Below are positions 1 through 64,000 of a stretch of DNA of 64,000 bases, piece after piece (position 1 is the stretch's first letter; every line of letters starts with the position of its first letter). The DNA lies in the NCBI GenBank assembly GCA_900319905.1, contig ONQB01000011.1, positions 62,889 to 126,888 on the forward strand. Reading direction: 5' to 3'. The notes beneath the pieces are model-generated. The model was not told the DNA's origin and made no database searches. It saw nothing but the letters and a program-made list of their open reading frames with translations. This stretch comes from an uncultured Prevotella sp. Its GTDB lineage: Bacteria; Bacteroidota; Bacteroidia; Bacteroidales; Bacteroidaceae. A program made the position numbers and the translations under genes.

Positions 1-554
1 TTCATGGCAGCCACCTGCATAGCTACTTTGTAGCCAGCCTCCTCGTTGGGAGCGGAGAGCTTCACCATGGTAGCCAGAGTGTGACGGCGCATGTGGTCGT
101 AGACGGAGATGTTGTCGCCCTCGAGCACATTGTAGCCGTCGAGCTCCATCTTCTCGCCCACCACGCCAGAGCGACGTGTCACAGCCTCAGCCACGGTCAG
201 ACCTTCGCTGATCTTCAGCTCTTTCACCTCGTCGAGGGTATGAGCCTTGGCAGCGATGGCAGCGTCAAGGATCTCCTGAGTCAGAGCGACGTAGTCAGCA
301 CCGTTAGCCACGAAGTCGGTCTCGCACTTCAGGGCGATCATGGCAGCGAAGCCATTGACGTTCTTCACGAGTACGCAACCGTTGGATGTGGTGCGGTCGG
401 AACGCTTTGCAGCGATAGCCAGACCACGCTCGCGAACGAGTTCCACAGCCTTATTGATATCACCATCAGCCTCGGCCAGGGCCTTTTTGCAGTCCTTCAT
501 GCCGGCACCTGTCATGGCGCGCAGCTTCTTGATGTCTTCAATTGTAACAGCCAT
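1..554 (-). CDS. tsf: Elongation factor Ts (C-terminus beyond window)
   Basis: EF-Ts is the guanine-nucleotide exchange factor for EF-Tu in translation elongation. The readable N-terminal 184 residues begin MAVTIEDIKKLRAMTGAGM, the UBA-like EF-Ts N-terminal domain, followed by the diagnostic stretch KCETDFVA at about residues 81-88 in the core domain. The ATG at 554-552 is the only start that gives a family-like N-terminus. The gene runs off the left edge. It is the last gene of the minus-strand group rplM-rpsI-rpsB-tsf and begins 40 bp after the rpsB stop, so it is probably cotranscribed. Confidence 0.97.
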   Translation of the reverse strand, partial: MAVTIEDIKKLRAMTGAGMKDCKKALAEADGDINKAVELVRERGLAIAAKRSDRTTSNGCVLVKNVNGFAAMIALKCETDFVANGADYVALTQEILDAAIAAKAHTLDEVKELKISEGLTVAEAVTRRSGVVGEKMELDGYNVLEGDNISVYDHMRRHTLATMVKLSAPNEEAGYKVAMQVAAM

Positions 555-594
555 AATATTGTTTTCCTTTGTTTTAATGGGTTAAAAACATTGA

Positions 595-1437
595 TTACTC
601 AGCGGCGGGAGCGGCCTCCTCAGCGGGAGCAGCCTCTTCGGCAGCGGGAGCGGCAGGAGCCTCATCGCGACGGGCGCGACGGCTGTGGCGACGGCCCTCA
701 GCGGCCTCGTCCTGCTGCTCGGCAGCAGCCTTGTCGTCAGCCTTCTCGGCCTTGTGCTCCTCCAGACCCTCAGCGATGGCGGCGCAGCAAGCATCGAGGA
801 TCACCTCAACACTGTCCTTAGCATCGTCGTTGGCAGGAATGACGTAGTCGACGTTGCGGGGATCTGAGTTTGTATCAACGATAGCGAACACAGGGATGCC
901 CAGACGGTTGGCTTCCTTCACGGCGATGTGCTCCTTGAGCACGTCGACCACGAACAGGGCAGCGGGCAGACGAGTCAGGTCAGCGATAGAACCGAGGTTC
1001 TTCTCCAGCTTGGCACGCTGACGGTCGATCTGCAGCAGCTCACGCTTGGAAAGGTTGGAGAAGGTACCGTCGTTTCTCATCTTGTCGATGTTGGCCATCT
1101 TCTTCACAGCCTTGCGGATGGTGGGGAAGTTGGTGAGCATGCCACCGGGCCAGCGCTCGATAACGTACGGCATGTTGACACTTGCAGCCTTCTCAGCCAC
1201 GATGTCCTTAGCCTGCTTCTTGGTAGCTACGAAGAGAATCTTGCGGCCGCTCTTGGCGATAGCCTTCAGAGCGTCGGCAGCCTCGTCGATCTTGGCTACG
1301 GTCTTGTTGAGGTCGATGATATGAATGCCATTGCGCTCCATGAAGATGTAAGGAGCCATGGCGGGGTTCCACTTGCGCTTCAGATGGCCGAAATGGCAAC
1401 CTGCCTGAAGCAGTTGGTCGAATGTTGTTCTTGACAT
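595..1437 (-). CDS. rpsB: 30S ribosomal protein S2 with long Ala/Glu-rich tail
   Basis: This is ribosomal protein uS2 of the small subunit. The N-terminus (MSRTTFDQLLQAGCHFGH) and the motif FVATKKQAKDIV are typical, and the core extends to about residue 225. The remaining roughly 55 residues are low complexity: Lys/Glu-rich, then a short basic patch (RRHSRRARR), then Ala/Pro/Glu repeats. Bacterial S2 proteins are usually 240-260 residues, so the 280-residue length comes from this tail. Disordered Ala/Glu tails on S2 are seen in several Bacteroidetes. The gene is preceded by a 285-bp gap that may hold its own leader. Confidence 0.97.
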   Translation of the reverse strand: MSRTTFDQLLQAGCHFGHLKRKWNPAMAPYIFMERNGIHIIDLNKTVAKIDEAADALKAIAKSGRKILFVATKKQAKDIVAEKAASVNMPYVIERWPGGMLTNFPTIRKAVKKMANIDKMRNDGTFSNLSKRELLQIDRQRAKLEKNLGSIADLTRLPAALFVVDVLKEHIAVKEANRLGIPVFAIVDTNSDPRNVDYVIPANDDAKDSVEVILDACCAAIAEGLEEHKAEKADDKAAAEQQDEAAEGRRHSRRARRDEAPAAPAAEEAAPAEEAAPAAE

Positions 1438-1722
1438 TGTCTTTGTCTTTTTAAATGTTTACGTTCTTTTTAATTCTTGATATTGTTCAGAATCAGCGGT
1501 GCAGTAATCCAGTTGTATGGAGTCTGCACCGTTTAGATGCTAAACCGGTTGAAGCTTCTCCGCTTGCCGCTGTTGCAGAGGTGTTCTTGATGTTAAGATC
1601 ATTCTGCGGAATCATTGAATCATTGTGTGCTATCCAATCTTCCTATATAATAAGGAGAATAGGATTGCGCTCCAATGACTTGTAGAAAGATGACAAGCGT
1701 CGAAGCTCCAGACTTTCCAACA
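1438..1722 (-). promoter_or_regulatory. rpsI-rpsB spacer with possible structured rpsB leader
   Basis: This 285-bp spacer is long for adjacent ribosomal protein genes and has no plausible gene. It holds a clear stem-loop at 1528-1549: GTTTAG and CTAAAC around a 3-nt loop, extended by ACC/GGT across one bulged base. Flanking GCAG/CTGC complementarity (1501-1527) could add a second stem. No good TAnnTTTG box was found on the minus strand. S2 autoregulation through an rpsB leader is known in other bacteria, so a leader acting on rpsB-tsf is a reasonable inference only. Confidence 0.35.
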
Positions 1723-2109
1723 TTAACGCTTACTGAACTGGAAGCGACGGCGAGCCTTGGGCTGACCTGGCTTCTTACGCTCAACGGCACGGCTGTCACG
1801 AGTGAGGAAGCCATGGTCCTTGAGGTTCTTCTTGTCTTCAGCGTTGATCTTCACCAGGGCGCGTGCAATGGCGAGGCGCAGAGCCTGGCTCTGACCTGTG
1901 TAACCGCCACCATCGAGGTTAGCCTTGATGTCGTATTTCTCAGCCACCTCGAGCAACTCTAAAGGCTGCTTCACCACGTAGCGCAGGATGGCAGAGGGGA
2001 AATATTTCTCGATGTCTTCTTTATTGATTGTGATCTTACCGGTGCCCTCAGTGAGGTATACGCGAGCTACAGCGCTCTTGCGGCGACCGATTGCATTGAT
2101 AACTTCCAT
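1723..2109 (-). CDS. rpsI: 30S ribosomal protein S9
   Basis: This is ribosomal protein uS9, a small-subunit protein whose C-terminal tail reaches toward the P-site tRNA. At 128 residues it has normal length. It starts MEVINAIGRRKSAVARVYL, contains the conserved GGGYTGQSQALRLAIARAL segment and ends with the basic tail KARRRFQFSKR. It lies 8 bp after the rplM stop, and rplM-rpsI is a near-universal bacterial pair, so translational coupling is likely. Confidence 0.98.
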   Translation of the reverse strand: MEVINAIGRRKSAVARVYLTEGTGKITINKEDIEKYFPSAILRYVVKQPLELLEVAEKYDIKANLDGGGYTGQSQALRLAIARALVKINAEDKKNLKDHGFLTRDSRAVERKKPGQPKARRRFQFSKR

Positions 2110-2117
2110 CTTTAAGC

Positions 2118-2579
2118 TTATTTATACTGGTTAATGTCGATGTTCTTTGGCTTCTGAGCCTCCTTGTTGTGCTCAGCGCCCTCGAAGATGAACACGTTGT
2201 CCATCAGCGAACGGCCCAGAGGACCTTTGGGCAGCATGCCCTTGATGGCGTGGCGCAGCATCTTGTCGATACCGCCGCGACGTGTACGCAGGTCAGCGGG
2301 AGTGTTGAAGCGCTGGCCGCCTGGATAACCAGTATAACGGGTGTAGATCTTGTCAGTCTCCTTCTTACCGGAGAAGCGCACCTTGGCTGCGTTGACGATA
2401 ATTACGTTGTCGCCACAATCAGCATTGGGTGTGAAGTTGGGTTTGTACTTTCCGCGAAGCAGCTTGGCAACCTTGGAGCAGAGACGACCCACAATCTGGT
2501 CGGTGGCATCCACCACGACCCACTCCTTATTAGCTGTTTCCTTATTGGCGGAAATAGTCTTGTAACTTAAAGTGTTCAT
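2118..2579 (-). CDS. rplM: 50S ribosomal protein L13
   Basis: This is ribosomal protein uL13, an early-assembling large-subunit protein. At 153 residues it has family length. Conserved features include WVVVDATDQIVGRL near the N-terminus, the GDNVIIVNAAKV strand, and KMLRHAIKGMLPKGPLGR. It is the first gene of the minus-strand operon rplM-rpsI-rpsB-tsf. A Bacteroidetes-type promoter and a roughly 190-nt leader with long-range complementarity lie directly upstream. Confidence 0.98.
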   Translation of the reverse strand: MNTLSYKTISANKETANKEWVVVDATDQIVGRLCSKVAKLLRGKYKPNFTPNADCGDNVIIVNAAKVRFSGKKETDKIYTRYTGYPGGQRFNTPADLRTRRGGIDKMLRHAIKGMLPKGPLGRSLMDNVFIFEGAEHNKEAQKPKNIDINQYK

Positions 2580-2771
2580 TGTTTGTTTAAATGATAAATT
2601 ATAAATGTTGCATGGATGAGCAGGGGCCTCGCGGTGCCTCCAGTCTAAAAGAGACCATCCACAGCTTTAACCCTGAGCGTCACAGCGATTCACTAACCAT
2701 AAGGTTCGGCCATGAACCTCACTATTAACACACTGTGGCTGTGGAGACTCTAAGTTGCATCCCCACAATCC
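2580..2771 (-). promoter_or_regulatory. Candidate ribosomal-protein leader upstream of rplM
   Basis: Between the predicted transcription start near 2771 and the rplM ATG lie about 190 nt with clear folding potential. CCACAGC (2659-2665) is complementary to GCTGTGG (2738-2744), enclosing a perfect 6-bp hairpin AGGTTC/GAACCT (2702-2707 and 2714-2719, 6-nt loop). Leaders that bind L13 or another operon product are known upstream of rplM in other groups. The structure is visible here; the autoregulatory role is inferred. Confidence 0.5.
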
Positions 2772-2777
2772 GAGTTG

Positions 2778-2809
2778 CAAAGTTACAACTAATAATGTGG
2801 AAACAACAA
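2778..2809 (-). promoter_or_regulatory. Promoter of the rplM-rpsI-rpsB-tsf operon
   Basis: On the minus strand TAACTTTG (2785-2778) matches the Bacteroidetes -7 consensus TAnnTTTG exactly. A TTG (2806-2804, or 2809-2807) lies 18-21 nt upstream as the -33 element. Confidence 0.75.
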
Positions 2810-3033
2810 GAAGATGCGTAATTTAATCGGCTAATTATGAATATTTAACTATTTTTATGTCGCACAACCTATTGCATGCCATTGCGTGACAGGCCTGAAA
2901 GTTGTTGACAAAATGCAGTTAGAATTTTAACACAATGACGAGAGAAAATAGAGGTGGAATCAGGGCTGTAATGCCAATTTGTCTGTTCGGATATGGCCTT
3001 TTTGCCCGATGTATTTGCTCTATCGTTGATATT

Positions 3034-3099
3034 CCATTGGCTTATCGCCGAAACTCCGTTGGTTTATCGCCGAAACTCCATTGGCTTATCGCCGAAAAG
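3034..3099. repeat. Three tandem 22-nt repeats containing TTATCGCCGAAA
   Basis: Three direct units of exactly 22 nt (3034-3055, 3056-3077, 3078-3099) share the core TTATCGCCGAAA and differ at only a few positions. A more degenerate unit at 3012-3033 keeps TATCG in the same register. The core resembles the repeats at 27812-27921, and the 22-nt period recurs at two further loci. Confidence 0.85.
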
Positions 3100-3419
3100 G
3101 CAGTGCCGTTTCGACGATATTGTGACGCTTGTAAAGCAATGTTGATGTTGCTGAAAATGTAAATAGTTGATTGATAGCAATTTGTGTAAACAGGCCAAGA
3201 ATGGCGTCATTTGGACGCCTAACCACTTTGTTGGTAAATACGCGATTCTCAGAAGCCATTTAACATAAATAATATTGACAATTTGTCTTCTGACTTCGCC
3301 AATGCGTCACCCGATTAAAGGATTCAAGTTTAGCAAGTTACTGACGCCCCTGCATACGGCAGACTTGGCTATACGTAATTGTTAGCATGCGAAACTTGAA
3401 TTAAAGGAAAATAGTCAGT

Positions 3420-3458
3420 GACAGGCTTACCGCTCGGGTCTAGGGCGTCAAGCCTGTC
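3420..3458 (-). terminator. Hairpin downstream of the GT14 gene
   Basis: GACAGGCTT and AAGCCTGTC form a perfect 9-bp stem around a 21-nt loop, 17 bp after the stop codon of the minus-strand gene at 3476. The following minus-strand bases include only a short T run (TATTTTCC), so as an intrinsic terminator it is weak. Confidence 0.4.
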
Positions 3459-3475
3459 GATGTTGAAAAGATGAG

Positions 3476-4372
3476 CTAATCTTCCCGCTCAGCGTCGATC
3501 AGACTTCTGAGGCCGTCGCTGTATTTGCTTACCATTTTCCGGCAGAACATCTTGCCGGAGCACTTCACTTCAGCGAGGTCGTCCTCGGTCAGGATCTTTG
3601 CATTGGGGTAACCGTCGATAAAGGTGAGCGGGCTCAAGGCGTCGATGCCGGGATAGCGACCTTTGACGAGCTTGCAGTGAGGTGCCTGGTCGGAGTTGAA
3701 GGCCACGGTCTGTACGAAGGTCTCCACCGGATGGTAGCTGGTGCGGAAATAGGTTACAAGTCTCTCGTTGTCGTCCCATGTCTTGACAATGAGCCGGGCC
3801 AGTTCGGGTGTGATGGCCCACGAGGAAGCACCCTTGTACAATGTATAGGTCTTCTCCGGACAATAGATACGCAGCGTCTTGTGGATATGCAGGCCATTGA
3901 GCATCCGTTTCAGTCCTGAGCGCATCTGTCCTTTCACCGACAGCATGCGCCATGATTTACCGGCCAGGGGACGGAAATCGGTGTAGGGATAGGCGGCACG
4001 TCCCTGGCCCGGCATGGCGATGCCGCTGATAATCTCGCTGTCGCCGGCCTTGGCGAAGTAATCGCTGATGCGTTGCTTCGACCATAATGGGTAGTCACCG
4101 CCTGTGAGGAATACCATGCGGTCGGCACCATCGGTGAGGGCTGCACGCAACAGTTCTACCTGTGCCTCCACTTCACGAATGCTACCCTCGACGAGGTTGA
4201 CACGATGGTTGATGAAGGTGATGTTCTCGCGTAGCAGGTCTTGCTTGAAATGCTGCAAGTCGCGTTTGCTGTCGATATGAATAAAGAAGACAGCATCGTC
4301 GGGAAGACTGTAGATGAGGTTGCGCAACTGATGTGCGTCTTTGTCTGTGGATATGAGAAAAGCGAGTTTCAT
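3476..4372 (-). CDS. Core-2/I-branching (GT14-type) glycosyltransferase
   Basis: This 298-residue protein resembles the core-2/I-branching beta-1,6-N-acetylglucosaminyltransferase family (CAZy GT14). Supporting segments are the N-terminus MKLAFLISTDKDAHQLRNLI, FFIHIDSKRD, VFLTGGDYPLWSKQRI and GASSWAITPELARLIV, the pattern typical of bacterial capsule-locus members. It has no signal peptide, so it probably acts at the cytoplasmic face on a lipid-linked glycan. It is divergent from the glycosyltransferase at 4654, with its own promoter at 4407-4400. Donor and acceptor cannot be read from sequence. Confidence 0.85.
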   Translation of the reverse strand: MKLAFLISTDKDAHQLRNLIYSLPDDAVFFIHIDSKRDLQHFKQDLLRENITFINHRVNLVEGSIREVEAQVELLRAALTDGADRMVFLTGGDYPLWSKQRISDYFAKAGDSEIISGIAMPGQGRAAYPYTDFRPLAGKSWRMLSVKGQMRSGLKRMLNGLHIHKTLRIYCPEKTYTLYKGASSWAITPELARLIVKTWDDNERLVTYFRTSYHPVETFVQTVAFNSDQAPHCKLVKGRYPGIDALSPLTFIDGYPNAKILTEDDLAEVKCSGKMFCRKMVSKYSDGLRSLIDAERED

Positions 4373-4399
4373 GTGCTGACGTTTTTGTAATCACTATTG

Positions 4400-4407
4400 C
4401 AAATGTA
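4400..4407 (-). promoter_or_regulatory. -7 box for the GT14 gene
   Basis: On the minus strand TACATTTG matches TAnnTTTG and lies 28 nt upstream of the ATG at 4372. Confidence 0.6.
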
Positions 4408-4539
4408 CAATATAATCTTTTATTCTCCAACTTTCTGCCGTTATTTTTCCATAAAGATTTGTCAGTAGCATTAATTTGTCTTTCTTCTGCCGTGTGACGG
4501 TCCGTCAGATGCCTGTCTGGTGATAATCCGATGGAAAAG

Positions 4540-4571
4540 TTTGGTAACAATGAAAGAAACCATTAACTTTG
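4540..4571 (+). promoter_or_regulatory. Promoter for the glycosyltransferase-flippase unit
   Basis: TTTG (4540-4543), a 20-nt spacer and TAACTTTG (4564-4571) form a full-consensus Bacteroidetes promoter about 80 nt upstream of the ATG at 4654. Confidence 0.8.
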
Positions 4572-4653
4572 CAGAAACCAATGGCCTGATGTTCCGCAGG
4601 CAGTGTTTTTGAACACGGTAGCAACAAATAATTAATGTAAGAGCGCAGTTCTC

Positions 4654-5478
4654 ATGGAAAAAGTACTGATTACATACGGTGATGAGCGTTATGCCCACTC
4701 GCGGGAGCGTCTGACTGAGGAGGCCCGCAGTCTGGGCATCTTCGACCGTGTCAGAGCCTACACTCCTGATGACTTGGACGACCGGATGCGTCACCATCCG
4801 CTGATGAAATACCAGCGGGGTGGGGGTTATTGGGTATGGAAGCCATGGATTACGCTGAACGCCTTGCAGCAGTTGCACGACGGCGACGTGCTCGTCTATG
4901 TGGACTCGGGTTGTAGTCTGTTTCCTTCCAAGGAGTGGGACGTCTATTTCAGTAAACTCGACTACAATGACATGGTGGTCTTCAGTTTGGCCACACGCTG
5001 CAAGCAGTACACCAAGCGCAGCGTGCTCGATGCTTTCAAGCCAACGCTGGGGCCTTATTGGGGCGAGTACTACCAGTTGGCCGGCACCGTGTATTTCGTG
5101 CGCAAGACCCCGTTTGCCATGGGTTTCTTCAGCCATATGCTTGACTTCTGCACCGAGGACAACCTCATCGACGTGCGGCCCGACGAAATGGCTGCGCAGT
5201 ATCCAGGCTTCTTGGAGCACCGACACGACCAGGCGCTGTTCACAGCCTTGGTCTATGAAAATCGTCAGCACATGGCCCTTCTGACCAATGACTTCGAGGG
5301 GCGTCATAGTGGACAGGCTATCTGTGCGACGCGGATAGGCGATGAGCGTGGGCGCTATGCCGTACCGGAAAAGACGTGGTTGGATGTGTTTGTGAAACGA
5401 CGCATTGGAAATGTGACCAGGGGTGCCCAACAGGCTTATTGGCGGCTGTGCAACCATTTGGCATTGCGAAACGGATGA
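4654..5478 (+). CDS. Probable polysaccharide glycosyltransferase
   Basis: This 274-residue protein has no signal peptide. It carries GGGYWVWKPWI (about residues 51-61) and VLVYVDSGCSL (about 80-90), a WxWKP plus D-x-D/G arrangement found in small glycosyltransferase-like proteins of capsule and O-antigen loci. A DQALFTALVYE segment follows near the C-terminus, similar to the end of GT8/GT32-like folds. I do not recognise the substrate. The next gene, a flippase, follows after a 12-bp gap, so the two are probably cotranscribed from the promoter at 4540-4571. Confidence 0.65.
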   Translation: MEKVLITYGDERYAHSRERLTEEARSLGIFDRVRAYTPDDLDDRMRHHPLMKYQRGGGYWVWKPWITLNALQQLHDGDVLVYVDSGCSLFPSKEWDVYFSKLDYNDMVVFSLATRCKQYTKRSVLDAFKPTLGPYWGEYYQLAGTVYFVRKTPFAMGFFSHMLDFCTEDNLIDVRPDEMAAQYPGFLEHRHDQALFTALVYENRQHMALLTNDFEGRHSGQAICATRIGDERGRYAVPEKTWLDVFVKRRIGNVTRGAQQAYWRLCNHLALRNG

Positions 5479-5490
5479 TTGAATAATAAT

Positions 5491-6924
5491 ATGAGTGAGA
5501 CGCTAAAGCAGAAGACGGCACGCGGCCTGTTGTGGGGCGCGCTGAACAATGGGACCATGCAGTTTATCGGACTGGTGTTCGGTATTGTGCTGGGTAGGTT
5601 GCTCAACCCTTCCGACTATGGCATGATTGCCATGATCACCATCTTCACCATCACGGCTACAGCATTGCAGGACTCGGGCTTCGGTACGGCTATCGTCAAC
5701 CTGGACAAACCCAAGGACGAGGACTACAACTCCGTGTTCTGGTTCAATGTCCTCACCGGGCTGTTCTGCTATGTCATCTTGTTTTTCTCGGCCCCGCTTA
5801 TTGCCCGCTATTACCATCATCCGCAGTTGGTAGCCCTGAGCCGTTATGTCTTCCTCTCCATCATCTTCTCGTCGCTGGGCGTGTCGCAGTCGGCTTATCT
5901 GCAGAAGCATCTCATGGTGAAGCAGCGCGCCAAGGCCAATGTGGCCGCTGTGCTGGTGTCGAGCTGTGTGGGTGTAGCGATGGCTTGGAAAGGCTTCGCC
6001 TATTGGTCGCTGGCCACCCAGACCAATGTTTATATCTTGGGCAATGTACTGTTTTATTGGCATTACTCTCACTGGCGCCCCACCTTGCACATTGACTTCG
6101 GGCCTGTGAGACGGATGTTCCGCTTCAGTTGTAAGATACTGGCTACCACCATTATCCAACAAATCAACAACAATATCCTCAATATCCTGCTTGGCCGTTA
6201 TTATTCTTCGCGCGATGCGGGTTACTACAATCAGGCTTACCAGTGGAACTCGAAAGTTATCTACCTCATGCAGGGAATGTTGGGCGGTGTCACTCAGCCA
6301 GTGCTCGTCGATCTGCGCAACAACTCCGGGCGCGAACTTGCTGCACTGCGCAAGCTCATGCGCTTCACCGCCTTCCTGTCGTTCCCCCTGCTGTTGGGTT
6401 TTGGTCTCGTGGCCAAGGAGTTTATCGTGCTGGCCATTACCGCCAAGTGGCTGGCCAGTGCACGCTTGCTTCAGATACTGAGCATTGGCGGTGCCTTCCT
6501 GCCGCTGAGCACACTGTTGTCGAGTTTCATCATCAGCCAAGGCAAGTCAGGCACCTACTTCGTCAGTACGCTTGTTCTTTGTGTAGTGCAGATTGTCACC
6601 ATGCTTGTCATCTATCCCTTAGGCGTGACACCGATGGTGGTAGTCATCACGCTCATTAATGTGGTGTGGGCGTTTGTATGGTTCTTTTTGGCTCACCGAC
6701 TGATAGCCTACTCACCGGGTATGTTTCTTAAGGATATCGTACCCTTTGCCCTCGCCGCATCCGCCGTCATGGCAGTGACATACTTCGTCACCAAGACAAT
6801 CACTACGATGTGGGTGTTGCTGGTGGCCCGCATTCTGCTCGCCGCCGTGCTCTATTTCGTAGTCATGAAGGTGGCGCGTGTGAAGATATTGGATGAGTGC
6901 ATTGCCTTCATACTCCGCCGATGA
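5491..6924 (+). CDS. Wzx-type lipid-linked oligosaccharide flippase
   Basis: This is a 477-residue polytopic membrane protein of the MOP/PST (Polysacc_synt) superfamily, which moves undecaprenyl-linked oligosaccharide units across the inner membrane. The N-terminus TARGLLWGALNNGTMQFIG and LGRLLNPSDYGMIAMI are typical of the WzxC/TuaB-like branch, and about 12-14 hydrophobic helices follow. The reading frame is open from a TTG at 5479, but the ATG at 5491 (MSETLKQ) is the more likely start. It follows the glycosyltransferase at 4654 closely and is the only flippase in the window. Confidence 0.9.
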   Translation: MSETLKQKTARGLLWGALNNGTMQFIGLVFGIVLGRLLNPSDYGMIAMITIFTITATALQDSGFGTAIVNLDKPKDEDYNSVFWFNVLTGLFCYVILFFSAPLIARYYHHPQLVALSRYVFLSIIFSSLGVSQSAYLQKHLMVKQRAKANVAAVLVSSCVGVAMAWKGFAYWSLATQTNVYILGNVLFYWHYSHWRPTLHIDFGPVRRMFRFSCKILATTIIQQINNNILNILLGRYYSSRDAGYYNQAYQWNSKVIYLMQGMLGGVTQPVLVDLRNNSGRELAALRKLMRFTAFLSFPLLLGFGLVAKEFIVLAITAKWLASARLLQILSIGGAFLPLSTLLSSFIISQGKSGTYFVSTLVLCVVQIVTMLVIYPLGVTPMVVVITLINVVWAFVWFFLAHRLIAYSPGMFLKDIVPFALAASAVMAVTYFVTKTITTMWVLLVARILLAAVLYFVVMKVARVKILDECIAFILRR

Positions 6925-6948
6925 GTGCCATGGTCATGCCTCGCTTGC

Positions 6949-8508
6949 TTATTCCACTTTCCATTCCTTGATGGTTCGGTCTTCTGTTGAGAAGTTGATG
7001 CCCACCTTGACCACCTTTCTTCCGTCAGCTTCGTAGGGAATGGTGTAGCCTTTGTCGTTGATTTGCTGGAGGGCATCGTCAACGCTGCCATTGATTTTCA
7101 GTTCCATCACATAGATGGCAGTGTCGGTCTTCAGCAGTATGTCCATGCGCCCCTTTGCCGTGCGCACCTGGGTATATACGTACCTGTTGAGGAAAGAGAA
7201 CATTACGTAGAGCATGGCTGTGAAGTGGCCCTCGCTGGTCGGTGCGTCCTTCAGCGTGTCGCTCTGGTAAGGTATGGAGGCAAAGAAGGTCTGTGCTGCT
7301 GTCAGCGCACGATCGATGTCATCGTCGAGCAATCCCTCACTGATGTCCCAGCAAGCATTGCTCGTCTTGTTGGTGTCGGGAGCCACATAGTAAGGCAGCA
7401 GGCAACGCATCATCCCCACCTTGACCTCCTCGTTGGGATAACCCAAGGTATAGCGTTGTGAGCGTGGGTCATAGTCTTTTATGGTGATGTAGCCGCTTTG
7501 ATAAAACAGAGGCAGAATGGAGTGCATGTCTTCCGTGGGTGTGTCAAACTCTTCAGCCTCGGCCTTGCTGTTGTCAATGGCCGTGATGTCGGTGTGGAAC
7601 TTCCGAATCATGTTGACCAGGAAAGTAGGCGTACCCGTTGCGAACCAGTAGTTGCCTATCTGCTCTGTGTCCATGGCATAGAGCAGACTGAAAGGGTTGT
7701 AGACGCCAGGCGACTTGGCGGCGAAGTGATAGCCGTCGTATTGCCGCTTCAGTTTTTGCAGGACATCGTCTTTCGAAATGTTTTGGCTTTGTGCTAGTTC
7801 GCTGATGCCCTCTTGGAAGTTATCCTCCAGTTCTTGCTGCGTGATGCCGCATAGTGCTGCGTATTTGGGCAGCATAGAGATATTGAAGAGGTTGTTGAGT
7901 TGGGAGAAAATGCTCAGCTGAGAGAACTTGCTGATGCCCGTGATGAACACAAAGCGGAGGTAAGGGTCGAGGTCTTTCAGCGGAGAATAGAACGATTGCA
8001 ACTCGGTGCGGATGGCCTCCAGCCGCTCCTTGTCGTGCAGCACGGTGAGCAGCGGCGCGTCGTATTCGTCGATGAGGATGACGACCTTTTCGTGAGTCTT
8101 GGCATAAAGGTTCTTCACGAGGTCGCCCATCCTCGTCGTAATGTCGCCGTTATTGGCAGTAAGTCCATTATCCTTTTCTGCCCATGTCAATTGTGTGGCG
8201 ATGACGTTGTCCAGATCCTCCACCGTCCCCCGTTTGGCCATGGAAAGGCTGAAGTGCAAGACGGGATATTGCTTCCATTCCTTTTCCAACTGATCGATGG
8301 CCAGTCCTTTGAACAACTCTTTCCGCCCATTGAAATATGCGTGGAACGTGCTTATGAGCAGAGATTTGCCAAAGCGGCGCGGACGTGAAAGAAAAACATA
8401 CTTCTTGGTGTTGGCCAACTCATACACGTATTGCGTCTTGTCAACGTACAAATATTGTTCTTCCCTGATGTTAGAGAAGGTCTGGATGCCTATGGGATAT
8501 TTTGTCAT
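6949..8508 (-). CDS. AAA-ATPase-like / PD-(D/E)XK nuclease family protein
   Basis: This 519-residue protein belongs to a family very abundant in Bacteroidetes: an N-terminal AAA-ATPase-like domain and a C-terminal PD-(D/E)XK nuclease-like domain. The ATG at 8508 gives the typical beginning MTKYPIGIQTFSNIREEQYL; the frame stays open upstream into the neighbouring gene. A P-loop-like RRFGKS lies at residues 44-49, a Walker B-like LIDEYDAPL further on, and GRMDILL..VMELK near the C-terminus supplies the D and ExK residues. The cellular role of the family is not established. It sits as an isolated gene between the flippase and a glycosyltransferase and may be a mobile accessory gene. Confidence 0.85.
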   Translation of the reverse strand: MTKYPIGIQTFSNIREEQYLYVDKTQYVYELANTKKYVFLSRPRRFGKSLLISTFHAYFNGRKELFKGLAIDQLEKEWKQYPVLHFSLSMAKRGTVEDLDNVIATQLTWAEKDNGLTANNGDITTRMGDLVKNLYAKTHEKVVILIDEYDAPLLTVLHDKERLEAIRTELQSFYSPLKDLDPYLRFVFITGISKFSQLSIFSQLNNLFNISMLPKYAALCGITQQELEDNFQEGISELAQSQNISKDDVLQKLKRQYDGYHFAAKSPGVYNPFSLLYAMDTEQIGNYWFATGTPTFLVNMIRKFHTDITAIDNSKAEAEEFDTPTEDMHSILPLFYQSGYITIKDYDPRSQRYTLGYPNEEVKVGMMRCLLPYYVAPDTNKTSNACWDISEGLLDDDIDRALTAAQTFFASIPYQSDTLKDAPTSEGHFTAMLYVMFSFLNRYVYTQVRTAKGRMDILLKTDTAIYVMELKINGSVDDALQQINDKGYTIPYEADGRKVVKVGINFSTEDRTIKEWKVE

Positions 8509-8555
8509 AGTTACTGTGGAATGATTACTACTTGAAAATATGATTATCCTTAAGC

Positions 8556-9560
8556 TTACCGACGGAACGTCTTGCGCAGTCGGTTGCTGATGGCTTTGCT
8601 GATGACGCGGAAGTTGCCGTAGCGCAGGTTGAGGAAGAGCTCTTCCAGCGAGCGGCCGACCTTGATCCACGGGTGCCCCCAGGCACTGCGTCGGTAGAAG
8701 CGCTCTTTGTAATCCACGTTGTCGATGACATAACGCGGGTGCTTCAAAGGAAAGTCGAGCTCGAAGCGCTTCATGGTGAAGATTTTGCGCAGGCCGCGTG
8801 GCGTCGTTTGCTCACTTCCTGAATAGTGCGTGGAGTCGGATGTAAGGCCAATGTTGTTGATAAGGTTTCGCGTTGGCATGATGGCCAGTCCGTTGTTGAG
8901 CATCATGCTGGCCCAGAAAATGGTCTCGTAATAAGGGATGCCCGTAGCCTTGTGACGGCGGGTCAAGTCCATCAGCGCCTTGCGGTACTGGCGCTGCCGG
9001 ATGACGCCGTTCATGAGTCTAACGGCATTGGGGTCGTCGAGGAAGGAGTAAGTACCGTCCCAGGTGTCGATGACCCTGCGCCACGACGCCCAGCCCCAGA
9101 TAGAGAAGGTGGATGTGAAGAAATAGTCGTCGGGTACGTCGGGTGACACCTCATCCTCGTTGAAGCCTGAGATGAGCCACACGCGGTTGTCGTGCTCGTA
9201 GCGGTCGAGCAACTCTTTGCAGAAAGGAAAGAATGACTGCGAGGGTACGTCGTCGTCTTCCAGCACGATGCATTTGTCCACTATGGAGAAAGCCCATTTC
9301 TGCGACAGATACTCGGAGGGGTCGCAACCCTGGTTTTGCTCGCAGTAGTGTCGTTGAACATCGCACTGCCAGTCGATGTTCTCGGCGATCTTGCGGCAGG
9401 CCATGATGCCGGGCATGTCGCGCTCGCCACGCGGTCCGTCCTGGTAGAGGAACAGACGGCTGGGACGAGCCAGGCGCACCTGCTCAAACACTTGTTGGAA
9501 TTTCTCGGGTCGGTTGAAGAAGAGCATCAGTACCGCCACGTCGGTTTTGTAAGGTTGCAT
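8556..9560 (-). CDS. Glycosyltransferase (GT2/GNT-I-like, EDDD motif)
   Basis: This 334-residue soluble protein begins with AVLMLFFNRPEKFQQVFEQ and LFLYQDGPRG, a nucleotide-sugar-binding Rossmann start as in GT-A enzymes. CIVLEDDDVPSQSFF follows, with an acidic EDDD motif in the place of the metal-binding DxD. The pattern is shared with hypothetical capsule glycosyltransferases distantly resembling the GNT-I family. FSIWGWASWRRV is a further conserved aromatic segment of these proteins. It is followed downstream by the AAA-family gene and preceded (31 bp) by an acyltransferase gene that probably shares its transcript. Confidence 0.75.
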   Translation of the reverse strand: MQPYKTDVAVLMLFFNRPEKFQQVFEQVRLARPSRLFLYQDGPRGERDMPGIMACRKIAENIDWQCDVQRHYCEQNQGCDPSEYLSQKWAFSIVDKCIVLEDDDVPSQSFFPFCKELLDRYEHDNRVWLISGFNEDEVSPDVPDDYFFTSTFSIWGWASWRRVIDTWDGTYSFLDDPNAVRLMNGVIRQRQYRKALMDLTRRHKATGIPYYETIFWASMMLNNGLAIMPTRNLINNIGLTSDSTHYSGSEQTTPRGLRKIFTMKRFELDFPLKHPRYVIDNVDYKERFYRRSAWGHPWIKVGRSLEELFLNLRYGNFRVISKAISNRLRKTFRR

Positions 9561-9590
9561 AGAGCGTATTTACTTTTAGGAACAGTCCGG

Positions 9591-10193
9591 TTAAACATGG
9601 TCGTCAGCCTTTGATGGTCTGATGATCTTATAGGGGTTGCCAGCGATGACAACGTCGCTGGGCACGTCCTTGACGACGACGGTGTTCACGCCGATGGTCA
9701 CGTTGTCGCCAATGGTCACGTCGCCGATGATTTTCGTACCTGCGCCGATGAAGACGTTGTTGCCGATGGAGGCGCTCTTGCCTTCCTCGGGTGTCTTGTG
9801 GCCAATCAGCACACCGGGGTAGAGGGTGCAGTTCTCACCGATGCGGGTGCGGGGATTGATGATGATGGGCCCCCAATGCCAGATGGTAAGTCCCTTGCCG
9901 CAGGTGTTGGGCGGAATCTGGAAGCCAGTCTTGTAGCTCAGCCGGCGCAGTCGCCATGCCCAATAGATATGACCGATGAGGTTCCAGCCCCGTTGCGGCA
10001 CGTTCTTGTAGAGCTCCAGATGCCTGAGTGCTACAATATACTGCCAGATGGCATGCTGGTCCGACATGGGGTTGGTGGCGATGCGCTCTTTCCATCTGCT
10101 GAACAGATGGAGCTGCTTCTGATAGTTTCTCGAGTCGGCGCGGAGGTAGTCCTTCAGCATCGCTCTGGAAGTGATCTTGTCGGTTGTGGCCAT
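9591..10193 (-). CDS. Hexapeptide-repeat O-acetyltransferase (CysE-like)
   Basis: This 200-residue protein ends in a left-handed beta-helix acyltransferase domain of the serine O-acetyltransferase-like group. Hexapeptide repeats (IGNNVFIGAGTKIIGDV, TIGDNVTIGVNTVVVKDV) and the closing AGNPYKIIRP are clear. The ATG at 10193 is preceded by GAAGGAAAC and gives MATTDKIT; a longer frame to 10262 overlaps the promoter and is rejected. In a polysaccharide locus such enzymes usually O-acetylate sugars. It lies 31 bp before the glycosyltransferase at 9560. Confidence 0.85.
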   Translation of the reverse strand: MATTDKITSRAMLKDYLRADSRNYQKQLHLFSRWKERIATNPMSDQHAIWQYIVALRHLELYKNVPQRGWNLIGHIYWAWRLRRLSYKTGFQIPPNTCGKGLTIWHWGPIIINPRTRIGENCTLYPGVLIGHKTPEEGKSASIGNNVFIGAGTKIIGDVTIGDNVTIGVNTVVVKDVPSDVVIAGNPYKIIRPSKADDHV

Positions 10194-10533
10194 GTTTCCT
10201 TCTTTATGGTTGTGTACAAGTATTGTAAAGATACTATTGCAAAGATACGTTTTCTTTTTCAATATGGATTGCTTTCCGCTGTTTTATTTTACAAAGCAGA
10301 CAGATGATATAGCGAGCGGTAGTACACAGGGAGACAGGAAAAGCCCCCTTCTGTACCAATCTGTGCTAAGTCTGACGGATGAATGTTGTGGTATTACCAT
10401 GATTCACTTCATAAGAGCTGACAAAATCGGGGCGCTTTCTTGCATAGCTCAATCTTTTATCTTAATTTTGCAAGAAAGCAAGTAAAACGAGCGGGTGCTT
10501 ACGAAGTTTCAAGTCCCGCGGATAGTTACAACA
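10194..10533. promoter_or_regulatory. Divergent promoter region
   Basis: This 340-bp gene-free stretch holds two outward-facing -7 boxes: TATCTTTG on the minus strand (10247-10240) for the acyltransferase and TAATTTTG on the plus strand (10463-10470) for the membrane protein at 10534. The roughly 215 bp between them shows no gene, repeat or convincing hairpin. Confidence 0.6.
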
Positions 10534-11880
10534 ATGAACAATATCTTTAAGATACGAAAGTCTGAGCGATGGCTGGCCTTGGCGGCCTTGCTCATCTTCG
10601 CAGCTCTCAACGCATTGCTGTTCGTGAAGTACGGCAAGGGCTTTCTGCACGGAGCTAAAGGTGGCTTCTGGCTCATCTTCCACAACCACTTCCAGGTGTC
10701 CGGCTACGATGTGTGGTCGTTAATCTTCATGTCGAACGAGAAGATTTATTTCGAGATTACGCGACATCCGTTCTTCGCCATCATTCTCTTTCCCTTCTAT
10801 TGGCTTAACCAGTGGCTCATGCCGGCAACAGGAGTCAACTTCGCCATGATTTTCATGGCTTTGTTGCTGTTGGTTGCTGCGTTCTATTCGTTTATCTTCC
10901 TTTATCGCGTGTTCCGCGAAGTGCTGGAGATGAAGGCTTTCGACTCCTTGCTGCTGACATTATTCTTTTATGGCTGCGGATCGGTGATGACGGCCGTCAT
11001 GGTGCCCGACCACTTCTGCTGGTCTGTCTTTCTGCTCACCATGACGCTATATCTTTCCGGCATGGCCTTTAAGCGCCGTAGGCAACTGCCTACGTGGGTA
11101 CTTTCCCTGCTTGCCCTCTTCACCGGAGGTGTCACGTTGAACAATATCGCCAAGACGTGGTTGTCGGGATGGTTTGTCAATGGTCGAAAGTTCTGGCGTG
11201 TCAAGAGCCTGCTTGCTGTCGTCGTGTTGCCCTGTGTCCTTTTCGCAGCCTCATGCTTGTGGCAAATCAAGACGATACAGGAGCCGCAGAGCGTTGTTGA
11301 CAAGCGTATAGGCGAAAAGACGATAGCCAAGCACCCCGAAATGAAAAAAAACATCGCCAAGCATAATCAGTGGATGAAGACGGTGCGCCATAAGCCAATC
11401 ACCGACAAGCCGTTTCTTAACTGGATAGACACCACTACGCCTAAGGGTGAGAGCATCGTGGAGAATCTCTTTGGTGAGTCCATTCAACTGCATACCACCC
11501 ATACCTTGGGCGATATGTGCGTCGACCGCCCCATGATAGTAAAGTACGACTATTGGTTCAACTATTTTGTTGAGGCTGTTATCGTATTGCTTTTCTTCTT
11601 AGGCATCTTCTTCGGCGTGAGCTCGGGCAGCAAGTTCTACTGGATGTGCCTGAGCTGGTTCGGTCTCGACATGTTTCTGCATTTGGTGCTGGGCTTTGGT
11701 CTCAACGAGGTGTATATCATGGGGCCTCACTGGCTCTTCTTCATCCCCATCTCCGTGGCCTATATGTTCCGCCGCCTGAGTGCCAAGCCGCAATGCGCCC
11801 TGCGTGTGCTGCTCACGCTGCTCACGCTGTATCTGTGGACATACAATGGAGCACTGCTGACGAACTATATGTTGAACTAA
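10534..11880 (+). CDS. Polytopic membrane protein, possible GT-C glycosyltransferase
   Basis: This 448-residue protein has about 9-11 hydrophobic helices. It is a paralogue of the protein at 17513-18952: both share a first helix, then an FHxSGxDxxSxE/I-like loop and R-HP-F/L-A (ITRHPFFA versus IYRHPLLA), then VPDHFC and a TPKG/TPRG..ENLFGE-like periplasmic segment, and a GFGLNE.YIM..HW motif near the C-terminus. The family looks like an uncharacterised DUF. The topology, with a large loop after the first helix, resembles GT-C glycosyltransferases that use polyprenyl-phosphate sugars, but this is inference. The ATG at 10534 follows the promoter at 10463-10470. It leads the unit containing the cytidylyltransferase. 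Confidence 0.6.
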   Translation: MNNIFKIRKSERWLALAALLIFAALNALLFVKYGKGFLHGAKGGFWLIFHNHFQVSGYDVWSLIFMSNEKIYFEITRHPFFAIILFPFYWLNQWLMPATGVNFAMIFMALLLLVAAFYSFIFLYRVFREVLEMKAFDSLLLTLFFYGCGSVMTAVMVPDHFCWSVFLLTMTLYLSGMAFKRRRQLPTWVLSLLALFTGGVTLNNIAKTWLSGWFVNGRKFWRVKSLLAVVVLPCVLFAASCLWQIKTIQEPQSVVDKRIGEKTIAKHPEMKKNIAKHNQWMKTVRHKPITDKPFLNWIDTTTPKGESIVENLFGESIQLHTTHTLGDMCVDRPMIVKYDYWFNYFVEAVIVLLFFLGIFFGVSSGSKFYWMCLSWFGLDMFLHLVLGFGLNEVYIMGPHWLFFIPISVAYMFRRLSAKPQCALRVLLTLLTLYLWTYNGALLTNYMLN

Positions 11881-11891
11881 AAACAAAAGAC

Positions 11892-12614
11892 ATGAAAAAT
11901 ATTGCGGTCATCTTCGCTGGAGGGGCGGGCTTGCGAATGCACACCAAAAGCCGGCCCAAGCAATTCCTTGAGCTCAATGGCAAGCCAATCATCATCTATA
12001 CCATCGAACTCTTCGACAACCACCCGCAAATAGACGGTATTGTTGTGGCCTGTATAGAATCGTGGATACCTTTCCTGAAGAAGCAACTGCGCAAGTTCGA
12101 AATCAACAAAGTGGTGGATATCGTTCCGGGCGGTGCCACCGGTCAGGACTCTATCTACAATGGTCTCTGTGCCGCCGAGCGATATGCCAATGGCGAGGAG
12201 GCCATCGTGCTAATTCATGATGGCGTGCGCCCTCTGATTACAGAGGACACCATTACGGACAATATCAAAAAAACGAATGAGTGTGGCTCATGCATCACCT
12301 GTGTGCCAGCCACAGAGACTTTCGTCGTGACCAAAGCTGACGGCACGCTCGATATTCCCGACCGAAAGAGCTCTTTGATCGCCAGAGCACCACAAAGCTT
12401 TCATCTGAGTGATATACTCAAGGCGCACCGTCAGGCCATCAGGGAAGAACGGCATGACTTTATCGACTCCTGTACCATGATGAGCCACTATGGATATAAG
12501 ATGGGGACCATCATCGGCCCCATGGAAAACATCAAGATCACGACACCGACGGACTATTTCGTCTTGAGAGCAATGGTGAAGGTGCATGAGGATATGCAGA
12601 TCTTCGGACTATAG
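11892..12614 (+). CDS. IspD/TarI-type cytidylyltransferase (probable CDP-alditol synthesis)
   Basis: This 240-residue enzyme joins CTP and a polyol phosphate. IAVIFAGGAGLRM is the nucleotide-binding loop, SRPKQFLEL the conserved lysine segment, and VLIHDGVRPLI the metal-binding motif. A second, more ordinary IspD is encoded at 31726-32400 next to recG, so this copy is probably not the isoprenoid enzyme. Here the usual GGxxRxxS pattern reads GGATGQDS, as in cytidylyltransferases of the TarI/capsule type. It begins 11 bp after the preceding gene and is followed by an SDR enzyme and, nearby, a LicD protein. CDP-ribitol or a related CDP-alditol is a likely product. Confidence 0.8.
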   Translation: MKNIAVIFAGGAGLRMHTKSRPKQFLELNGKPIIIYTIELFDNHPQIDGIVVACIESWIPFLKKQLRKFEINKVVDIVPGGATGQDSIYNGLCAAERYANGEEAIVLIHDGVRPLITEDTITDNIKKTNECGSCITCVPATETFVVTKADGTLDIPDRKSSLIARAPQSFHLSDILKAHRQAIREERHDFIDSCTMMSHYGYKMGTIIGPMENIKITTPTDYFVLRAMVKVHEDMQIFGL

Positions 12615-12650
12615 AAATGCAGATTTTCGGAATATAAACAAACAATAGCT

Positions 12651-13688
12651 ATGAAACGGACAGAGACTGAAGATATAGAGCTCTTTGCACAAAGCTTTCC
12701 GCTTGCTGAAGAATTACGGGGAAAACACTTCGTCATTACCGGAGCCACCGGTCTGTTAGGACGGTGTCTGGTGAGATGCCTCTTGGCACTGAGAAGGTTG
12801 AGAAATATTGACGTCAGTATTACAGCGGTGGTCAGAAACAAGGATAAAGCCATTCACTTGTTCGGTGATGAGAATCCGGCGTTGTGTTATTATGTTTACG
12901 ACTTCTCACAAGAAGGAACCTTCTGTCCGCCTTCTTTGAGTGCCTCCTACCTTGTTCACTTGGCCAGTCCCACGGCATCCAAGTACTTCATTGACAGTCC
13001 GGTTGAAACTATGAATACGGTCTTCAAAGGTATGGATGCTGTGCTGCGGTATGCCAAGTCTGACAACATAAAGAGTCTTGTTGAGGTTTCAACGCTTGAG
13101 GTTTATGGAACAATCCTTGATGACAGCAGACCTCTTGACGAAAAAGACCAGGGCTATCTTGATGTCTTGTCCACCCGCAGCAGCTATCCCATGGCCAAAC
13201 GGGCCGCCGAGTGTCTTTGTCTTTCCTATGCCAGGGAGTACGGTGTGCCGGTAAAGATTGCCCGACTGGCTCAGACCTTCGGCGCCGGGGTTGCAGATGA
13301 CGACAACAGGGTCTTTGCTCAGTTTGCCCGCAATATCATCAACAACCAACCTATTATTCTGCATACGAGAGGCGAATTGCGACGTTGCTACTGCTATACT
13401 GTCGATGCCATTTCGGCCATCTTGTATGTGTTGCTCAAGGGACAGGATGGGGAGGCTTACAATGTTGCTAATGATGAGACTTACATGTCTATCATGGAGA
13501 TGGCCGATTACTTGTGCGAGCACTTCGGAAAAGAATCGAAGCCACGGGTCGAATTGCAGGAAGGCCTGGGCTATTCGCCAACCACCAAGCTCAGACTGTC
13601 GACGGAGAAGATATGTCGACTGGGTTGGAAACCCTGCTTTGACAAATACACAATGTTTGACCGACTGATTAAGTCCTTAAAAGAATAA
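12651..13688 (+). CDS. Extended SDR NAD-dependent epimerase/dehydratase
   Basis: This 345-residue extended short-chain dehydrogenase/reductase probably modifies a nucleotide-activated sugar or alditol. The NAD-binding TGATGLLG motif is near residue 31, and the active site shows EVSTLEVYG followed by YPMAKRAAE (the YxxxK pair, with the S/T in STLEVYG). HLASPTA and RLAQTFGAG are typical of UDP-sugar epimerase/dehydratase relatives. It lies 36 bp after the cytidylyltransferase and 6 bp before the next gene. Its tie to the cytidylyltransferase suggests it supplies or modifies the same activated compound. Confidence 0.85.
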   Translation: MKRTETEDIELFAQSFPLAEELRGKHFVITGATGLLGRCLVRCLLALRRLRNIDVSITAVVRNKDKAIHLFGDENPALCYYVYDFSQEGTFCPPSLSASYLVHLASPTASKYFIDSPVETMNTVFKGMDAVLRYAKSDNIKSLVEVSTLEVYGTILDDSRPLDEKDQGYLDVLSTRSSYPMAKRAAECLCLSYAREYGVPVKIARLAQTFGAGVADDDNRVFAQFARNIINNQPIILHTRGELRRCYCYTVDAISAILYVLLKGQDGEAYNVANDETYMSIMEMADYLCEHFGKESKPRVELQEGLGYSPTTKLRLSTEKICRLGWKPCFDKYTMFDRLIKSLKE

Positions 13689-13694
13689 GAGTAT

Positions 13695-14615
13695 ATGCCT
13701 TCCTTTTTACAACGTGCTTATACGAGCCTTTTCAGAGTCAGCGTACGTAAAGATCTGACGCCCTGGATGCATGTTTCCCCAAAGAAACAGCACATCTACG
13801 GGGTGTATCATCTTTATTGTGAGAAAGGCTGGCAGACCATGGTGCATGAACAACTGCAGCGATGGTTAGCCAGCGGATTGATGCAAGTCTCTGATAAGCT
13901 GTTCATCAGCATCATCAGTCTGCACGAAGAGGACAGGCCGTTGCTGGACAAAGAACTGTCAGTTATTCCCAAGGATAAACTGGAAGTCATTTCTTTCACC
14001 AACGACCCTTTGGTGTATGAGTATCCAGCTATTGACTTTATCTATGCCAAGAGTAAGGAAGACCCGACTGCGCTCTTCTACTATTTCCATACGAAGGGCA
14101 TCACCTATCAGTCGCTTGACAGCAACGACAGGGTCTTCAAGAAGTTCTATCAGAAGATTACCTCCTGGCGTCATATGATGGAATATTTTATCATCGATAA
14201 GTGGCAGGTTGCCGTCAATGTGCTCAATGACGGGTATGAGACTTATGGCTGCTATCTGTTCCCGCCCTTTGTGAATGGTATGTATGCCGGCAACTTCTGG
14301 TGGACAAGGGCTGACTATTTCAGTAAGTTGGATGCGTTGGACAATAAGACCAAAGCCACCAACCGCTTTAAAGCCGAGGAGTGTTTGCTGTCCAAGTCAC
14401 GCAAGCCTTTCTCTGCCTTTGATACGGTGGCAGACCTTTATTTCGTCAACATTACGCCCGATATCTATTCTTCAGAGCATCATTCTATAAGAGCCTCGCT
14501 CCGCTTCTTTTTGATTTACACCTTTCGTAAGTACCAAAAGAAATGGTTTGGTTACAGCTACAAGAAGCATTGCCAGGACCGGTTTCAGAAACTCAAGGCC
14601 GCGAAGGACCGGTAA
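13695..14615 (+). CDS. Capsule-locus glycosyltransferase-like protein
   Basis: This 306-residue soluble protein has no assigned activity. The segment FYYFHTKGITY (about residues 130-140) and FPPFVNGMYAGNFWWTRADYF are hallmarks of an uncharacterised family found in polysaccharide loci, in which an HTKG motif is followed by a W-rich GNFWW segment. Such proteins are usually annotated as glycosyltransferases or hypothetical proteins. The C-terminus is basic and aromatic (FRKYQKKWFGYSYKKH), which may help membrane association. It is the last gene of the unit starting at 10534 and ends 4 bp from the convergent licD-type gene. Confidence 0.6.
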   Translation: MPSFLQRAYTSLFRVSVRKDLTPWMHVSPKKQHIYGVYHLYCEKGWQTMVHEQLQRWLASGLMQVSDKLFISIISLHEEDRPLLDKELSVIPKDKLEVISFTNDPLVYEYPAIDFIYAKSKEDPTALFYYFHTKGITYQSLDSNDRVFKKFYQKITSWRHMMEYFIIDKWQVAVNVLNDGYETYGCYLFPPFVNGMYAGNFWWTRADYFSKLDALDNKTKATNRFKAEECLLSKSRKPFSAFDTVADLYFVNITPDIYSSEHHSIRASLRFFLIYTFRKYQKKWFGYSYKKHCQDRFQKLKAAKDR

Positions 14616-14618
14616 GTG

Positions 14619-15425
14619 CTAATCGAAAAACTCGAGTTTTGACACGTGCAAGTTGACCTTTCTGATGTCGGGCAGTTGCATGTAGTCACCGTACTGGTCG
14701 CTCAGCACCTTTTGGTAATTGCCTGGAACGGGCAGGGCATGACCTTCAAAGGGCAGTGTGGTCGTGGGCAGAAGGTCCTCTATGTGTCTTGGCACGACAA
14801 ACGGCACACCAAGAGCGTCCAACAACACGCCGCCCGTAAAGTGTGACACGCCATGCAGTAAAGGATAGATGACGTGCTCATTCAGCTTCACGAGTCTGAG
14901 CACCTTCTTTACCTTTGCCTCCTGTGGCAGGTCGTGCCTCTTCAGTATCTTATAGGAATGGCCGATAGTTTGTATTGACAGCTTTTGCATCCACACAGGA
15001 TGTTTGTCGATAGGAAAGATGTCGACATAGATGCCTCGCTCACGGAAGATCTTGTCGTAGCCATTGTTCTCATAAAGCACCGATCGGCGGTCACGAAGTT
15101 TGGCATACTGGAAGAAATAGTTCGAGTCGGTCTGCCGGCATTGCAAAGCCATGGTATCGGGCAGCTCCTTTGGCATCACGTCGAGCAGTCGCAGATAGTC
15201 CTCACGCAACATCTGCACGTCCATGTCGTCGTCCCATGGAATGAAACCATGGTGGCGTGCCGCGCCTAACAGCGTACCGCCAATGAGCCAATAGCGTATC
15301 TTGTGCTTCTTGCAGATGCGATCCATCTCCAATAGCAGTTCCAGCATGCGCAGTTGTTGGCGTCGCAGTTGTGAGCCGTCGGGATTGAAGCGTTGTCTTA
15401 ATGCCTGACAGTCTATCTTGTCCAT
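14619..15425 (-). CDS. LicD family phosphotransferase
   Basis: This 268-residue protein is of the LicD/fukutin-type nucleotidyltransferase-fold family, which transfers phosphocholine or alditol phosphate from a CDP donor to a glycan. The core is clear: [18 protein letters not shown] (GG at 49-50) followed by IPWDDDMDV with acidic residues 65-69. It is convergent with, and 4 bp from, the gene at 13695. The nearby IspD/TarI-like gene could make its CDP-linked donor, as ISPD and fukutin/FKRP do for ribitol phosphate in animals. The donor is inferred, not shown. Confidence 0.9.
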
Positions 15426-15460
15426 ATCGTTATATGCTTGATATTAAAGTTCGAATATAG

Positions 15461-16473
15461 TTATTCCTTCAACCACTCTTTAATCTCGTCTTCCGATAGC
15501 CCCTGCTGACGTAACTTCTCAAACACTCGCTTCAGTTGCTCGTCCTTCTGCGAGAGTTGCTCGTCCTTCTGCGAGAGTTGCTCGTCCTTCTGCGAGAGTT
15601 GCTCGTCCTTCTGCGAGAGTTGCTCGTCCTTCAGAGTTGCTCGTCCTTCTGCGAGAGTTGTTCGTCCTTCTGCGAGAGTTGCTCGTCCTTCTCTTTAATC
15701 ATTTTGTCTCGGTTCATGATGGCGGTGTCACGGTCCTCTATAGCCTGGAAATACTCGTCCTCAACATTCATATCCTGACGGAGCTGGGCATCAACAGAGG
15801 CCATCATAAGCCGATGGAGAATGTATTGCATGTCAGCATCATCCTCATAGTTGGCTTCGTCAAGCTCCACAACTTGCCGGTTGTCTTTTTCCTTGTTGGT
15901 CTGGTCAAACACGCTGAGCACCTTTTCCAACCTGTTATTGATTTGTCCGTGCAAAAGAGGAATCTGGACAATGATGCTGTCATGGACGAGGCTGTCAACA
16001 AACGGGTCAGGGAGGCCTTGCGTCACCTCATGGCCTTCATAGTCGTAGGATTTATGGTTGACATAGAGTACGGGCACGTTAATCTTTCCTACTCTATGCC
16101 CAAGGATATACACCGCCACCATGGGAATACCATAGGGCGGGTGTATCTCTTCGCGTACCATATTCTCCGGGTTTGCATATTGTGCACCGAGATACTGCCG
16201 GAAGCGCAGCGTCTCCGTTTCCAGCCATGTTTTCTGCAACTCAATGAGGATTAGGCGCAGTGATCCGTCGTCCTGTCGAATGCGTGCGCCGAAGTCGATG
16301 CGGAACATGGAGATGTTGTCACGGTAGCTATTGGCGTACTCGTTGCGGCGTATTCGTACCTCCACCACCTCTTTCTTGAGCAGCGCGGAAAGAACGGTGC
16401 GGGCGATACGCTCGTCCTCCATCAGATACTTGAAGACGGAGTCATAGATGGGATTTGCTACACGAATGATCAT
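15461..16473 (-). pseudogene. Rpn/PD-(D/E)XK-type transposase-family protein, frameshifted in a 21-nt repeat
   Basis: The frame begins MIIRVANPIYDSVFKYLMED and has the PD-(D/E)XK core FRIDFGARI..LILIELQK, as in the Rpn recombination-promoting nuclease/putative transposase group. About 275 residues in it enters heptad repeats (LSQKDEQ) encoded by 21-nt units. One unit (15620-15636) is only 17 nt: loss of 4 nt puts a TGA at 15633-15631, ending the protein at 280 residues. Beyond it the original frame continues through four more units into a family-like C-terminus, KRVFEKLRQQGLSEDEIKEW, with a stop at 15461. The gene is therefore either a recent pseudogene or a switchable allele. A promoter box lies at 16520-16513. 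Confidence 0.8.
15536..15678. repeat. Coding 21-nt tandem repeats with one 17-nt unit
   Basis: Six full 21-nt units and one shortened unit run in tandem: four full (15536-15619), one of 17 nt (15620-15636), then two full (15637-15678), with a partial unit after. All read LSQKDEQ on the minus strand when in frame, predicting a heptad coiled coil. The short unit lacks TGCG relative to its neighbours. Confidence 0.95.
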
Positions 16474-16512
16474 AATGCGGCGCGTTTTGTAATCTCAGTT
16501 ATTCTTTATTGA

Positions 16513-16520
16513 CAAAGATA
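16513..16520 (-). promoter_or_regulatory. -7 box for the Rpn-like gene
   Basis: On the minus strand TATCTTTG matches TAnnTTTG, 40 nt upstream of the ATG at 16473. Confidence 0.55.
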
Positions 16521-16573
16521 AAGAATAATGTTGGAATACGCAAGTAAATCCTATGGAATAATGTTTGTATCTT

Positions 16574-17416
16574 TTACTTTTGTTCCAATATATGCAGTTC
16601 ATTACCTCCTATCCTCGACGCGATGACCGAGAAGCTGCTGTCGGCCGTGCCGTAGATGCAATGAGTGCGTGCCAGAGTGAACATCTCGGCCACGGCGGCC
16701 TGTATGCCTTCCACCGTCCCGCGGTCGGCACGGTTGTTGGCAGTGACGATGGCATTGCCAAATCGTTGCCGGAGCTGTCGTTTGGTTGGCTCGTCGTCAG
16801 TGGCAAGGTAGAAGCGCAGGTCGGGTCGCTCTTCCAACAGCGCCTGCATCTGGTCTATGAAGAGATGAAGGGGGCTGCGTCGTGTGGCTTCCAGATTGTC
16901 GGTGCGGCGGATATGGATGCCGATGGGATGGTCGCCGAGCTTGTTCATATTACGTGCAATGGCACGCTCAATGGATTCCACGGGGTGGAAGAGTTGTGCG
17001 TAGAGTGCGTTAGGAAATTGCCCGAAGTCTTGGTAGCAACTCATGTAGCTGCGTTTGCCACGGGCCCAGGCCTCGAAGTCGAAGCCTTGTTGCTTAAGGG
17101 GTGTTACCTGCCATTCGTCGATACGCTGGTCGAAGCTGATGCGCTGGTAGAGTTTTGGAATGAATAAGTTGCGTTGGCGAGGCCGGTCGTAAAGCAGGGC
17201 CGTCGCCGCATTGCCCTCAATCAAGTGAAAAAGTGGTGAGGGTTGAAAGAGGCTGCGGAACGGTGCATGCAATGCCCAATCCTGAAACCAATAAATTTGA
17301 AGACCTATTCCGGTGGTTTGTGCTAAATGGTAAGCTGAGGCTACGGCGCGCAGTCGGTTGCCCAAACCGCCAGACGGCACAAATACCAGTGTTCCATTGC
17401 TTTTGTCTTCGCTCAT
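16574..17416 (-). CDS. Fucosyltransferase-like glycosyltransferase (HxRRxD motif)
   Basis: This 280-residue protein is of the alpha-1,2/alpha-1,6/O-fucosyltransferase superfamily type (GT11/GT23/GT65-like), which uses GDP-fucose. The N-terminal SGGLGNRLRAVASAY (from about residue 15) and GIHIRRTDN (167-175) are the two characteristic GDP-binding motifs. The frame is open to 17455, but the -7 box at 17447-17440 lies inside that extension, so the ATG at 17416 is chosen. It stands alone between the Rpn-like gene and the seven-gene operon. GDP-fucose synthesis genes are not in the window. Confidence 0.75.
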   Translation of the reverse strand: MSEDKSNGTLVFVPSGGLGNRLRAVASAYHLAQTTGIGLQIYWFQDWALHAPFRSLFQPSPLFHLIEGNAATALLYDRPRQRNLFIPKLYQRISFDQRIDEWQVTPLKQQGFDFEAWARGKRSYMSCYQDFGQFPNALYAQLFHPVESIERAIARNMNKLGDHPIGIHIRRTDNLEATRRSPLHLFIDQMQALLEERPDLRFYLATDDEPTKRQLRQRFGNAIVTANNRADRGTVEGIQAAVAEMFTLARTHCIYGTADSSFSVIASRIGGNELHILEQK

Positions 17417-17439
17417 AATGGTTTTTGCTTTCTTATTGG

Positions 17440-17447
17440 CAAAGGTA
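17440..17447 (-). promoter_or_regulatory. -7 box for the fucosyltransferase-like gene
   Basis: On the minus strand TACCTTTG matches TAnnTTTG. It predicts transcription starting near 17433, which excludes the longer open frame and supports the start at 17416. Confidence 0.6.
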
Positions 17448-17512
17448 ATTATCATCTTCCAATTATTGCTTTATAATAATAATTAACAAACAGGTAGGCT
17501 GGTGACCTTGCA

Positions 17513-18952
17513 TCATCCAAACAGATACTGTCCATACAGCACTCCGTTGTAAATCAGGAGATAGCCGGTGAGAAACAGGAGGAGCACTCGTATAGCGACG
17601 AGGCTACGCGATCGTGTACAGCGCGACTGGAGACTGCGCAGCAGGTAGGCCATGGCTATGGGCACTACGATGAGCCAGTGGACACTCATGATGTAGGCCT
17701 CGTTCAGGCCGAAGCCCAGTATTACGTGGATAATCAGGTCGAAGGCCATGAACGACAGTGCCAGCCATAGGAAACGGCTACGCCGGCCTGCCCACACGCC
17801 GGCGAGGAACAGCAACATCACCAGTACCTCAACGATGTAGTTGATGGCGTAGCTGTAGTGCACGATGACGGGTCGGTTGACCAGCACGTCACCGAGCAGA
17901 TGGTCGGTGTGCAACTGGATGGGTTCTCCGCAGACGTTTTCTATCAGACTCCATCCACGCGGTGTCGTGATGTCGGTCCATTGTGAGAACTCGCCGTGGG
18001 CCATGGGCTTACCCTGATGTTTCACCGAGGCCCTCATGCTGATGCGTTTTTTCCTTAAGGAGTCGCTGTGGGCCATGATGGCGTCAGCCTTACGGTGGAT
18101 GAGCGCCGTGTCGTTGGTATGTAGTTGTGCGACTGCTTTTTTATAGGCATTTGTTTCCTGCTTTTCCCGTGCCTTGGCCTTTGCCTCCTGCCGTGCCAAG
18201 TAGCGTGGCCGCTCATAGGTCTTCCACTCCCATCGGGCGAAACCCCAGATGAGTATGGCGGGCACGATGACCGTCAGCAGCAGGTTCAATGGATGCCAGA
18301 AGCGCTTGCCATTGACAAAGAGGTTGGCAAGGAACACCTTGATACCGTTGTTGAGTGAGATGCCGGCTGTGATGAAGAACAGCAGGATGGCCTGCCAGCG
18401 GGGCATGGGCCGCCCTTCTTTTATCTCTTTGCCTGACAGATAAAGCACCAGGGTGAGCATCATCATTGACAGACAGAAGTGGTCGGGCACGCTGATGGCC
18501 ACCATGACATAGCCAAACGAGAACAGCAGCGTTGTGAGCAGCCATGCGTCGCCCTCTGTCACGCCCACCACGCGGTGAAGCAGTCTGACCATATAGATGA
18601 AGGTGGTATAGGCACAGGCCACAAGTATGCATCCCATCACAATGGTTGCGAAGTTGAGGCCGGTCAGCAGGTTAAGGCCCTTGCATAGTTGTGCGGGCAG
18701 CCACATGAAGAAGGCCAGCAGCGGGTGGCGGTAGATGTTGTAGTCGGGGTACCACTCGCTGAGCACCTCATAGCTGTATGGATCAAAGCCGGAGATGTGG
18801 AAGATGCGGAAGTAAACCTCGTGGAAATGTTCGTGAAGGGCATGGAAGTAGTTCCAGTATCTCACGACGACCATCGTGTTGAGCAGGGTGATGTAGGCCA
18901 GTGCCAGCAGATGGCCGAGCATCCGCCAGCGGCCTGTTTTTATATAGAACAT
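17513..18952 (-). CDS. Polytopic membrane protein, paralogue of the 10534 protein
   Basis: This 479-residue protein has about 9-11 membrane helices. It aligns with the protein at 10534-11880 at SGFDPYSYEVLSEW, YRHPLLAFF, SVPDHFCLS, TTPRGWSLIENVCGEPIQLH and GFGLNEAYIMSVHWLI, but has a longer charged central loop. The DP-x-Y loop after the first helix and the overall topology fit a GT-C-like polyprenyl-phosphosugar glycosyltransferase, though no direct proof exists. The start at 18952 (MFYIKTG) is 5 bp after the gtrA stop; the longer open frame would overlap gtrA. It is the last gene of a seven-gene operon that includes UbiA and GtrA proteins. Confidence 0.6.
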   Translation of the reverse strand: MFYIKTGRWRMLGHLLALAYITLLNTMVVVRYWNYFHALHEHFHEVYFRIFHISGFDPYSYEVLSEWYPDYNIYRHPLLAFFMWLPAQLCKGLNLLTGLNFATIVMGCILVACAYTTFIYMVRLLHRVVGVTEGDAWLLTTLLFSFGYVMVAISVPDHFCLSMMMLTLVLYLSGKEIKEGRPMPRWQAILLFFITAGISLNNGIKVFLANLFVNGKRFWHPLNLLLTVIVPAILIWGFARWEWKTYERPRYLARQEAKAKAREKQETNAYKKAVAQLHTNDTALIHRKADAIMAHSDSLRKKRISMRASVKHQGKPMAHGEFSQWTDITTPRGWSLIENVCGEPIQLHTDHLLGDVLVNRPVIVHYSYAINYIVEVLVMLLFLAGVWAGRRSRFLWLALSFMAFDLIIHVILGFGLNEAYIMSVHWLIVVPIAMAYLLRSLQSRCTRSRSLVAIRVLLLFLTGYLLIYNGVLYGQYLFG

Positions 18953-18957
18953 TTGAT

Positions 18958-19395
18958 TTATCGTTTTAAGAAGAACCTCACCAAAAGGAAGTTGACGGGT
19001 ACGCAGACGCAAAACATTGGAATGGGTGCCAGCGTCTTAGGCACGCCGAGCCACAGGAAGAGATTGAGGGTGAGCATTTGAAGCAGGTAGTTCACTACAT
19101 GGCTGAACAGGAAGCCGGCGCCTTTCTTGGCATTTGCTTTCACGCGGAAGGTGAAGCGTGTGGAGGCAAAGAAGTTGAACACGAAGCTCACGACGTAGCC
19201 TACCGTCATGGCCACGCTGCTCCAGACATGCTGCCGGGTGGCTGTCAGGTCGTCGCTCACCAGTTGGATGAGCAGCCAGTAGATGGCGTATTGCAGCAAA
19301 GTGGCCGTGAGTCCCACGATGCCAAAGCGTGCAATCTCTCCCAGTTGCGTGCGCCGCTTGTCGGGCAAGTTGTCTATGAGACGTTTGATATTCAC
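18958..19395 (-). CDS. GtrA family membrane protein
   Basis: This 145-residue protein has four predicted helices and the GtrA signature (RFGIVGLTATLLQYAIYW at the first helix, FVFNFFASTRFTF after the third). GtrA proteins are thought to flip or assist transfer of polyprenyl-phosphate sugars. The start codon overlaps the stop of the upstream HAD gene by 4 bp, showing translational coupling. Its operon partners, a UbiA prenyltransferase and a HAD phosphatase, suggest that the lipid here is a polyprenyl-phosphopentose. Confidence 0.88.
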   Translation of the reverse strand: MNIKRLIDNLPDKRRTQLGEIARFGIVGLTATLLQYAIYWLLIQLVSDDLTATRQHVWSSVAMTVGYVVSFVFNFFASTRFTFRVKANAKKGAGFLFSHVVNYLLQMLTLNLFLWLGVPKTLAPIPMFCVCVPVNFLLVRFFLKR

Positions 19396-20015
19396 CTTTC
19401 TTCCTTTTTTGATGGGTTGTGTTTCCCTAAGTAATGTCCTTCATCAGCGTAAGCCAGCATCTCACGGTCGCCGCGGCTGTCGCCAAAGGCTATGATATAG
19501 TAATGATTACGTTCTTTCAGTGCAGGCAGTTCTTTAATGAGCCGTCTCACTTTTTCTTCGCCATAACAGTTGGGTGTGGCAAACCGTCCTGTGAGTCGTC
19601 CGTCGGCTACCTCAATCTGTGTGCCGATGATCATGGCGTTTAAGCCATGAAAGAAGGGGGCCACCCAGTTGTTGATGCTTGCGCTGACCACGGCCACTTC
19701 GCCGCCGGCCTTGAGTGCCCTGTCAAGTACCTTCCACGTGGCGGGACGACGCAGCGCCTGTCCACGCTCAGCGGCAAAGCGTTGGCACAGTTGATCGAAA
19801 TCTTCAAACCGCATTCCTTTGAAGTAAAGGCTGAACAGCCGTTCCTTGACGCGGCCGTTGTTGGCCAGATGCAGTTTCATCAACACCAGTAGCGGTGACA
19901 GCACCAGCAAAGCCAGTGCAAGCCGCACGGGACCACGGGCAAAGCGCAGCAGTTCAATAAGCGTGTCGTGTGTTGTCAGCGTGCCGTCGAAATCGAAGAC
20001 CACTAATCTTTTCAT
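19392..20015 (-). CDS. HAD superfamily phosphatase (subfamily IB, SerB-like)
   Basis: This 207-residue haloacid-dehalogenase-type phosphatase has its nucleophile motif at DFDGTLT (residues 8-14), motif II at VVSAS, and motif IV at FGDSRGDREML. The helical cap after motif I is that of subclass IB. It lies 13 bp after the UbiA gene and overlaps gtrA by 4 bp. A likely job is removing the 5-phosphate of the polyprenylphosphoryl-5-phosphoribose made by UbiA; this comes from context only. Confidence 0.85.
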   Translation of the reverse strand: MKRLVVFDFDGTLTTHDTLIELLRFARGPVRLALALLVLSPLLVLMKLHLANNGRVKERLFSLYFKGMRFEDFDQLCQRFAAERGQALRRPATWKVLDRALKAGGEVAVVSASINNWVAPFFHGLNAMIIGTQIEVADGRLTGRFATPNCYGEEKVRRLIKELPALKERNHYYIIAFGDSRGDREMLAYADEGHYLGKHNPSKKEER

Positions 20016-20028
20016 TATTATCTACACC

Positions 20029-20964
20029 TTATATTATATAGATGATTACGAGATAGCTCAGCACCCATGCCGTAACGACGAGTTGCATGAAATGGTCGCG
20101 CAGCAGCACCTTCGTCGGGTCACCGCTTTTCTTGTCGACCACTGCAATCTGTATGTATCTTAATAGTCCCACCAGCACGAAGATGCTGGTCAGATAGAGA
20201 TAGTCGGAGTGGAAATGGGCGATGACCTCTGGGCTTACGGTGTACATGATATAGCACACGAGTGTCACTGACGCCGTGATGGTGAGCGTCTGGTCCATGA
20301 ACACGCGGTTGTAGCGGATGGTGTTCTTGCGTGGTGCCTCACCTGTCGCTTCCATGCGCAGCACGTCATCGCGTCTTTTGGCAAAGCTCATGAAGAGTGT
20401 CAGCAGAAACGTCATCAGCACGATCCATTTGCTGCATACTGTCTGGGTGGCGATGCCGCCCCCTAACAGGCGTAGCACGAAACCGAAGGCCACCACGCAC
20501 ACGTCAATGATGGCGTACTGCTTGAGCTTGATGCAGTATGCAATGTTGAGTACCCAGTAGAAAATGATAACGCCCATCGTTCCCAACAGTGAGGTCCTGG
20601 TATCGTCATTGCTGCCTCCGCATGGCAACAGCAGTAGGCAGGTGAGCAGGCTCAGCACAAACATCAGCATCATCAGCGCGTAAGCCTGTCGGATGGAGAT
20701 GACACCGGAGGCGATGGGCCGGTGGCATTTCACGGGATGACGGCGGTCGTCATCGACGTCGTGGATGTCGTTGAAGCAATAGATGCTGGAGGCGGCAAAG
20801 CAGAAGGCCATCATCACGACGAGCGCCTGCAACAGGTAGCTGTCTTCGAAGATGACGCCGCCGAAGAACGCCGGCAACAGCACGAAGGCATTCTTGGTCC
20901 ATTGCTTCGGTCGGATGAGTTTTAACAGGGCGACCGCCAGCCCTGGCTTCTCTATATCTTGCAT
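20029..20964 (-). CDS. UbiA-type prenyltransferase (polyprenyl-phosphate phosphoribosyltransferase-like)
   Basis: This 311-residue protein has about 8-9 helices. LIRPKQWTKNAFVLLPAFF near the N-terminus and the Asp-rich FNDIHDVDDDRRHPVKCHRP (about 64-83) match decaprenyl-phosphate phosphoribosyltransferase (Rv3806c-like) rather than quinone-pathway UbiA. The enzyme would join PRPP to a polyprenyl phosphate. A second Asp motif is at FAKRRDDVLRM. The ATG at 20964 overlaps the upstream acyltransferase gene by 13 bp; longer frames run back into it. HAD phosphatase and GtrA genes follow directly. Confidence 0.85.
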   Translation of the reverse strand: MQDIEKPGLAVALLKLIRPKQWTKNAFVLLPAFFGGVIFEDSYLLQALVVMMAFCFAASSIYCFNDIHDVDDDRRHPVKCHRPIASGVISIRQAYALMMLMFVLSLLTCLLLLPCGGSNDDTRTSLLGTMGVIIFYWVLNIAYCIKLKQYAIIDVCVVAFGFVLRLLGGGIATQTVCSKWIVLMTFLLTLFMSFAKRRDDVLRMEATGEAPRKNTIRYNRVFMDQTLTITASVTLVCYIMYTVSPEVIAHFHSDYLYLTSIFVLVGLLRYIQIAVVDKKSGDPTKVLLRDHFMQLVVTAWVLSYLVIIYII

Positions 20965-21956
20965 ATCGATTGTATTTGCTTGCTGATAAACGTTACGATC
21001 TTCATCAATATCCAGGCCAGCGGCAGCGTGATGATTGTGCAGGCCAGGAAAGTAGGCCAGTAGGTCCAGTCCTTGGGCAGGTAGTCGAGCACGAAGTGCA
21101 GATGGACGAGGTAGCACTCCAGACTCAGCGATCCCACCCAGGCCAGGGCGCTGTTGAACCACGATGGCATGCGCCTGAGGATACGGTTGAAGATGAGAAT
21201 CGACGTGATGGTCAATGGGATGTAGAGCATGCGCTCGACGAAGAGCGGGAACTGTCCGTGGCGCACCTGCTCAAGAAAGTAGCATGAGGCAAATGTCATG
21301 ACGAACATGATCCACAGCATCCAGATGCCCTGTCCGTCGATAGTGTCCTTGCGTCGCACCGATTCCCCGACATTGATGCCGATGAAGAAGATGGGCACGC
21401 GGCTCCAGAAAATCTCCAGGTGCCCCACGGCCTGGTGGATGGGTGTCACCCATTGAACGAGGATGCACCACATAATCATCACCACGGGCAGCCAGCGATA
21501 GACTGGATGCTTGCGGATGAGCGTCATGTAAGGTGGCGCACAGAGGTAGAGGGCCATGATGGCTGGAATATACCAGAACGACAGCTCGTCGTAGCGCCAG
21601 AAGTTCCAGTTGAACAGTATCTCACCGAGCAGGTTGATGAGCGATGCCGTGTCGTGAATGGGTATGCGCGGGATGAAGTAAAGGCACGCGATGATGAGCC
21701 ACGCCGGATAGATGCGGATAAGGCGGCGGAAGTAGAAATGCTTGTATGATGGTGTCTTCACCCACGAGAACCACAGGCCCACACCGCTGAGAAAGAGAAA
21801 CATATCAACGCCGAGGTTGCCCATGCGGCGCAGTCCGTAGAAGGTGTCCCACCGTGCCAGATCGACGTGGAACATGATGATGATGAGCATGGCGATGCCC
21901 ATCAGTGCTCCACGGAAACGGGAGATATTGGCCAGTTCGATGTCGGGTATCTTCAT
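20952..21956 (-). CDS. Acyltransferase-3 family membrane protein
   Basis: This 334-residue integral membrane protein is of the acyltransferase-3 family (OafA/NodX-like), which O-acylates surface glycans. It has about ten helices, with RFRGALMGIAMLIIIMFH at the first helix (the conserved R and H) and RRMGNLGVDMFLFLSG at the second. FYFRRLIRIYPAWL is the usual R-x-x-R-I-x-P segment. It overlaps the preceding acyltransferase gene by 4 bp and the UbiA gene by 13 bp. Confidence 0.88.
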   Translation of the reverse strand: MKIPDIELANISRFRGALMGIAMLIIIMFHVDLARWDTFYGLRRMGNLGVDMFLFLSGVGLWFSWVKTPSYKHFYFRRLIRIYPAWLIIACLYFIPRIPIHDTASLINLLGEILFNWNFWRYDELSFWYIPAIMALYLCAPPYMTLIRKHPVYRWLPVVMIMWCILVQWVTPIHQAVGHLEIFWSRVPIFFIGINVGESVRRKDTIDGQGIWMLWIMFVMTFASCYFLEQVRHGQFPLFVERMLYIPLTITSILIFNRILRRMPSWFNSALAWVGSLSLECYLVHLHFVLDYLPKDWTYWPTFLACTIITLPLAWILMKIVTFISKQIQSICKI

Positions 21957-23065
21957 AGCTTCGGATTGGGTATTTTCTTCATCACCTCCTTGACGAGCCA
22001 GGCGGTGCCAAGGGCTGCGATGGTGTAGAGCAACAGACCGGTGTAGACGTCACCATGGCGCGAGATGGGGATGAACACCTTGCGGATGGCCGGATGGATG
22101 ATGAACAGCGCGGCCGACACGCTGCCCAGCCATTCCAGCACGTAGATGAGCACCTCGCGCAGTGGCTTCCATGGCAGTTGGTAGACGGTCTTGACAAAAT
22201 AGACAGCGGCGTAGCACACCAGTGCCGGCACGAGTGTCCATGTCAGAAAGCTGTCACTGGCTCCCATGATGAAGAACGAGGTCACCACCCAGCACATCAG
22301 CAGTGAAGGGAAGTTCATTCTCACCAGCATGATTTTCTCGCCGTAGCGGGCAAAGAGCAGGCCGAAGCCAAAGGGCAGCATGCCGCCCATGAAGTTGTAG
22401 CGCCAGCGGTTGAGCGGCTCGCCCTCAGGATTGAGAAACAGCTGAACAGCCGTGCACACCACCATCAGGGCTACGGTCCAGCCCCAGTGGCGGCGGTAGA
22501 GCAGCAGGCGGTAGACAATGTAGAGCTGCAGCATCAGTCCGAAGAACCAGAACGGGCCAGGCCAGATGTTACGGTCTGGGCTGGGGTAGAGGTTGTTGAA
22601 CATACCCAACTGTCCCACGACCTGTGCCACGGTGTAGTGCCACTGGCCGGGTGTGACGGCATCAATGAGAGTGAAGCAGATAAAGCCCACAATCATCATT
22701 TTGAATAGCTTGAGGAAGTGGTAGCGCAGAAATGGCCATACACCGGGCTGCTGCTGTTGTGTGGCGGATATAGTGGCCGGGCCACCGTATTTGCGTTCCA
22801 GACCGTAGGCGCTGAGAAACAAGAAGATAGGCACACCGTAGTGTCCGAAGAACGAGATGAGATGGGCCGGCAACAGCAGGTCGGGACTTTGCATGGCCTG
22901 TGCAAGCCAGTCCACGTTGTGCTGGAAATACTGATACTCGTTCTCCTTCACCACAGGGCCGAGCCAGTGGCAGTAGTTGTGCAGGAAGATGCCGAGGATG
23001 GCCAGGCCGCGAAGCGCGGTACATTCCCGACGGGTGAGCAAGTCATTGTTCATGTTATACATCAT
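21953..23065 (-). CDS. Acyltransferase-3 family membrane protein
   Basis: This 370-residue polytopic protein is of the same family as the next gene but only distantly similar to it. CTALRGLAILGIFLHNYCHW has the conserved R and H of the first helix, and GHYGVPIFLFLSAYGLE follows. It is the second gene of the operon, 18 bp after the EptA-like gene, and overlaps the next gene by 4 bp. Two adjacent acyltransferases suggest two different O-acyl modifications of the product. A start a few codons later (MNNDLL) is also possible. Confidence 0.85.
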   Translation of the reverse strand: MMYNMNNDLLTRRECTALRGLAILGIFLHNYCHWLGPVVKENEYQYFQHNVDWLAQAMQSPDLLLPAHLISFFGHYGVPIFLFLSAYGLERKYGGPATISATQQQQPGVWPFLRYHFLKLFKMMIVGFICFTLIDAVTPGQWHYTVAQVVGQLGMFNNLYPSPDRNIWPGPFWFFGLMLQLYIVYRLLLYRRHWGWTVALMVVCTAVQLFLNPEGEPLNRWRYNFMGGMLPFGFGLLFARYGEKIMLVRMNFPSLLMCWVVTSFFIMGASDSFLTWTLVPALVCYAAVYFVKTVYQLPWKPLREVLIYVLEWLGSVSAALFIIHPAIRKVFIPISRHGDVYTGLLLYTIAALGTAWLVKEVMKKIPNPKL

Positions 23066-23083
23066 TGTTCTTGCTTGTTCTTA

Positions 23084-24964
23084 CTATTTGCCTTTATTGT
23101 TTTCATCTTTTTCTTTCATGGCCTGGTCTCTGAGCTTGTCGTAGTCGGCCGTGCCTTTCAGTATGCGTGGCCGCATCTCGTTGTAGTCAGGCGAGAGCAG
23201 GTTGTATTGCGGATGGTAGCTCTTGGTGGAAATGCCGGCGAGCCACACGAGCATGTGGGGCAGGGCATCGGTCATGAAGCGTTTGCCCTTGGCGTCCTTG
23301 ATGGCTTTGAACACTTGGGGATGGGCGAGGGCATAGCGGTGAGAACAGTATATCCAGAACGGCACCTCAAACTCATAGTGGGCCAACGGCCAGTCCACCT
23401 CCGCCGAGTGGTTGCGGCACACGATGTTGCGGCCCGGCTCATAGATCTCCTCTCCGTGATCGGGCATGTAGATGACGATGGCGTTTTTGTTGGCAAAGCG
23501 CTTTACGATCTGGTCGACGATGGAGTCGTTGTAGAGACAGGCGTTGTCGTAGTTGGCAATCATGCGCCGGCGGCCGTTGCCGATATCTGGCCGCCGCTCA
23601 GTGTAATCGTCGGCGGTGAACTTATGGCGGTCGCGCGGGAAGCGGGTGTTGTAGCTCACATGCTGGCCGATGAGGTGGAAGATGATGAGGTTGTGCCCCT
23701 TGAGGTCTATCTTGCCGTCTTTCAGGAAACGGTCGTAGTCGGCCAGCAAGCCGTCGTCGAACGGATGCAACTGGGTGTTGCGCACGTCAAACTGTGCCTT
23801 GCTCAGCGTGGGGTTGTTGAGGAAGAAACCGCCCGAGAAGTCATACACAGCCTGCTTGGCCTCTGGCAGGAACTGATTGGTGAGGAACGTCACCTTGTAG
23901 CCTGCCTTGCGGAACAGCTCAGGGAACAATGGGTAGTCGCACCATTCGCCTTTCTCACCGACAACATGCATTGACAGCACGTTCTTGAAGACGAAGCTCG
24001 TCAGGTTCCAGCATGACACGACGTCGTCAAACTTCGTCAGCAGTCCCCGACGCTCGAGTCTGCGCTGGCGTGGCGTGTCCTTCACGTCGTAGCCGTATAG
24101 TTGACAGTGCGACCGGCTGTAGCTCTCGCCGATGATGAGCACGATGTTGGGCGACCGGTAGTTGCATGAGTCCACCTTGGCGTTGTTCGATGCCACGATG
24201 CAGCGCCCCACCTGCTTCGATGCCAGTTCGTTGCTGTAGATGCTGAAAGCCAACCGGTAGATGGGCAGGTAGAACTCACCGTGGTTGGCCTCGGTGAGGA
24301 TATGCTCCACCTCGCCGATGGTGCTGGCGGTCATCAGGCGGGTCATGCCTTTCTTGTTCTGCCAGCTGCTGCAGATGCTCCACACGAGCAGCACGACGAC
24401 GGCCACCGCCGACACATGGGTGATGCGGTAGCGGTCGGCAAAGGCGCTGACCTTCGTGAAGAAGGGTTTCACCAACTGACTGTAGTTCAACTTAAACAGC
24501 CGGCAGAGCTTCTTGCGCAAGGCAATGATGGCATGGATCAGCATGAGTAGCACCAGCCAGCCGATGGGCGACAGCAGCACGTCAAGGTTGATGTAGGTGG
24601 TGAAAAACTCACCTGCCTCGCGGCTGTCGGTCTCGCCGACGAGTAACAGCATGGACGGCGTGATGGTTGACCCGAATTTCCAGAAACAGAAAACGTCGGT
24701 GATGGCAACGCTGTAAAGCACCACATACATCAAGCGACGCACCCACAAACGTACCTTCTGAGGCAGCAGCGACAACACCACACAGGTCACGTAGAGGTCG
24801 AGAAACAGCTCCAGCCACAGATTGGAATACAGTTTGGCACCATCCCCGGGAGGCATGGTGAGCAACGAACACAGTACTCCAAGTACATACATTGTGACGA
24901 AAAAGACACCATTGTCGGCAAATGGCCGTAGCAGCAATCGCCCTACTCGCATAAATCCTTTCAT
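23084..24964 (-). CDS. EptA/OpgE-like sulfatase-fold phosphoglycan transferase
   Basis: This 626-residue inner-membrane protein has about five N-terminal helices and a periplasmic alkaline-phosphatase/sulfatase-fold domain, as in phosphoethanolamine transferases and related enzymes. NIVLIIGESYSRSH holds the metal-binding Glu280 and places Ser281 where EptA has its Thr nucleophile. VIYMPDHGEEIYEP (near residue 455) is the second metal site. LIGQHVSYNTRFP matches the HxxH-like substrate segment. It is the first gene of the seven-gene operon, with a -7 box at 25029-25022. The transferred group (phosphoethanolamine, phosphoglycerol or other) is unknown. Confidence 0.82.
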   Translation of the reverse strand: MKGFMRVGRLLLRPFADNGVFFVTMYVLGVLCSLLTMPPGDGAKLYSNLWLELFLDLYVTCVVLSLLPQKVRLWVRRLMYVVLYSVAITDVFCFWKFGSTITPSMLLLVGETDSREAGEFFTTYINLDVLLSPIGWLVLLMLIHAIIALRKKLCRLFKLNYSQLVKPFFTKVSAFADRYRITHVSAVAVVVLLVWSICSSWQNKKGMTRLMTASTIGEVEHILTEANHGEFYLPIYRLAFSIYSNELASKQVGRCIVASNNAKVDSCNYRSPNIVLIIGESYSRSHCQLYGYDVKDTPRQRRLERRGLLTKFDDVVSCWNLTSFVFKNVLSMHVVGEKGEWCDYPLFPELFRKAGYKVTFLTNQFLPEAKQAVYDFSGGFFLNNPTLSKAQFDVRNTQLHPFDDGLLADYDRFLKDGKIDLKGHNLIIFHLIGQHVSYNTRFPRDRHKFTADDYTERRPDIGNGRRRMIANYDNACLYNDSIVDQIVKRFANKNAIVIYMPDHGEEIYEPGRNIVCRNHSAEVDWPLAHYEFEVPFWIYCSHRYALAHPQVFKAIKDAKGKRFMTDALPHMLVWLAGISTKSYHPQYNLLSPDYNEMRPRILKGTADYDKLRDQAMKEKDENNKGK

Positions 24965-25021
24965 TGAAATTTCCTACCCGATAATATTTTACTTATCCTA
25001 ATTAATCGTTGTAATGATGTG

Positions 25022-25029
25022 CAAATGTA
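25022..25029 (-). promoter_or_regulatory. -7 box of the EptA-like/acyltransferase/UbiA operon
   Basis: On the minus strand TACATTTG matches TAnnTTTG, 57 nt upstream of the ATG at 24964, and lies downstream of the terminator at 25148-25111. Confidence 0.6.
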
Positions 25030-25110
25030 GTATAAATTATCCATTCCGCAAAGGAAAAAAGCGAAAAATAGCGTGGCCTACGGCGGTATCCAGTCGAGAA
25101 CCTTGCATAC

Positions 25111-25148
25111 AAAAAAATACGCTAAGACTCACCGCGAGCCCCAGCGTA
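25111..25148 (-). terminator. Rho-independent terminator of the candidate small RNA
   Basis: Read on the minus strand, TACGCT (25148-25143) and AGCGTA (25123-25118) pair around an inner partial stem (GGCTC with GAGTC) and are followed at once by seven T residues (25117-25111). This is an intrinsic terminator inside an intergenic region, between two minus-strand promoters. Confidence 0.7.
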
Positions 25149-25302
25149 AAGCCTATGTTTAACTAAAAATCCTTTTCGAATTTAAATGAAAGCCTCACGG
25201 TTTCCATTTTCCGTTAAACAATCTATTAAATCTACCTTAAACCTAATAACTAAAAACCTAAATCTATTACTACTAACCTAAACAATCTATTAACCTTTTG
25301 AC
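25111..25302 (-). ncRNA. Candidate small RNA with own promoter and terminator
   Basis: A minus-strand transcript from the promoter at 25339-25308 would start near 25302 and end at the terminator at 25111, giving about 190 nt. It has no open frame of note. The 5' half is U-, A- and G-rich with repeated TTAGGTTT-like elements (for example TTAGGTTTAAGG); the 3' half contains short hairpins (CGGAAAATGGAAACCG) and the terminator. It ends before the separate promoter (25022) of the downstream operon, so it looks like an independent RNA rather than a leader. Size would fit a 6S-like or other Bacteroidales sRNA, but I cannot assign a class. An attenuated leader of the operon is the main alternative. 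Confidence 0.5.
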
Positions 25303-25307
25303 GGGTG

Positions 25308-25339
25308 CAAAGGTACTTATATTCTGTGACAGACTGCAA
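25308..25339 (-). promoter_or_regulatory. Promoter of the candidate small RNA
   Basis: On the minus strand TACCTTTG (25315-25308) matches TAnnTTTG, with TTG (25339-25337) 21 nt upstream. Confidence 0.6.
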
Positions 25340-25376
25340 CTTTTTTGATGTATCTTTTTCAAAAACGCTAATATAA

Positions 25377-25407
25377 TTGATTTAAATCAATTTTAGTGCA
25401 CGTGCAC
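25377..25407. promoter_or_regulatory. Two palindromic operator-like sites in a divergent region
   Basis: TTGATTTAAATCAA (25377-25390) is a perfect palindrome of the CRP/FNR form TTGAT-N4-ATCAA. Five bases away GTGCACGTGCAC (25396-25407) is a second perfect 12-bp palindrome. They lie between the minus-strand small-RNA promoter and the plus-strand promoter at 25474. The first is centred about 82 bp upstream of the predicted small-RNA start. Confidence 0.6.
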
Positions 25408-25473
25408 AAGTGTTTTTTCATCAAATTTGAGCACTTATTTCTTTTCGTTTTATCAATATTCAAAACGTTTTGC

Positions 25474-25481
25474 TAACTTTG
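25474..25481 (+). promoter_or_regulatory. -7 box for the GT4-GT2 pair
   Basis: TAACTTTG matches TAnnTTTG exactly, about 100 nt upstream of the ATG at 25584; a T-rich stretch near 25448 could serve as the -33 element. Confidence 0.65.
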
Positions 25482-25583
25482 TAGTGCGTAACTCTTGGAA
25501 GCACGCCTTTTCGTATGTGGCGTCAGTGCTGACTGCGGTCAGCGCATGTTGTCATGGGATGGGGCGCTTCCGCAAAGTATAAT

Positions 25584-26861
25584 ATGATGAGAGTATTAAT
25601 CGTGAATACGAGTGAGCGTGTGGGTGGTGCCGCCGTGGCCGCCAACCGTCTGATGGATGCACTCAACAACAACGGTGTGAAGGCCAAGATGCTGGTTATG
25701 CATAAGGAGACAGACAGCATCACCGTAGTGGGACTCAAGAGTCGGCTGCGCCAGCAGTTGCATTTCCTTTGGGAGCGCTGGTGCATCTACTGCCATCTGC
25801 ATTTCCATCGTGAGCGGCTCTTTGAGATTGACATCGCCAACTCGGGTTTCGACATTACGAAACTGCCGGAGTTTAAGGAGGCCGACATCATTCACCTGTC
25901 GTGGATCAATCAGGGCTTCCTGTCGCTCAAGAGCATCAGCCGCATTATCAAGAGTGGCAAACCGGTGGTATGGACGATGCACGACGTGTGGCCTGCTACG
26001 GGCATCTGTCACTACGCGCTCAACTGCACGGCGTATACTGACGTGTGCCACAACTGCAGGCTGCTGCCAGGCAACGGCAGTGCGCACGACCTGTCCACGC
26101 GCATCTTCAACCGCAAGCGCAAGCTTTACAACAACAGTGGCATTCATTTCGTGGGATGCAGTAAGTGGATTGCCGACCAGGCCCGTAAGAGCGCGTTGCT
26201 CGCCGGTATGAACGTGACCAATATTCCCAACCCTATCGATACGCATGTCTATTATCAGAAGGACAAACAACAGTCGCGCCTTCATGCCACGCTGCCAGCT
26301 GACAAGCGCATCATCCTCTTCGTCTCGCAGCGGGTCACGATGACGCGCAAGGGCATCGGCTATTTCATTGATGCTCTCAACAAACTCGTGGCGCAGTACC
26401 CTGAGATGAAAGACAACACCATGGTGGCCGTCATGGGCAGTCATGCCGACGAGATTCTGCCGCAGCTGGCCTTGCCCGCCATTCCGTTGGGCTATGTGGG
26501 CAGTGAGCGGCAGATAGTCGACATCTACAACGCTGCCGACGTGTATGTGTTGCCGTCGCTCGACGACAATCTTCCCAACACCATCATGGAGGCTATGGCG
26601 TGCGGTGTGCCGTCGGTGGCCTTCCGCGTGGGTGGCATCCCGGAGATGGTGGAGCACGAGCGTAACGGCTATCTGGCAAAGCCACGCGATGCTGCCGACC
26701 TGGCCAACGGCATCCACTGGGTGCTCGATGAGGCCGACGGTGAACAGCTCAGCAAGCAATGCCTGCAGAAGGTTAATGCCAACTACTCGCAGCGCAGCGT
26801 CGCCATGAAATATATTGAGGTGTACAACCAGGCCTCGGCATTCAAGCATTATAAGATATGA
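25584..26861 (+). CDS. GT4 family glycosyltransferase
   Basis: This 425-residue GT-B fold enzyme (Glyco_transf_4 plus Glycos_transf_1) transfers sugars from nucleotide donors. The N-terminal VGGAAVAANRLMDALN is the usual acceptor-side glycine-rich loop. The donor-binding part carries NIMEAMACGVPSVAF-like NTIMEAMACGVPSVAFRVGG, with the E of the EX7E motif, followed by EMVEHERNGYLAKP. Adjacent ATG codons at 25584 and 25587 follow the promoter; either may be used. It overlaps the next glycosyltransferase by 4 bp. Confidence 0.9.
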   Translation: MMRVLIVNTSERVGGAAVAANRLMDALNNNGVKAKMLVMHKETDSITVVGLKSRLRQQLHFLWERWCIYCHLHFHRERLFEIDIANSGFDITKLPEFKEADIIHLSWINQGFLSLKSISRIIKSGKPVVWTMHDVWPATGICHYALNCTAYTDVCHNCRLLPGNGSAHDLSTRIFNRKRKLYNNSGIHFVGCSKWIADQARKSALLAGMNVTNIPNPIDTHVYYQKDKQQSRLHATLPADKRIILFVSQRVTMTRKGIGYFIDALNKLVAQYPEMKDNTMVAVMGSHADEILPQLALPAIPLGYVGSERQIVDIYNAADVYVLPSLDDNLPNTIMEAMACGVPSVAFRVGGIPEMVEHERNGYLAKPRDAADLANGIHWVLDEADGEQLSKQCLQKVNANYSQRSVAMKYIEVYNQASAFKHYKI

Positions 26862-27634
26862 TAAAGTTTACGATAGTCACCTGTACCTTCAATGCCGAGC
26901 CTGTGCTGCAGCGTACACTCGACAGTGTGTGTCATCAGACGTATAGTGAGGTGGAACATCTCATCATCGACGGTCTGTCGAAGGATCGCACTGTGACCAT
27001 GGCCATGGACTACAAGCAGCGCTCTGACAGTTCGGCGACGGGTCATGAGGTGACCATCATCTCGGAGAAGGACAATGGTCTGTACGATGCCATGAACAAG
27101 GGTATCCGCCATGCTACCGGCACGTATATTGTTTTTCTCAATGCGGGAGACGTGTTCCCGTCGCGCGACACTTTGGACACCATTGCAGCCCGCGTGGGTG
27201 AGGGAGAGGCGCTGCCGGGTGTGCTTTATGGCGACACGCAGATAGTAAACAGTCATGGACATGTGTTGGGCCTGCGTCGCCTGCGCCCGCCCAGACATCT
27301 CACGTGGCGGTCGTTCCGGCGGGGCATGCTGGTGTGCCATCAGGCGTTCTATGCCCGCACCGACCTCGCCAAGGAGACACCGTACGACCTGCAGTATCGT
27401 TTCTCGGCCGACGTGGACTGGTGCATTCGCATCATGCAACTATGTGCCAAACGGAAGCTGGCCATCAGAAATGTGGAAGAGGTGATCGTCAACTATCTGA
27501 ATGAGGGCATGACCGAACAGAACCATAAGGCCTCGCTCAAGGAACGCTTCCATGTCATGGTCAATCACTATGGCTGGGCGATCACGGTATTGATGCATGG
27601 CTGGTTTGTCGTGAGGTCGGTCGTGAAGAGATAG
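26858..27634 (+). CDS. GT2 family glycosyltransferase
   Basis: This 258-residue GT-A fold enzyme starts FTIVTCTFNAEPVLQRTLDS, followed by EHLIIDGLSKDRT and SEKDNGLYDAMNKGI, the typical GT2 arrangement of proteins near WcaA/AmsE. FLNAGDVF stands in the DxD position. It starts within the stop codon of the GT4 gene (4-bp overlap), so both are translated together. The short C-terminal hydrophobic stretch (WAITVLMHGWFVV) may contact the membrane. A strong hairpin terminator lies about 300 bp downstream. Confidence 0.9.
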   Translation: MIKFTIVTCTFNAEPVLQRTLDSVCHQTYSEVEHLIIDGLSKDRTVTMAMDYKQRSDSSATGHEVTIISEKDNGLYDAMNKGIRHATGTYIVFLNAGDVFPSRDTLDTIAARVGEGEALPGVLYGDTQIVNSHGHVLGLRRLRPPRHLTWRSFRRGMLVCHQAFYARTDLAKETPYDLQYRFSADVDWCIRIMQLCAKRKLAIRNVEEVIVNYLNEGMTEQNHKASLKERFHVMVNHYGWAITVLMHGWFVVRSVVKR

Positions 27635-27811
27635 GTCGGCTTCGTGGCGCCATCCATGACGGTTGTCCTAATAACTGACAATATTTTAACATTTGGGCAA
27701 TGCGCTGTTTTTTTCTGCTTAGACCGATATACTCTTCATCCGAGTCGAGCAGAACCCTAAAAATTATGTATCTAAGGCAGTTTTGCCATCAAAAAACGCA
27801 GAAATAGCGTG

Positions 27812-27921
27812 ATGACATCCCGATATCGCTGAAAAGCCGCCGGTCTTTCGCCGATAGGACATCGGCTTTTCGGCGGGAGGCCGATGACATTTCGCCGAGA
27901 AGCCACTGGGATATCGCCGAT
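27812..27921. repeat. Five degenerate 22-nt repeats with TTTCGCCGA-like core
   Basis: Five consecutive 22-nt units (27812-27833, 27834-27855, 27856-27877, 27878-27899, 27900-27921) keep a CGCCGA/CGGCG core in register (TTTCGCCGAT, TTTCGGCGGG, TTTCGCCGAG, TATCGCCGAT). The second halves vary more. The core recalls the 22-nt repeats at 3034-3099. Confidence 0.8.
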
Positions 27922-27936
27922 ATCTCAAAACAAAAT

Positions 27937-27970
27937 GGGCATCTTCAAATCGGATAATTTGAAGATGCCC
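27937..27970. terminator. Bidirectional terminator hairpin
   Basis: GGGCATCTTCAAAT and ATTTGAAGATGCCC form a perfect 14-bp stem with a 6-nt loop, flanked by AAAA on one side and an AT-rich run on the other. It lies between convergent genes and can serve both strands. Confidence 0.8.
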
Positions 27971-28126
27971 ATAATTATTTAATAATCAATGTATTGCTAA
28001 ATCGCTCAGGAATGCGCTATTTCCGGACGAATGTCCGCTGGTTGGAAAAAAGTGCCTTCCTGCAAAGATGTTGTTAATATTTTTCGTTGTGGAAATCACT
28101 GTTTCCTTATGCGTCGCATGTCTGCT

Positions 28127-29095
28127 TTATACATAGCGGATGATCATGCCGGCTCTCACCTTCTGTGTCTTGCGGAAGCCGTTGAGGCGGCAGATGGTAT
28201 CGACGCTCACGCCCACCTTCTTGGCGATAGACGCAAGGTTTTCGCCGCTTTGCACCTTGTAGTAGAGGCGCTCCGGCGCGTTCATGGCCGACCGCACCTC
28301 GGCAGCTTCGTTGTCGCGGTAGTGTCCCAGCTCGCCGTAGATCTGGTCGCGGGTATAGCCTCCGTTGTCGTTCTTGCCACGTTCACGGGTAGCAACTTCA
28401 GAGTCGTGCTCGTAACGGGACAGCGTGAAGAAGTAGTGATCGCCGGTGACATCCTGGTTGCGGAAGTCGAAGAAAAGGGCGGGATTGAGGGCTACGCCGC
28501 ACAGACGTGTCTCGAAATGCAGATGCGACCCCGTGCTTCGTCCGGTGTTGCCGCCGAGACCGATGGGCTCTCCGGCACGTACCACTTGGTTTTCTTTCAC
28601 CAATTGCTTTGAGAGGTGTCCGTAGATGGTCTCCAAACCATTAGGATGGCGGATGACGATGTAGTTGCCATAACCACCGGCCTCATAGCGCACGATGCGC
28701 ACCTTGCCGGAGAAAGCGGCACGAATGGTATCGCCGATGTAGACCTTAATGTCAAGGCCTTTGTGCTGGCGACCCCAGCGGGATCCAAAGTTACTGGTGA
28801 TGACGCGGCTTGGCGTCGGCATGCAAAAGTGGCGTAGGTTGATATCAAAAGAATCGGGTAGTGCGGTAGCGCGGTGTGCGTATTGGTTGTTCCAATCATC
28901 CCCATATAGTTGGGCGGCGGGCGATTGTGCGTTCTCTCGTTCTATTAAACTCTTTACTTCAATGGAATCGAGCTTCTTAGCTCTACGGTCAACAGGAGCC
29001 TGTCTCGCTAACAGGTCCTGCGCAACGGCGGGCGAGACAACGGCGCCGAATATAAGTGTAATTGCCAGTATGCTTAATTTCTTTTTGAATGCCAT
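28127..29095 (-). CDS. M23 family metallopeptidase with C-terminal LysM
   Basis: This 322-residue exported cell-wall enzyme probably cuts peptidoglycan peptide bridges. A signal peptide (KKKLSILAITLIFGAVVSPAVAQ) is followed by the M23 domain: HKGLD (residues 111-115) and HLHFE (191-195) supply zinc ligands and IYGH the catalytic His160. A LysM repeat (YYKVQSGENLASIAKKVG) near residues 275-320 would bind peptidoglycan. It has its own promoter at 29155-29148 and is separated from recG by a large repeat region. Confidence 0.92.
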   Translation of the reverse strand: MAFKKKLSILAITLIFGAVVSPAVAQDLLARQAPVDRRAKKLDSIEVKSLIERENAQSPAAQLYGDDWNNQYAHRATALPDSFDINLRHFCMPTPSRVITSNFGSRWGRQHKGLDIKVYIGDTIRAAFSGKVRIVRYEAGGYGNYIVIRHPNGLETIYGHLSKQLVKENQVVRAGEPIGLGGNTGRSTGSHLHFETRLCGVALNPALFFDFRNQDVTGDHYFFTLSRYEHDSEVATRERGKNDNGGYTRDQIYGELGHYRDNEAAEVRSAMNAPERLYYKVQSGENLASIAKKVGVSVDTICRLNGFRKTQKVRAGMIIRYV

Positions 29096-29147
29096 GTAAA
29101 CCGTTCTTTTAGGTTGATGTTGCTCATCTTCAAAAACGAAGATATGG

Positions 29148-29155
29148 CAAAGATA
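29148..29155 (-). promoter_or_regulatory. -7 box for the M23 peptidase gene
   Basis: On the minus strand TATCTTTG matches TAnnTTTG, 52 nt upstream of the ATG at 29095. Confidence 0.6.
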
Positions 29156-29233
29156 CTAATAATCAATCAAATGAGCAACTCTGTTAACAGTTTTGATGCA
29201 GATTTAACACAATCTTTTCATTTTTTTAGTAAA

Positions 29234-29597
29234 AGACATAGTAAACTTAAAGACATAGTAACATAGTAGACAAGACATAGTAACGTAGTAAACAAGACAT
29301 AGTAACATAGTAAACAAGACATAGTAACATAGTAAACAAGACATAGTAACATAGTAAACGAGACATAGTAACATAGTAAACGAGACATAGTAACATAATA
29401 ACATTAAACGGACACAATGATACGAGGTGATACGAGACTTACTATTATTCAGTATCCAAATCTCTTACGGCTCATTTATCTGCTACTTTTACTATGTTAC
29501 TATGTTACTATGTCTTTATGTTTACTATGTTACTATGTCTTTAAGTTTACTATGTCTTGTCTACTATGTTACTATGTCTACTATATTACTATGTCTA
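29234..29597. repeat. 22-nt repeat array with an inverted second arm
   Basis: The left arm has six consecutive 22-nt units (29251-29382) of the pattern AGACATAGTAACATAG plus TAAACA/TAGACA, with shortened copies at each end. After about 80 bp the same sequence returns reversed (about 29489-29597, for example CTACTATGTTACTATGTCT), with spacings of 17, 22 and 25 nt. The arms could fold on each other over more than 100 nt. The right end runs into the recG stop codon (29597-29595). ORFs through it are low-complexity artefacts. Confidence 0.9.
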
Positions 29598-31694
29598 ACT
29601 GATGGAACCCCAGTTGACATTTGTGTTGCGCAGTTCCCGCAGCCTGTTCCACAGCAGTGCATACTCTGGCTTGTTGCATTCCGGGTCGTCGCTGATGATG
29701 CGCTGAGCCTCTTTGCGGGCCAGCTGTACGATCTGTCCGTCGCGTGCAATGTTGGCGATCTTCAGGTCGAAGGCCATGCCGCTTTGCTGTGTGCCTTCGA
29801 GGTCGCCGGGACCCCGCAGCTTAAGGTCAGCTTCGGCAATGCGGAACCCGTCGTTGGTGGCGCACATGATGTCGATGCGCTTGCGCGTCTCCTCAGAAAG
29901 CTTGTAGCTGGTCACGAGGATGCAGTAGCTCTGTTTGGCACCGCGTCCCACCCGTCCGCGCAACTGATGGAGCTGAGACAAGCCGAAGCGCTGGGCATCG
30001 AGGATGACCATCACCGATGCGTTGGGCACGTTGACACCCACCTCGATGACCGTGGTGGCTACGAGGATCTGCGTCTCGCCGGTGACGAAACGGCGCATCT
30101 CCTCTTCTTTTTCTTTCGGTTTCATCTGTCCGTGCACCTTGCTCAGCTTGAATTGCGGGAAGATCTGGCACAGTTGCTCATAGCCCTTCTCCAGATTCTT
30201 CAGGTCCATCTTCTTGTTCTCTTCGATGAGTGGGAACACGATGTACACCTGCCGGCCCTCGTTCACCTGTTGGGTGATGCCGGCGTAGAGGCTGTTCATC
30301 TGGTTGTCGTATTTATGCAAGGTAACGACAGGCTTGCGTCCGGGAGGCAGTTCGTCGATGACACTCACGTCGAGGTCGCCGTAGAGAGTCATGGCCAGGG
30401 TACGCGGGATGGGTGTGGCTGTCATGACGAGGATGTGTGGCGGCCGCTCGCTCTTGGCCCACAGTCGGGCACGCTGGGCTACGCCGAAACGATGCTGTTC
30501 GTCAATGACGGCGATGCCGAGACGCAGAAACTGCACGCTGTCCTCGATGACGGCGTGCGTGCCCACGAGGATGTTGACTGACCCGTCGGCCAGTCCCTCC
30601 AGCACGGCCTTGCGCTGCTTGCCCTTCACGATGCCCGTGAGCAGTTCCACGCGCACGTCCATGCCCTTGAGAAACTCCTTGATTGTGTTGAGATGTTGTT
30701 CGGCCAGTATCTCCGTGGGAGCCATGATACACGCCTGGTAGCCGTTGTCGATGGCGATGAGCATCGACATCAGTGCCACGAGCGTCTTGCCCGATCCCAC
30801 GTCACCCTGCAGCAGGCGGTTCATCTGCCGGCCCGAGCACATGTCGTCGCGTATCTCGTGCATCACGCGCTTCTGAGCACCGGTGAGCTCGAAGTGGAGG
30901 TTGTTGCGGTAGAACGTGTTGAACTGATGGCCCACCTTCGGAAAGACGTAGCCCCGGTATTTGTTGCGCTGAGCGGTGGCGTAGCGCAGGATGTTGAGTT
31001 GCACATAGAACAGCTCTTCGAACTTCAGCCGTTCCTCGGCGCGTTGCTCGTCGCGCAGCGTCTTGGGGTAGTGGATGTCGCGCAGGGCTTTCTCTCTTGA
31101 CACGAAGTGCAGACGTTGCAGCTGTGAGGGCAGCAGCGTCTCGGGGATGGATCCCTCCGGCAACCGCAGCACGAGGCTCTTGGTGATTTTCTCCAGGGCA
31201 TGCGACGAGATGCCCATGTCCTTCATGCGTTGTGTCGTGATGTAATAAGGTTGCATGCCCATCTGGTCGAGTTGTACATTGGCAGCCTTTTCCATGTCGG
31301 GATGGGAGAACTGGTAGATGCCCATGTAGGCGACGGGTTTGCCAAAGACAATGAACTCCTCGCCCACCTTATAGGCATCGTAGATCCATTTGCCGCCATG
31401 AAACCACACGAGGTCGACGAAGTCGCGGCCGTCGGTGAAGTGGCCCACGACGCGTTTGTTGCGTCCTTCGCCAAACTCCTCGTATCGCGTGATATGTCCC
31501 TTGATCTGAATGACCGGCATGTTGCCCGTCAGCTCGCGGATGGCATAGATCTTTGAGCGGTCCACATATTTATAAGGATAATACTCCAGCAGGTCACCCC
31601 ACGTCTTGATGTTGAGCTGACGGTTGAGTATCTCCTTGCGTCGCGGTCCAACGCCTGGCAGATACATGATGTCCTGTGAGAGGATGTTTGACAT
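29595..31694 (-). CDS. recG: ATP-dependent DNA helicase RecG
   Basis: RecG remodels stalled replication forks and Holliday junctions. The 699-residue protein has the N-terminal wedge/OB domain, then Walker A LLQGDVGSGKTLVALM (about residue 295), the DEQH box (AVIDEQHRFG), the TATPIPRTLAMTLYGDLD segment, and motif VI QLRGRVGRG. The length is normal for the family. It is the last gene of a minus-strand unit (DJ-1/PfpI, ispD, recG), 31 bp after ispD. Its stop codon lies within the edge of the repeat array downstream. Confidence 0.97.
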   Translation of the reverse strand: MSNILSQDIMYLPGVGPRRKEILNRQLNIKTWGDLLEYYPYKYVDRSKIYAIRELTGNMPVIQIKGHITRYEEFGEGRNKRVVGHFTDGRDFVDLVWFHGGKWIYDAYKVGEEFIVFGKPVAYMGIYQFSHPDMEKAANVQLDQMGMQPYYITTQRMKDMGISSHALEKITKSLVLRLPEGSIPETLLPSQLQRLHFVSREKALRDIHYPKTLRDEQRAEERLKFEELFYVQLNILRYATAQRNKYRGYVFPKVGHQFNTFYRNNLHFELTGAQKRVMHEIRDDMCSGRQMNRLLQGDVGSGKTLVALMSMLIAIDNGYQACIMAPTEILAEQHLNTIKEFLKGMDVRVELLTGIVKGKQRKAVLEGLADGSVNILVGTHAVIEDSVQFLRLGIAVIDEQHRFGVAQRARLWAKSERPPHILVMTATPIPRTLAMTLYGDLDVSVIDELPPGRKPVVTLHKYDNQMNSLYAGITQQVNEGRQVYIVFPLIEENKKMDLKNLEKGYEQLCQIFPQFKLSKVHGQMKPKEKEEEMRRFVTGETQILVATTVIEVGVNVPNASVMVILDAQRFGLSQLHQLRGRVGRGAKQSYCILVTSYKLSEETRKRIDIMCATNDGFRIAEADLKLRGPGDLEGTQQSGMAFDLKIANIARDGQIVQLARKEAQRIISDDPECNKPEYALLWNRLRELRNTNVNWGSIS

Positions 31695-31725
31695 GTCTCC
31701 TTGTAAATAAAATGGATGATTACTA

Positions 31726-32400
31726 TTATTCCTGTGCCAGCACTTCGCCCACTTTCAGGTCGAAGGGCGTAGTGATTTTGATGTTCTCTCGGTTGCCTTC
31801 CACGGTGTTCACCTTTACGCCGAGGCTCTCCACGACGGAGGCGTCGTCGGTGAAGGCGTCGCGCTCGGGTTGGTTGAAGGCCTGCTTGGCCAGCGAGATG
31901 TCGAACACCTGGGGTGTCTGCACGGCGCGGAACAGCTTTCGGTTGACGGTGTAGCTGTTGCCCGTTCGGTCGTCGACGTGGCGCAGCGTGTCGGTGACAG
32001 GTATGACCGGCACGGCGGTGTATTCCTCGTGAGCCATATCGAAGCAGCGGCCGATGACCTCCTCTGACACGAAGGGCCGCACGCCGTCGTGGAACGCCAC
32101 CACACCGTCCTCGTCGTCGGGCACGAGAGCCAGTCCGTTGCGGGAGCTTTGAAAACGTGATGCTCCGCCGTCGGCAAGAGTGTGCGGGATGTCGAAGTGA
32201 TGGTCACGGCACAGCGTGCGCCAGTAGTCCTGCTGGTCCTTGGGCAGCACGACGATGATGCGCAGGTCGTGACTGTACTGATAGAAGCGGGCGATGGTGC
32301 GCATGAGTATGGGCATGCCCCCGACGGGCAGAAACTGCTTGGGCAGGTCAGAGCCCATGCGCAGGCCCTTGCCGCCGGCTACGATGATTGCGTAATCCAT
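31726..32400 (-). CDS. ispD: 2-C-methyl-D-erythritol 4-phosphate cytidylyltransferase
   Basis: IspD makes CDP-methylerythritol in the MEP isoprenoid pathway. The 224-residue protein carries [33 protein letters not shown] with the conserved Arg, and [11 protein letters not shown]. This is the housekeeping copy, judged by its position with recG and the intact GGxxR motif; a divergent relative lies in the polysaccharide region at 11892. It begins 12 bp after the DJ-1/PfpI gene. Confidence 0.9.
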
Positions 32401-32412
32401 GTGATGGGAGTG

Positions 32413-32994
32413 TTAGGGTTGTGGTGTTTTCATATCCATGAGATGGGCGTACTGCATCTTCACCTGCAGCGCCTTGACCTGCTCCTCGGGTACGAAGTAG
32501 CTCAGCAGGTGGTAGGCGTAGGGCAGGGTGGCGGCCGGTCCCTCGCCGGTGGTCACCAGTCCGTCTTCCTCAAAGAGTGCGCCGGTGTAGGTGGCACCCG
32601 TGAGATATTTCTTGAAACCTGGTGAGCAGGTGGCCCGCTTGCCCTGCAGAATGCCAATGGAAGCCAGCACCATGGGAGCCGCACAGATGGCGGCCACACG
32701 ACGTCCGGCGTCGTACTGACGACGCAGCGCCTGACGTACGCCCTCGTGAGCATTGAGATTGGTGGAACCCGGCATGCCACCGGGAATCATCAGCAAGTCG
32801 GCATCGCTGAAGTCACCGGCCTGCTCAAACAGCAGATCTGTCTTGATGGTCACGCCATGAGACGACTCAACCAGTTGTGAACCCGTTACGCTTACCGTCT
32901 GGACCGTCAGGTCGGCACGGCGCAGAATGTCTACCGGCGCCAGGGCTTCTATCTCTTCGAAGCCATTGGCAAGAAATTCATATACTTTTGCCAT
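32413..32994 (-). CDS. DJ-1/PfpI family protein
   Basis: This 193-residue protein is of the DJ-1/ThiJ/PfpI superfamily (class I glutamine amidotransferase-like fold). LIPGG-like LLMIPGGMPGS precedes the nucleophile elbow VAAICAAPMVLA, with Cys104 in the DJ-1 position, and Glu in NGFEEIEA near residue 14 would be its partner. Proposed roles in the family include glyoxalase/deglycase activity and oxidative-stress protection; which applies here is unknown. First gene of the unit with ispD and recG, with a promoter box at 33076-33069. Confidence 0.9.
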   Translation of the reverse strand: MAKVYEFLANGFEEIEALAPVDILRRADLTVQTVSVTGSQLVESSHGVTIKTDLLFEQAGDFSDADLLMIPGGMPGSTNLNAHEGVRQALRRQYDAGRRVAAICAAPMVLASIGILQGKRATCSPGFKKYLTGATYTGALFEEDGLVTTGEGPAATLPYAYHLLSYFVPEEQVKALQVKMQYAHLMDMKTPQP

Positions 32995-33024
32995 AATTTA
33001 TGAGTGCTTTACAAAAAAATAACG

Positions 33025-33076
33025 TATCTTTGTGCCAATGATATAACTAGTCGTCATCATTGATATTGCAAATTTA
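33025..33076. promoter_or_regulatory. Divergent -7 boxes for the DJ-1 and nadK units
   Basis: TATCTTTG (33025-33032, plus strand) points to nadK and TAAATTTG (33076-33069, minus strand) to the DJ-1/ispD/recG unit. Both match TAnnTTTG. The boxes face across each other, so the transcripts would overlap at their 5' ends. Confidence 0.5.
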
Positions 33077-33151
33077 CAAAAACTTTATAATGGTGCAAAT
33101 GCTTTTGCGCTAAAAAAGTGAATAAAAGATTATACAAAGACACGTTTCCTT

Positions 33152-34081
33152 ATGCAGCATGACAAGAGAGCTGATATAGACAGAAGGCTTCGCTTCGCTT
33201 TGTTTGGCAATGAATTCCAGTCGAAAAAGAGCACGAGCGTGCAGCTCGTGCTACAACGTCTGAAGCAACACAACGCTGAGATATACGTTGACAAGCCCTA
33301 TTATGACTACCTCACGATGGGGTTGGGCATGGACGTGCGTGCCGACGGATTGTTTGAGGGCTACAACGTGGATGCAGACTATGCGGTGTCGGTGGGTGGC
33401 GACGGTACCTTCCTTAAGACGGCCAACCGCGTATTGTCCAAGCATATACCCGTGTTGGGAGTCAACACGGGGCGTCTCGGCTTCCTGGCTGAGGTGCTGC
33501 CCAGTGAGTTTGAGCAGGCACTCAATGAAATCTATAGCGGAGAGTGTACGTTTGAGGAACATACGGTCATCCAGATGGACACCCAGCCGGAGACAGAACT
33601 GTCGGAGACACAGTCGATAGACGACAGTCCGTATGCGCTCAACGACATTGCCATCCTAAAGCGCGACAGTGCGTCGATGATCACCATCCGTGCCTTCATC
33701 AATGGCGACTTCCTCATGACCTACCAGGCCGACGGACTCATCGTCTCTACCCCGACGGGCAGCACGGCCTACAACTTGAGCAACGGCGGACCTATCATCG
33801 TGCCGCAGAGCGGAAGCTTGTGTATCACACCCGTGGCACCGCACAGCCTGAACGTGCGGCCGATCGTCATCAACGACACCAGCGTGGTGCAGCTTGTCGT
33901 GGAGTCGCGCAGCCATAATTTCCTGGTGGCCATCGACGGCCGGTCGGAACGGTTTGACGAAGGCACACCAATCATCATTAGAAAAGCTCCTTACACGGTG
34001 CGCGTGGTGAAACTCCAGTCGAAGCGTTATTTCTCTATCCTGAGAGAAAAACTCATGTGGGGCGCTGACCAAAGAGGGTAA
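33152..34081 (+). CDS. nadK: NAD kinase
   Basis: NAD kinase phosphorylates NAD to NADP using ATP. The 309-residue protein has the diagnostic GGDGTFLKT (residues 82-90), VNTGRLGFLAE shortly after, and the C-terminal segment STPTGSTAYNLSNGGPIIVP that forms the NAD site. Length is normal. It has its own upstream promoter box and is followed 12 bp later by the ABC exporter gene, so the two are probably cotranscribed. Confidence 0.97.
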   Translation: MQHDKRADIDRRLRFALFGNEFQSKKSTSVQLVLQRLKQHNAEIYVDKPYYDYLTMGLGMDVRADGLFEGYNVDADYAVSVGGDGTFLKTANRVLSKHIPVLGVNTGRLGFLAEVLPSEFEQALNEIYSGECTFEEHTVIQMDTQPETELSETQSIDDSPYALNDIAILKRDSASMITIRAFINGDFLMTYQADGLIVSTPTGSTAYNLSNGGPIIVPQSGSLCITPVAPHSLNVRPIVINDTSVVQLVVESRSHNFLVAIDGRSERFDEGTPIIIRKAPYTVRVVKLQSKRYFSILREKLMWGADQRG

Positions 34082-34093
34082 GAGGGACAGCTT

Positions 34094-35749
34094 ATGGAGA
34101 AAGTGCAACATAAATATGCCATTCCCGTCATTGTCAAGTGGCTTTGGCATGCATGGCGGGGCAACCGGTTGCAGGCGTTGCTCAACGCGACCATCGGCCT
34201 GCTGTCGGTCGTCGTGTCGCTGGCCGAGGTGTGGGCTGTGCAACGGGCCATCGATGTGGCGTCGGGGGTCGTAGCCGGCAACATCTACTACAGCGTGGCA
34301 TTCATGGGTGCGCTTATTCTCATCGACTTCGGCCTGAACATCTCGTCTATCTGGGTGAAGAACATCCTGGGCATACGTGCGCAAAACCGCATGCAACAGT
34401 ATATGCTTGACCATATCCTGCGGTCGGAATGGCGCGGCAGGGAGAAGTACCACTCTGGCGACGTGCTCAACCGGCTGGAGTTTGATGTCGTCACGGTGGT
34501 TAACTTCCTCACCGAGACCATTCCCAGCACCATCTCCGTGGCGGCGATGTTTATCGGCGCTTTCTGTTATCTCTTTGCCATGGATGCTGTGCTGGCGCTC
34601 GTTACCGTGGGCATCATCCCGGTGTTTGTGTTGCTGAGCAAGGTCTACGTGTATAAGATGCGGCGGCTCACGGCCGAGGTGCGCAACGAGGACTCGCATG
34701 TGCAGAGCACCATGCAGGAGACCATCCAGCATCGTATGCTCATCAAGACGCTGGAGAGCGAGAAGCCGATGGTCAGTCGTCTGGAGAACACGCAACGCGT
34801 GCTGCGCCATAAGGTCGTGAGACGCACGGTGTTCTCCGTGTTCAGCAATCTGATGCTCAACTTCGGGTTTGTGCTGGGCTACCTCGTGGCGTTTCTGTGG
34901 GCGGCCCTGCGCATGTCGGCCCACACGCTGACGTTCGGTGGCATGACGGCATTCCTGCAGTTGGTCAACCGCATACAGGAACCGGCGCGCAACCTGACGA
35001 AGCTTGTGCCGGCCTTCGTGTCGGTGCTCACGGCGGCTGAGCGACTCATGGAACTGGAGGAGACACCGCTCGAACAACAGGGTGAGCCTGTCGTGCTCAA
35101 GGCTCCCTGTGGCATCCGCCTGCGCCATGTGACCTATACCTACGAAGGAGCCGAGCGTCCGGTGCTGCGCGATCTTGACTTCGACTTCAAACCGGGTTCG
35201 TGCACGGCTATCCTCGGTGAGACGGGAGCAGGAAAAACGACGCTTGTGCGCATTCTGCTGGCTCTCATCCAACCACAGACGGGACGCGCAGAGATCTACA
35301 ATGCCCGGACGCACAAGAAGCTGTCGCCAATGACACGGGGCAACTTCGTCTATGTGCCACAGGGCAACACACTGCTCAGCGGCACCATCCGCGACAACCT
35401 GCGCCTGGGACGTCTCGCCGCCACGGAAGAGGAGATGGCCGAGGCCCTCAAGGAGAGCTGTGCCGACTTCGTGTTCGACCTGCCCGACGGCCTCGATACC
35501 TTGTGCGGTGAGGGCGGCGCCGGATTGTCGGAGGGACAGGCACAGCGCATCGCCATTGCCAGGGCACTGCTCAGACACGGTTCGGTGATGGTCTTCGACG
35601 AGGCTACTTCCGCCCTCGACCTGGAGACAGAGAAACAGTTGCTCTATAACCTGCTCTCGACGCATAAGCGCACTATCATCTTCATTACCCACCGGCCGGC
35701 GGTGAAAGACTACTGTGACCAGACGCTCACTATAGACAGAATACATTAG
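34094..35749 (+). CDS. ABC exporter, fused permease and ATPase
   Basis: This 551-residue half-transporter has an N-terminal six-helix membrane domain and a C-terminal nucleotide-binding domain. Walker A is ILGETGAGKTTLVRILLAL, the signature motif reads LSEGQAQRIAIARALL (LSEGQ in place of LSGGQ), and Walker B is VMVFDEATSALDLE. It would act as a dimer, exporting a lipid, drug or peptide; the substrate is unknown. It follows nadK by 12 bp. Confidence 0.92.
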   Translation: MEKVQHKYAIPVIVKWLWHAWRGNRLQALLNATIGLLSVVVSLAEVWAVQRAIDVASGVVAGNIYYSVAFMGALILIDFGLNISSIWVKNILGIRAQNRMQQYMLDHILRSEWRGREKYHSGDVLNRLEFDVVTVVNFLTETIPSTISVAAMFIGAFCYLFAMDAVLALVTVGIIPVFVLLSKVYVYKMRRLTAEVRNEDSHVQSTMQETIQHRMLIKTLESEKPMVSRLENTQRVLRHKVVRRTVFSVFSNLMLNFGFVLGYLVAFLWAALRMSAHTLTFGGMTAFLQLVNRIQEPARNLTKLVPAFVSVLTAAERLMELEETPLEQQGEPVVLKAPCGIRLRHVTYTYEGAERPVLRDLDFDFKPGSCTAILGETGAGKTTLVRILLALIQPQTGRAEIYNARTHKKLSPMTRGNFVYVPQGNTLLSGTIRDNLRLGRLAATEEEMAEALKESCADFVFDLPDGLDTLCGEGGAGLSEGQAQRIAIARALLRHGSVMVFDEATSALDLETEKQLLYNLLSTHKRTIIFITHRPAVKDYCDQTLTIDRIH

Positions 35750-35827
35750 CACGACATCGGATAAAACAGGCTTAAGAGCTAAACAGACGTAGAAACAATA
35801 ATTTAAAAATTAATCAAAACAAAACGT

Positions 35828-36757
35828 ATGATTCCACATTATCGCACACTTGTGACAAGTTTATTGCTTTTCCTTTCCAGTACCTTCGCCTTTGCGCAGG
35901 ATGCTGACGACCAATACGCCAAGGACCTGCTGAAACCCGGAACGGAGGCGCCTGACTTCCCTTTGCAGTCCAAACGTCCGGATTCGTCTTACAAATTGAG
36001 CGATTTCCGTACCGCTTACGTGCTGCTTGACTTCTGGGCCTCATGGTGCCCCGACTGCCGAAAGGACATACCGGCCGTGAAGGAAATAGCCAAGACGTAT
36101 GGTGATAAGCTCGTCATTGTGAGCCAGTCAATGGATACGGACTCGGCGGCATGGAACAACTGCATCAGAAAGTACAACATGGATTACGCGAGTTGGTTCC
36201 ACTCATCGGAACTGAAGAAGTGGAAAAAGGAAACGACGGTGGACAGGCTCTATCACGTCAACTGGATTCCCACACTCTACCTCATCGACCCCGAGGGCAA
36301 GGTGGTCCTTGCTACGGTGATGGTTGACAAGGTGCAGGCCAAGCTCAAGGAACTCGACAATGCGGGACAGTTGAGGCATTGCATTACCATGCCCCGTTAT
36401 AAGGGAGATCCGACTCCTCAAAGCGTAGTAAAGTTTCTTACCGCCAATCTGCAATATCCTGAAGAGGCTTTGCAATATGGCATCACGGGCAAGGTACGCA
36501 TGACGTTCATCGTCAATACCGATGGAAAGCTGGACAGCATAAAAACCAAAAAGGTGGAGATTACCTCGTATAAAAAGCGTTTTACGAAGAAAATGACGGA
36601 AGCTGAACTGGACAATGCCATCAGCCTTGCGGCCAAGGCTTTCTCTGACGAGGGCAAGCGCGTGATGGGCAAGATGGACGGTTGGGAACCGGCCCGGATG
36701 GGAAACAAGAAAATGCGTATGCGGTTTACCCTGCCCATTACGTTCAGCTTGAAATAG
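35828..36757 (+). CDS. TlpA-like thioredoxin fused to a TonB C-terminal domain
   Basis: This 309-residue exported protein starts with a signal peptide (LVTSLLLFLSSTFAFAQ). Residues 35-170 are a TlpA/ResA-type thioredoxin domain with active site WCPDC (73-77) and the cis-proline segment WIPTLYLIDPEG. Residues about 190-309 resemble the TonB C-terminal/energy-transducer fold (FLTANLQYPEEALQYGITGKVRMTFIVNTDGKLD). It ends 12 bp before the MacB-type ATPase gene and may belong to that operon. TonB-like domains alone occur in many Bacteroidetes periplasmic proteins, so a role in redox or envelope stress is possible. Confidence 0.8.
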   Translation: MIPHYRTLVTSLLLFLSSTFAFAQDADDQYAKDLLKPGTEAPDFPLQSKRPDSSYKLSDFRTAYVLLDFWASWCPDCRKDIPAVKEIAKTYGDKLVIVSQSMDTDSAAWNNCIRKYNMDYASWFHSSELKKWKKETTVDRLYHVNWIPTLYLIDPEGKVVLATVMVDKVQAKLKELDNAGQLRHCITMPRYKGDPTPQSVVKFLTANLQYPEEALQYGITGKVRMTFIVNTDGKLDSIKTKKVEITSYKKRFTKKMTEAELDNAISLAAKAFSDEGKRVMGKMDGWEPARMGNKKMRMRFTLPITFSLK

Positions 36758-36769
36758 GAAGACAACAGT

Positions 36770-37495
36770 ATGGCGATGATAGAGCTCCACAACATCAACA
36801 AGACTTATTTCGGCGCGCAGCCGCTGCATGTGCTGAAGGGCATCAACCTCAGCGTGGGCGACGGTGAGTTTGTGTCGATCATGGGTGCTTCGGGGTCGGG
36901 CAAGTCGACGTTGCTCAACATCCTTGGCATCCTCGACAACTACGACAGTGGCGAGTATACGCTTGCCGGTACACTCATCAAGGATCTCAGCGAGCGACGG
37001 GCGGCCGAGTACCGCAACCGCTTCATCGGCTTTATCTTCCAGAGCTTCAACCTCATCGGCTTCAAGACGGCGGTGGAGAATGTGGAGCTGCCGCTGTTCT
37101 ACCAAGGCGTGTCGCGCCGCAAGCGCCACAAGATGGCGATGGACTATCTCGACCGCCTCGGGCTGTTGCCGTGGGCTGACCACTATCCTAATGAGATGTC
37201 GGGCGGACAGAAGCAACGCGTGGCCATAGCCCGTGCGCTCATCACCAATCCCAAGGTTATCCTCGCCGATGAGCCTACGGGTGCCCTCGACTCCAAGACG
37301 AGCCTCGAGGTAATGGAACTGCTCAAGCAGCTCAATGCAGAGGAGCACAAGACCATCGTCGTGGTGACCCATGAGAGTGGTGTGGCCAACGCCACCAACA
37401 AAATCATCCATATCAAGGACGGCATCATCGGAAAAATAGAAGAGAACCTCGACCACAATGCCAGTCCCTTCGGCGAAGGTACCATCATGAAATAA
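36770..37495 (+). CDS. MacB/LolD-type ABC transporter ATPase
   Basis: This 241-residue ATP-binding protein has Walker A MGASGSGKSTLLNILG, signature EMSGGQKQRVAIARAL, and Walker B VILADEPTGALDSKT. It is of the MacB/LolD/FtsE branch, which drives mechanotransmission across the envelope rather than substrate passage through the membrane. It is followed by two permease genes and an adaptor gene in the same orientation, forming a MacAB-like efflux or export system. No TolC-type outer-membrane gene is present in the window. Confidence 0.93.
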   Translation: MAMIELHNINKTYFGAQPLHVLKGINLSVGDGEFVSIMGASGSGKSTLLNILGILDNYDSGEYTLAGTLIKDLSERRAAEYRNRFIGFIFQSFNLIGFKTAVENVELPLFYQGVSRRKRHKMAMDYLDRLGLLPWADHYPNEMSGGQKQRVAIARALITNPKVILADEPTGALDSKTSLEVMELLKQLNAEEHKTIVVVTHESGVANATNKIIHIKDGIIGKIEENLDHNASPFGEGTIMK

Positions 37496-37543
37496 GTATC
37501 TTACCCTCATTTCCATCATAACCTTCATTCATAACAACCATCT

Positions 37544-38821
37544 ATGAAAGATATCCTTCAGGAAATATGGAGCTCCGTCAGTCGCAACAAGCTGCGCACA
37601 GCCCTTACGGGTTTCTCTGTGGCTTGGGGCATCTTCATGCTGATCTTTCTGCTTGGTGCGGGCAACGGCCTGATAAACGGCTTGACCCACAACGCCGACC
37701 ATTTCCTCAACAAGTCGATGGTGGTGTATGGCGGTTCGACGACCAAGGCTTACGACGGACTGCGCGAAGGCCGCTCTATCACCCTCGACGACGGCGACCT
37801 GCAGACCACCCGTCGGCAATATGGAAACGTAGTGGAGACCTTGGGCGCGGGCATCTCGCAGGGCTCGGTGGTCATCACAGCGCGCGGTGGCAACTATGTC
37901 AGCAGTACGCTCAATGGGGTGTCGCCCAATCAGGCGGTCATCAACAAGATTGAGCTGCTGGCGGGTCGGTTTATCAATGATATTGACGAGCGCGAGCGCC
38001 GAAAGGTGTTGGTTATCGGTGATGAACAGGCGCGCGAGCTTATCAACGGCGACTTCCGTGAACTTGTCGGCCAGTCGCTGCGTGTGGGCAACTTTGCCTT
38101 CGAGGTCATCGGTATCTCAAAGGCCGATGAGAGCGGCATGGGCGAGGATGTGTACGCACCGTTCTCCACCGTGCGTGCGATGTACGGCCGTGGTGATAAG
38201 GCCGACAAGATCTCATTCTCCTTTCACGGACTCAATACCATGAAGGAGAATGAGGCCTTTGAACGGCAATATACGGCGAGTCTGAACACCAACCACCGTG
38301 CTGCGCCCGACGATGACAACGCGATATGGATATGGAACCGCTTCACACAGGCGTTGCAGATGGATATGGGCATGAAAACCGTTCGCATCGCACTGTGGGT
38401 GGTTGGCATCCTCACACTGCTCAGCGGTGTCGTGGGTGTGAGCAATATCATGCTCATCTCGGTGAGGGAGCGCACGAGGGAGTTCGGCATCCGTAAGGCC
38501 ATCGGAGCCACACCGTTCAGCATCCTGCGCCTGATCATCTCCGAGAGCATCATCATCACGACGTTCTTCGGATATATCGGCATGCTCCTTGGCATTGCCG
38601 CCAACCAGTACATGAACGCCACCATCGGACATGAGACAGTGGACTTGGGGTTTGAGACGGGTACGGGCTCGCAGATCACCACCTTCCTCAATCCGACCGT
38701 CGGCCTGGACGTGTGTATAGAGGCTACCATCGTGATGGTGGTCGCCGGCACACTTGCCGGATTGATACCGGCGCGTAAGGCCGCATGGATAAAACCTATA
38801 GAAGCATTGCAGACGGAATGA
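37544..38821 (+). CDS. MacB-type ABC permease (FtsX-like)
   Basis: This 425-residue permease has one N-terminal helix (LTGFSVAWGIFMLIFLLGAG), a large periplasmic MacB_PCD domain, and three C-terminal FtsX helices. The ISVRERTREFGIRKAIGATP loop that contacts the ATPase is conserved. It starts 48 bp after the ATPase gene, and its stop overlaps the ATG of the next permease by 4 bp (ATGA). With the next gene it probably forms a heterodimer. Confidence 0.92.
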   Translation: MKDILQEIWSSVSRNKLRTALTGFSVAWGIFMLIFLLGAGNGLINGLTHNADHFLNKSMVVYGGSTTKAYDGLREGRSITLDDGDLQTTRRQYGNVVETLGAGISQGSVVITARGGNYVSSTLNGVSPNQAVINKIELLAGRFINDIDERERRKVLVIGDEQARELINGDFRELVGQSLRVGNFAFEVIGISKADESGMGEDVYAPFSTVRAMYGRGDKADKISFSFHGLNTMKENEAFERQYTASLNTNHRAAPDDDNAIWIWNRFTQALQMDMGMKTVRIALWVVGILTLLSGVVGVSNIMLISVRERTREFGIRKAIGATPFSILRLIISESIIITTFFGYIGMLLGIAANQYMNATIGHETVDLGFETGTGSQITTFLNPTVGLDVCIEATIVMVVAGTLAGLIPARKAAWIKPIEALQTE

Positions 38822-40065
38822 GATTTGATGTAGACAGTTATAAGGAAATCATTGAGACGATCACGCGCAACAAGACGCGGTCGGTGCTGACGGGCTTCGG
38901 AGTGTTCTGGGGCATCTTTATGCTTGTGGTGCTGCTCGGCGGAGGCAATGGCGTGAAGGACTCGCTTGGCAACAACTTCGAGGGTTTCGCCACGAATAGT
39001 GCCATCCTTTTCCCGAATGCCACAACCAAGCCTTATCATGGCTTCCGAAAGGGACGGGTGTGGGGCCTGACCATGCGCGACGTCAGTGCAATATCGGAGC
39101 AGATGCCGGAGTTTAAGGTGGTGACGGCCATGCTGATGCGATGGAACAGCATGGCTTACTTTGGCGATCATAAGGCATCGTGCAATTTCCGTGGCGTGAT
39201 GCCTGACTATGTGCAGGTGGAGGCACCGGAATTGCGCTATGGACGCTATATCAACAACATGGACATTGCGCAAAGACGCAAGGTCTGCGTCATCGGGGAG
39301 CGCATCTACACTAATCTCTTCCCAAACGGCGGCGACCCGACGGGTAAGATGATACGTGTGGACTCCACTTATTACCGTATTGTCGGCCTTGATGTCTCAT
39401 CGGGGGCTATGAGCCTTGGCAGCAATGCTGACGAAGTGCTGGCGGTGCCGCTGTCGCTGATGCAGCAGACCTACAACTGCGGTGACAGTGTGACGATGGT
39501 TTGCATGGTGGCGCGGCCGGGCGTCAGGATGAAGGCGCAGATACCGCGTATCCGTGAGATTGTGGGACGGACGCACGACGTGGCACCCGACGATGAGAAG
39601 GCGCTTACGGTTGTAAATACCGAGGTGATGTTTTCCATGATGGACAGTCTCTTCAGTGGCGTTAACTTCCTCGTATGGCTTGTAGGCATTGGAACGCTGC
39701 TGGCTGGCGCTATCGGTGTGAGCAATATCATGATGGTGACTGTGCGTGAGCGTACCACGGAGATAGGCATCCGGCGCGCTATCGGCGCCACGCCGCGCAT
39801 GATCCTCTCGCAGATCATCACAGAGAGTATCTTGTTGACACTTGTCGCGGGTATGAGCGGTATCATCTTCGGTGTGCTGATTCTGCAGATGTTGCAGCTC
39901 GGCGCGGGTACGGAAAATGGAGTTACAGTCGCCCACTATCAGATTACATTCTGGCTGGCGCTCGGTGCGCTGGCCTTGCTCAGCCTGCTCGGTGTCTTGG
40001 CCGGACTGGCCCCGGCATTGCGTGCCATGAGCATCAAACCTGTCGATGCCATGCGCGATGAATAA
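38818..40065 (+). CDS. MacB-type ABC permease (FtsX-like)
   Basis: This 415-residue protein is a paralogue of the preceding permease, with the same plan: N-terminal helix (LTGFGVFWGIFMLVVLLGGG), MacB_PCD domain, and C-terminal FtsX helices with MVTVRERTTEIGIRRAIGATP. The ATG at 38818 overlaps the previous stop as ATGA; an upstream in-frame ATG at 38785 lies inside the previous gene and is less likely. The adaptor gene begins 65 bp downstream. Confidence 0.92.
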   Translation: MRFDVDSYKEIIETITRNKTRSVLTGFGVFWGIFMLVVLLGGGNGVKDSLGNNFEGFATNSAILFPNATTKPYHGFRKGRVWGLTMRDVSAISEQMPEFKVVTAMLMRWNSMAYFGDHKASCNFRGVMPDYVQVEAPELRYGRYINNMDIAQRRKVCVIGERIYTNLFPNGGDPTGKMIRVDSTYYRIVGLDVSSGAMSLGSNADEVLAVPLSLMQQTYNCGDSVTMVCMVARPGVRMKAQIPRIREIVGRTHDVAPDDEKALTVVNTEVMFSMMDSLFSGVNFLVWLVGIGTLLAGAIGVSNIMMVTVRERTTEIGIRRAIGATPRMILSQIITESILLTLVAGMSGIIFGVLILQMLQLGAGTENGVTVAHYQITFWLALGALALLSLLGVLAGLAPALRAMSIKPVDAMRDE

Positions 40066-40130
40066 GATTCGTAGGAGTATATATAATGGTGTATATATAA
40101 TAAGGTGTAAACAATAATAATGATGAGATA

Positions 40131-41246
40131 ATGAAGAAAGCATTAAGAATTGCAGCTGTTGTGCTGGTCATGTTGCTGTTTATAGGCACATTCGTGTTTC
40201 TGTGGATGCAGGGCAGGGCCAAGCCGGTAGAGTATGAGGAGTTCTCGGTCAAGGTCTCCGACCTTCGCAAAACCACCATCATCACAGGTGAGATCGTGCC
40301 ACGAAATGAGGTCAGCGTCAAACCGCAGATTTCAGGTATCATCACCGATATCTACAAAGAGGCCGGTCAGACGGTGCGGGCCGGTGAGGTCATTGCCAAG
40401 GTGAAGGTTATCCCCGACGAGGCACAGCTTAGCTCGGCGCAGGCACGCATCCGCCTGGCTGAAATCAACCTGCGGCAGGCCAAGGTGGATTATACCCGCG
40501 AGAAGATGCTCTACGACAAGGGCCTTGTCTCGGGCGATGAATACGACCAGAAACGCAAGGCGTGGCAGCAGGCAGCTGAGGAACTGCGGGCTGCTAACGA
40601 TAACCTTGAGGTGGTACGCGATGGTGTGTCAGCACAGAACGCCAGCACCTCCTCGACGCTCATCCGCTCCACTATCAGCGGACTGATACTCGACGTGCCG
40701 GTGAAAGTGGGCAACACGGTGATTCTCTCCAATACGTTCAATGACGGTACTACCATTGCCACCGTGGCGAATATGAGCGATCTCATCTTTGATGGTAATA
40801 TCGATGAGACGGAGGTAGGCAGCCTCAGTGTGGGCATGCCGATGAAGATTACCATCGGTGCCCTGCAGAACGAGCATCTTGAAGCGTCACTGGAGTATAT
40901 CTCGCCGAAGGCCACGGTGAGCAATGGTGCCAACCAGTTTGAGATTAAGGCTGCCGTGCATGTGGCAGCCACCAACAAGATTCGGTCTGGCTACAGTGCC
41001 AATGCCGAAATCGTGCTGGCACAAGCCAACGGTGTGCTCGTCGTGCCGGAGAGCACCATACAGTTCGAAGGCCAGAAAACGTTTGTCTATCTGGTTAATG
41101 GTAAGGACAAGGAGAAGACGTACACTAAGCGCTATGTTACTACCGGCCTTAGTGATGGTCTCAATATTCAGATTAAGAGTGGCTTGAAAGCAGGTGACGT
41201 CGTGAGAGGCCCGAAGAAGGTAGCTGATAAGGAAGAAGAGTCTTGA
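40131..41246 (+). CDS. MacA-like periplasmic adaptor (HlyD family)
   Basis: This 371-residue membrane-fusion protein has an N-terminal anchor helix (LRIAAVVLVMLLFIGTFVFLW), a biotinyl-lipoyl-like domain (SVKPQISGIITDIYKEAGQT), and a coiled-coil hairpin rich in Ala, Gln and Glu (about residues 95-160). A beta-barrel and a membrane-proximal domain follow. It would link the MacB-type permeases to an outer-membrane channel encoded elsewhere. It closes the operon; a pyrimidine-rich repeat tract and a hairpin terminator lie downstream. Confidence 0.92.
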   Translation: MKKALRIAAVVLVMLLFIGTFVFLWMQGRAKPVEYEEFSVKVSDLRKTTIITGEIVPRNEVSVKPQISGIITDIYKEAGQTVRAGEVIAKVKVIPDEAQLSSAQARIRLAEINLRQAKVDYTREKMLYDKGLVSGDEYDQKRKAWQQAAEELRAANDNLEVVRDGVSAQNASTSSTLIRSTISGLILDVPVKVGNTVILSNTFNDGTTIATVANMSDLIFDGNIDETEVGSLSVGMPMKITIGALQNEHLEASLEYISPKATVSNGANQFEIKAAVHVAATNKIRSGYSANAEIVLAQANGVLVVPESTIQFEGQKTFVYLVNGKDKEKTYTKRYVTTGLSDGLNIQIKSGLKAGDVVRGPKKVADKEEES

Positions 41247-41261
41247 CCCAACCTACCCGCT

Positions 41262-41520
41262 TACCTTGCCTATCTTTCCTATCTTTCCTATCTTTCCTAC
41301 CTTGCCTATTTCCTATCCCGCCTACCTCTCCTATCTTTCCTACCTCGCCTATCCTGCCTACCTTTCCTATCCCGCCTACCTTGCCTACCTTTCCTATCCT
41401 GCCTACCTCGCCTATTTCCTATCCCGCCTACCTCGCCTATCTTTCCTACCTTTCCTATCTTTCCTACCTCGCCTACCTTGCCTATCTTGCCTACCTTGCC
41501 TATCCTTCCTACTCCTCCTA
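41262..41520. repeat. 9-nt pyrimidine-rich tandem repeat tract
   Basis: About 27 consecutive units of 9 nt (consensus CTTKCCTAY, for example CTTTCCTAT, CTTGCCTAC) with two 7-nt units make a roughly 260-bp tract. It is almost purely C and T on the plus strand, with scattered A and G at fixed positions. It starts 15 bp after the adaptor gene stop. Open frames through it encode only [P/A/S]YL-like tripeptide repeats. Confidence 0.9.
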
Positions 41521-41525
41521 TCAAC

Positions 41526-41571
41526 AAGAGGCTGTGCCCAAGTCGTTTCGACTTATGGCACAGCCTCTCTT
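41526..41571. terminator. Bidirectional terminator between adaptor and amylase genes
   Basis: AGAGGCTGTGCC (41527-41538) and GGCACAGCCTCT (41557-41568) pair perfectly, enclosing a second 6-bp stem AAGTCG/CGACTT with a TTT loop. T and A runs flank it. It lies between convergent genes. Confidence 0.8.
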
Positions 41572-41596
41572 GATTTGATGAAAAGTGAATGGTTGT

Positions 41597-43639
41597 TTAT
41601 TTCATGATTTTCTTGCCCTGATGGATATACACGCCATGCTGTGTGGGTTCGTTGTTAAGACGCATGCCGGAGATGGTGTACCAAGCGTTGTCTGTGCTGC
41701 GCTTTGTCGTGATGGTAGGCGAGCTGATACCTGTGACACTGCTGGTCAAGTCGTTGATGGTGTATTTGCCATTGGACACTGCGCCAAGCTCATAGAACTT
41801 ATCTTCGCTGATAGGCCCGATATCAACGGTCTGCATCTTGTCTTTGCCTTGGTCGAAGATGATGTTGAATGAATAGTCGGATGCATTGATGTCGAAACTG
41901 CGATAGTACCACTTCTGGCCGTTGATGGTAGTGGTGGCAGTAGTGGCCGTACCAGGCCAACCGCCGAGCAGTTGGGTGTTCTTGCCATCATTGGTCCATG
42001 CATAGAAGTAGACTGTTGACCACGACGGGTCTTTCAGATATACCGTTGCGGTGTGGGCCACAAAGGCTTTGATGACGTAGTCGCGGGAGATGATGTTCTT
42101 GACGGTGCCGTTGGTCAGCAAACCCACCTTCAGAGTGCAGCTTTGACTGATGTTCAGAGTCGTACCGTCGGCAACAGCGGTACTTGATGCCGTTGGGTCA
42201 GTACCGTCGAGTGTGTATACCAGCTTGGCATTGTCGTCGGCGCTCACTGCCTGCAGTGTCACGTCGAAAGCCTTCTCAAAGGTGCCGGAGGGCTTGCTCA
42301 CCCATGGTGTCTCGGCACTCTTGCTGAGGTAATAGGCATAGTGGTAGCCGGAGAGTATCTGCTTATAGGTGGCGGCACTTGGTGTGTAGTTGACGCAGCC
42401 AGGACCTACTGCGGCGATGAGGTCAGCATTGTTGCCTTTCACCAGCACGGCGTAGTAGGTTGAACTGCTGCGCATTGTGTTGTAGCTGCTGGTGTTCACG
42501 ATGCCGGCAGCCTTGCGGGCGTTGATCATTGCTTTGATGTCTTCCTTATAGGCTTTCCAATGAGTGAGGAAGACACAGGGCGTGCCTGGCATGGCGAGCA
42601 GGTAAGCGTTGGCGGCTAGCGTGTCCTTCTTGATGGGGTCGGGTGTGTAGCCAGATGTTGTGCCGCGGTCCTGCATGTCGTGATTCTCTACGAAGGTCAC
42701 GGCATACTGCTTGTAGCTGCCGCTGTTATAGTTGTTGTTCACAAGATACTGGCTTGTACCAAGCGTGGCCCAGTTGCTTTTGTTGATTGCGTCGCGCACG
42801 GCATAGCGGAACTGGAAGTCGAAGGCGGCCGATTTCTTGTCGGTGCTGTCAATCCAAGCCTTTATCTTGGCATTGCTGTCCCAATACTCGCCCACGGAGA
42901 AAGGAACGCTGCAAGTCGTGTTGTAATCTTTGATATGAGAACCATAGAAGCCCTTCACCATGTCGTAGCGGAAGCCCGTATAGCCTAAGTCGTTGAGCAG
43001 GAAGTCCTCGTAGGCCTTGATGATGGTTTGCACGTTGCTACTCGTGTGGTCGAGGTCGCGGCAGCCGCTCCAGTCCTCGCCTTCGTCTTTATTGCCAAGG
43101 GTGTATCCGTTGGCATCGGCCCATGTTTTCGTCTTTCCACCATCGTCGTTGCTGGTGATGTCGGTAGATGTCATCTGATAGGTGACGCCTTTATAGGTCT
43201 CGGCGGGGTAGTCCACCCAGGAGCTGTTCACGCCGAGGTTGTTGCGGTGGTTGATGACCACGTCGGCAATGATGCCCGTGCCTTTCGCCTTGAAGGTGGA
43301 GATCATCGAGCGTAGCTGTGCCTCCGTGCCGAAGGATGAGTTCTGGTTGAAGTAATACACAGGAGTGTAGCCCATGACGTTCGACGTAGCGTTGCAATTG
43401 CCGCTCTGTGGCACCCAGATGAGAGAGAAGTACTTGCTCAGTTCGTCGGCCTGACTCTCGAGATTGCTCCACTGGGTGTCTACATAGCTGTCCCAAGAAA
43501 AGCCCTGCAGCATGACGCCGCCGTAGTTGCTTGGCCACCCTACGGTGGCCTGCGCATGTAACGTTGTTGCGCATGGCAATGAAACCAAGCCAAGCATGGC
43601 AGCGCACAACGTGTGCAGTTGATGAGAAATGCGTTTCAT
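41597..43639 (-). CDS. Secreted alpha-amylase (GH13) with starch-binding module
   Basis: This 680-residue enzyme hydrolyses alpha-1,4-glucan chains. A signal peptide ends near residue 30. The GH13 barrel follows, with ADVVINH (about 126-131), nucleophile Asp226 in GFRYDMVKG, acid/base Glu251 in SVGEYWD and Asp321 in VENHDMQ. A linker with a chitobiase-like beta-sandwich (about 435-515) precedes a CBM26-like module (VYLKDPSWSTVYFYAWTN). The C-terminal tail WYTISGMRLNNEPTQHGVY resembles short sorting tails seen on secreted Prevotella proteins. Divergent from the susC operon, with LacI-like and CRP-like sites in between. Confidence 0.93.
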   Translation of the reverse strand: MKRISHQLHTLCAAMLGLVSLPCATTLHAQATVGWPSNYGGVMLQGFSWDSYVDTQWSNLESQADELSKYFSLIWVPQSGNCNATSNVMGYTPVYYFNQNSSFGTEAQLRSMISTFKAKGTGIIADVVINHRNNLGVNSSWVDYPAETYKGVTYQMTSTDITSNDDGGKTKTWADANGYTLGNKDEGEDWSGCRDLDHTSSNVQTIIKAYEDFLLNDLGYTGFRYDMVKGFYGSHIKDYNTTCSVPFSVGEYWDSNAKIKAWIDSTDKKSAAFDFQFRYAVRDAINKSNWATLGTSQYLVNNNYNSGSYKQYAVTFVENHDMQDRGTTSGYTPDPIKKDTLAANAYLLAMPGTPCVFLTHWKAYKEDIKAMINARKAAGIVNTSSYNTMRSSSTYYAVLVKGNNADLIAAVGPGCVNYTPSAATYKQILSGYHYAYYLSKSAETPWVSKPSGTFEKAFDVTLQAVSADDNAKLVYTLDGTDPTASSTAVADGTTLNISQSCTLKVGLLTNGTVKNIISRDYVIKAFVAHTATVYLKDPSWSTVYFYAWTNDGKNTQLLGGWPGTATTATTTINGQKWYYRSFDINASDYSFNIIFDQGKDKMQTVDIGPISEDKFYELGAVSNGKYTINDLTSSVTGISSPTITTKRSTDNAWYTISGMRLNNEPTQHGVYIHQGKKIMK

Positions 43640-43718
43640 ATTCTTTGTTTTTTAATGTTGTTTCTTTGGTATTTGGTGAACACTATACTATATTAATAAG
43701 GTGTATGAATCCCGCTTG

Positions 43719-43726
43719 CGAAGTTA
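43719..43726 (-). promoter_or_regulatory. -7 box of the amylase gene
   Basis: On the minus strand TAACTTCG (one mismatch to TAnnTTTG) lies 80 nt upstream of the ATG. The same TAACTTCG occurs at malQ. No good -33 element is present. Confidence 0.5.
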
Positions 43727-43752
43727 CGTCAATTCTTTGAATTGTGCTTTGC

Positions 43753-43766
43753 TTGACATATATCAA
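43753..43766. promoter_or_regulatory. CRP/FNR-like site of the amylase promoter
   Basis: TTGACATATATCAA fits TTGAY-N4-RTCAA and is centred 33.5 bp upstream of the amylase -7 box. Confidence 0.5.
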
Positions 43767-43782
43767 CATCTATTTATAGGAT

Positions 43783-43794
43783 GCAATCGGTTGC
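43783..43794. promoter_or_regulatory. LacI-type operator of the amylase promoter
   Basis: GCAATCGGTTGC is a near-palindrome with its centre 62.5 bp upstream of the amylase -7 box, the same distance as at susC, lacI and malQ. Confidence 0.65.
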
Positions 43795-43907
43795 ATGAGG
43801 CTTGTTTTTCACAATTGTCAGCCAGCGGAGCTATGCTGTTGCACAAGACCGGTCGTATGCCTTCTTTGTGAAAATGAGTGTATAATTGGTGCAATAAGGC
43901 CTTTTTA

Positions 43908-43934
43908 TTGACTTGCGTCAATGACATAAGTCAA
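43908..43934. promoter_or_regulatory. Tandem CRP/FNR-like sites of the susC promoter
   Basis: TTGACTTGCGTCAA (43908-43921) and ATGACATAAGTCAA (43921-43934) share one base. Both match TTGAY-N4-RTCAA with at most one change. Confidence 0.55.
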
Positions 43935-43944
43935 AAACGATCAT

Positions 43945-43956
43945 GCAAACGTTTGC
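43945..43956. promoter_or_regulatory. LacI-type operator of the susC promoter
   Basis: GCAAACGTTTGC is a perfect 12-bp palindrome with the central CG usual for LacI-family operators. Its centre is 61.5 bp upstream of the -7 box at 44012. Confidence 0.75.
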
Positions 43957-44011
43957 GCTAGTAAATTGGCAAATAGCAGGAAAAATAAAATAAGACACTC
44001 TAAATTCTTCT

Positions 44012-44019
44012 TAAATTTG
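44012..44019 (+). promoter_or_regulatory. -7 box of the susC operon
   Basis: TAAATTTG matches TAnnTTTG exactly, 67 nt upstream of the ATG. No TTTG is seen 19-23 nt further upstream, which fits an activator-dependent promoter. Confidence 0.6.
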
Positions 44020-44085
44020 CAGCAACAATAGCAGAAAAGTCTAAATAACTAATAGAAATTATATACCAATCTTAATATAAAGCAA

Positions 44086-47000
44086 ATGATGAAGCAGGTA
44101 AAAATCAAGATGCCTCGCAGAATGTTGGTCCTCACAGGAGGATTACTTCTTGCGGCAAGTTCCTGGGCACAGACTGGTGTCATCAAGGGACAAGTGAAAG
44201 ATGCTTCCGGCGAGCCCGTCATGGGTGCTACCATCCAGGCTGGCGGTAAGACCGTCGGCATTACTGACATGGATGGTAACTATCAGGTGAAGGTTGCTCC
44301 GGGCACCAAGCTCACTATTACTTATTTGGGCATGGCCCCGCAGACGGTCGATGCCACCGACAACGCCGTCATCACCATGCACGATGACGCCAAGGCCTTG
44401 AACGAGGTGGTGGTGATCGGCTACGGCGTGGCCAAGAAAAACGACCTCACCGGCTCGGTGACGGCCATCAAGCCCGACGAGAAGAACCATGGACTCGTGA
44501 CCAACGCGCAGGAGATGATGCAGGGCAAGATTGCCGGTGTCAACGTTACGACGACCAACGGTCAGCCGGGCGCCGGAGCTACCATCCGCATACGTGGCGG
44601 CTCGTCACTGAACGCTTCCAACGACCCGTTGATCGTCATCGACGGCCTGCCCATGGACAACCAGGGCGTGAAGGGTTTGTCGAACCCCCTCTCCATGGTC
44701 AACCCTAACGATATCGAGAGCTTCACCGTCTTGAAGGACGCTTCCGCCACCGCCATCTACGGTAGCCGCGGCTCCAACGGTGTCATCATCATCACTACGA
44801 AGAAGGGCCGCAAGGGCTCGGCTCCCAAGGTGAGCTACAACGGCAACGTGTCGATGGCCACCATTCCCGAGTACATCGACGTGCTCGACGGCAATGAGTA
44901 CCGTGCGCTTGTGAAGCAGCTCTATCCCGGTAAGACCGTTGACGGCAAGTATGTGGCATCCGCTCGCGAGAACCTCTTAGGCTCAGCCAACACCGACTGG
45001 CAGAAGCAGATTTACCACACGGCCATCTCTACCGACCATAATATTACGGTGTCGGGCGGCCTGAAGAACATGCCTTACCGCGTCAGCGCGGGCTTCACCG
45101 ATGAGAACGGTATCCTGAAGACTTCCAACTTCCAGCGTACCACCGCCAGCGTCAACCTCAGCCCCACGCTGTTTGACGATCACCTGACGTTCAACATCAA
45201 CGGCAAGTTCATGTATGCGCACAATCGCTACGCCAACACCGATGCCATCGGGGCGGCCGTGAGCTTCGACCCCACACAGCCCGTTTATTCGAGCGACGCT
45301 AAGTTCGCCAACTTCAACAACTACTGGGAGTGGACGCAGGCCGCCTCGTTTGGCGACAGCGCTTGGCCACTGACCAAGATTGATCTGGCAACAGCCAACC
45401 CAGTGGCTTTGATCAATGGCAACCTCGACCGCGCCAACTCCTATGACTACATGGGCAACGTGGAGGCCGACTATAAGATTCATGGCTTTGAGGACCTTCA
45501 CCTTCACGTGAATGCCGCCGGCGACTGGTCAAACGGTAAGCAGCGTCAGGACGTGCAGCCCTGGAGCCCGGCCAACCTCTACTATGGTTTCCACAAGACC
45601 GACCACGAGAACAAGTACAACCTCAACTTCAGCGCCTACGCTCAGTATCTGAAGGACTTCGCCAAGACGCAGCACTTTGACATCATGGGCGGTTATGAGT
45701 GGCGTCATGAGAAGTACTGGGGCGACTACAACCAGTTCGGTCTTTATCCCTCAACTAATAAGGCCAACGCCGGAAAGAAATACAACGAGCAGAACAGTGA
45801 GTGGAAATCAGAGCACTACCTCGTCTCCTTCTACGGCCGTATGAACTACTCGGCCTTCGACCGCTACATGCTCACCGCCACGTTCCGCGCCGACGGCAGC
45901 TCGCGCTTCCCGAAGAACAACCGCTGGGGTTACTTCCCATCAGTGGCTTTGGGCTGGAAGATCAACAATGAGCCTTTCCTGCGCAGCGTCAAGCAGATCG
46001 ACGAGTTGAAGCTCCGCCTCGGCTGGGGTCAGACCGGCCAGCAGGAGGGCATCGGCGACTATCTATACTTCCCTGTCTATCAGGAGCCTACCAGCACACA
46101 GGCCCTCTATCCCGCAGCCGGCGACGGTAAGCAGTACATCCCACAGGGTTACAACGAGAATCTGAAGTGGGAGACCACCACCACCTATAACGCCGGTATC
46201 GACGTGAGCCTTTGGAACAGTCGCGTAAGCGCCAGCTTCGATGTGTATAAGCGTAAGACCACCGACCTGCTGATGAATGCTCCTGTGGCTTCTCTGTCCA
46301 ACTTCGGTAACCGCATCATGAAGAACATCGGTTCGATGGAGAACACCGGTTTTGAGGCCGCCATCACCGTGCGACCCATTCAGACTGCCGACTGGCACTG
46401 GGAACTTACCGGCAACGCTACTTACAACAAGAACAAGATTACTGAGCTTGCAGGCGACGGCCAGCCCATTGAGTATGGCGATGTAGGCCTCGGTAAGGGC
46501 AACTACGGTCAGGCTCACCAGGTGGGCGAGCCCGTCGGATCGTTCTTCGTCTATCAGCAGGTTTATGATGTCAACGGGAAGCCTTTGCAGGGTGTCGTCG
46601 TCGACCGCAATGCTGACGGTGTCATCGACTACAACGATAAGTACTACTACAAGTCATCCGTGGCTCCCTGGCTCTTCGGCCTGAGCTCACGCCTGCAGTA
46701 TAAGAACTGGGATCTTGGTATCGGTCTGCGCGCCAGCGTGGGCAACTATGTCTTCAACAAGATGAAGATGGGTTATCGCTCACCTTATTACATTGGCACC
46801 GGCACGGGCTATATGAGCAACACCATGCCTTATTCGCTTGAAGTGAACTATCTCAACGGCGAGAAGATTTACGATGCACTGAGCGACTACTTCGTGGAGA
46901 ACGCCTCGTTCCTGAAGTGCGACAACATCACGCTGGGCTACTCGTTCACCAACCTCTTCCACGGAGGCTCCTACAATGGTCTGAGTGGACGCATCTACGC

Positions 47001-47127
47001 CAGCTGCACCAATGTGTTCACTATCACCAACTATTCAGGTCTTGACCCGGAGGTCAACGGCGGTATCGACGGCACGGTCTATCCGCGTCCGAGAACGTTC
47101 CTCATTGGTCTGAACCTTGATTTCTAA
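44086..47127 (+). CDS. susC: SusC family TonB-dependent outer-membrane receptor
   Basis: This 1013-residue outer-membrane importer takes up malto-oligosaccharides with SusD as its lid. The signal peptide (MLVLTGGLLLAASSWAQ) is followed by a carboxypeptidase-regulatory-like domain (GVIKGQVKDASGEPVMGATI), the SusC signature region (LNEVVVIGYGVAKKNDLTGS), a plug domain ending SRGSNGVIIITTKKG, and the 22-strand barrel. The starch role rests on its neighbours: SusD, SusE- and SusF-like lipoproteins and a divergent amylase. First gene of the operon, under the regulated promoter at 44012. Confidence 0.95.
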   Translation: MMKQVKIKMPRRMLVLTGGLLLAASSWAQTGVIKGQVKDASGEPVMGATIQAGGKTVGITDMDGNYQVKVAPGTKLTITYLGMAPQTVDATDNAVITMHDDAKALNEVVVIGYGVAKKNDLTGSVTAIKPDEKNHGLVTNAQEMMQGKIAGVNVTTTNGQPGAGATIRIRGGSSLNASNDPLIVIDGLPMDNQGVKGLSNPLSMVNPNDIESFTVLKDASATAIYGSRGSNGVIIITTKKGRKGSAPKVSYNGNVSMATIPEYIDVLDGNEYRALVKQLYPGKTVDGKYVASARENLLGSANTDWQKQIYHTAISTDHNITVSGGLKNMPYRVSAGFTDENGILKTSNFQRTTASVNLSPTLFDDHLTFNINGKFMYAHNRYANTDAIGAAVSFDPTQPVYSSDAKFANFNNYWEWTQAASFGDSAWPLTKIDLATANPVALINGNLDRANSYDYMGNVEADYKIHGFEDLHLHVNAAGDWSNGKQRQDVQPWSPANLYYGFHKTDHENKYNLNFSAYAQYLKDFAKTQHFDIMGGYEWRHEKYWGDYNQFGLYPSTNKANAGKKYNEQNSEWKSEHYLVSFYGRMNYSAFDRYMLTATFRADGSSRFPKNNRWGYFPSVALGWKINNEPFLRSVKQIDELKLRLGWGQTGQQEGIGDYLYFPVYQEPTSTQALYPAAGDGKQYIPQGYNENLKWETTTTYNAGIDVSLWNSRVSASFDVYKRKTTDLLMNAPVASLSNFGNRIMKNIGSMENTGFEAAITVRPIQTADWHWELTGNATYNKNKITELAGDGQPIEYGDVGLGKGNYGQAHQVGEPVGSFFVYQQVYDVNGKPLQGVVVDRNADGVIDYNDKYYYKSSVAPWLFGLSSRLQYKNWDLGIGLRASVGNYVFNKMKMGYRSPYYIGTGTGYMSNTMPYSLEVNYLNGEKIYDALSDYFVENASFLKCDNITLGYSFTNLFHGGSYNGLSGRIYASCTNVFTITNYSGLDPEVNGGIDGTVYPRPRTFLIGLNLDF

Positions 47128-47170
47128 TTCTTCAGTGGTTACTGTTCAATATATTTAATAGAATAATATT

Positions 47171-48832
47171 ATGAAATTCAATATAAAGAAAGCTTTCCCT
47201 ATCCTTGGCTTAGCCATGACCTTAGGTATGAGCTCTTGCGTCAATGACTTGGATGTCAAGCCTATTGACCCCCGCCTGAACACCCAGGTGGATGCCAGCA
47301 AGCTTTTCAATAAGATGTATGCCGAGTTCGTCTTCGAGGGCAAAGGCCCGGGCGAGTCGGAGCTTGACCTCGGCGACGCTGGTCTGTCGGTGCTGTACCG
47401 TCTGCTGTGGAATGCCAACGAGCTGACCACCGACGAGGCCATCTGCGGATGGACCGATAAGGGTGTCGCTGAGTTCAGTAAGAACTCCTTCACCGCTGCC
47501 AACGAGAGTCTTTACGGACTGTGGTGGCGTCTCAACTTCGGTGTGTCTATCTGCAACCAGTATCTCAAGGAGTGTGCTGACTACGACAAGACGATGACGG
47601 CGGAGGCTCACTTCATGCGCGACCTTTACTATTATTATCTGCTCGACAACTTCGGCAACCCCTCTTTCTCGGAGACCATGCCTGACCCCGATCCGAAGCA
47701 GATCAAGAGTGCCGACCTCTACAACTTCATCGTGAAGGACCTGGAGGAGAATATGGGCAACATGCTCCCGCCTTCTGTACGCAAGAAGGGTGAGAAGAAC
47801 TACTCGCGTGCCGACCAGAGCGCAGCCTGGATGCTCCTGGCCCGCCTCTATCTCAATGCCGAGAAGTACACCGGCAAGGCTGAGTGGGCCAAGGCAAAGG
47901 AATATGCCGACAAGGTCATCAAGCAGTCAGGACGCACGCTCTGGGAGGGCGACAACGCCACTACCCACCGCAGTGCCAACGGCAAGTATTCTGCTTACCA
48001 GATGCTCTTCATGGCCGACAACGACCAGACGGGTGCTTACAATGAATGCATCTTCGGCTTCGCCCTCGATGGTGGCACGGCTGCCTCCTGGGGCGCTTCC
48101 ACGTTCCTCCATGGTTCTACATGGGATGCGAATATGGCTGCCGACTATCCTCAGAAGTCTTCGCAGGCTTGGGGTGGTAACCGCACACGTGTAGATTTGG
48201 TGAAGAAGTTCATCAGCCTTACCGACCTGAACAGCCTCGACTCCTGGACTCCTGAGACCATCACCAAGGCCGCCGGTGACGACCGCGCCCTGCTCTATGG
48301 TGACAATGCTGACGGAAGCCACGGTAAGAAAGACCGTAAATATACCAACGACGATATTGCGACGTTTGCCGATGGTATCGCTACAACTAAGTTCACCAGC
48401 GACCGCTCCGATGATGGCCCCACAGCTGTCTCTGACCACTGCGACAACGATATCATGCTGATGCGTCTGCCTGAGGCCTATTACATCTATGCTGAGGCTG
48501 AGGCTCGCGAGGCCGGATCAGAGGTGACGCTCACTGAGGGTACCCGTCTCATTAATGAGGTACGCAAGCGTGCCAACAACAACAACCTGCTTTCGTCCTA
48601 CACGCTGGACGAGCTGCTCGACGAGCGTGCCCGTGAGTTCTACTTCGAGGGGCTGCGCCGTACCGACCTCATCCGCTACGGATACTTCGGCAACAGCAAC
48701 TACACCTGGCAGTGGAAAGGCGGCGTGCAGGAGGGCGGCAAATTCCCGTCTTATTTCAACATCTTCCCCATCCCGCAGACGGAACTTGGTACCAACCACA
48801 ACCTCAAGCAGAATCCGGGTTATGCTGGATAA
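47171..48832 (+). CDS. susD: SusD/RagB family starch-binding lipoprotein
   Basis: This 553-residue surface lipoprotein pairs with SusC. The lipobox (LGMSSC, Cys23) ends the signal peptide. The tetratricopeptide-like SusD fold is supported by LYGLWWRLNFGVSICNQYL, AEAHFMRDLYYYYLLDNFGN, the ADQSAAWMLLARLYLNAEKY helix pair and the C-terminal LDELLDERAREFYFEGLRRT. It starts 43 bp after susC. Which residues bind glucan cannot be read with confidence. Confidence 0.94.
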   Translation: MKFNIKKAFPILGLAMTLGMSSCVNDLDVKPIDPRLNTQVDASKLFNKMYAEFVFEGKGPGESELDLGDAGLSVLYRLLWNANELTTDEAICGWTDKGVAEFSKNSFTAANESLYGLWWRLNFGVSICNQYLKECADYDKTMTAEAHFMRDLYYYYLLDNFGNPSFSETMPDPDPKQIKSADLYNFIVKDLEENMGNMLPPSVRKKGEKNYSRADQSAAWMLLARLYLNAEKYTGKAEWAKAKEYADKVIKQSGRTLWEGDNATTHRSANGKYSAYQMLFMADNDQTGAYNECIFGFALDGGTAASWGASTFLHGSTWDANMAADYPQKSSQAWGGNRTRVDLVKKFISLTDLNSLDSWTPETITKAAGDDRALLYGDNADGSHGKKDRKYTNDDIATFADGIATTKFTSDRSDDGPTAVSDHCDNDIMLMRLPEAYYIYAEAEAREAGSEVTLTEGTRLINEVRKRANNNNLLSSYTLDELLDERAREFYFEGLRRTDLIRYGYFGNSNYTWQWKGGVQEGGKFPSYFNIFPIPQTELGTNHNLKQNPGYAG

Positions 48833-48880
48833 TGAGTATTTTAGATAGAAGAGTCTAACTGACACAATGATTAAATGATT

Positions 48881-49795
48881 ATGAAAAAGATATTTTCATT
48901 GGCGATGATGCTTGTGAGCATTCTTGCGATGTTCACGGCCTGTGACGAGGACAGGGACTCCAACCCTGTCATCAAGTCGCCTACAACATTCACCATCAAC
49001 CAGTCGCCTGTGGCCGACCAGTACATCCAGTTGGCTAAGGGCAACAACGTGAACCTCACGTGGTCGCAGCCCGACTACGACTATAACGCTTTCGCCACTT
49101 ATAAGATTCAGGTGGGGCTTGTCGGAAACGACGGCAAAGTGACCTGGAACATGAAGGACGGTAAGCCCAAGTTCTTGGCTTCTACTTATACTAAGGCCAA
49201 TTCCAACATCGACGGTGAGGAGATTGCCGCCGCTATCTGCGAGCTCGATGGTTTCAAGGATAAGACAGAGTATGTAGACAAAGGCTATCGCGAGGTGGCA
49301 CTCCGTGTCTATTCCTGCATCGAGACCTCTATGGGTGAGGAGATCGCCGGCACAGGCATCATGTCGTCCAACTATGCCACGTTCAAGCACATGGCAGCCT
49401 ACAACGCTGTGAAGAGCCCAGGGTTCATCTATATCGTCGGTAGCTTGGATGGCTGGAAAGAGCCTAACGCGGGTAATGCCGATTATTATAAGGACTGGCG
49501 CCTGTTCGAGAACGAGGACGGTATCGACTCCAAGGAATACCACGGAACCTTCGAAGTTCCTGCCGGTGACCTGCTTTTCCGCTTCTATGCTGCCCTGACT
49601 GGATGGGATGCCGACTCGTACGGCTCTCAGAAGGATGACAGTCCGGTAGATGTTTCCTTTGATGCCTCCGGCTCTTATGAAGGCAAGCTGGTCAAGGGTA
49701 AAGGTTCCTACCAATTCGCCGGATTCCCGGGCGGCAAGGTGAAGATCACCGTCAACATGAAGAAGAATACGGTTAAAGTAGAAGTTGTCAAATAA
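48881..49795 (+). CDS. SusE-like starch-binding outer-membrane lipoprotein
   Basis: This 304-residue lipoprotein has a signal peptide with lipobox MFTAC. The N-terminal part resembles the SusE Ig-like domain (FTINQSPVADQYIQLAKGNNVNLTW is its start, given here only in part as NVNLTWSQPDYD). The C-terminal part is a SusE/SusF-type starch-binding domain (FIYIVGSLDGWKEPN, with the aromatic GW pair). It is shorter than B. thetaiotaomicron SusE, with probably one binding domain. An ATG two codons upstream (48875) is also possible. It lies 48 bp after susD. Confidence 0.85.
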   Translation: MKKIFSLAMMLVSILAMFTACDEDRDSNPVIKSPTTFTINQSPVADQYIQLAKGNNVNLTWSQPDYDYNAFATYKIQVGLVGNDGKVTWNMKDGKPKFLASTYTKANSNIDGEEIAAAICELDGFKDKTEYVDKGYREVALRVYSCIETSMGEEIAGTGIMSSNYATFKHMAAYNAVKSPGFIYIVGSLDGWKEPNAGNADYYKDWRLFENEDGIDSKEYHGTFEVPAGDLLFRFYAALTGWDADSYGSQKDDSPVDVSFDASGSYEGKLVKGKGSYQFAGFPGGKVKITVNMKKNTVKVEVVK

Positions 49796-49812
49796 CTCTA
49801 AACGCAACAACA

Positions 49813-51342
49813 ATGAAAAAGATAAGTTTATATATGATAGCTCTCCTGAGCGCCGTCCTGACGGGTTGTAGCGACAACTACGACCCGGAGGTAGGTCCGC
49901 AGGCCAACCAGCAGGAGAGCCCGGTCAAGGTGAGCGATGCTTCCGTCACCAATTCCGTTGGTACCATTGACCTTACCAAGCTCATCAATGAGACCACGCA
50001 CTCAGAGACCCCGATTGCCTTCGGTAAGGCTACGGTCAAGGAGGGTGCCATGCCCGCCAACACCGTGCTGAAGGCAGAGGTGGAGGTGTCAAACACTGAG
50101 GACTTCGCCAAGTCGGCCACCGTCTCCACGACGATGAACGACACCACGAACGTCTTCTCCGTGTCGCCCACAGAGTTAGAGAATGCCTGGTTCAACAACA
50201 TCACCAAGAACCCGGCCACCACGAAGTTGTATTATCGCACCATTCTCTATACGGTGACCAAGGACGATGCCGCCGCGCGCATCGGCCAACCGGGCGTGGA
50301 CTTCTTCTCGCCTTCCAACACGACGCTCACCCCGCTCAATAAGGTGAGTATCGCCAAGGCTTACTACATCCTTGGGGGTCCTAACAGCGACTGGGCTGCT
50401 TCTGCCACCAACCGCAGCATCAAGTTCAGCCACAGCGACAAGGACGTGTATGAGGATCCTGTCTTCACCGTTACCTTCGATGCTGCTGCCAGTGGCGACA
50501 CATGGTTTGCCATCGCTGATGACGCTGCTTGCGATGCAGTCACGAACGGTGACTGGTCTCAAGTCTACGGCATTGTCGGCGGCAAGAATGATGCTACCGA
50601 GGGTAAGATAGACCGCCGTGCTGTGCTTGGTGCCGACAACTCTTTCAAAGTGCCTGAGGGTGCCAAGAAGATCCGTGTCACCCTTGACATGATGGAAGGC
50701 ACGTTCAAGGTCGAGGCCATCAACTTCAATACTGTGGTTTATTTCCGCGGAGCCACCAACGGCTGGGGCGACGGAGCGCAGAAGCTCGGCCTTACCGATG
50801 AGGCCAAGGGTATCTATACCGGCTACGTGTATTGCGCCGACCCGAATGGCTGGGGCAATGAGTTCAAGCTTGCCAAGGATGCATCCGATTGGAATAAGGG
50901 CGAGTACAACAGCACTAATGTGACTGTCTCCGGTGACATTACAGCCAAGGACGGTGGCAACTTTATAGCTGCCAAGGGCGAGGGGCTCTATTATCTCGAG
51001 CTCGACGCTGCCAATATGACCCTGAAAGCCACGAAGATTACCAACATGAACCTTGTGGGCGGCTTCAACGGCTGGAACCAGGCTGACGATGCCCAGCAGA
51101 TGAAGTGGGATGCCAAGCACTACTGCTTCGTTATGACCAACGCCGCCGTCACGGCCGATGGATGGAAGTTCACGGCAAACAATGACTGGGTCATCAACCT
51201 CGGTGGCAATGACACGACGGAACCGTCATCGAAGATTAGTGATTTGATACCCGGCGGCAAGAACCTGAACGTGGTGGGCAAGACCATCAGGCTCTACCCT
51301 TGCCGTACCAATACAGATAAGATTTACGCAACGGTTGAATAA
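49813..51342 (+). CDS. SusF-like starch-binding outer-membrane lipoprotein
   Basis: This 509-residue lipoprotein has lipobox LTGC near residue 19. After an N-terminal domain it carries at least two, probably three, SusE/SusF-type carbohydrate-binding repeats; VVYFRGATNGWGDGAQKL (about 312) and MNLVGGFNGWNQADDAQQM (about 414) are the clear ones, each with a conserved NGW. The repeats hold glucan chains at the surface for SusC/SusD. It lies 17 bp after the SusE-like gene. Confidence 0.85.
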   Translation: MKKISLYMIALLSAVLTGCSDNYDPEVGPQANQQESPVKVSDASVTNSVGTIDLTKLINETTHSETPIAFGKATVKEGAMPANTVLKAEVEVSNTEDFAKSATVSTTMNDTTNVFSVSPTELENAWFNNITKNPATTKLYYRTILYTVTKDDAAARIGQPGVDFFSPSNTTLTPLNKVSIAKAYYILGGPNSDWAASATNRSIKFSHSDKDVYEDPVFTVTFDAAASGDTWFAIADDAACDAVTNGDWSQVYGIVGGKNDATEGKIDRRAVLGADNSFKVPEGAKKIRVTLDMMEGTFKVEAINFNTVVYFRGATNGWGDGAQKLGLTDEAKGIYTGYVYCADPNGWGNEFKLAKDASDWNKGEYNSTNVTVSGDITAKDGGNFIAAKGEGLYYLELDAANMTLKATKITNMNLVGGFNGWNQADDAQQMKWDAKHYCFVMTNAAVTADGWKFTANNDWVINLGGNDTTEPSSKISDLIPGGKNLNVVGKTIRLYPCRTNTDKIYATVE

Positions 51343-51413
51343 AGTCTAATGCACGATAGGGAGGAATGGCTTTGTGTCATCCTTCCTATTTAGCTTCTAA
51401 TAATTGGAATTTT

Positions 51414-52571
51414 ATGAATAAAGCATTTTCCTTTTTGACAGCGGCTGCGCTCTGCCTCAGCCTGTCTGCCAATGCCCAGAAAGCGGACAGAGACTATTCG
51501 TCCGCGCATAATTTCATCGGCGTTCAGGGTGGTGGCCAGGTCACTTTCACCCACTACAAGCTCACCGACCTCCTCACGCCGCAGTATGCCGTCCAGTTCG
51601 GCCGTTACTTCAACGACAAGGTGGGTGCCCGTCTCCATGTGATGGGCTGGCAGAACAAGGGCGGCTTCAAGGCCAGCCGCTTCAACCTCCAGAATGACGT
51701 CGACTATAAGTTCAAGGCCATCACGGGCGACCTCGACCTGCTGATGAACATGACCAACATCATCAGCCCCAAGCGGGCCTCGCATGCCTTCGACTGGGTG
51801 CTGCTCGCCGGCTTCGGCGTGAACTACGGCTGGGACTTCGACGAGTATGAGAACATCACCAAGTCGTTCACGGCCCTCAACGCCACCTATCCGCAGAACT
51901 GCGGCACAAAGCATGCCAGCTATAACGGACGCTTAGGCACGCAGCTCAACTGGAACGTGTGCGACGCCTTCACCATCGGTCTTGAGCTGCAGGCCAACTA
52001 CAAGAACGACATGTACAACCTCAAGGTCAACAACAACCCCGACTGGCAGGCTGCCGCACTGCTGGGCCTGACCTACAACTTCGGCTACAAGAAGAAGGCG
52101 CCGAAGCAGGTGGAGCCTGTCTATGAGACCCGCCTCGACACCACCTGGTACAACGAGACCGTGTATAAGAAGGTGACCGAGGAGGAGACGCTCCGCCGCG
52201 ACATCTTCTTCAGCATCCGCAAGAGCTCGCCCGTCAGCGAGCAGACGGTGGCCGACATTGTCAACTTCGTCAACAGCCACAAGGATGCCAAGGTCGTGGT
52301 CACCGGCTATGCCGACAAGGGCACGGGCAGCGCCAAGGTCAACATGAAGTACTCGCGCCAGCGTGCCGAGGCCGTGGCCGACGCGCTCGTCAAGGCCGGT
52401 GTCGACAAGTCCGTCATCACCACCGAGTACAAGGGCGACACCGTCCAGCCGTTTGCCGAGAACGACCGCAACCGCGTCACTGTCACCGTGGCCACCGGCA
52501 AGGCCGAGAAAGACAAGCCTGAGACCGTAAGGAAGTACCGCACCAAAGAGGTGCGCGTGCGTGTCAACTGA
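51414..52571 (+). CDS. OmpA family outer-membrane protein
   Basis: This 385-residue protein starts with a signal peptide (MNKAFSFLTAAALCLSLSANAQ); the frame is open upstream, but this ATG at 51414 is the only fitting start. An eight-strand-type beta-barrel (about residues 35-230) is followed by a linker and an OmpA C-terminal domain (VVVTGYADKGTGSAKVN..SRQRAEAVADAL..NDRNRVTV) that binds peptidoglycan. The gene follows the SusF-like gene by about 70 bp and may be in the same transcript; a terminator begins 1 bp after its stop. Confidence 0.9.
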   Translation: MNKAFSFLTAAALCLSLSANAQKADRDYSSAHNFIGVQGGGQVTFTHYKLTDLLTPQYAVQFGRYFNDKVGARLHVMGWQNKGGFKASRFNLQNDVDYKFKAITGDLDLLMNMTNIISPKRASHAFDWVLLAGFGVNYGWDFDEYENITKSFTALNATYPQNCGTKHASYNGRLGTQLNWNVCDAFTIGLELQANYKNDMYNLKVNNNPDWQAAALLGLTYNFGYKKKAPKQVEPVYETRLDTTWYNETVYKKVTEEETLRRDIFFSIRKSSPVSEQTVADIVNFVNSHKDAKVVVTGYADKGTGSAKVNMKYSRQRAEAVADALVKAGVDKSVITTEYKGDTVQPFAENDRNRVTVTVATGKAEKDKPETVRKYRTKEVRVRVN

Positions 52572-52595
52572 TCAGGCCCGCGCCTGAGGTTTTTA
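52572..52595 (+). terminator. Terminator of the susC operon
   Basis: TCAGGC and GCCTGA pair around a 4-nt loop (CCGC) directly after the stop codon, followed by GGTTTTTA. Confidence 0.65.
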
Positions 52596-52622
52596 CCGCT
52601 CATATCCATATAGGAAGAGGGC

Positions 52623-52761
52623 GTATCAGAATTGAAGAAGTCCAGAAGTCCGGAAGTCAGGAAGTCCCGTCATTACTATAATAATACTTTATTATCAGGT
52701 ATTTGTGCATTTGACAGAACTTCAGAACTCCCGGACTCCCGGACTTCTTCAATTTTGATAC
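52623..52761. repeat. Inverted-repeat element with 8-nt iterations (GGAAGTCC type)
   Basis: Two arms of about 49 nt (52623-52671 and 52713-52761) are imperfect inverted copies, sharing ATTGAAGAAGTCC at the outer end, with a 41-bp AT-rich centre. Each arm is built from 8-nt iterations (AGAAGTCC, GGAAGTCA and complements). The same design occurs at 60687-60852. It lies between the OmpA gene and the RAYT gene. Confidence 0.8.
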
Positions 52762-52787
52762 ACCCTCAGATTTATGTGTGGCTTCTC

Positions 52788-53810
52788 TCACTCGCAGATT
52801 TTCCTTGCTATCTCGTTGAGATTGAGACATTCTGAACGTCTGATAGTTCTGTACTTGTTGCTGTGGAAAGTAGGTCCGAGGAAAAGAAGTTGGCCTTTGG
52901 CGCAGGCATCGAAACTTTTGCCCGTCGGTTTTGCCAAAGGAGCTAAACCATTGTTTTTTAGAATGATTTCGGGGAAGCCTGTATCGAAGGCTTCCCGCAT
53001 GATGGCTCTCTCGCCGGGTGAAATAGATGGTGAGATGAGCACGGCTCCTTGACGGCAAAGTGAGAGGACTTCTTCCTTCTTTTTCTCGATTTGCCCGGTG
53101 GTGAGGCTTCGTGAACACTGTATTTGAACGAGGAAGGGCTTGCGCAGCAGAAAGCTGTTGCCGATGGCGGAAAACGTCATGCCTTTCCAGGTTAATGAGT
53201 GTTGTACGCGGAAGAACTCTGGATGATCGCGTTTGACGAGGAGCCGCCGGGGATTGTCGGATAAATATTGTACCCAGTTGTCAAGCTGGCCCTCGCGAAG
53301 CAGGATTTTGTCATTGTATTGAGGAGCAAAGAGAATGCCGTGGCTGCGGTCCTGACGGTGGATATCCTGGTGCTGGCGCTGCACGGCAGCGTCGTATAGA
53401 ACGGGATGAAGGGTAAGGAATGAGTGGCGGCAGCCGGTCTTAAACCTGTTGAGTATGGTGCCTAATGGAACAGAGAGGCGACTAGTCACGAAAAGGATGG
53501 CGTGGAAATGGTCGGGCATTAGTTGAAAGGCAATGTTGTGCAACTCCGGCATTCGGTCTGTCATGCCTTGCCAGTTGTCGATGATGGCCTTTCCGAGGGG
53601 TGTTGGCACGATATGGGGTGCCTGAGGGTGGCCGTAAGGCTGGTGTGCGTCTCCCTCAATGTGGCCGAAAAGGGGTACGCGGCTTTCCGTGACCATGGTT
53701 ATCAGGTAAATTTGGCGGGAACGGTAGTCGTGGTCCTGCTTGCGGCGTGTCATGGAGGGCTTCTTCGCTCCGGCGTACATGCGTTTTTGTCTCAGGCTTT
53801 CTTCATCCAT
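52788..53810 (-). CDS. RAYT: REP-associated tyrosine transposase (Y1_Tnp)
   Basis: This 340-residue protein contains the IS200/IS605-like Y1 transposase domain of the REP-associated type. IAFQLMPDHFHAILFV holds the HUH-type HFH (101-103), and VQYLSDNPRRLL has a candidate catalytic Tyr. The ATG at 53810 (MDEESLRQKR) is chosen because the frame upstream is low complexity. About 110 extra C-terminal residues (ISPGERAIMREAFDTGFP, then KPTGKSFDACAKGQLLFLGP) are outside the Y1 core; I do not recognise this domain with certainty. Matching REP-like hairpins lie upstream at 53929 and 54014, the arrangement expected of a RAYT. Confidence 0.85.
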   Translation of the reverse strand: MDEESLRQKRMYAGAKKPSMTRRKQDHDYRSRQIYLITMVTESRVPLFGHIEGDAHQPYGHPQAPHIVPTPLGKAIIDNWQGMTDRMPELHNIAFQLMPDHFHAILFVTSRLSVPLGTILNRFKTGCRHSFLTLHPVLYDAAVQRQHQDIHRQDRSHGILFAPQYNDKILLREGQLDNWVQYLSDNPRRLLVKRDHPEFFRVQHSLTWKGMTFSAIGNSFLLRKPFLVQIQCSRSLTTGQIEKKKEEVLSLCRQGAVLISPSISPGERAIMREAFDTGFPEIILKNNGLAPLAKPTGKSFDACAKGQLLFLGPTFHSNKYRTIRRSECLNLNEIARKICE

Positions 53811-53923
53811 TTTTCTTGGCGTAGGTTTGTTGCAAAAAATAAGGGAAAATGGGCGATGGGGCAAGGAAAAGGGCAAAAACTTTGCAAAAAAGGAGGAAGT
53901 GGGGGCGAAAGCGGTGGGCGTTT

Positions 53924-54043
53924 AGCAAGACGCTGCGCAGCAGCGTCCTACAGAACGGGGCGAGAACGGGGCGAGGGCAGGGAGAGAACGGGGCAATGGC
54001 GCGTGTTCAGTAAGACGCTGCTCAGCAGCGTCCTACAGAACAG
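53924..54043. repeat. Pair of REP-like hairpins beside the RAYT gene
   Basis: Two direct copies of a roughly 38-nt element lie 85 bp apart with three differences. Each contains a perfect 8-bp hairpin GACGCTGC / GCAGCGTC with a 3-nt loop (53929-53947 and 54014-54032), followed by CTACAGAAC. This is the usual form of REP sequences that RAYT proteins bind. Confidence 0.8.
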
Positions 54044-54072
54044 GGCACGGACAGGTGGAAATAACGCTTTGT

Positions 54073-54084
54073 GCAAAGGTTTGC
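54073..54084. promoter_or_regulatory. LacI-type operator of the regulator's own promoter
   Basis: GCAAAGGTTTGC differs at one central base from the perfect palindrome GCAAACGTTTGC at susC. Its centre is 61.5 bp upstream of the -7 box at 54140. Confidence 0.7.
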
Positions 54085-54098
54085 ATGACTTATGTCAA
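54085..54098. promoter_or_regulatory. CRP/FNR-like site of the lacI promoter
   Basis: ATGACTTATGTCAA adjoins the LacI-type operator and continues as TTTTAT, an extension also seen at malQ. Confidence 0.5.
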
Positions 54099-54139
54099 TT
54101 TTATCATGCGCAACACGGGGCGAAGTGGCGGTTTTTTCC

Positions 54140-54147
54140 TATTTTTG
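54140..54147 (+). promoter_or_regulatory. -7 box of the lacI-MFS operon
   Basis: TATTTTTG matches TAnnTTTG exactly, 39 nt upstream of the ATG. No -33 TTTG is seen. Confidence 0.6.
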
Positions 54148-54186
54148 CACTCAGCAATTACGGTTGCCTAAAAACCATTGCATGAT

Positions 54187-55212
54187 ATGTCAGACAACGC
54201 TCCAATAACAATGAAGAATATTGCCGAGGCGCTGGGCGTCTCGGTGGCCACGGTGTCGCGGGCCCTGAAGGACAGTCCGCGCATCAGTGCTGAGCAGCGC
54301 GAGAAGATTCAGAAATATGCCAGGGAGCATAATTATTACCCCAATGTGCTTGCAGAGAGCCTGCGCAACAGTCGTGTACGGCCGATGAAGGTCATTGGTG
54401 TCATCGTACCGCAGTTTGAGCATTTCTATTTCTCCTCCGTGTTGAGTGGCATCGATCAGGAAGCTACGTCGCGCGGCTACACGCTCATGGTGGGCGAGAG
54501 CCTTGACGAATACGAGCGCGAGGAGTTGCTGTGCAAACGATTCTTTGAGAACAAGGTGTGTGGTGTCATCGTGTCTCAGGCCAAGAACACCATTCGTTAT
54601 GACCATTTCCAGTCGATCATCGACCATGGTTTGCCACTGGTCTTCTACGACCGCATCTGCACCGGTCTTAACTGCGACCGTGTGGTAGTCGACGACTACC
54701 AGGGTGCTTACAACGCTGTGTCCCATCTCATTGAGACGGGATGTCGTCGTATTGCTTACTACGGTTCGCCGATGACGATGGAGATCTCGAAGAACCGCTA
54801 CAACGGCTATCGAGATGCTCTGCTCAAGGTTGGGCTCAAACCTGAGGAGCGTTTCTTCCGTATCTGCGACAACCGCAACGACGCCGAGGCCATCACTCCT
54901 GAGATCCTCTCGCAGGAGGATGTGCCCGATGCTTTCTTTGCTGTCAATGACGACACCGCCATCGGCATTCTCTACACTGCCAAGCGCATGGGCTACCGTG
55001 TGCCGCAGGATCTCTCCATCTGCGGCTTCACCAACGGTCAGCGGGCTGTGGCCTGTGACCCTATGCTCACCACTGTAGAACAGCGTGGCGTGAGGGTAGG
55101 CGAGGAGGCTGCCAACATCCTCATCTCGAAGGTTGAGGGCGAGCTGCCACGCGACAAGGTAGAGAAGCGTGTGGTCCGCACGCGTCTCATCATCCGCGGA
55201 ACTACACGCTAA
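54187..55212 (+). CDS. LacI family transcriptional regulator of starch/maltose genes
   Basis: This 341-residue DNA-binding protein has a LacI-type helix-turn-helix at its N-terminus (TMKNIAEALGVSVATVSRAL, about residues 9-28) and a periplasmic-binding-protein-like sensor domain (VIGVIVPQFEHFYFSSVLSG, then DAFFAVNDDTAIGIL). The ATG at 54187 is used; an upstream TTG at 54178 is possible. It shares an operon with an MFS sugar transporter. Near-palindromes of the LacI type precede its own promoter and those of the amylase, susC and malQ, so it is the likely regulator of all four. The sensed sugar is probably maltose or a malto-oligosaccharide. Confidence 0.9.
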   Translation: MSDNAPITMKNIAEALGVSVATVSRALKDSPRISAEQREKIQKYAREHNYYPNVLAESLRNSRVRPMKVIGVIVPQFEHFYFSSVLSGIDQEATSRGYTLMVGESLDEYEREELLCKRFFENKVCGVIVSQAKNTIRYDHFQSIIDHGLPLVFYDRICTGLNCDRVVVDDYQGAYNAVSHLIETGCRRIAYYGSPMTMEISKNRYNGYRDALLKVGLKPEERFFRICDNRNDAEAITPEILSQEDVPDAFFAVNDDTAIGILYTAKRMGYRVPQDLSICGFTNGQRAVACDPMLTTVEQRGVRVGEEAANILISKVEGELPRDKVEKRVVRTRLIIRGTTR

Positions 55213-55266
55213 CCATCCGTCGTAACCCGTCTAATCATTAACGAATTAAATACAGACATTATATCC

Positions 55267-56589
55267 ATGAAACAGAAACCTGATTTAAGCCGGCTGGCGT
55301 TGTTCAATCTCAGCTTCGGCTTCTTTGGTGTGCAGATTGCTTATGCGCTGCAGAGTAGTAATATCTCCCGCATCTTCGCCACGATGGGCGCCGACCCCAA
55401 GAGCCTCAGCTTTTTCTGGGTGTTGCCCCCGTTGATGGGCATGATCGTGCAGCCCATTGTCGGCATGCTCAGCGACCGCACGTGGTGCCGTTTCGGTCGT
55501 CGCATCCCGTACCTCATCGTCGGTGCCATCGTCGCCGTCATCGTGATGACGCTGTTGCCCAATGCCGGCAGCCTGAGCAACACGTTCTGGGTGGCCATGA
55601 CGCTTGGCGCCGTTATTCTGATGTTCCTCGACACCTCTCTCAACATGGCCATGCAACCGTTCAAGATGATGGTTGGCGACGTGGTCAATGAGAAGCAGAA
55701 AGGTCTGGCCTATGCCATCCAGAGTTTCCTGTGCAACCTCGGTCAGGTGGTGGGTTTCTCCCTGCCGTTCCTCATGTCGTATATCGGCCTGAGCACCGAC
55801 GCCTCCCACGGCGTGCCCACCTCGCTGAAGGTGGCGTTCTACGTGGGTGCCGTCATCCTCATCGTCTGCGTCATCTACACCTGTGTCAACGTCCGTGAGA
55901 TGCCGCCAAAGGAATATGCCGAGTATCACGGCACCTCCGAAGAGAAGGAAGACCACGTCAACCTCATCCAGCTTCTGCGCGACGCCCCGGGCAACTACTG
56001 GCGCGTGGCGCTGGTACAGTTCTTCTGCTGGTTCGCTTTCCTGTTTATGTGGAACTATACCACCGGTGCCATTGCCGACACTGTGTGGCACACCACCGAT
56101 GCCAAGTCGGCCGACTTCCAGGCAGCCGGCGACTGGGTGGGCATTGTCTTTGCCATCCAGTCTGTGGCTAGCGTGCTGTGGGCCATGGTGCTTCCGGCTC
56201 TTGAGCGTCGCTTCGGTCTGAAGGCCGCCTATTCCGTCAGCCTTATCATTGGCGGCGCTGGCTTTGCCCTCGTGCCGTTCATGCCCGACCAGTGGACGTT
56301 GTTCATACCGTTTGCCCTCATCGGTTGCGCCTGGGCTGCCATGCTGGCCCTGCCGTTTACCATTGTCACCAATGCGCTGGAGGGCCGTCCCCACATGGGC
56401 ACGTACCTTGGTCTGTTCAACTGCTCGATCTGTCTGCCGCAGATCATCGCCGGTCTCACCGGTGGTTTCTTCCTCATGCTCGTTGGCGAGCATCAGTACA
56501 ACATGATGATCGTGGCAGGTGTGTTGCTCGTCTTAGGTGCCGTGGCCGTGAAGGGGATAAAGACCTCATCAACCGATTCCCAGGAATAA
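55267..56589 (+). CDS. MFS sugar transporter (maltose/sucrose SLC45-like)
   Basis: This 440-residue major-facilitator protein has 12 helices. The N-terminus FNLSFGFFGVQIAYALQSSNI and IVQPIVGMLSDRTWCRFGRRIPY (the loop 2-3 motif) are typical of the glycoside-pentoside-hexuronide/SLC45-like transporters that carry maltose or sucrose in many Bacteroidetes. It follows the LacI gene by 54 bp with no promoter visible. It would move malto-oligosaccharides from the periplasm to the cytoplasm, where MalQ acts. Confidence 0.88.
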   Translation: MKQKPDLSRLALFNLSFGFFGVQIAYALQSSNISRIFATMGADPKSLSFFWVLPPLMGMIVQPIVGMLSDRTWCRFGRRIPYLIVGAIVAVIVMTLLPNAGSLSNTFWVAMTLGAVILMFLDTSLNMAMQPFKMMVGDVVNEKQKGLAYAIQSFLCNLGQVVGFSLPFLMSYIGLSTDASHGVPTSLKVAFYVGAVILIVCVIYTCVNVREMPPKEYAEYHGTSEEKEDHVNLIQLLRDAPGNYWRVALVQFFCWFAFLFMWNYTTGAIADTVWHTTDAKSADFQAAGDWVGIVFAIQSVASVLWAMVLPALERRFGLKAAYSVSLIIGGAGFALVPFMPDQWTLFIPFALIGCAWAAMLALPFTIVTNALEGRPHMGTYLGLFNCSICLPQIIAGLTGGFFLMLVGEHQYNMMIVAGVLLVLGAVAVKGIKTSSTDSQE

Positions 56590-56629
56590 GACATACAGAC
56601 TTACACAATCATTTCGCTTATATGTCAAG

Positions 56630-56717
56630 GTGTGGCGGTCGCCTCACTTATTTGTGGCGGTCGCCGCAGATGGGTGTGACGACCGCCACAGTTGTTTGTG
56701 ACGACCGCCACAGCTTG
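56630..56717. repeat. Four 22-nt repeats, two in each orientation of a GGCGGTCG core
   Basis: Four consecutive 22-nt units (56630-56651, 56652-56673, 56674-56695, 56696-56717) all start GTGTG or TTGTG. In the first two the core reads GGCGGTCGCC, in the last two GACGACCGCC, so the core is inverted while the 22-nt register is kept. It lies between the MFS gene and purL. Confidence 0.85.
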
Positions 56718-56825
56718 GCGTTACGTCCATATCGCTTTGTGACATGGGATGGAGGGGACTGCCGCATTTGTGGTCCAGGCTCATAATTTTTATAGCTTTT
56801 CGCGCTCAGTTCGTTAAAATCTTAT

Positions 56826-56833
56826 TAACTTTG
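56826..56833 (+). promoter_or_regulatory. -7 box of purL
   Basis: TAACTTTG matches TAnnTTTG exactly, 38 nt upstream of the ATG. Confidence 0.65.
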
Positions 56834-56871
56834 CAATTGTAATAGTCACATTCTTATAAATCGAACAGATT

Positions 56872-59800
56872 ATGATTCTTTTCTTCAAGACTCCCAAGGA
56901 GAACATCATTGCCACTGAGATTGACCATAAGCCCAGTGCAGAGGAGACTAAGGCCCTTTGCTGGCTGTATGGCGACGCTTCATTGCTCGACGCCGAGCAG
57001 CTCGACGGATACTTCGTCGGTCCGCGCCGTGAGATGATTACGCCTTGGAGTACAAATGCCGTTGAGATCACGCAAAACATGAGTCTCAGCGGCATTTCGC
57101 GTATAGAGGAGTTCTTCCCCGTAGCCAGCGAGACAGCTGAGCACGACCGCATGTTGCAGCGCATGTACAATGGACTGGACCAGGCCGTCTTCACCGTCGA
57201 CCACCAGCCTGAGCCTATCAAGCATGTGGAGAACATCGAGAAGTACAATGAGGAGGAGGGACTGGCACTGAGCCCCGAGGAGATAGCCTACCTCCATAAG
57301 ATTGAGAAGGAGAACGGACGTCCGCTCACCGACAGTGAGATCTTTGGCTTTGCGCAAATCAATTCTGAGCACTGCCGCCACAAGATCTTCGGCGGTACGT
57401 TCATCATCGACGGCGAGGAGCGTCCGTCGAGCCTCTTCGCCCTCATCAAGAAGACGACGAAGGATCATCCTGGTAAGATACTTTCCGCTTACAAAGATAA
57501 TGTGGCCTTTGCCCAAGGCCCCGTCGTGGAGCAGTTCGCTCCCGAGGACCAGACCACGTCCGACTTCTTCAAGGTGAAGCCCATCGAGAGCGTCATCTCG
57601 CTGAAGGCCGAGACCCATAACTTCCCTACCACGGTGGAGCCTTTCAACGGTGCTGCCACGGGTACGGGTGGTGAGATCCGCGACCGCATGGGCGGTGGCA
57701 CCGGCTCATGGCCCATCGCCGGCACGGCCGTGTATATGACCGCCTATCCGCGTCTTGGCGACCGCTCGTGGGAACAGCAGATCGCACCGCGCCCCTGGCT
57801 CTATCAGAGTCCGGAGGAGATTCTCATCAAGGCTTCCAATGGTGCCAGCGACTTCGGCAATAAGTTCGGACAGCCGCTCATCACAGGTTCGGTGCTCACC
57901 TTCGAGTATCAGACCACATCTACTGATAGCGAGCAGTTGGGCAACGGCCAGCCCGTGCCTGCCGACCAGCAGCCGGCTGCCGGTTCTGTCTATGCCTACG
58001 ATAAGGTCATCATGCTGGCCGGTGGCGTTGGCTACGGCAAGAAGCGTGACTGTCTGAAGAAGGAACCGCAGCCCGGCAACGACATCGTCGTTGTGGGTGG
58101 CGACAACTACCGCATCGGTCTTGGTGGCGGTTCTGTGTCTTCTGTCGATACCGGTCGCTATGGTACGGCTGTGGAGCTCAATGCCGTGCAGCGTGCCAAC
58201 CCTGAGATGCAGAAGCGTGCCTACAACCTCGTGCGTGCCCTGGTGGAGGCCGACAACAACCCTGTGGTGTCCATTCACGACCATGGTTCGGCCGGACACC
58301 TCAACTGCCTGTCGGAGCTCGTCGAGGACTGTGGCGGTGAGATCGACATGACCAAACTGCCTATTGGCGACAAGACGCTTTCGGCCAAGGAGATTATTGC
58401 CAACGAGAGTCAGGAGCGCATGGGTCTTCTCATCGACGAGAAGCACCTCGATCGCGTGGAGAAAATTGCTGCCCGTGAGCGCGCGCCGTTCTACGTCGTC
58501 GGTCATACCACGGGTGATGCCCATTTCAGCTTCGTGCAGGGTGACGGCGTGAAGCCCTTCGACCTTGACGTAGCGCAGATGTTCGGCCACTCGCCGAAGA
58601 CGGTGATGCGCGACGAGACGGTGGTGCACCATTATGAGAATGTGACTTACACCACTGATAAGCTTGACGAATACGTCAACAACGTGCTGCAGCTTGAGGC
58701 TGTGGCCTGCAAGGACTGGCTGACCAATAAAGTCGACCGCTCGGTGACGGGTAAGATTGCCCGTCAGCAGACGCAGGGTGTCATCCAGCTGCCGCTGTCC
58801 GACTGTGGCGTCGTCGCCCTCGACTATCGTGGCAAGGCGGGCATCGCTACGGCTCTTGGTCATGCACCGCAGGCTGGCATGGCCGACCCCGCTGCCGGCA
58901 GCGTGCTGTCGGTGGCTGAGAGTCTGACCAACATCGTCTGGGCACCGGTGGCTACCGACAAGGACAACCCCAGTGAGGTGCAGAACCTCAACCTCTCGGC
59001 CAACTGGATGTGGCCCTGCCGCTCGCAGAAGGGTGAGGACGCACGTCTTTACGATGCCGTGCAGGCACTGAGCGACTTCTGCTGTGAGCTGGGTCTGAAT
59101 GTGCCTACGGGTAAGGACTCTCTCTCGCTGTCGCAACAGTATCCCGACGGTAAGAAGATCATCGCTCCGGGCACTGTCATCGTCACCGCCGGCGCTGAGG
59201 TGTCCGACGTGCGCAAGGTGGTGTCGCCCGTCGTCGTCAACGATAAGAACTCCTCCTTATATTATATAGACTTCAGCTTCGACGAGCAGCGCCTTGGCGG
59301 TTCTGCCTTTGCGCAGACACTGGGCCGCATCGGCTCGGATGTGCCGACGGTGAAGAACGCAGAGTACTTCGCCGACTGCTTCAATGCCATCCAGACGCTT
59401 ATCAAGAAAGGCTGGGTGATGGCCGGCCACGACATCTCTGCCGGTGGTCTCATCACAACCCTGCTCGAGATGACCTTCGCCAACACCGAAGGCGGTCTGC
59501 ATGTCAATCTGCATGACGTTGAGCCTGAGAGCGACGACGTGGTGAAGATGCTCTTCGCAGAGAATCCTGGTGTCGTCATTCAGGTCTCTGACACCCACAA
59601 GCGTGAGGTGAAGGAATACCTTGAGGACAACGGCATTGGCTTCGCCAAGATTGCTTACCCCACACCCGACAACCGTCAGATTGTCGTGGTGAAGGACGCT
59701 TGGGAGCATGCCTTCGACATCGACGCCCTGCGTGACACCTGGTATCACACCTCATATCTCCTCGATGCCCATCAGAGCATGAACGACATGGCCCGCAAGC

Positions 59801-60678
59801 GGTGGCACAACTACAAGAAGCAACCGCTGGAGTTTAAGTTCGGCGCTGACTTCAAGGGTACGTTTGCCTCTCTCGGTCTCAACCCCGACCGTTGGAAGGA
59901 CGCAGACGCAAAGAAGGGCAAGTCTCCTGTGGCTGCCATCATCCGTGAGAAGGGTACCAATGGCGACCGTGAGATGGCCTACACGCTGTGGCTGGCCGGC
60001 TTTGAGGTGAAGGACGTGATGATGACCGACCTCATCAGCGGCCGTGAGACCTTGGAGGAGGTCAATATGATCGTGTTCTGTGGAGGTTTCTCCAATAGCG
60101 ACGTGCTGGGTTCGGCCAAGGGCTGGGCCGGTGCCTTCCTCTACAATCCGAAGGCCAAGGAAGCCCTCGATAAGTTCTATGCCCGTAAGGATACACTGTC
60201 GCTCGGCATCTGCAATGGCTGTCAGCTCATGGTGGAGCTCAATCTCATCAACCCCGAGCATCAGCATCGTGCCCACCTCGTGCACAATGTCAGCCAGAAG
60301 TTCGAGAGCGCCTTCCTCGGTCTGTCCATCCCGCAGAACAACAGCGTGATGCTCGGTTCGCTCAGTGGTGACAAGCTTGGCATCTGGGTGGCTCACGGAG
60401 AGGGCCGTTTCTACCTGCCCGAACCGGAGGACCACTACAACATTGTGGCTAAGTACAACTACGCTGAGTATCCCGGCAATCCTAATGGATCTGCTTACAA
60501 CGTGGCTGGTATCTGCTCGGCCGATGGCCGTCATCTTGCCATGATGCCGCACCCCGAGCGTGCCATCTTCCCTTGGCAGAACGCTTACTATCCCGCCGAC
60601 CGTCGCAACGACGACGTCACACCGTGGATTGAGGCCTTCGTCAATGCCCGGAAGTGGATTGAGAAGAAGATAGGTTAA
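56872..60678 (+). CDS. purL: Phosphoribosylformylglycinamidine synthase
   Basis: This 1268-residue single-chain FGAM synthase is of the large proteobacterial/eukaryotic type. It converts FGAR to FGAM with glutamine as nitrogen donor in purine synthesis. INSEHCRHKIFGG and KAETHNFPTTVEPFNGAATGTG (given in part: ETHNFPTTVEPFNGA) mark the ATP-binding synthase halves. The C-terminal glutaminase has its nucleophile Cys in LGICNGCQLM (about residue 1110) and the HPERAIF segment. It is flanked by repeat-rich intergenic regions on both sides and has its own promoter. Confidence 0.97.
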   Translation: MILFFKTPKENIIATEIDHKPSAEETKALCWLYGDASLLDAEQLDGYFVGPRREMITPWSTNAVEITQNMSLSGISRIEEFFPVASETAEHDRMLQRMYNGLDQAVFTVDHQPEPIKHVENIEKYNEEEGLALSPEEIAYLHKIEKENGRPLTDSEIFGFAQINSEHCRHKIFGGTFIIDGEERPSSLFALIKKTTKDHPGKILSAYKDNVAFAQGPVVEQFAPEDQTTSDFFKVKPIESVISLKAETHNFPTTVEPFNGAATGTGGEIRDRMGGGTGSWPIAGTAVYMTAYPRLGDRSWEQQIAPRPWLYQSPEEILIKASNGASDFGNKFGQPLITGSVLTFEYQTTSTDSEQLGNGQPVPADQQPAAGSVYAYDKVIMLAGGVGYGKKRDCLKKEPQPGNDIVVVGGDNYRIGLGGGSVSSVDTGRYGTAVELNAVQRANPEMQKRAYNLVRALVEADNNPVVSIHDHGSAGHLNCLSELVEDCGGEIDMTKLPIGDKTLSAKEIIANESQERMGLLIDEKHLDRVEKIAARERAPFYVVGHTTGDAHFSFVQGDGVKPFDLDVAQMFGHSPKTVMRDETVVHHYENVTYTTDKLDEYVNNVLQLEAVACKDWLTNKVDRSVTGKIARQQTQGVIQLPLSDCGVVALDYRGKAGIATALGHAPQAGMADPAAGSVLSVAESLTNIVWAPVATDKDNPSEVQNLNLSANWMWPCRSQKGEDARLYDAVQALSDFCCELGLNVPTGKDSLSLSQQYPDGKKIIAPGTVIVTAGAEVSDVRKVVSPVVVNDKNSSLYYIDFSFDEQRLGGSAFAQTLGRIGSDVPTVKNAEYFADCFNAIQTLIKKGWVMAGHDISAGGLITTLLEMTFANTEGGLHVNLHDVEPESDDVVKMLFAENPGVVIQVSDTHKREVKEYLEDNGIGFAKIAYPTPDNRQIVVVKDAWEHAFDIDALRDTWYHTSYLLDAHQSMNDMARKRWHNYKKQPLEFKFGADFKGTFASLGLNPDRWKDADAKKGKSPVAAIIREKGTNGDREMAYTLWLAGFEVKDVMMTDLISGRETLEEVNMIVFCGGFSNSDVLGSAKGWAGAFLYNPKAKEALDKFYARKDTLSLGICNGCQLMVELNLINPEHQHRAHLVHNVSQKFESAFLGLSIPQNNSVMLGSLSGDKLGIWVAHGEGRFYLPEPEDHYNIVAKYNYAEYPGNPNGSAYNVAGICSADGRHLAMMPHPERAIFPWQNAYYPADRRNDDVTPWIEAFVNARKWIEKKIG

Positions 60679-60686
60679 GGGGTTTT

Positions 60687-60852
60687 GAAGTCCCGAAGTT
60701 CCGATGAGAAGTCCCGAAGTCCCGAAGTTCCGAAGTCCCGTCAAATGGCTTGCGGGCAAAAGGACTCTTCGAAAACAATTGATGCAGCAGTTCAGTGCTT
60801 AGCCATATGACGGTACTTCGGAACTTCGGAACTTCGGAACTTCCGTACTTCT
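60687..60852. repeat. Inverted-repeat element with 8-nt iterations (GAAGTTCC type)
   Basis: A left arm (about 60687-60746) of iterated GAAGTCCC/GAAGTTCC and a right arm (about 60802-60852) of ACTTCGGA iterations are imperfect inverted copies, ending in GTCAAATGGC and its counterpart GCCATATGAC. The arms are about 55 bp apart. It starts 8 bp after the purL stop. It is built like the element at 52623-52761. The 20 bp at 60802-60821 recur exactly at 61332-61351. Confidence 0.8.
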
Positions 60853-60894
60853 TAATTGTTTCCTAATATTCTTTCCTTCTAAATTCAAATAAAC

Positions 60895-61275
60895 ATGACA
60901 ACCAGCTTCAAAGAATTGACAGTATGGAAAGAAGCCCATGAGTTCGTGCTAAAGGTATATAAAACCACGAGAATCTTTCCGGAGTGGGAGAGGTTTGCAC
61001 TCTCATCACAATTCCAGCGGGCTGCCGTATCTATAGCTGCGAATATTGCTGAGGGTTATCGAAAGATTGGGAAGCCAGACAAGTTGAAGTTTCTGAATAT
61101 TGCTCAGGGCAGTCTTGAGGAATGCAGATATTACATCATCCTCGCTAAGGATCTGGGGTATATTAATGTACACACTCATGACGTGTTAGAAGAGGAAGCT
61201 GATCATGTCAGTAGACTCCTTACAGCTTATTGCAAACCTATCCTTGCAGAAAAATATAAAAATGATGTCAAATAA
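60895..61275 (+). CDS. Four-helix bundle protein (S23/IVP family)
   Basis: This 126-residue protein is of the family first found in intervening sequences of 23S rRNA genes (S23, four-helix bundle). FKELTVWKEAHEFVLKVYK, LSSQFQRAAVSIAANIAEGY and QGSLEECRYYIILAKDLGY are the three family hallmarks. Its function is unknown; relatives occur as free genes and in diversity-generating retroelements. Here it lies between repeat copies and overlaps the chromate transporter gene by 14 bp, so it may have arrived with the repeats. Confidence 0.9.
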   Translation: MTTSFKELTVWKEAHEFVLKVYKTTRIFPEWERFALSSQFQRAAVSIAANIAEGYRKIGKPDKLKFLNIAQGSLEECRYYIILAKDLGYINVHTHDVLEEEADHVSRLLTAYCKPILAEKYKNDVK

Positions 61276-61909
61276 CGCTTCTCAAAACAACCCTTCTTCC
61301 GACGGCCACTTCTCCAGCCAGTCTTCCAATGGCCATATGACGGTACTTCGGGACTCCGGTACTTCGGGACTTCCCAAATACCCCCTCCTCTTCGCTACTT
61401 TTTTCAAGATCGGCGCCTTCACGTTGGGTGGCGGCTACGCCATGATTCCCATCATCGAGGAGGAGGTGGTCAACAAGCACCACTGGGTGAGCAAGGGGGA
61501 CTTTCTCGACCTCATCGCCATTGCACAGAGCTGTCCGGGAGTGTTCGCCGCCAATATCGCCACGTTCATCGGCTATCGTCTGCGCCACACGAAGGGAGCG
61601 CTGTGCACGACGCTTGGTGCCGTGTTGCCGTCGTTCCTCATCATCCTCATCATCGCCATGGTGCTCAGGCAGTTTATGTCCATTCATTGGATCGCCGCCA
61701 TGTTCCTGGGCATCCGGCCGGCGGTCGTGGCGCTCATCGCGGTGCCTACGTTCAACCTCGCCAAGAGCGCGAAGATAGGTCTTCACAACGTCTGGATTCC
61801 CGTAGCCTGTGCCGTTCTCATCTGTGCCTTAGGAGTCAATCCCATCTGGGTGATTATCGCCGCCGGGGTAGGAGGGTACCTCTATGGCCGACTAACCGAT
61901 CATGCATAG
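61262..61909 (+). CDS. Chromate transporter, first half-size subunit
   Basis: This protein of up to 215 residues is of the short CHR family (ChrA half). FKIGAFTLGGGYAMIPIIEEE and AQSCPGVFAANIATFIGYR are the family signature, and about six helices follow. The start is uncertain: the ATG at 61262 overlaps the S23 gene and gives about 40 N-terminal residues of Ser/Asn-rich sequence, part of it translated from the 20-bp repeat at 61332-61351; an ATG at 61337 inside that repeat gives 190 residues. The second half is encoded 10 bp downstream; together they would form an antiporter of full size. Confidence 0.85.
   Translation: MMSNNASQNNPSSDGHFSSQSSNGHMTVLRDSGTSGLPKYPLLFATFFKIGAFTLGGGYAMIPIIEEEVVNKHHWVSKGDFLDLIAIAQSCPGVFAANIATFIGYRLRHTKGALCTTLGAVLPSFLIILIIAMVLRQFMSIHWIAAMFLGIRPAVVALIAVPTFNLAKSAKIGLHNVWIPVACAVLICALGVNPIWVIIAAGVGGYLYGRLTDHA
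61332..61351. repeat. 20-bp direct repeat of 60802-60821
   Basis: GCCATATGACGGTACTTCGG occurs exactly at 60802-60821 and 61332-61351, 530 bp apart, with the S23 gene between them. The downstream copy lies inside the open frame of the chromate transporter and is followed by more iterations of the same kind. Confidence 0.9.
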
Positions 61910-61919
61910 CAAGTAACTT

Positions 61920-62495
61920 ATGATTTTTCTCCAACTCTTCTGGACCTTCTTCAAGATAGGTCTCTTCGGCTTCGGTGGCGGCTATGGCATGCTGTCGCTC
62001 ATACAGATGGAGACCGTGCGCCATCATCACTGGCTCTCCTCGGCCGACTTCACCAACATCGTTGCCATCAGTCAGATGACGCCAGGGCCGGTGGGCATCA
62101 ACTCAGCCACCTATTGCGGCTACACCGCCGTCCACAATGCCGGCATGGGCAGCACGCTGGCCGTGCTGGGCTCGTTCTGTTCCACGTTTGCACTCGTCCT
62201 GCCGTCCTTCGTGTTGATGATCGTCATCAGCAAGATGTTTATGAAATACATGAAGACAAAAGCTGTGCAACACGTCTTCTTGGGCCTGCGCCCCACCGTC
62301 GTCGGACTGCTGGCCGCAGCCACCATCCTTTTGCTCAACAAGGAGAACTTCGGTGATCCGTCGGTCAACCCATGGCAGTTCATCGTCAGCCTCTTCCTCT
62401 TCATCGCCACCTTCGTGGGCACCATGTGGATGAAAATCAACCCCATCCGCATGATCTGCTATGCCGCTGTGGCCGGCATTTTGCTGTTCTACTAA
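61920..62495 (+). CDS. Chromate transporter, second half-size subunit
   Basis: This 191-residue CHR family membrane protein is homologous to the preceding one: FWTFFKIGLFGFGGGYGMLSLIQ and ISQMTPGPVGINSATYCGY are the signature segments. Pairs of half-size CHR proteins in tandem usually have opposite topology and act as a heterodimer. Chromate export is proved for some members only, so the natural substrate may be another anion. It follows the first half by 10 bp. Confidence 0.9.
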   Translation: MIFLQLFWTFFKIGLFGFGGGYGMLSLIQMETVRHHHWLSSADFTNIVAISQMTPGPVGINSATYCGYTAVHNAGMGSTLAVLGSFCSTFALVLPSFVLMIVISKMFMKYMKTKAVQHVFLGLRPTVVGLLAAATILLLNKENFGDPSVNPWQFIVSLFLFIATFVGTMWMKINPIRMICYAAVAGILLFY

Positions 62496-62592
62496 CCTTC
62501 TTCCCTTTGCCCTGTCCCGTCGTCGTGTCGCTGGTGTGACGCCGCCGACCGATGGTCGTGACGGTATGACTTTGATAGCCTTGTGGTGTGAT

Positions 62593-62604
62593 GCAATCGT
62601 TTGC
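62593..62604. promoter_or_regulatory. LacI-type operator of malQ
   Basis: GCAATCGTTTGC differs at one position from the perfect palindrome GCAAACGTTTGC. Its centre is 62.5 bp upstream of the malQ -7 box. Confidence 0.7.
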
Positions 62605-62628
62605 GCTTTTCTTTGTGCAACAAGCGTA

Positions 62629-62642
62629 ATGATATAAATCAA
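62629..62642. promoter_or_regulatory. CRP/FNR-like site of malQ
   Basis: ATGATATAAATCAA (TTGAY-N4-RTCAA with one change) continues as TTTTAT, the same extension as at the lacI site. Confidence 0.5.
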
Positions 62643-62660
62643 TTTTATGGGGTTTTTGAT

Positions 62661-62668
62661 TAACTTCG
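62661..62668 (+). promoter_or_regulatory. -7 box of malQ
   Basis: TAACTTCG (one mismatch to TAnnTTTG, identical to the amylase box) lies 25 nt upstream of the ATG at 62693. Confidence 0.5.
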
Positions 62669-62692
62669 CCATAGAAATTAACACTAAAGGCT

Positions 62693-64000
62693 ATGAACTT
62701 AAAATTCAATGTTGACTACCGTACACAGTTCGGCGAAGAAGTAGTGCTGAACCTTGTCAACGGCAATGCAACAACCAAGTACAGAATGATGACGTCGGAT
62801 GGCGTGAGGTGGTCGTACGACCTTAACATGTCTTCCGCTTTCCCCGATGCGATAAGTTATTATTACGACATCGAGCGCGACGGCAGTTGTGTGCGCCGCG
62901 AATGGACCACGCTGCCCCATCTCTTGGAGCTTAACGACGCCCGCGGCAGCCGTTTCACCATCTATGATCATTGGCACGACATGCCGGAGGACTCCTATCT
63001 CTACAGCTCGGCGTTCACCGACTGCCTCTACGGCTGTAAGTGCCAGAAGCTCGCGCCGACGCCGTTCACCCACACCGTGCGTCTTGTGGTGCGTGCGCCG
63101 CAGCTGCGTGCCCGCCAGCGCCTGATCATCGTCGGTGAGGGGAAGGAACTGGGCGACTGGGATGCCAGCAAGGGCATTGCCATGACCGAGCACAACTACA
63201 ACGAATGGATCGTCAACCTCGACGCCAATATGTTCCCCGACGAGGAGGCTGAGTTTAAGTTCGTTGCCGTCAGCGACGACGACAAGAGCAATGTCATTTG
63301 GGAGTGCGGTAACAACCGTACCATCAAGTTCCCCGCCCTTGAGAGTGGGGAGGTGGTGGTCTACGACCTCGACCAGGCCTTCTTCCCCCTCTACAACACT
63401 CGTGTGGCCGGCACGCTCGTCCCCGTGTTCTCCCTGCGCAGCAAACACTCGTTTGGTGTAGGCGACTTCGGCGACCTCAAGCGCTTCGTCGACTACATCG
63501 CCCTCACCGGTCAGCATGTGCTGCAGGTGTTGCCCGTCAACGACACCACGTCCACCCATACCTGGACCGATTCCTATCCCTATAGCTGCATCAGCATCTT
63601 TGCCCTTCATCCGCAGTATGCCGACCTCGGTGCCCTGCCTGAACTGAAGGATGCAGCCCTGCGCGAGAAGTTTGAGAAGGAGCGCCGTGAGCTCAACGAC
63701 CTGCCGAAGATCGACTACGAGCGCGTTAACAATGCCAAGATAGCCTACCTCAAGGCACTCTATGAGCAGGACGGTGCTAAAGTCCTGGGCAGCCATGCCT
63801 TCCGTGAGTTCTTCAAAGAGACGGAGCGCTGGCTCGTGCCCTACGCACAGTTCTGCACCTTGCGCGACGAGTACGGCACAGCCGACTTCTCACAGTGGCC
63901 CGACCACCGCGTGTGGGATGAGGCCGACCGCAAGGAACTGGCCAACAGCCGGTCGAAGGCCTACAAGCACGTGGCCTTCTGGTATTACGTCCAGTTCATC
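62693..64000 (+). CDS. malQ: 4-alpha-glucanotransferase, DPE2-like (C-terminus beyond window)
   Basis: This amylomaltase transfers maltosyl/glucosyl units between alpha-glucans in the cytoplasm. The visible 436 codons comprise two CBM20-type starch-binding domains (about residues 1-115 and 120-225; RLIIVGEGKELGDWDASKG is the second CBM20 core) and the start of a GH77 domain (AGTLVPVFSLRSKHSFGVGD, then HVLQVLPVNDTT and SYPYSCISIFALHP). This layout is that of plant DPE2 and Bacteroidetes MalQ. The frame is open to the right edge. It shares its operator type with the amylase, susC and lacI promoters. Confidence 0.95.
   Translation, partial: MNLKFNVDYRTQFGEEVVLNLVNGNATTKYRMMTSDGVRWSYDLNMSSAFPDAISYYYDIERDGSCVRREWTTLPHLLELNDARGSRFTIYDHWHDMPEDSYLYSSAFTDCLYGCKCQKLAPTPFTHTVRLVVRAPQLRARQRLIIVGEGKELGDWDASKGIAMTEHNYNEWIVNLDANMFPDEEAEFKFVAVSDDDKSNVIWECGNNRTIKFPALESGEVVVYDLDQAFFPLYNTRVAGTLVPVFSLRSKHSFGVGDFGDLKRFVDYIALTGQHVLQVLPVNDTTSTHTWTDSYPYSCISIFALHPQYADLGALPELKDAALREKFEKERRELNDLPKIDYERVNNAKIAYLKALYEQDGAKVLGSHAFREFFKETERWLVPYAQFCTLRDEYGTADFSQWPDHRVWDEADRKELANSRSKAYKHVAFWYYVQFI

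Follow-up and report, generated by a model that had tools for sequence, protein, structure and literature searches.

A LacI-type regulator that probably switches on starch genes of rumen Prevotella-like bacteria from a fixed upstream position

LacI-family proteins are mostly thought of as repressors, and the regulation of starch use in Bacteroidota is taught from SusR. The window analysed here, by which we mean the whole stretch of 64,000 nucleotides, holds a Sus-type starch locus with SusC, SusD and enzymes of families GH13 and GH77, together with a gene for a LacI-type protein (Table 1), and it raises the question of which genes this protein controls and in which direction. The protein clearly belongs to the LacI/GalR family, with a LacI helix-turn-helix at the N-terminus and a periplasmic-binding-protein-like sugar domain (Pfam PF00356, 57 bits, and PF13377, 109.3 bits, both above the cut-off), and CcpA and PurR are among its best PDB matches. 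In NCBIfam 17 families match it, none of them at its cut-off, so that it falls under no named equivalog such as CytR, CcpA, PurR, MalI or Cra. Its 341 residues resemble PurR (chain of 340) rather than LacI (360), and this length, along with the scarcity of second operators described below, does not fit a tetrameric looping LacI with a tetramerisation helix and auxiliary operators. Among the neighbouring genes, the SusD-like protein scores 427 of 725 bits with the NCBIfam SusD model, below the cut-off, and the two genes at the susE and susF positions have no match in Pfam or NCBIfam.

Table 1. Starch-locus genes, LacI-type operators, -7 boxes and Crp/Fnr-like palindromes in the window (operator distances run from operator start to box start).
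Feature	Position	Strand	Remarks
Alpha-amylase (GH13) with CBM26	41597..43639	-	
SusC-like TonB-dependent transporter	44086..47127	+	
SusD-like protein	47171..48832	+	best solved match is a chain named SusD, 3ck7, E 4e-84
Two genes at susE/susF positions	48875..49795 and 49813..51342	+	
LacI-family regulator	54187..55212	+	341 aa, PurR/CcpA-like length; Pfam LacI and Peripla_BP_3
MFS sugar transporter	55267..56589	+	probably lacI operon partner; 54 bp gap
malQ, 4-alpha-glucanotransferase (GH77 and CBM20)	62693..64000	+	continues past window end
Amylase operator, LacI-type	43783..43794	-	exact match to GCAAWCGKTTGC; 68 bp to box
Amylase promoter -7 box	43719..43726	-	TAACTTCG
susC operator, LacI-type	43945..43956	+	perfect palindrome GCAAACGTTTGC; exact match to GCAAWCGKTTGC; 67 bp to box
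susC -7 box	44012..44019	+	TAAATTTG
lacI operator, LacI-type	54073..54084	+	GCAAAGGTTTGC, one mismatch; 67 bp to box
lacI -7 box	54140..54147	+	TATTTTTG
malQ operator, LacI-type	62593..62604	+	exact match to GCAAWCGKTTGC; 68 bp to box
malQ -7 box	62661..62668	+	TAACTTCG
Crp/Fnr-like palindrome, amylase promoter	43754..43765	.	39 bp from box
Two adjoining Crp/Fnr-like palindromes, susC promoter	43909-43920, 43922-43933	.	103, 90 bp from box
Crp/Fnr-like palindrome, lacI promoter	54086..54097	.	TGACTTATGTCA; 54 bp from box
Crp/Fnr-like palindrome, malQ promoter	62630..62641	.	TGATATAAATCA; 31 bp from box

The first-pass annotation had described four near-palindromic operators, and all are present, three as exact matches to GCAAWCGKTTGC and the one before lacI with one mismatch; in the closest relative, L113, the lacI operator reads GCAATGGTTTGC and likewise lies 67 bp from its box. 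Recomputing the distance from operator centre to box returned the same values of 62.5, 61.5, 61.5 and 62.5 bp, which are 68, 67, 67 and 68 bp when both elements are counted at their first base, as they are in all spacings of 66–69 bp given here. Inspection of the sequences by eye agrees that the four promoters have no TTTG at -33, and two of the four boxes, those of amylase and malQ, are one base off TAnnTTTG. By itself, the operator motif with up to two mismatches is near chance within the window (31 matches against 22.4 ± 5.3 in shuffles, with 6 of 100 shuffles reaching 31), so that the significance of the operators comes from their spacing and conservation: when the four stretches downstream were shuffled by mononucleotide 200,000 times, TAnnTTYG boxes for all four never fell within a common 2-bp span.

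The comparison of intergenic regions in related genomes that had been recommended as a check found the spacing of 66–69 bp kept at lacI and susC, and strongly supports the prediction that these genes form one regulon whose operator keeps a fixed place upstream. The box lies at this distance at 47 of 47 lacI and 46 of 46 susC promoters with sufficient upstream DNA in the genus, at 78/79 and 71/73 in named loci, and at 19/20 and 16/18 in other genera of the family; since these three sets overlap, distinct operator-to-box sequences were counted, and all 135 for lacI and 123 for susC span 66–69 bp. Boxes were taken over wide ranges in the genus counts (0–140, and ±200 in retrieved stretches) and sought only close to the expected distance in the named loci, the other genera and the 15 genomes mentioned below; as the loci belong to related species, the counts are not independent samples. 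Among exact operator–promoter pairs in 49 loci of the genus, 106 of 121 have an exact TAnnTTTG box at +66 to +69, while all other offsets within ±200 bp account for 26 boxes, the pairs resting on 78 distinct operators because a shared operator counts for both genes. Such sharing is usual: lacI and susC have one operator in common in 42 of 45 loci of the genus and in 66 of the 71 named loci. Between operator and box, median spacer identity is 36–45%, compared with 29–33% for shuffled sequences.

Control of lacI by its own product, also proposed earlier, gains support from the operator and box that precede the gene in all 47 testable genus loci, the operator being in each case of the GCAAACGTTTGC type (no or one mismatch, near-palindromic, central CG). 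For the MFS gene, the proposal holds in part: an operator–box promoter of its own was found in none of 48 genus loci (two had weak operator matches without a box), and the gene is most likely transcribed together with lacI, through which the regulator would probably control it.

The promoters of malQ, the GH13 amylase and GH97 obey the spacing rule less completely. For malQ in the genus (n = 31), the box is exact at 11 operators and has one change at 9, 3 matches without a box lie no more than 48 bp from the start codon, and 8 promoters have no operator; in named loci (n = 61) there are 25 exact and 11 near boxes, 15 operators without a box and 10 promoters without an operator. The amylase operator is missing from 9 of 17 named loci, and the GH13 site of L329 has no box. 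Three complete relatives hold 12 intergenic sites, each with an exact or one-change box at 67 or 68 bp, and 4 sites within genes, none with a box there; in 15 further genomes, a box at 67–69 bp accompanies 19 of 20 starch-gene sites versus 5 of 23 others. The GCAATCGATTGC sites in the source genome (C15, C17 and C59), having no box at 67, were set aside as regulon members. As regards orphan promoters, a search of three loci for a conserved small RNA found nothing in Rfam up to E 0.5, and a DNA search gave matches in 15 of 60 genomes including the source, those outside the source being pieces of 19–66 bases. In 2 of 30 loci the DUF4230 gene and the orphan-promoter site are no more than 1.5 kb apart; in G045 and G012 the distance is greater, about 1.8 and 2.1 kb respectively.

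The regulator itself is found as an ortholog of at least 62% identity in 50 of 60 genus genomes, and its occurrence across family and phylum is patchy, with matches reaching E 1e-75 in 12 of 395 genomes of the phylum and in 28 of 151 of the family, 8 of which belong to the same genus. In three of four genomes a paralogous LacI has a site of nearly the same sequence placed 30 bp from the box of its own promoter, where the site sits over the -33 region. At that region the operator promoters also differ from others, TTTG being present in 4 of 111 as against 12 of 36 controls, whose boxes are predicted promoters. A conserved G-N2-CA-N-C occupies roughly positions -23 to -17 relative to the box; as the -33 place is thus not blank, basal activity is possible.

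Taken together, promoter layout and comparison make activation rather than repression the best inference, as the first-pass annotation had suggested, and we consider it likely that the LacI-family protein is a dimeric activator of starch and malto-oligosaccharide genes. This view is based on an operator that lies outside the core promoter, on the same spacing across non-homologous promoters, on the scarcity of TTTG at -33, on the use of one operator for two divergent promoters, on the paralog's site at 30 bp, and on the second operators, which lie within 600 bp at only 4 of 51 primary sites and were not found within that distance at the other 47. The arrangement is that expected of a class I-type activator, with a single, phased site ahead of the polymerase core, 66–69 bp from the predicted boxes at lacI and susC. 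The dimer, probably carrying maltose or a malto-oligosaccharide as the signal, would bind the operator TGCAAACGTTTGCA, centred 61.5–62.5 bp ahead of the -7 box and so at about -73 from the presumed transcription start, and from there would recruit polymerase to promoters that mostly have no -33 TTTG. The targets, assigned by position, would be its own lacI–MFS operon, the genes from susC onward, amylase, malQ and, in some relatives, GH97, and in most relatives a single palindrome would act on both lacI and susC. Spacing may even serve as a code, an idea to which we give slightly better than even chances: in the Prevotella/Bacteroides family a dedicated class I activator would read 66–69 bp as 'activate' and the paralog's 30 bp would mean 'repress', while a palindrome equidistant from the -7 boxes of both divergent promoters would switch on regulator and transporter jointly and create positive feedback.

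Since characterised LacI-family proteins are mostly repressors released by sugar, the protein might instead, from about -73, block the alpha-CTD or an upstream activator until sugar releases it. A possible site for such an activator is a Crp/Fnr-like palindrome (TGAYnTAnRTCA), absent from the first-pass annotation, that lies near the operator in all four window promoters and is commoner in relatives than expected, with 35 matches over 122 promoter stretches (divergent ones counted twice) where 3.4 are expected from uniform bases. However, its distance from the box varies and it occurs at a minority of relatives' promoters, for which reasons it was rejected as the main determinant, whereas nearly all lacI and susC promoters keep the operator spacing. 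Fixed spacing on two sides of a shared operator would moreover be needless for blocking; looping would lack its second site at most loci, TTTG at -33 is scarce, and the paralog's site is the one that covers the -33 region. We therefore regard upstream repression as unlikely. The palindrome shares its central TA with the consensus reported for BT4338 (wwwTATGTTnTAnAACATAwww; PMC6989115), from which its half-sites differ.

Somewhat less likely still is a dual role, in which apo-LacI would repress the promoter from the same site and the protein would activate it once sugar is bound, or in which activation works in one direction only. Cra, for example, both activates and represses. CcpA may do either, and upstream sites of CcpA and of AraQ/MalR1 are read as activator sites in the passages of PMC6882875. 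The equal spacing on the lacI and susC sides nevertheless argues for like action on both. That the spacing was inherited as neutral structure, or arises from picking boxes near operators, we hold to be very improbable: the loci do come from related species and several counts looked within the expected slot, but wide-range counts were also made, the spacers have diverged, and non-homologous malQ, GH13 and GH97 promoters, as well as other genera, have the same spacing.

An upstream activator of the LacI family would have relatives among known systems. CcpA of Bacillus likewise acts upstream, as a global regulator that cooperates with HPr-Ser-P, in contrast to the local starch regulon, fixed spacing and shared bidirectional operator predicted here. 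In another genus of the same family, all six loci listed combine LacI, MFS and GH65 genes with susC (GH65 being Pfam-confirmed in one locus), and the operators lie 67–68 bp from the lacI and susC boxes. OsuR of B. fragilis is said to be a maltose-dependent activator that mediates maltose induction. PMC11633381 notes regulators of LacI type in those sus loci of B. fragilis and B. uniformis that lack SusR, which leaves the novelty of such control in Sus loci smaller than first claimed; these loci also combine a LacI-type gene, MFS and GH65 with a predicted sus locus, and the passages of that account hold no operator or spacing rule of the kind found here. When activating, CcpA is said to bind 14 bp upstream of -35 (quoted in PMC6882875). 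AraQ and MalR1 of Bifidobacterium are also LacI-type regulators of carbohydrate genes with some upstream sites read as activator sites; in the same passages the sites show helical phase relative to the start and no particular promoter distance, unlike the fixed distance here. SusR of B. thetaiotaomicron does the same job, activating sus genes on maltose, as a membrane protein of an unrelated family; KdgR, UxaR, UxmR and UxuR of Bacteroides are LacI-family sugar regulators of the same phylum with uronate regulons, for which the passages of PMC3878776, the source on both, show no fixed upstream spacing. S. copri is described as lacking a complete starch Sus (PMC11784079). No earlier description of the spacing rule was found among the titles and abstract openings listed in searches of an open-licence library.

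The near-constant distance between site and promoter in well over 100 related loci, unlike that of a classical repressor site, suggests that the LacI-type starch regulator of rumen Prevotella-like bacteria probably switches starch genes on. The rule, which nearly all the lacI and susC promoters examined follow wherever the regulator is present in the family, predicts activation and is of use in naming targets from sequence. It also offers an engineerable promoter, bidirectional and controlled by sugar, for Bacteroidota of the gut and rumen, and it opens the geometry of activators at the -33/-7 promoters of this phylum to direct tests.

The first-pass annotation had proposed that a LacI-type operator stands at one fixed distance from the -7 promoter element TAnnTTTG (the box) at the amylase, susC, lacI and malQ promoters, and all four operators and boxes are indeed present, with start-to-start spacings of 68, 67, 67 and 68 bp, respectively. 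The operator motif alone occurs near chance frequency when two mismatches are allowed (31 matches in the window vs 22.4 ± 5.3 upon shuffling); the shared spacing exceeds chance, none of 200,000 mononucleotide shuffles having placed all four boxes in a common 2-bp span. Within the window lies a Sus-type starch locus, whose SusD has a chain named SusD as its best solved match (3ck7, E 4e-84). The closest named relative of the LacI-family regulator comes from the uncultured Prevotella isolate RUG137 (L113; 88% identity over the best segment) and the closest among named species from Hallella multisaccharivorax (84%), within a comparison set from which the window's own record is possibly absent. 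The genome of the window is 86% complete.

Features of the starch locus in the window, in gene order, followed by the second palindrome
Feature	Position	Strand	Remark
GH13 amylase		minus	Sus-type starch locus
susC			after amylase
susD
Two genes in susE/susF positions
OmpA-like gene
lacI	54187..55212		LacI-family regulator
MFS transporter
purL
Two further ORFs
malQ
Crp/Fnr-like palindrome	43754-43765
Crp/Fnr-like palindrome	43922-43933
Crp/Fnr-like palindrome	54086-54097
Crp/Fnr-like palindrome	62630-62641

The operator sites, their spacing and its conservation are directly visible in related genomes, a comparison that had also been proposed as a check. An ortholog of the regulator (at least 62% identity) occurs in 50 of the 60 genus genomes drawn, counting that of the window, and up to 20 kb around lacI was compared for the other 49. 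An operator with at most one mismatch and, 66-69 bp on, an exact box are present at every lacI promoter with enough upstream DNA (47/47; two loci ended too close to lacI), and likewise at every susC promoter, at 67 or 68 bp (46/46). malQ follows the rule more loosely: among 31 genes, 23 have an operator match, with an exact box at 66-69 bp in 11 and a one-change box in nine, while three matches are 48 bp or less from the start codon and have no box. For the amylase (n = 11), nine operators are accompanied by seven exact boxes and two with one change. No operator-box promoter was found in this set at MFS (48 loci), susD (36) or susF (11), a weak operator match being seen at MFS in two stretches. 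For the 121 exact operator-promoter pairs, which represent 78 distinct operators, a count of boxes up to 200 bp to either side, or to the end of the stretch, placed 106 at +66 to +69 and 26 at other offsets. The intervening DNA has a median identity of 36-45% between pairs of equal spacing vs 29-33% when shuffled, so that the spacing is kept while the sequence drifts.

The same holds in eighty named loci, partly from genomes already in the genus set, where exact boxes occur at 78/79 lacI and 71/73 susC promoters; 61 malQ genes comprise 25 with an exact box, 11 with a near one, 15 with an operator and no box and ten without operator, and 17 amylase genes comprise seven, one and nine with an exact box, a near box and no operator. 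Outside the genus but within the family, 20 loci (LacI identity 48-68%; TTCG permitted within the box) have a box at 66-69 bp at 19/20 lacI and 16/18 susC promoters. Pooling all sets yields 135 different operator-to-box sequences at lacI and 123 at susC, every one of 66-69 bp within a searched range of 64-72 bp and with an exact box required. The regulator itself is patchy, with matches at E 1e-75 or better in 28 of 151 family genomes (eight of the same genus) and 12 of 395 phylum genomes.

The relatives mostly have lacI and susC in divergent orientation with a single operator serving both (42/45 genus and 66/71 named loci), flanked on either side by a box at a distance of about 67 bp. In the window genome and L113, its closest relative, this arrangement is absent: lacI follows the sus genes and has a separate operator, again 67 bp from its box. 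Directly upstream of the lacI promoter of the window, a GC-rich repeated stretch with GCTGC-GCAGC hairpin-like units (53850-54050) was seen by eye, possibly a repeat insertion at the relocated lacI.

The motif and box were also searched for genome-wide, as had been suggested. Three complete relatives contain 16 GCAAWCGNTTGC sites: all 12 intergenic ones have a box, exact or with one change, at 67/68 bp (counting the lacI/susC site of one relative, G045, as intergenic despite its overlap with a 155-codon frame), and none of the four inside genes does. The window's own genome additionally gave three GCAATCGATTGC sites (L031:4939, L032:5472, L252:3761) and three sites inside genes, all without a box at 67 bp. 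Close to two of these GCAATCGATTGC sites (C17, C59) a GTGyACGyACAC palindrome was noticed by eye, possibly belonging to another regulator. In 15 further near-complete genomes, GCAAWCGWTTGC occurs 59 times vs 5 for the reversed control pattern. Among 43 distinct sites in their loci, 20 lie at lacI, susC, malQ, GH13 or GH97 genes (GH97 and GH13 identity resting on Pfam for one example each and on short motifs for the others); at 67-69 bp, 19 of the 20 show a box, exact or with one change (the exception is L329, GH13), vs five of the remaining 23, all exact.

Some sites lie apart from starch genes. Five (L193, L207, L211, L307, L336) combine an operator with a box at 67-69 bp and have no ORF starting within 450 bp (cut-off 120 codons for the first three, 80 for the last two); a DUF4230 gene homolog lies no more than about 2.2 kb away in four of the five genomes. 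They are candidates for a LacI-controlled small RNA; an Rfam search of three of the loci gave no match. GCAAACGTTTGC stands 141 bp upstream of a repeated MRNNSKI-like gene (L319, L322, L337-L340), present in several copies in two relatives (G029, G010) and perhaps a mobile element, with no box at 60-75 bp. At L323:2025 (G010), a predicted gene of the beta-lactamase family follows one operator with a box at 69 bp, a pairing that may be due to chance.

A second palindrome, TGAYnTAnRTCA, is present in each of the four window promoters and looks like the site of a Crp/Fnr-like regulator, probably a global input separate from the LacI rule. It occurs 27 times in the window's genome vs 10 for its reversed control, four of the 27 being those in the window promoters. 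Twenty-two of the other 23 were viewed (among them L350, L354, L356, L359, L367 and L032): eight lie inside ORFs and 14 are intergenic. Of the intergenic ones, six have a TAnnTTTG box to one side at a distance of 72-74 bp, and in just two of the six an ORF of at least 100 codons starts within 500 bp on that side; in three the box is 20-23 bp away. These distances suggest that this second regulator, too, may act at a fixed distance.

With the centre of the LacI-type operator about 62 bp from the predicted box, the operator would lie at about -73. A TTTG 22-26 bp upstream of the box is found in 4/111 operator promoters (those with a perfect box; 11 of 122 collected had none) vs 12/36 control promoters predicted in the same loci (p = 8e-6), a scarcity expected if the promoters are activator-dependent. 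Where the -33 TTTG would stand, at about -23 to -17 from the box, there is a G-N2-CA-N-C element; as GTACAAC/GAACAAC it is conserved in the operator promoters of L064-L112, most strongly at susC, where an A-tract accompanies it.

Elsewhere, similar core sequences are found in repressor-like positions. A second near full-length LacI match (34-38% identity) is present in at least 35 of 60 genus genomes, possibly from more than one orthologous group; upstream of three of four such paralog genes, GYAAACGTTTGC lies 30 bp before a TAnnTTTG box and thus over the -33 region, one having a further box at 22 bp, whereas no such site precedes the fourth, even with two mismatches permitted. Nine more distant phylum loci (LacI 39-42% identical) have similar sites, none with a box at 66-69 bp, and four of the loci have one no more than about 70 bp from the start codon of lacI. 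Only 4/51 primary sites of the starch regulator have another operator within 600 bp, and the regulator, equal in length to PurR/CcpA, has by length comparison no room for a tetramerisation helix. Together with the spacing, these points make a dimer that activates directly more likely than repression by looping.

In B. fragilis, induction by maltose was reportedly traced in 2006 to an activator, OsuR. Another genus of the window's family has LacI-MFS-GH65, with susC in the same stretch, in 6/6 loci listed (GH65 checked with Pfam in one), with operator spacings of 67-68 bp, resembling B. fragilis and B. uniformis, two species without SusR whose predicted sus loci contain predicted LacI-type regulators, MFS and GH65 (PMC11633381). 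As an activator, CcpA binds 14 bp upstream of -35, and AraQ/MalR1 sites lie at no particular distance, according to PMC6882875. For the starch loci considered here, we infer that the regulator binds the operators and activates from them as a dimer, and its inducing signal would be the one deduced from the genes of the locus.
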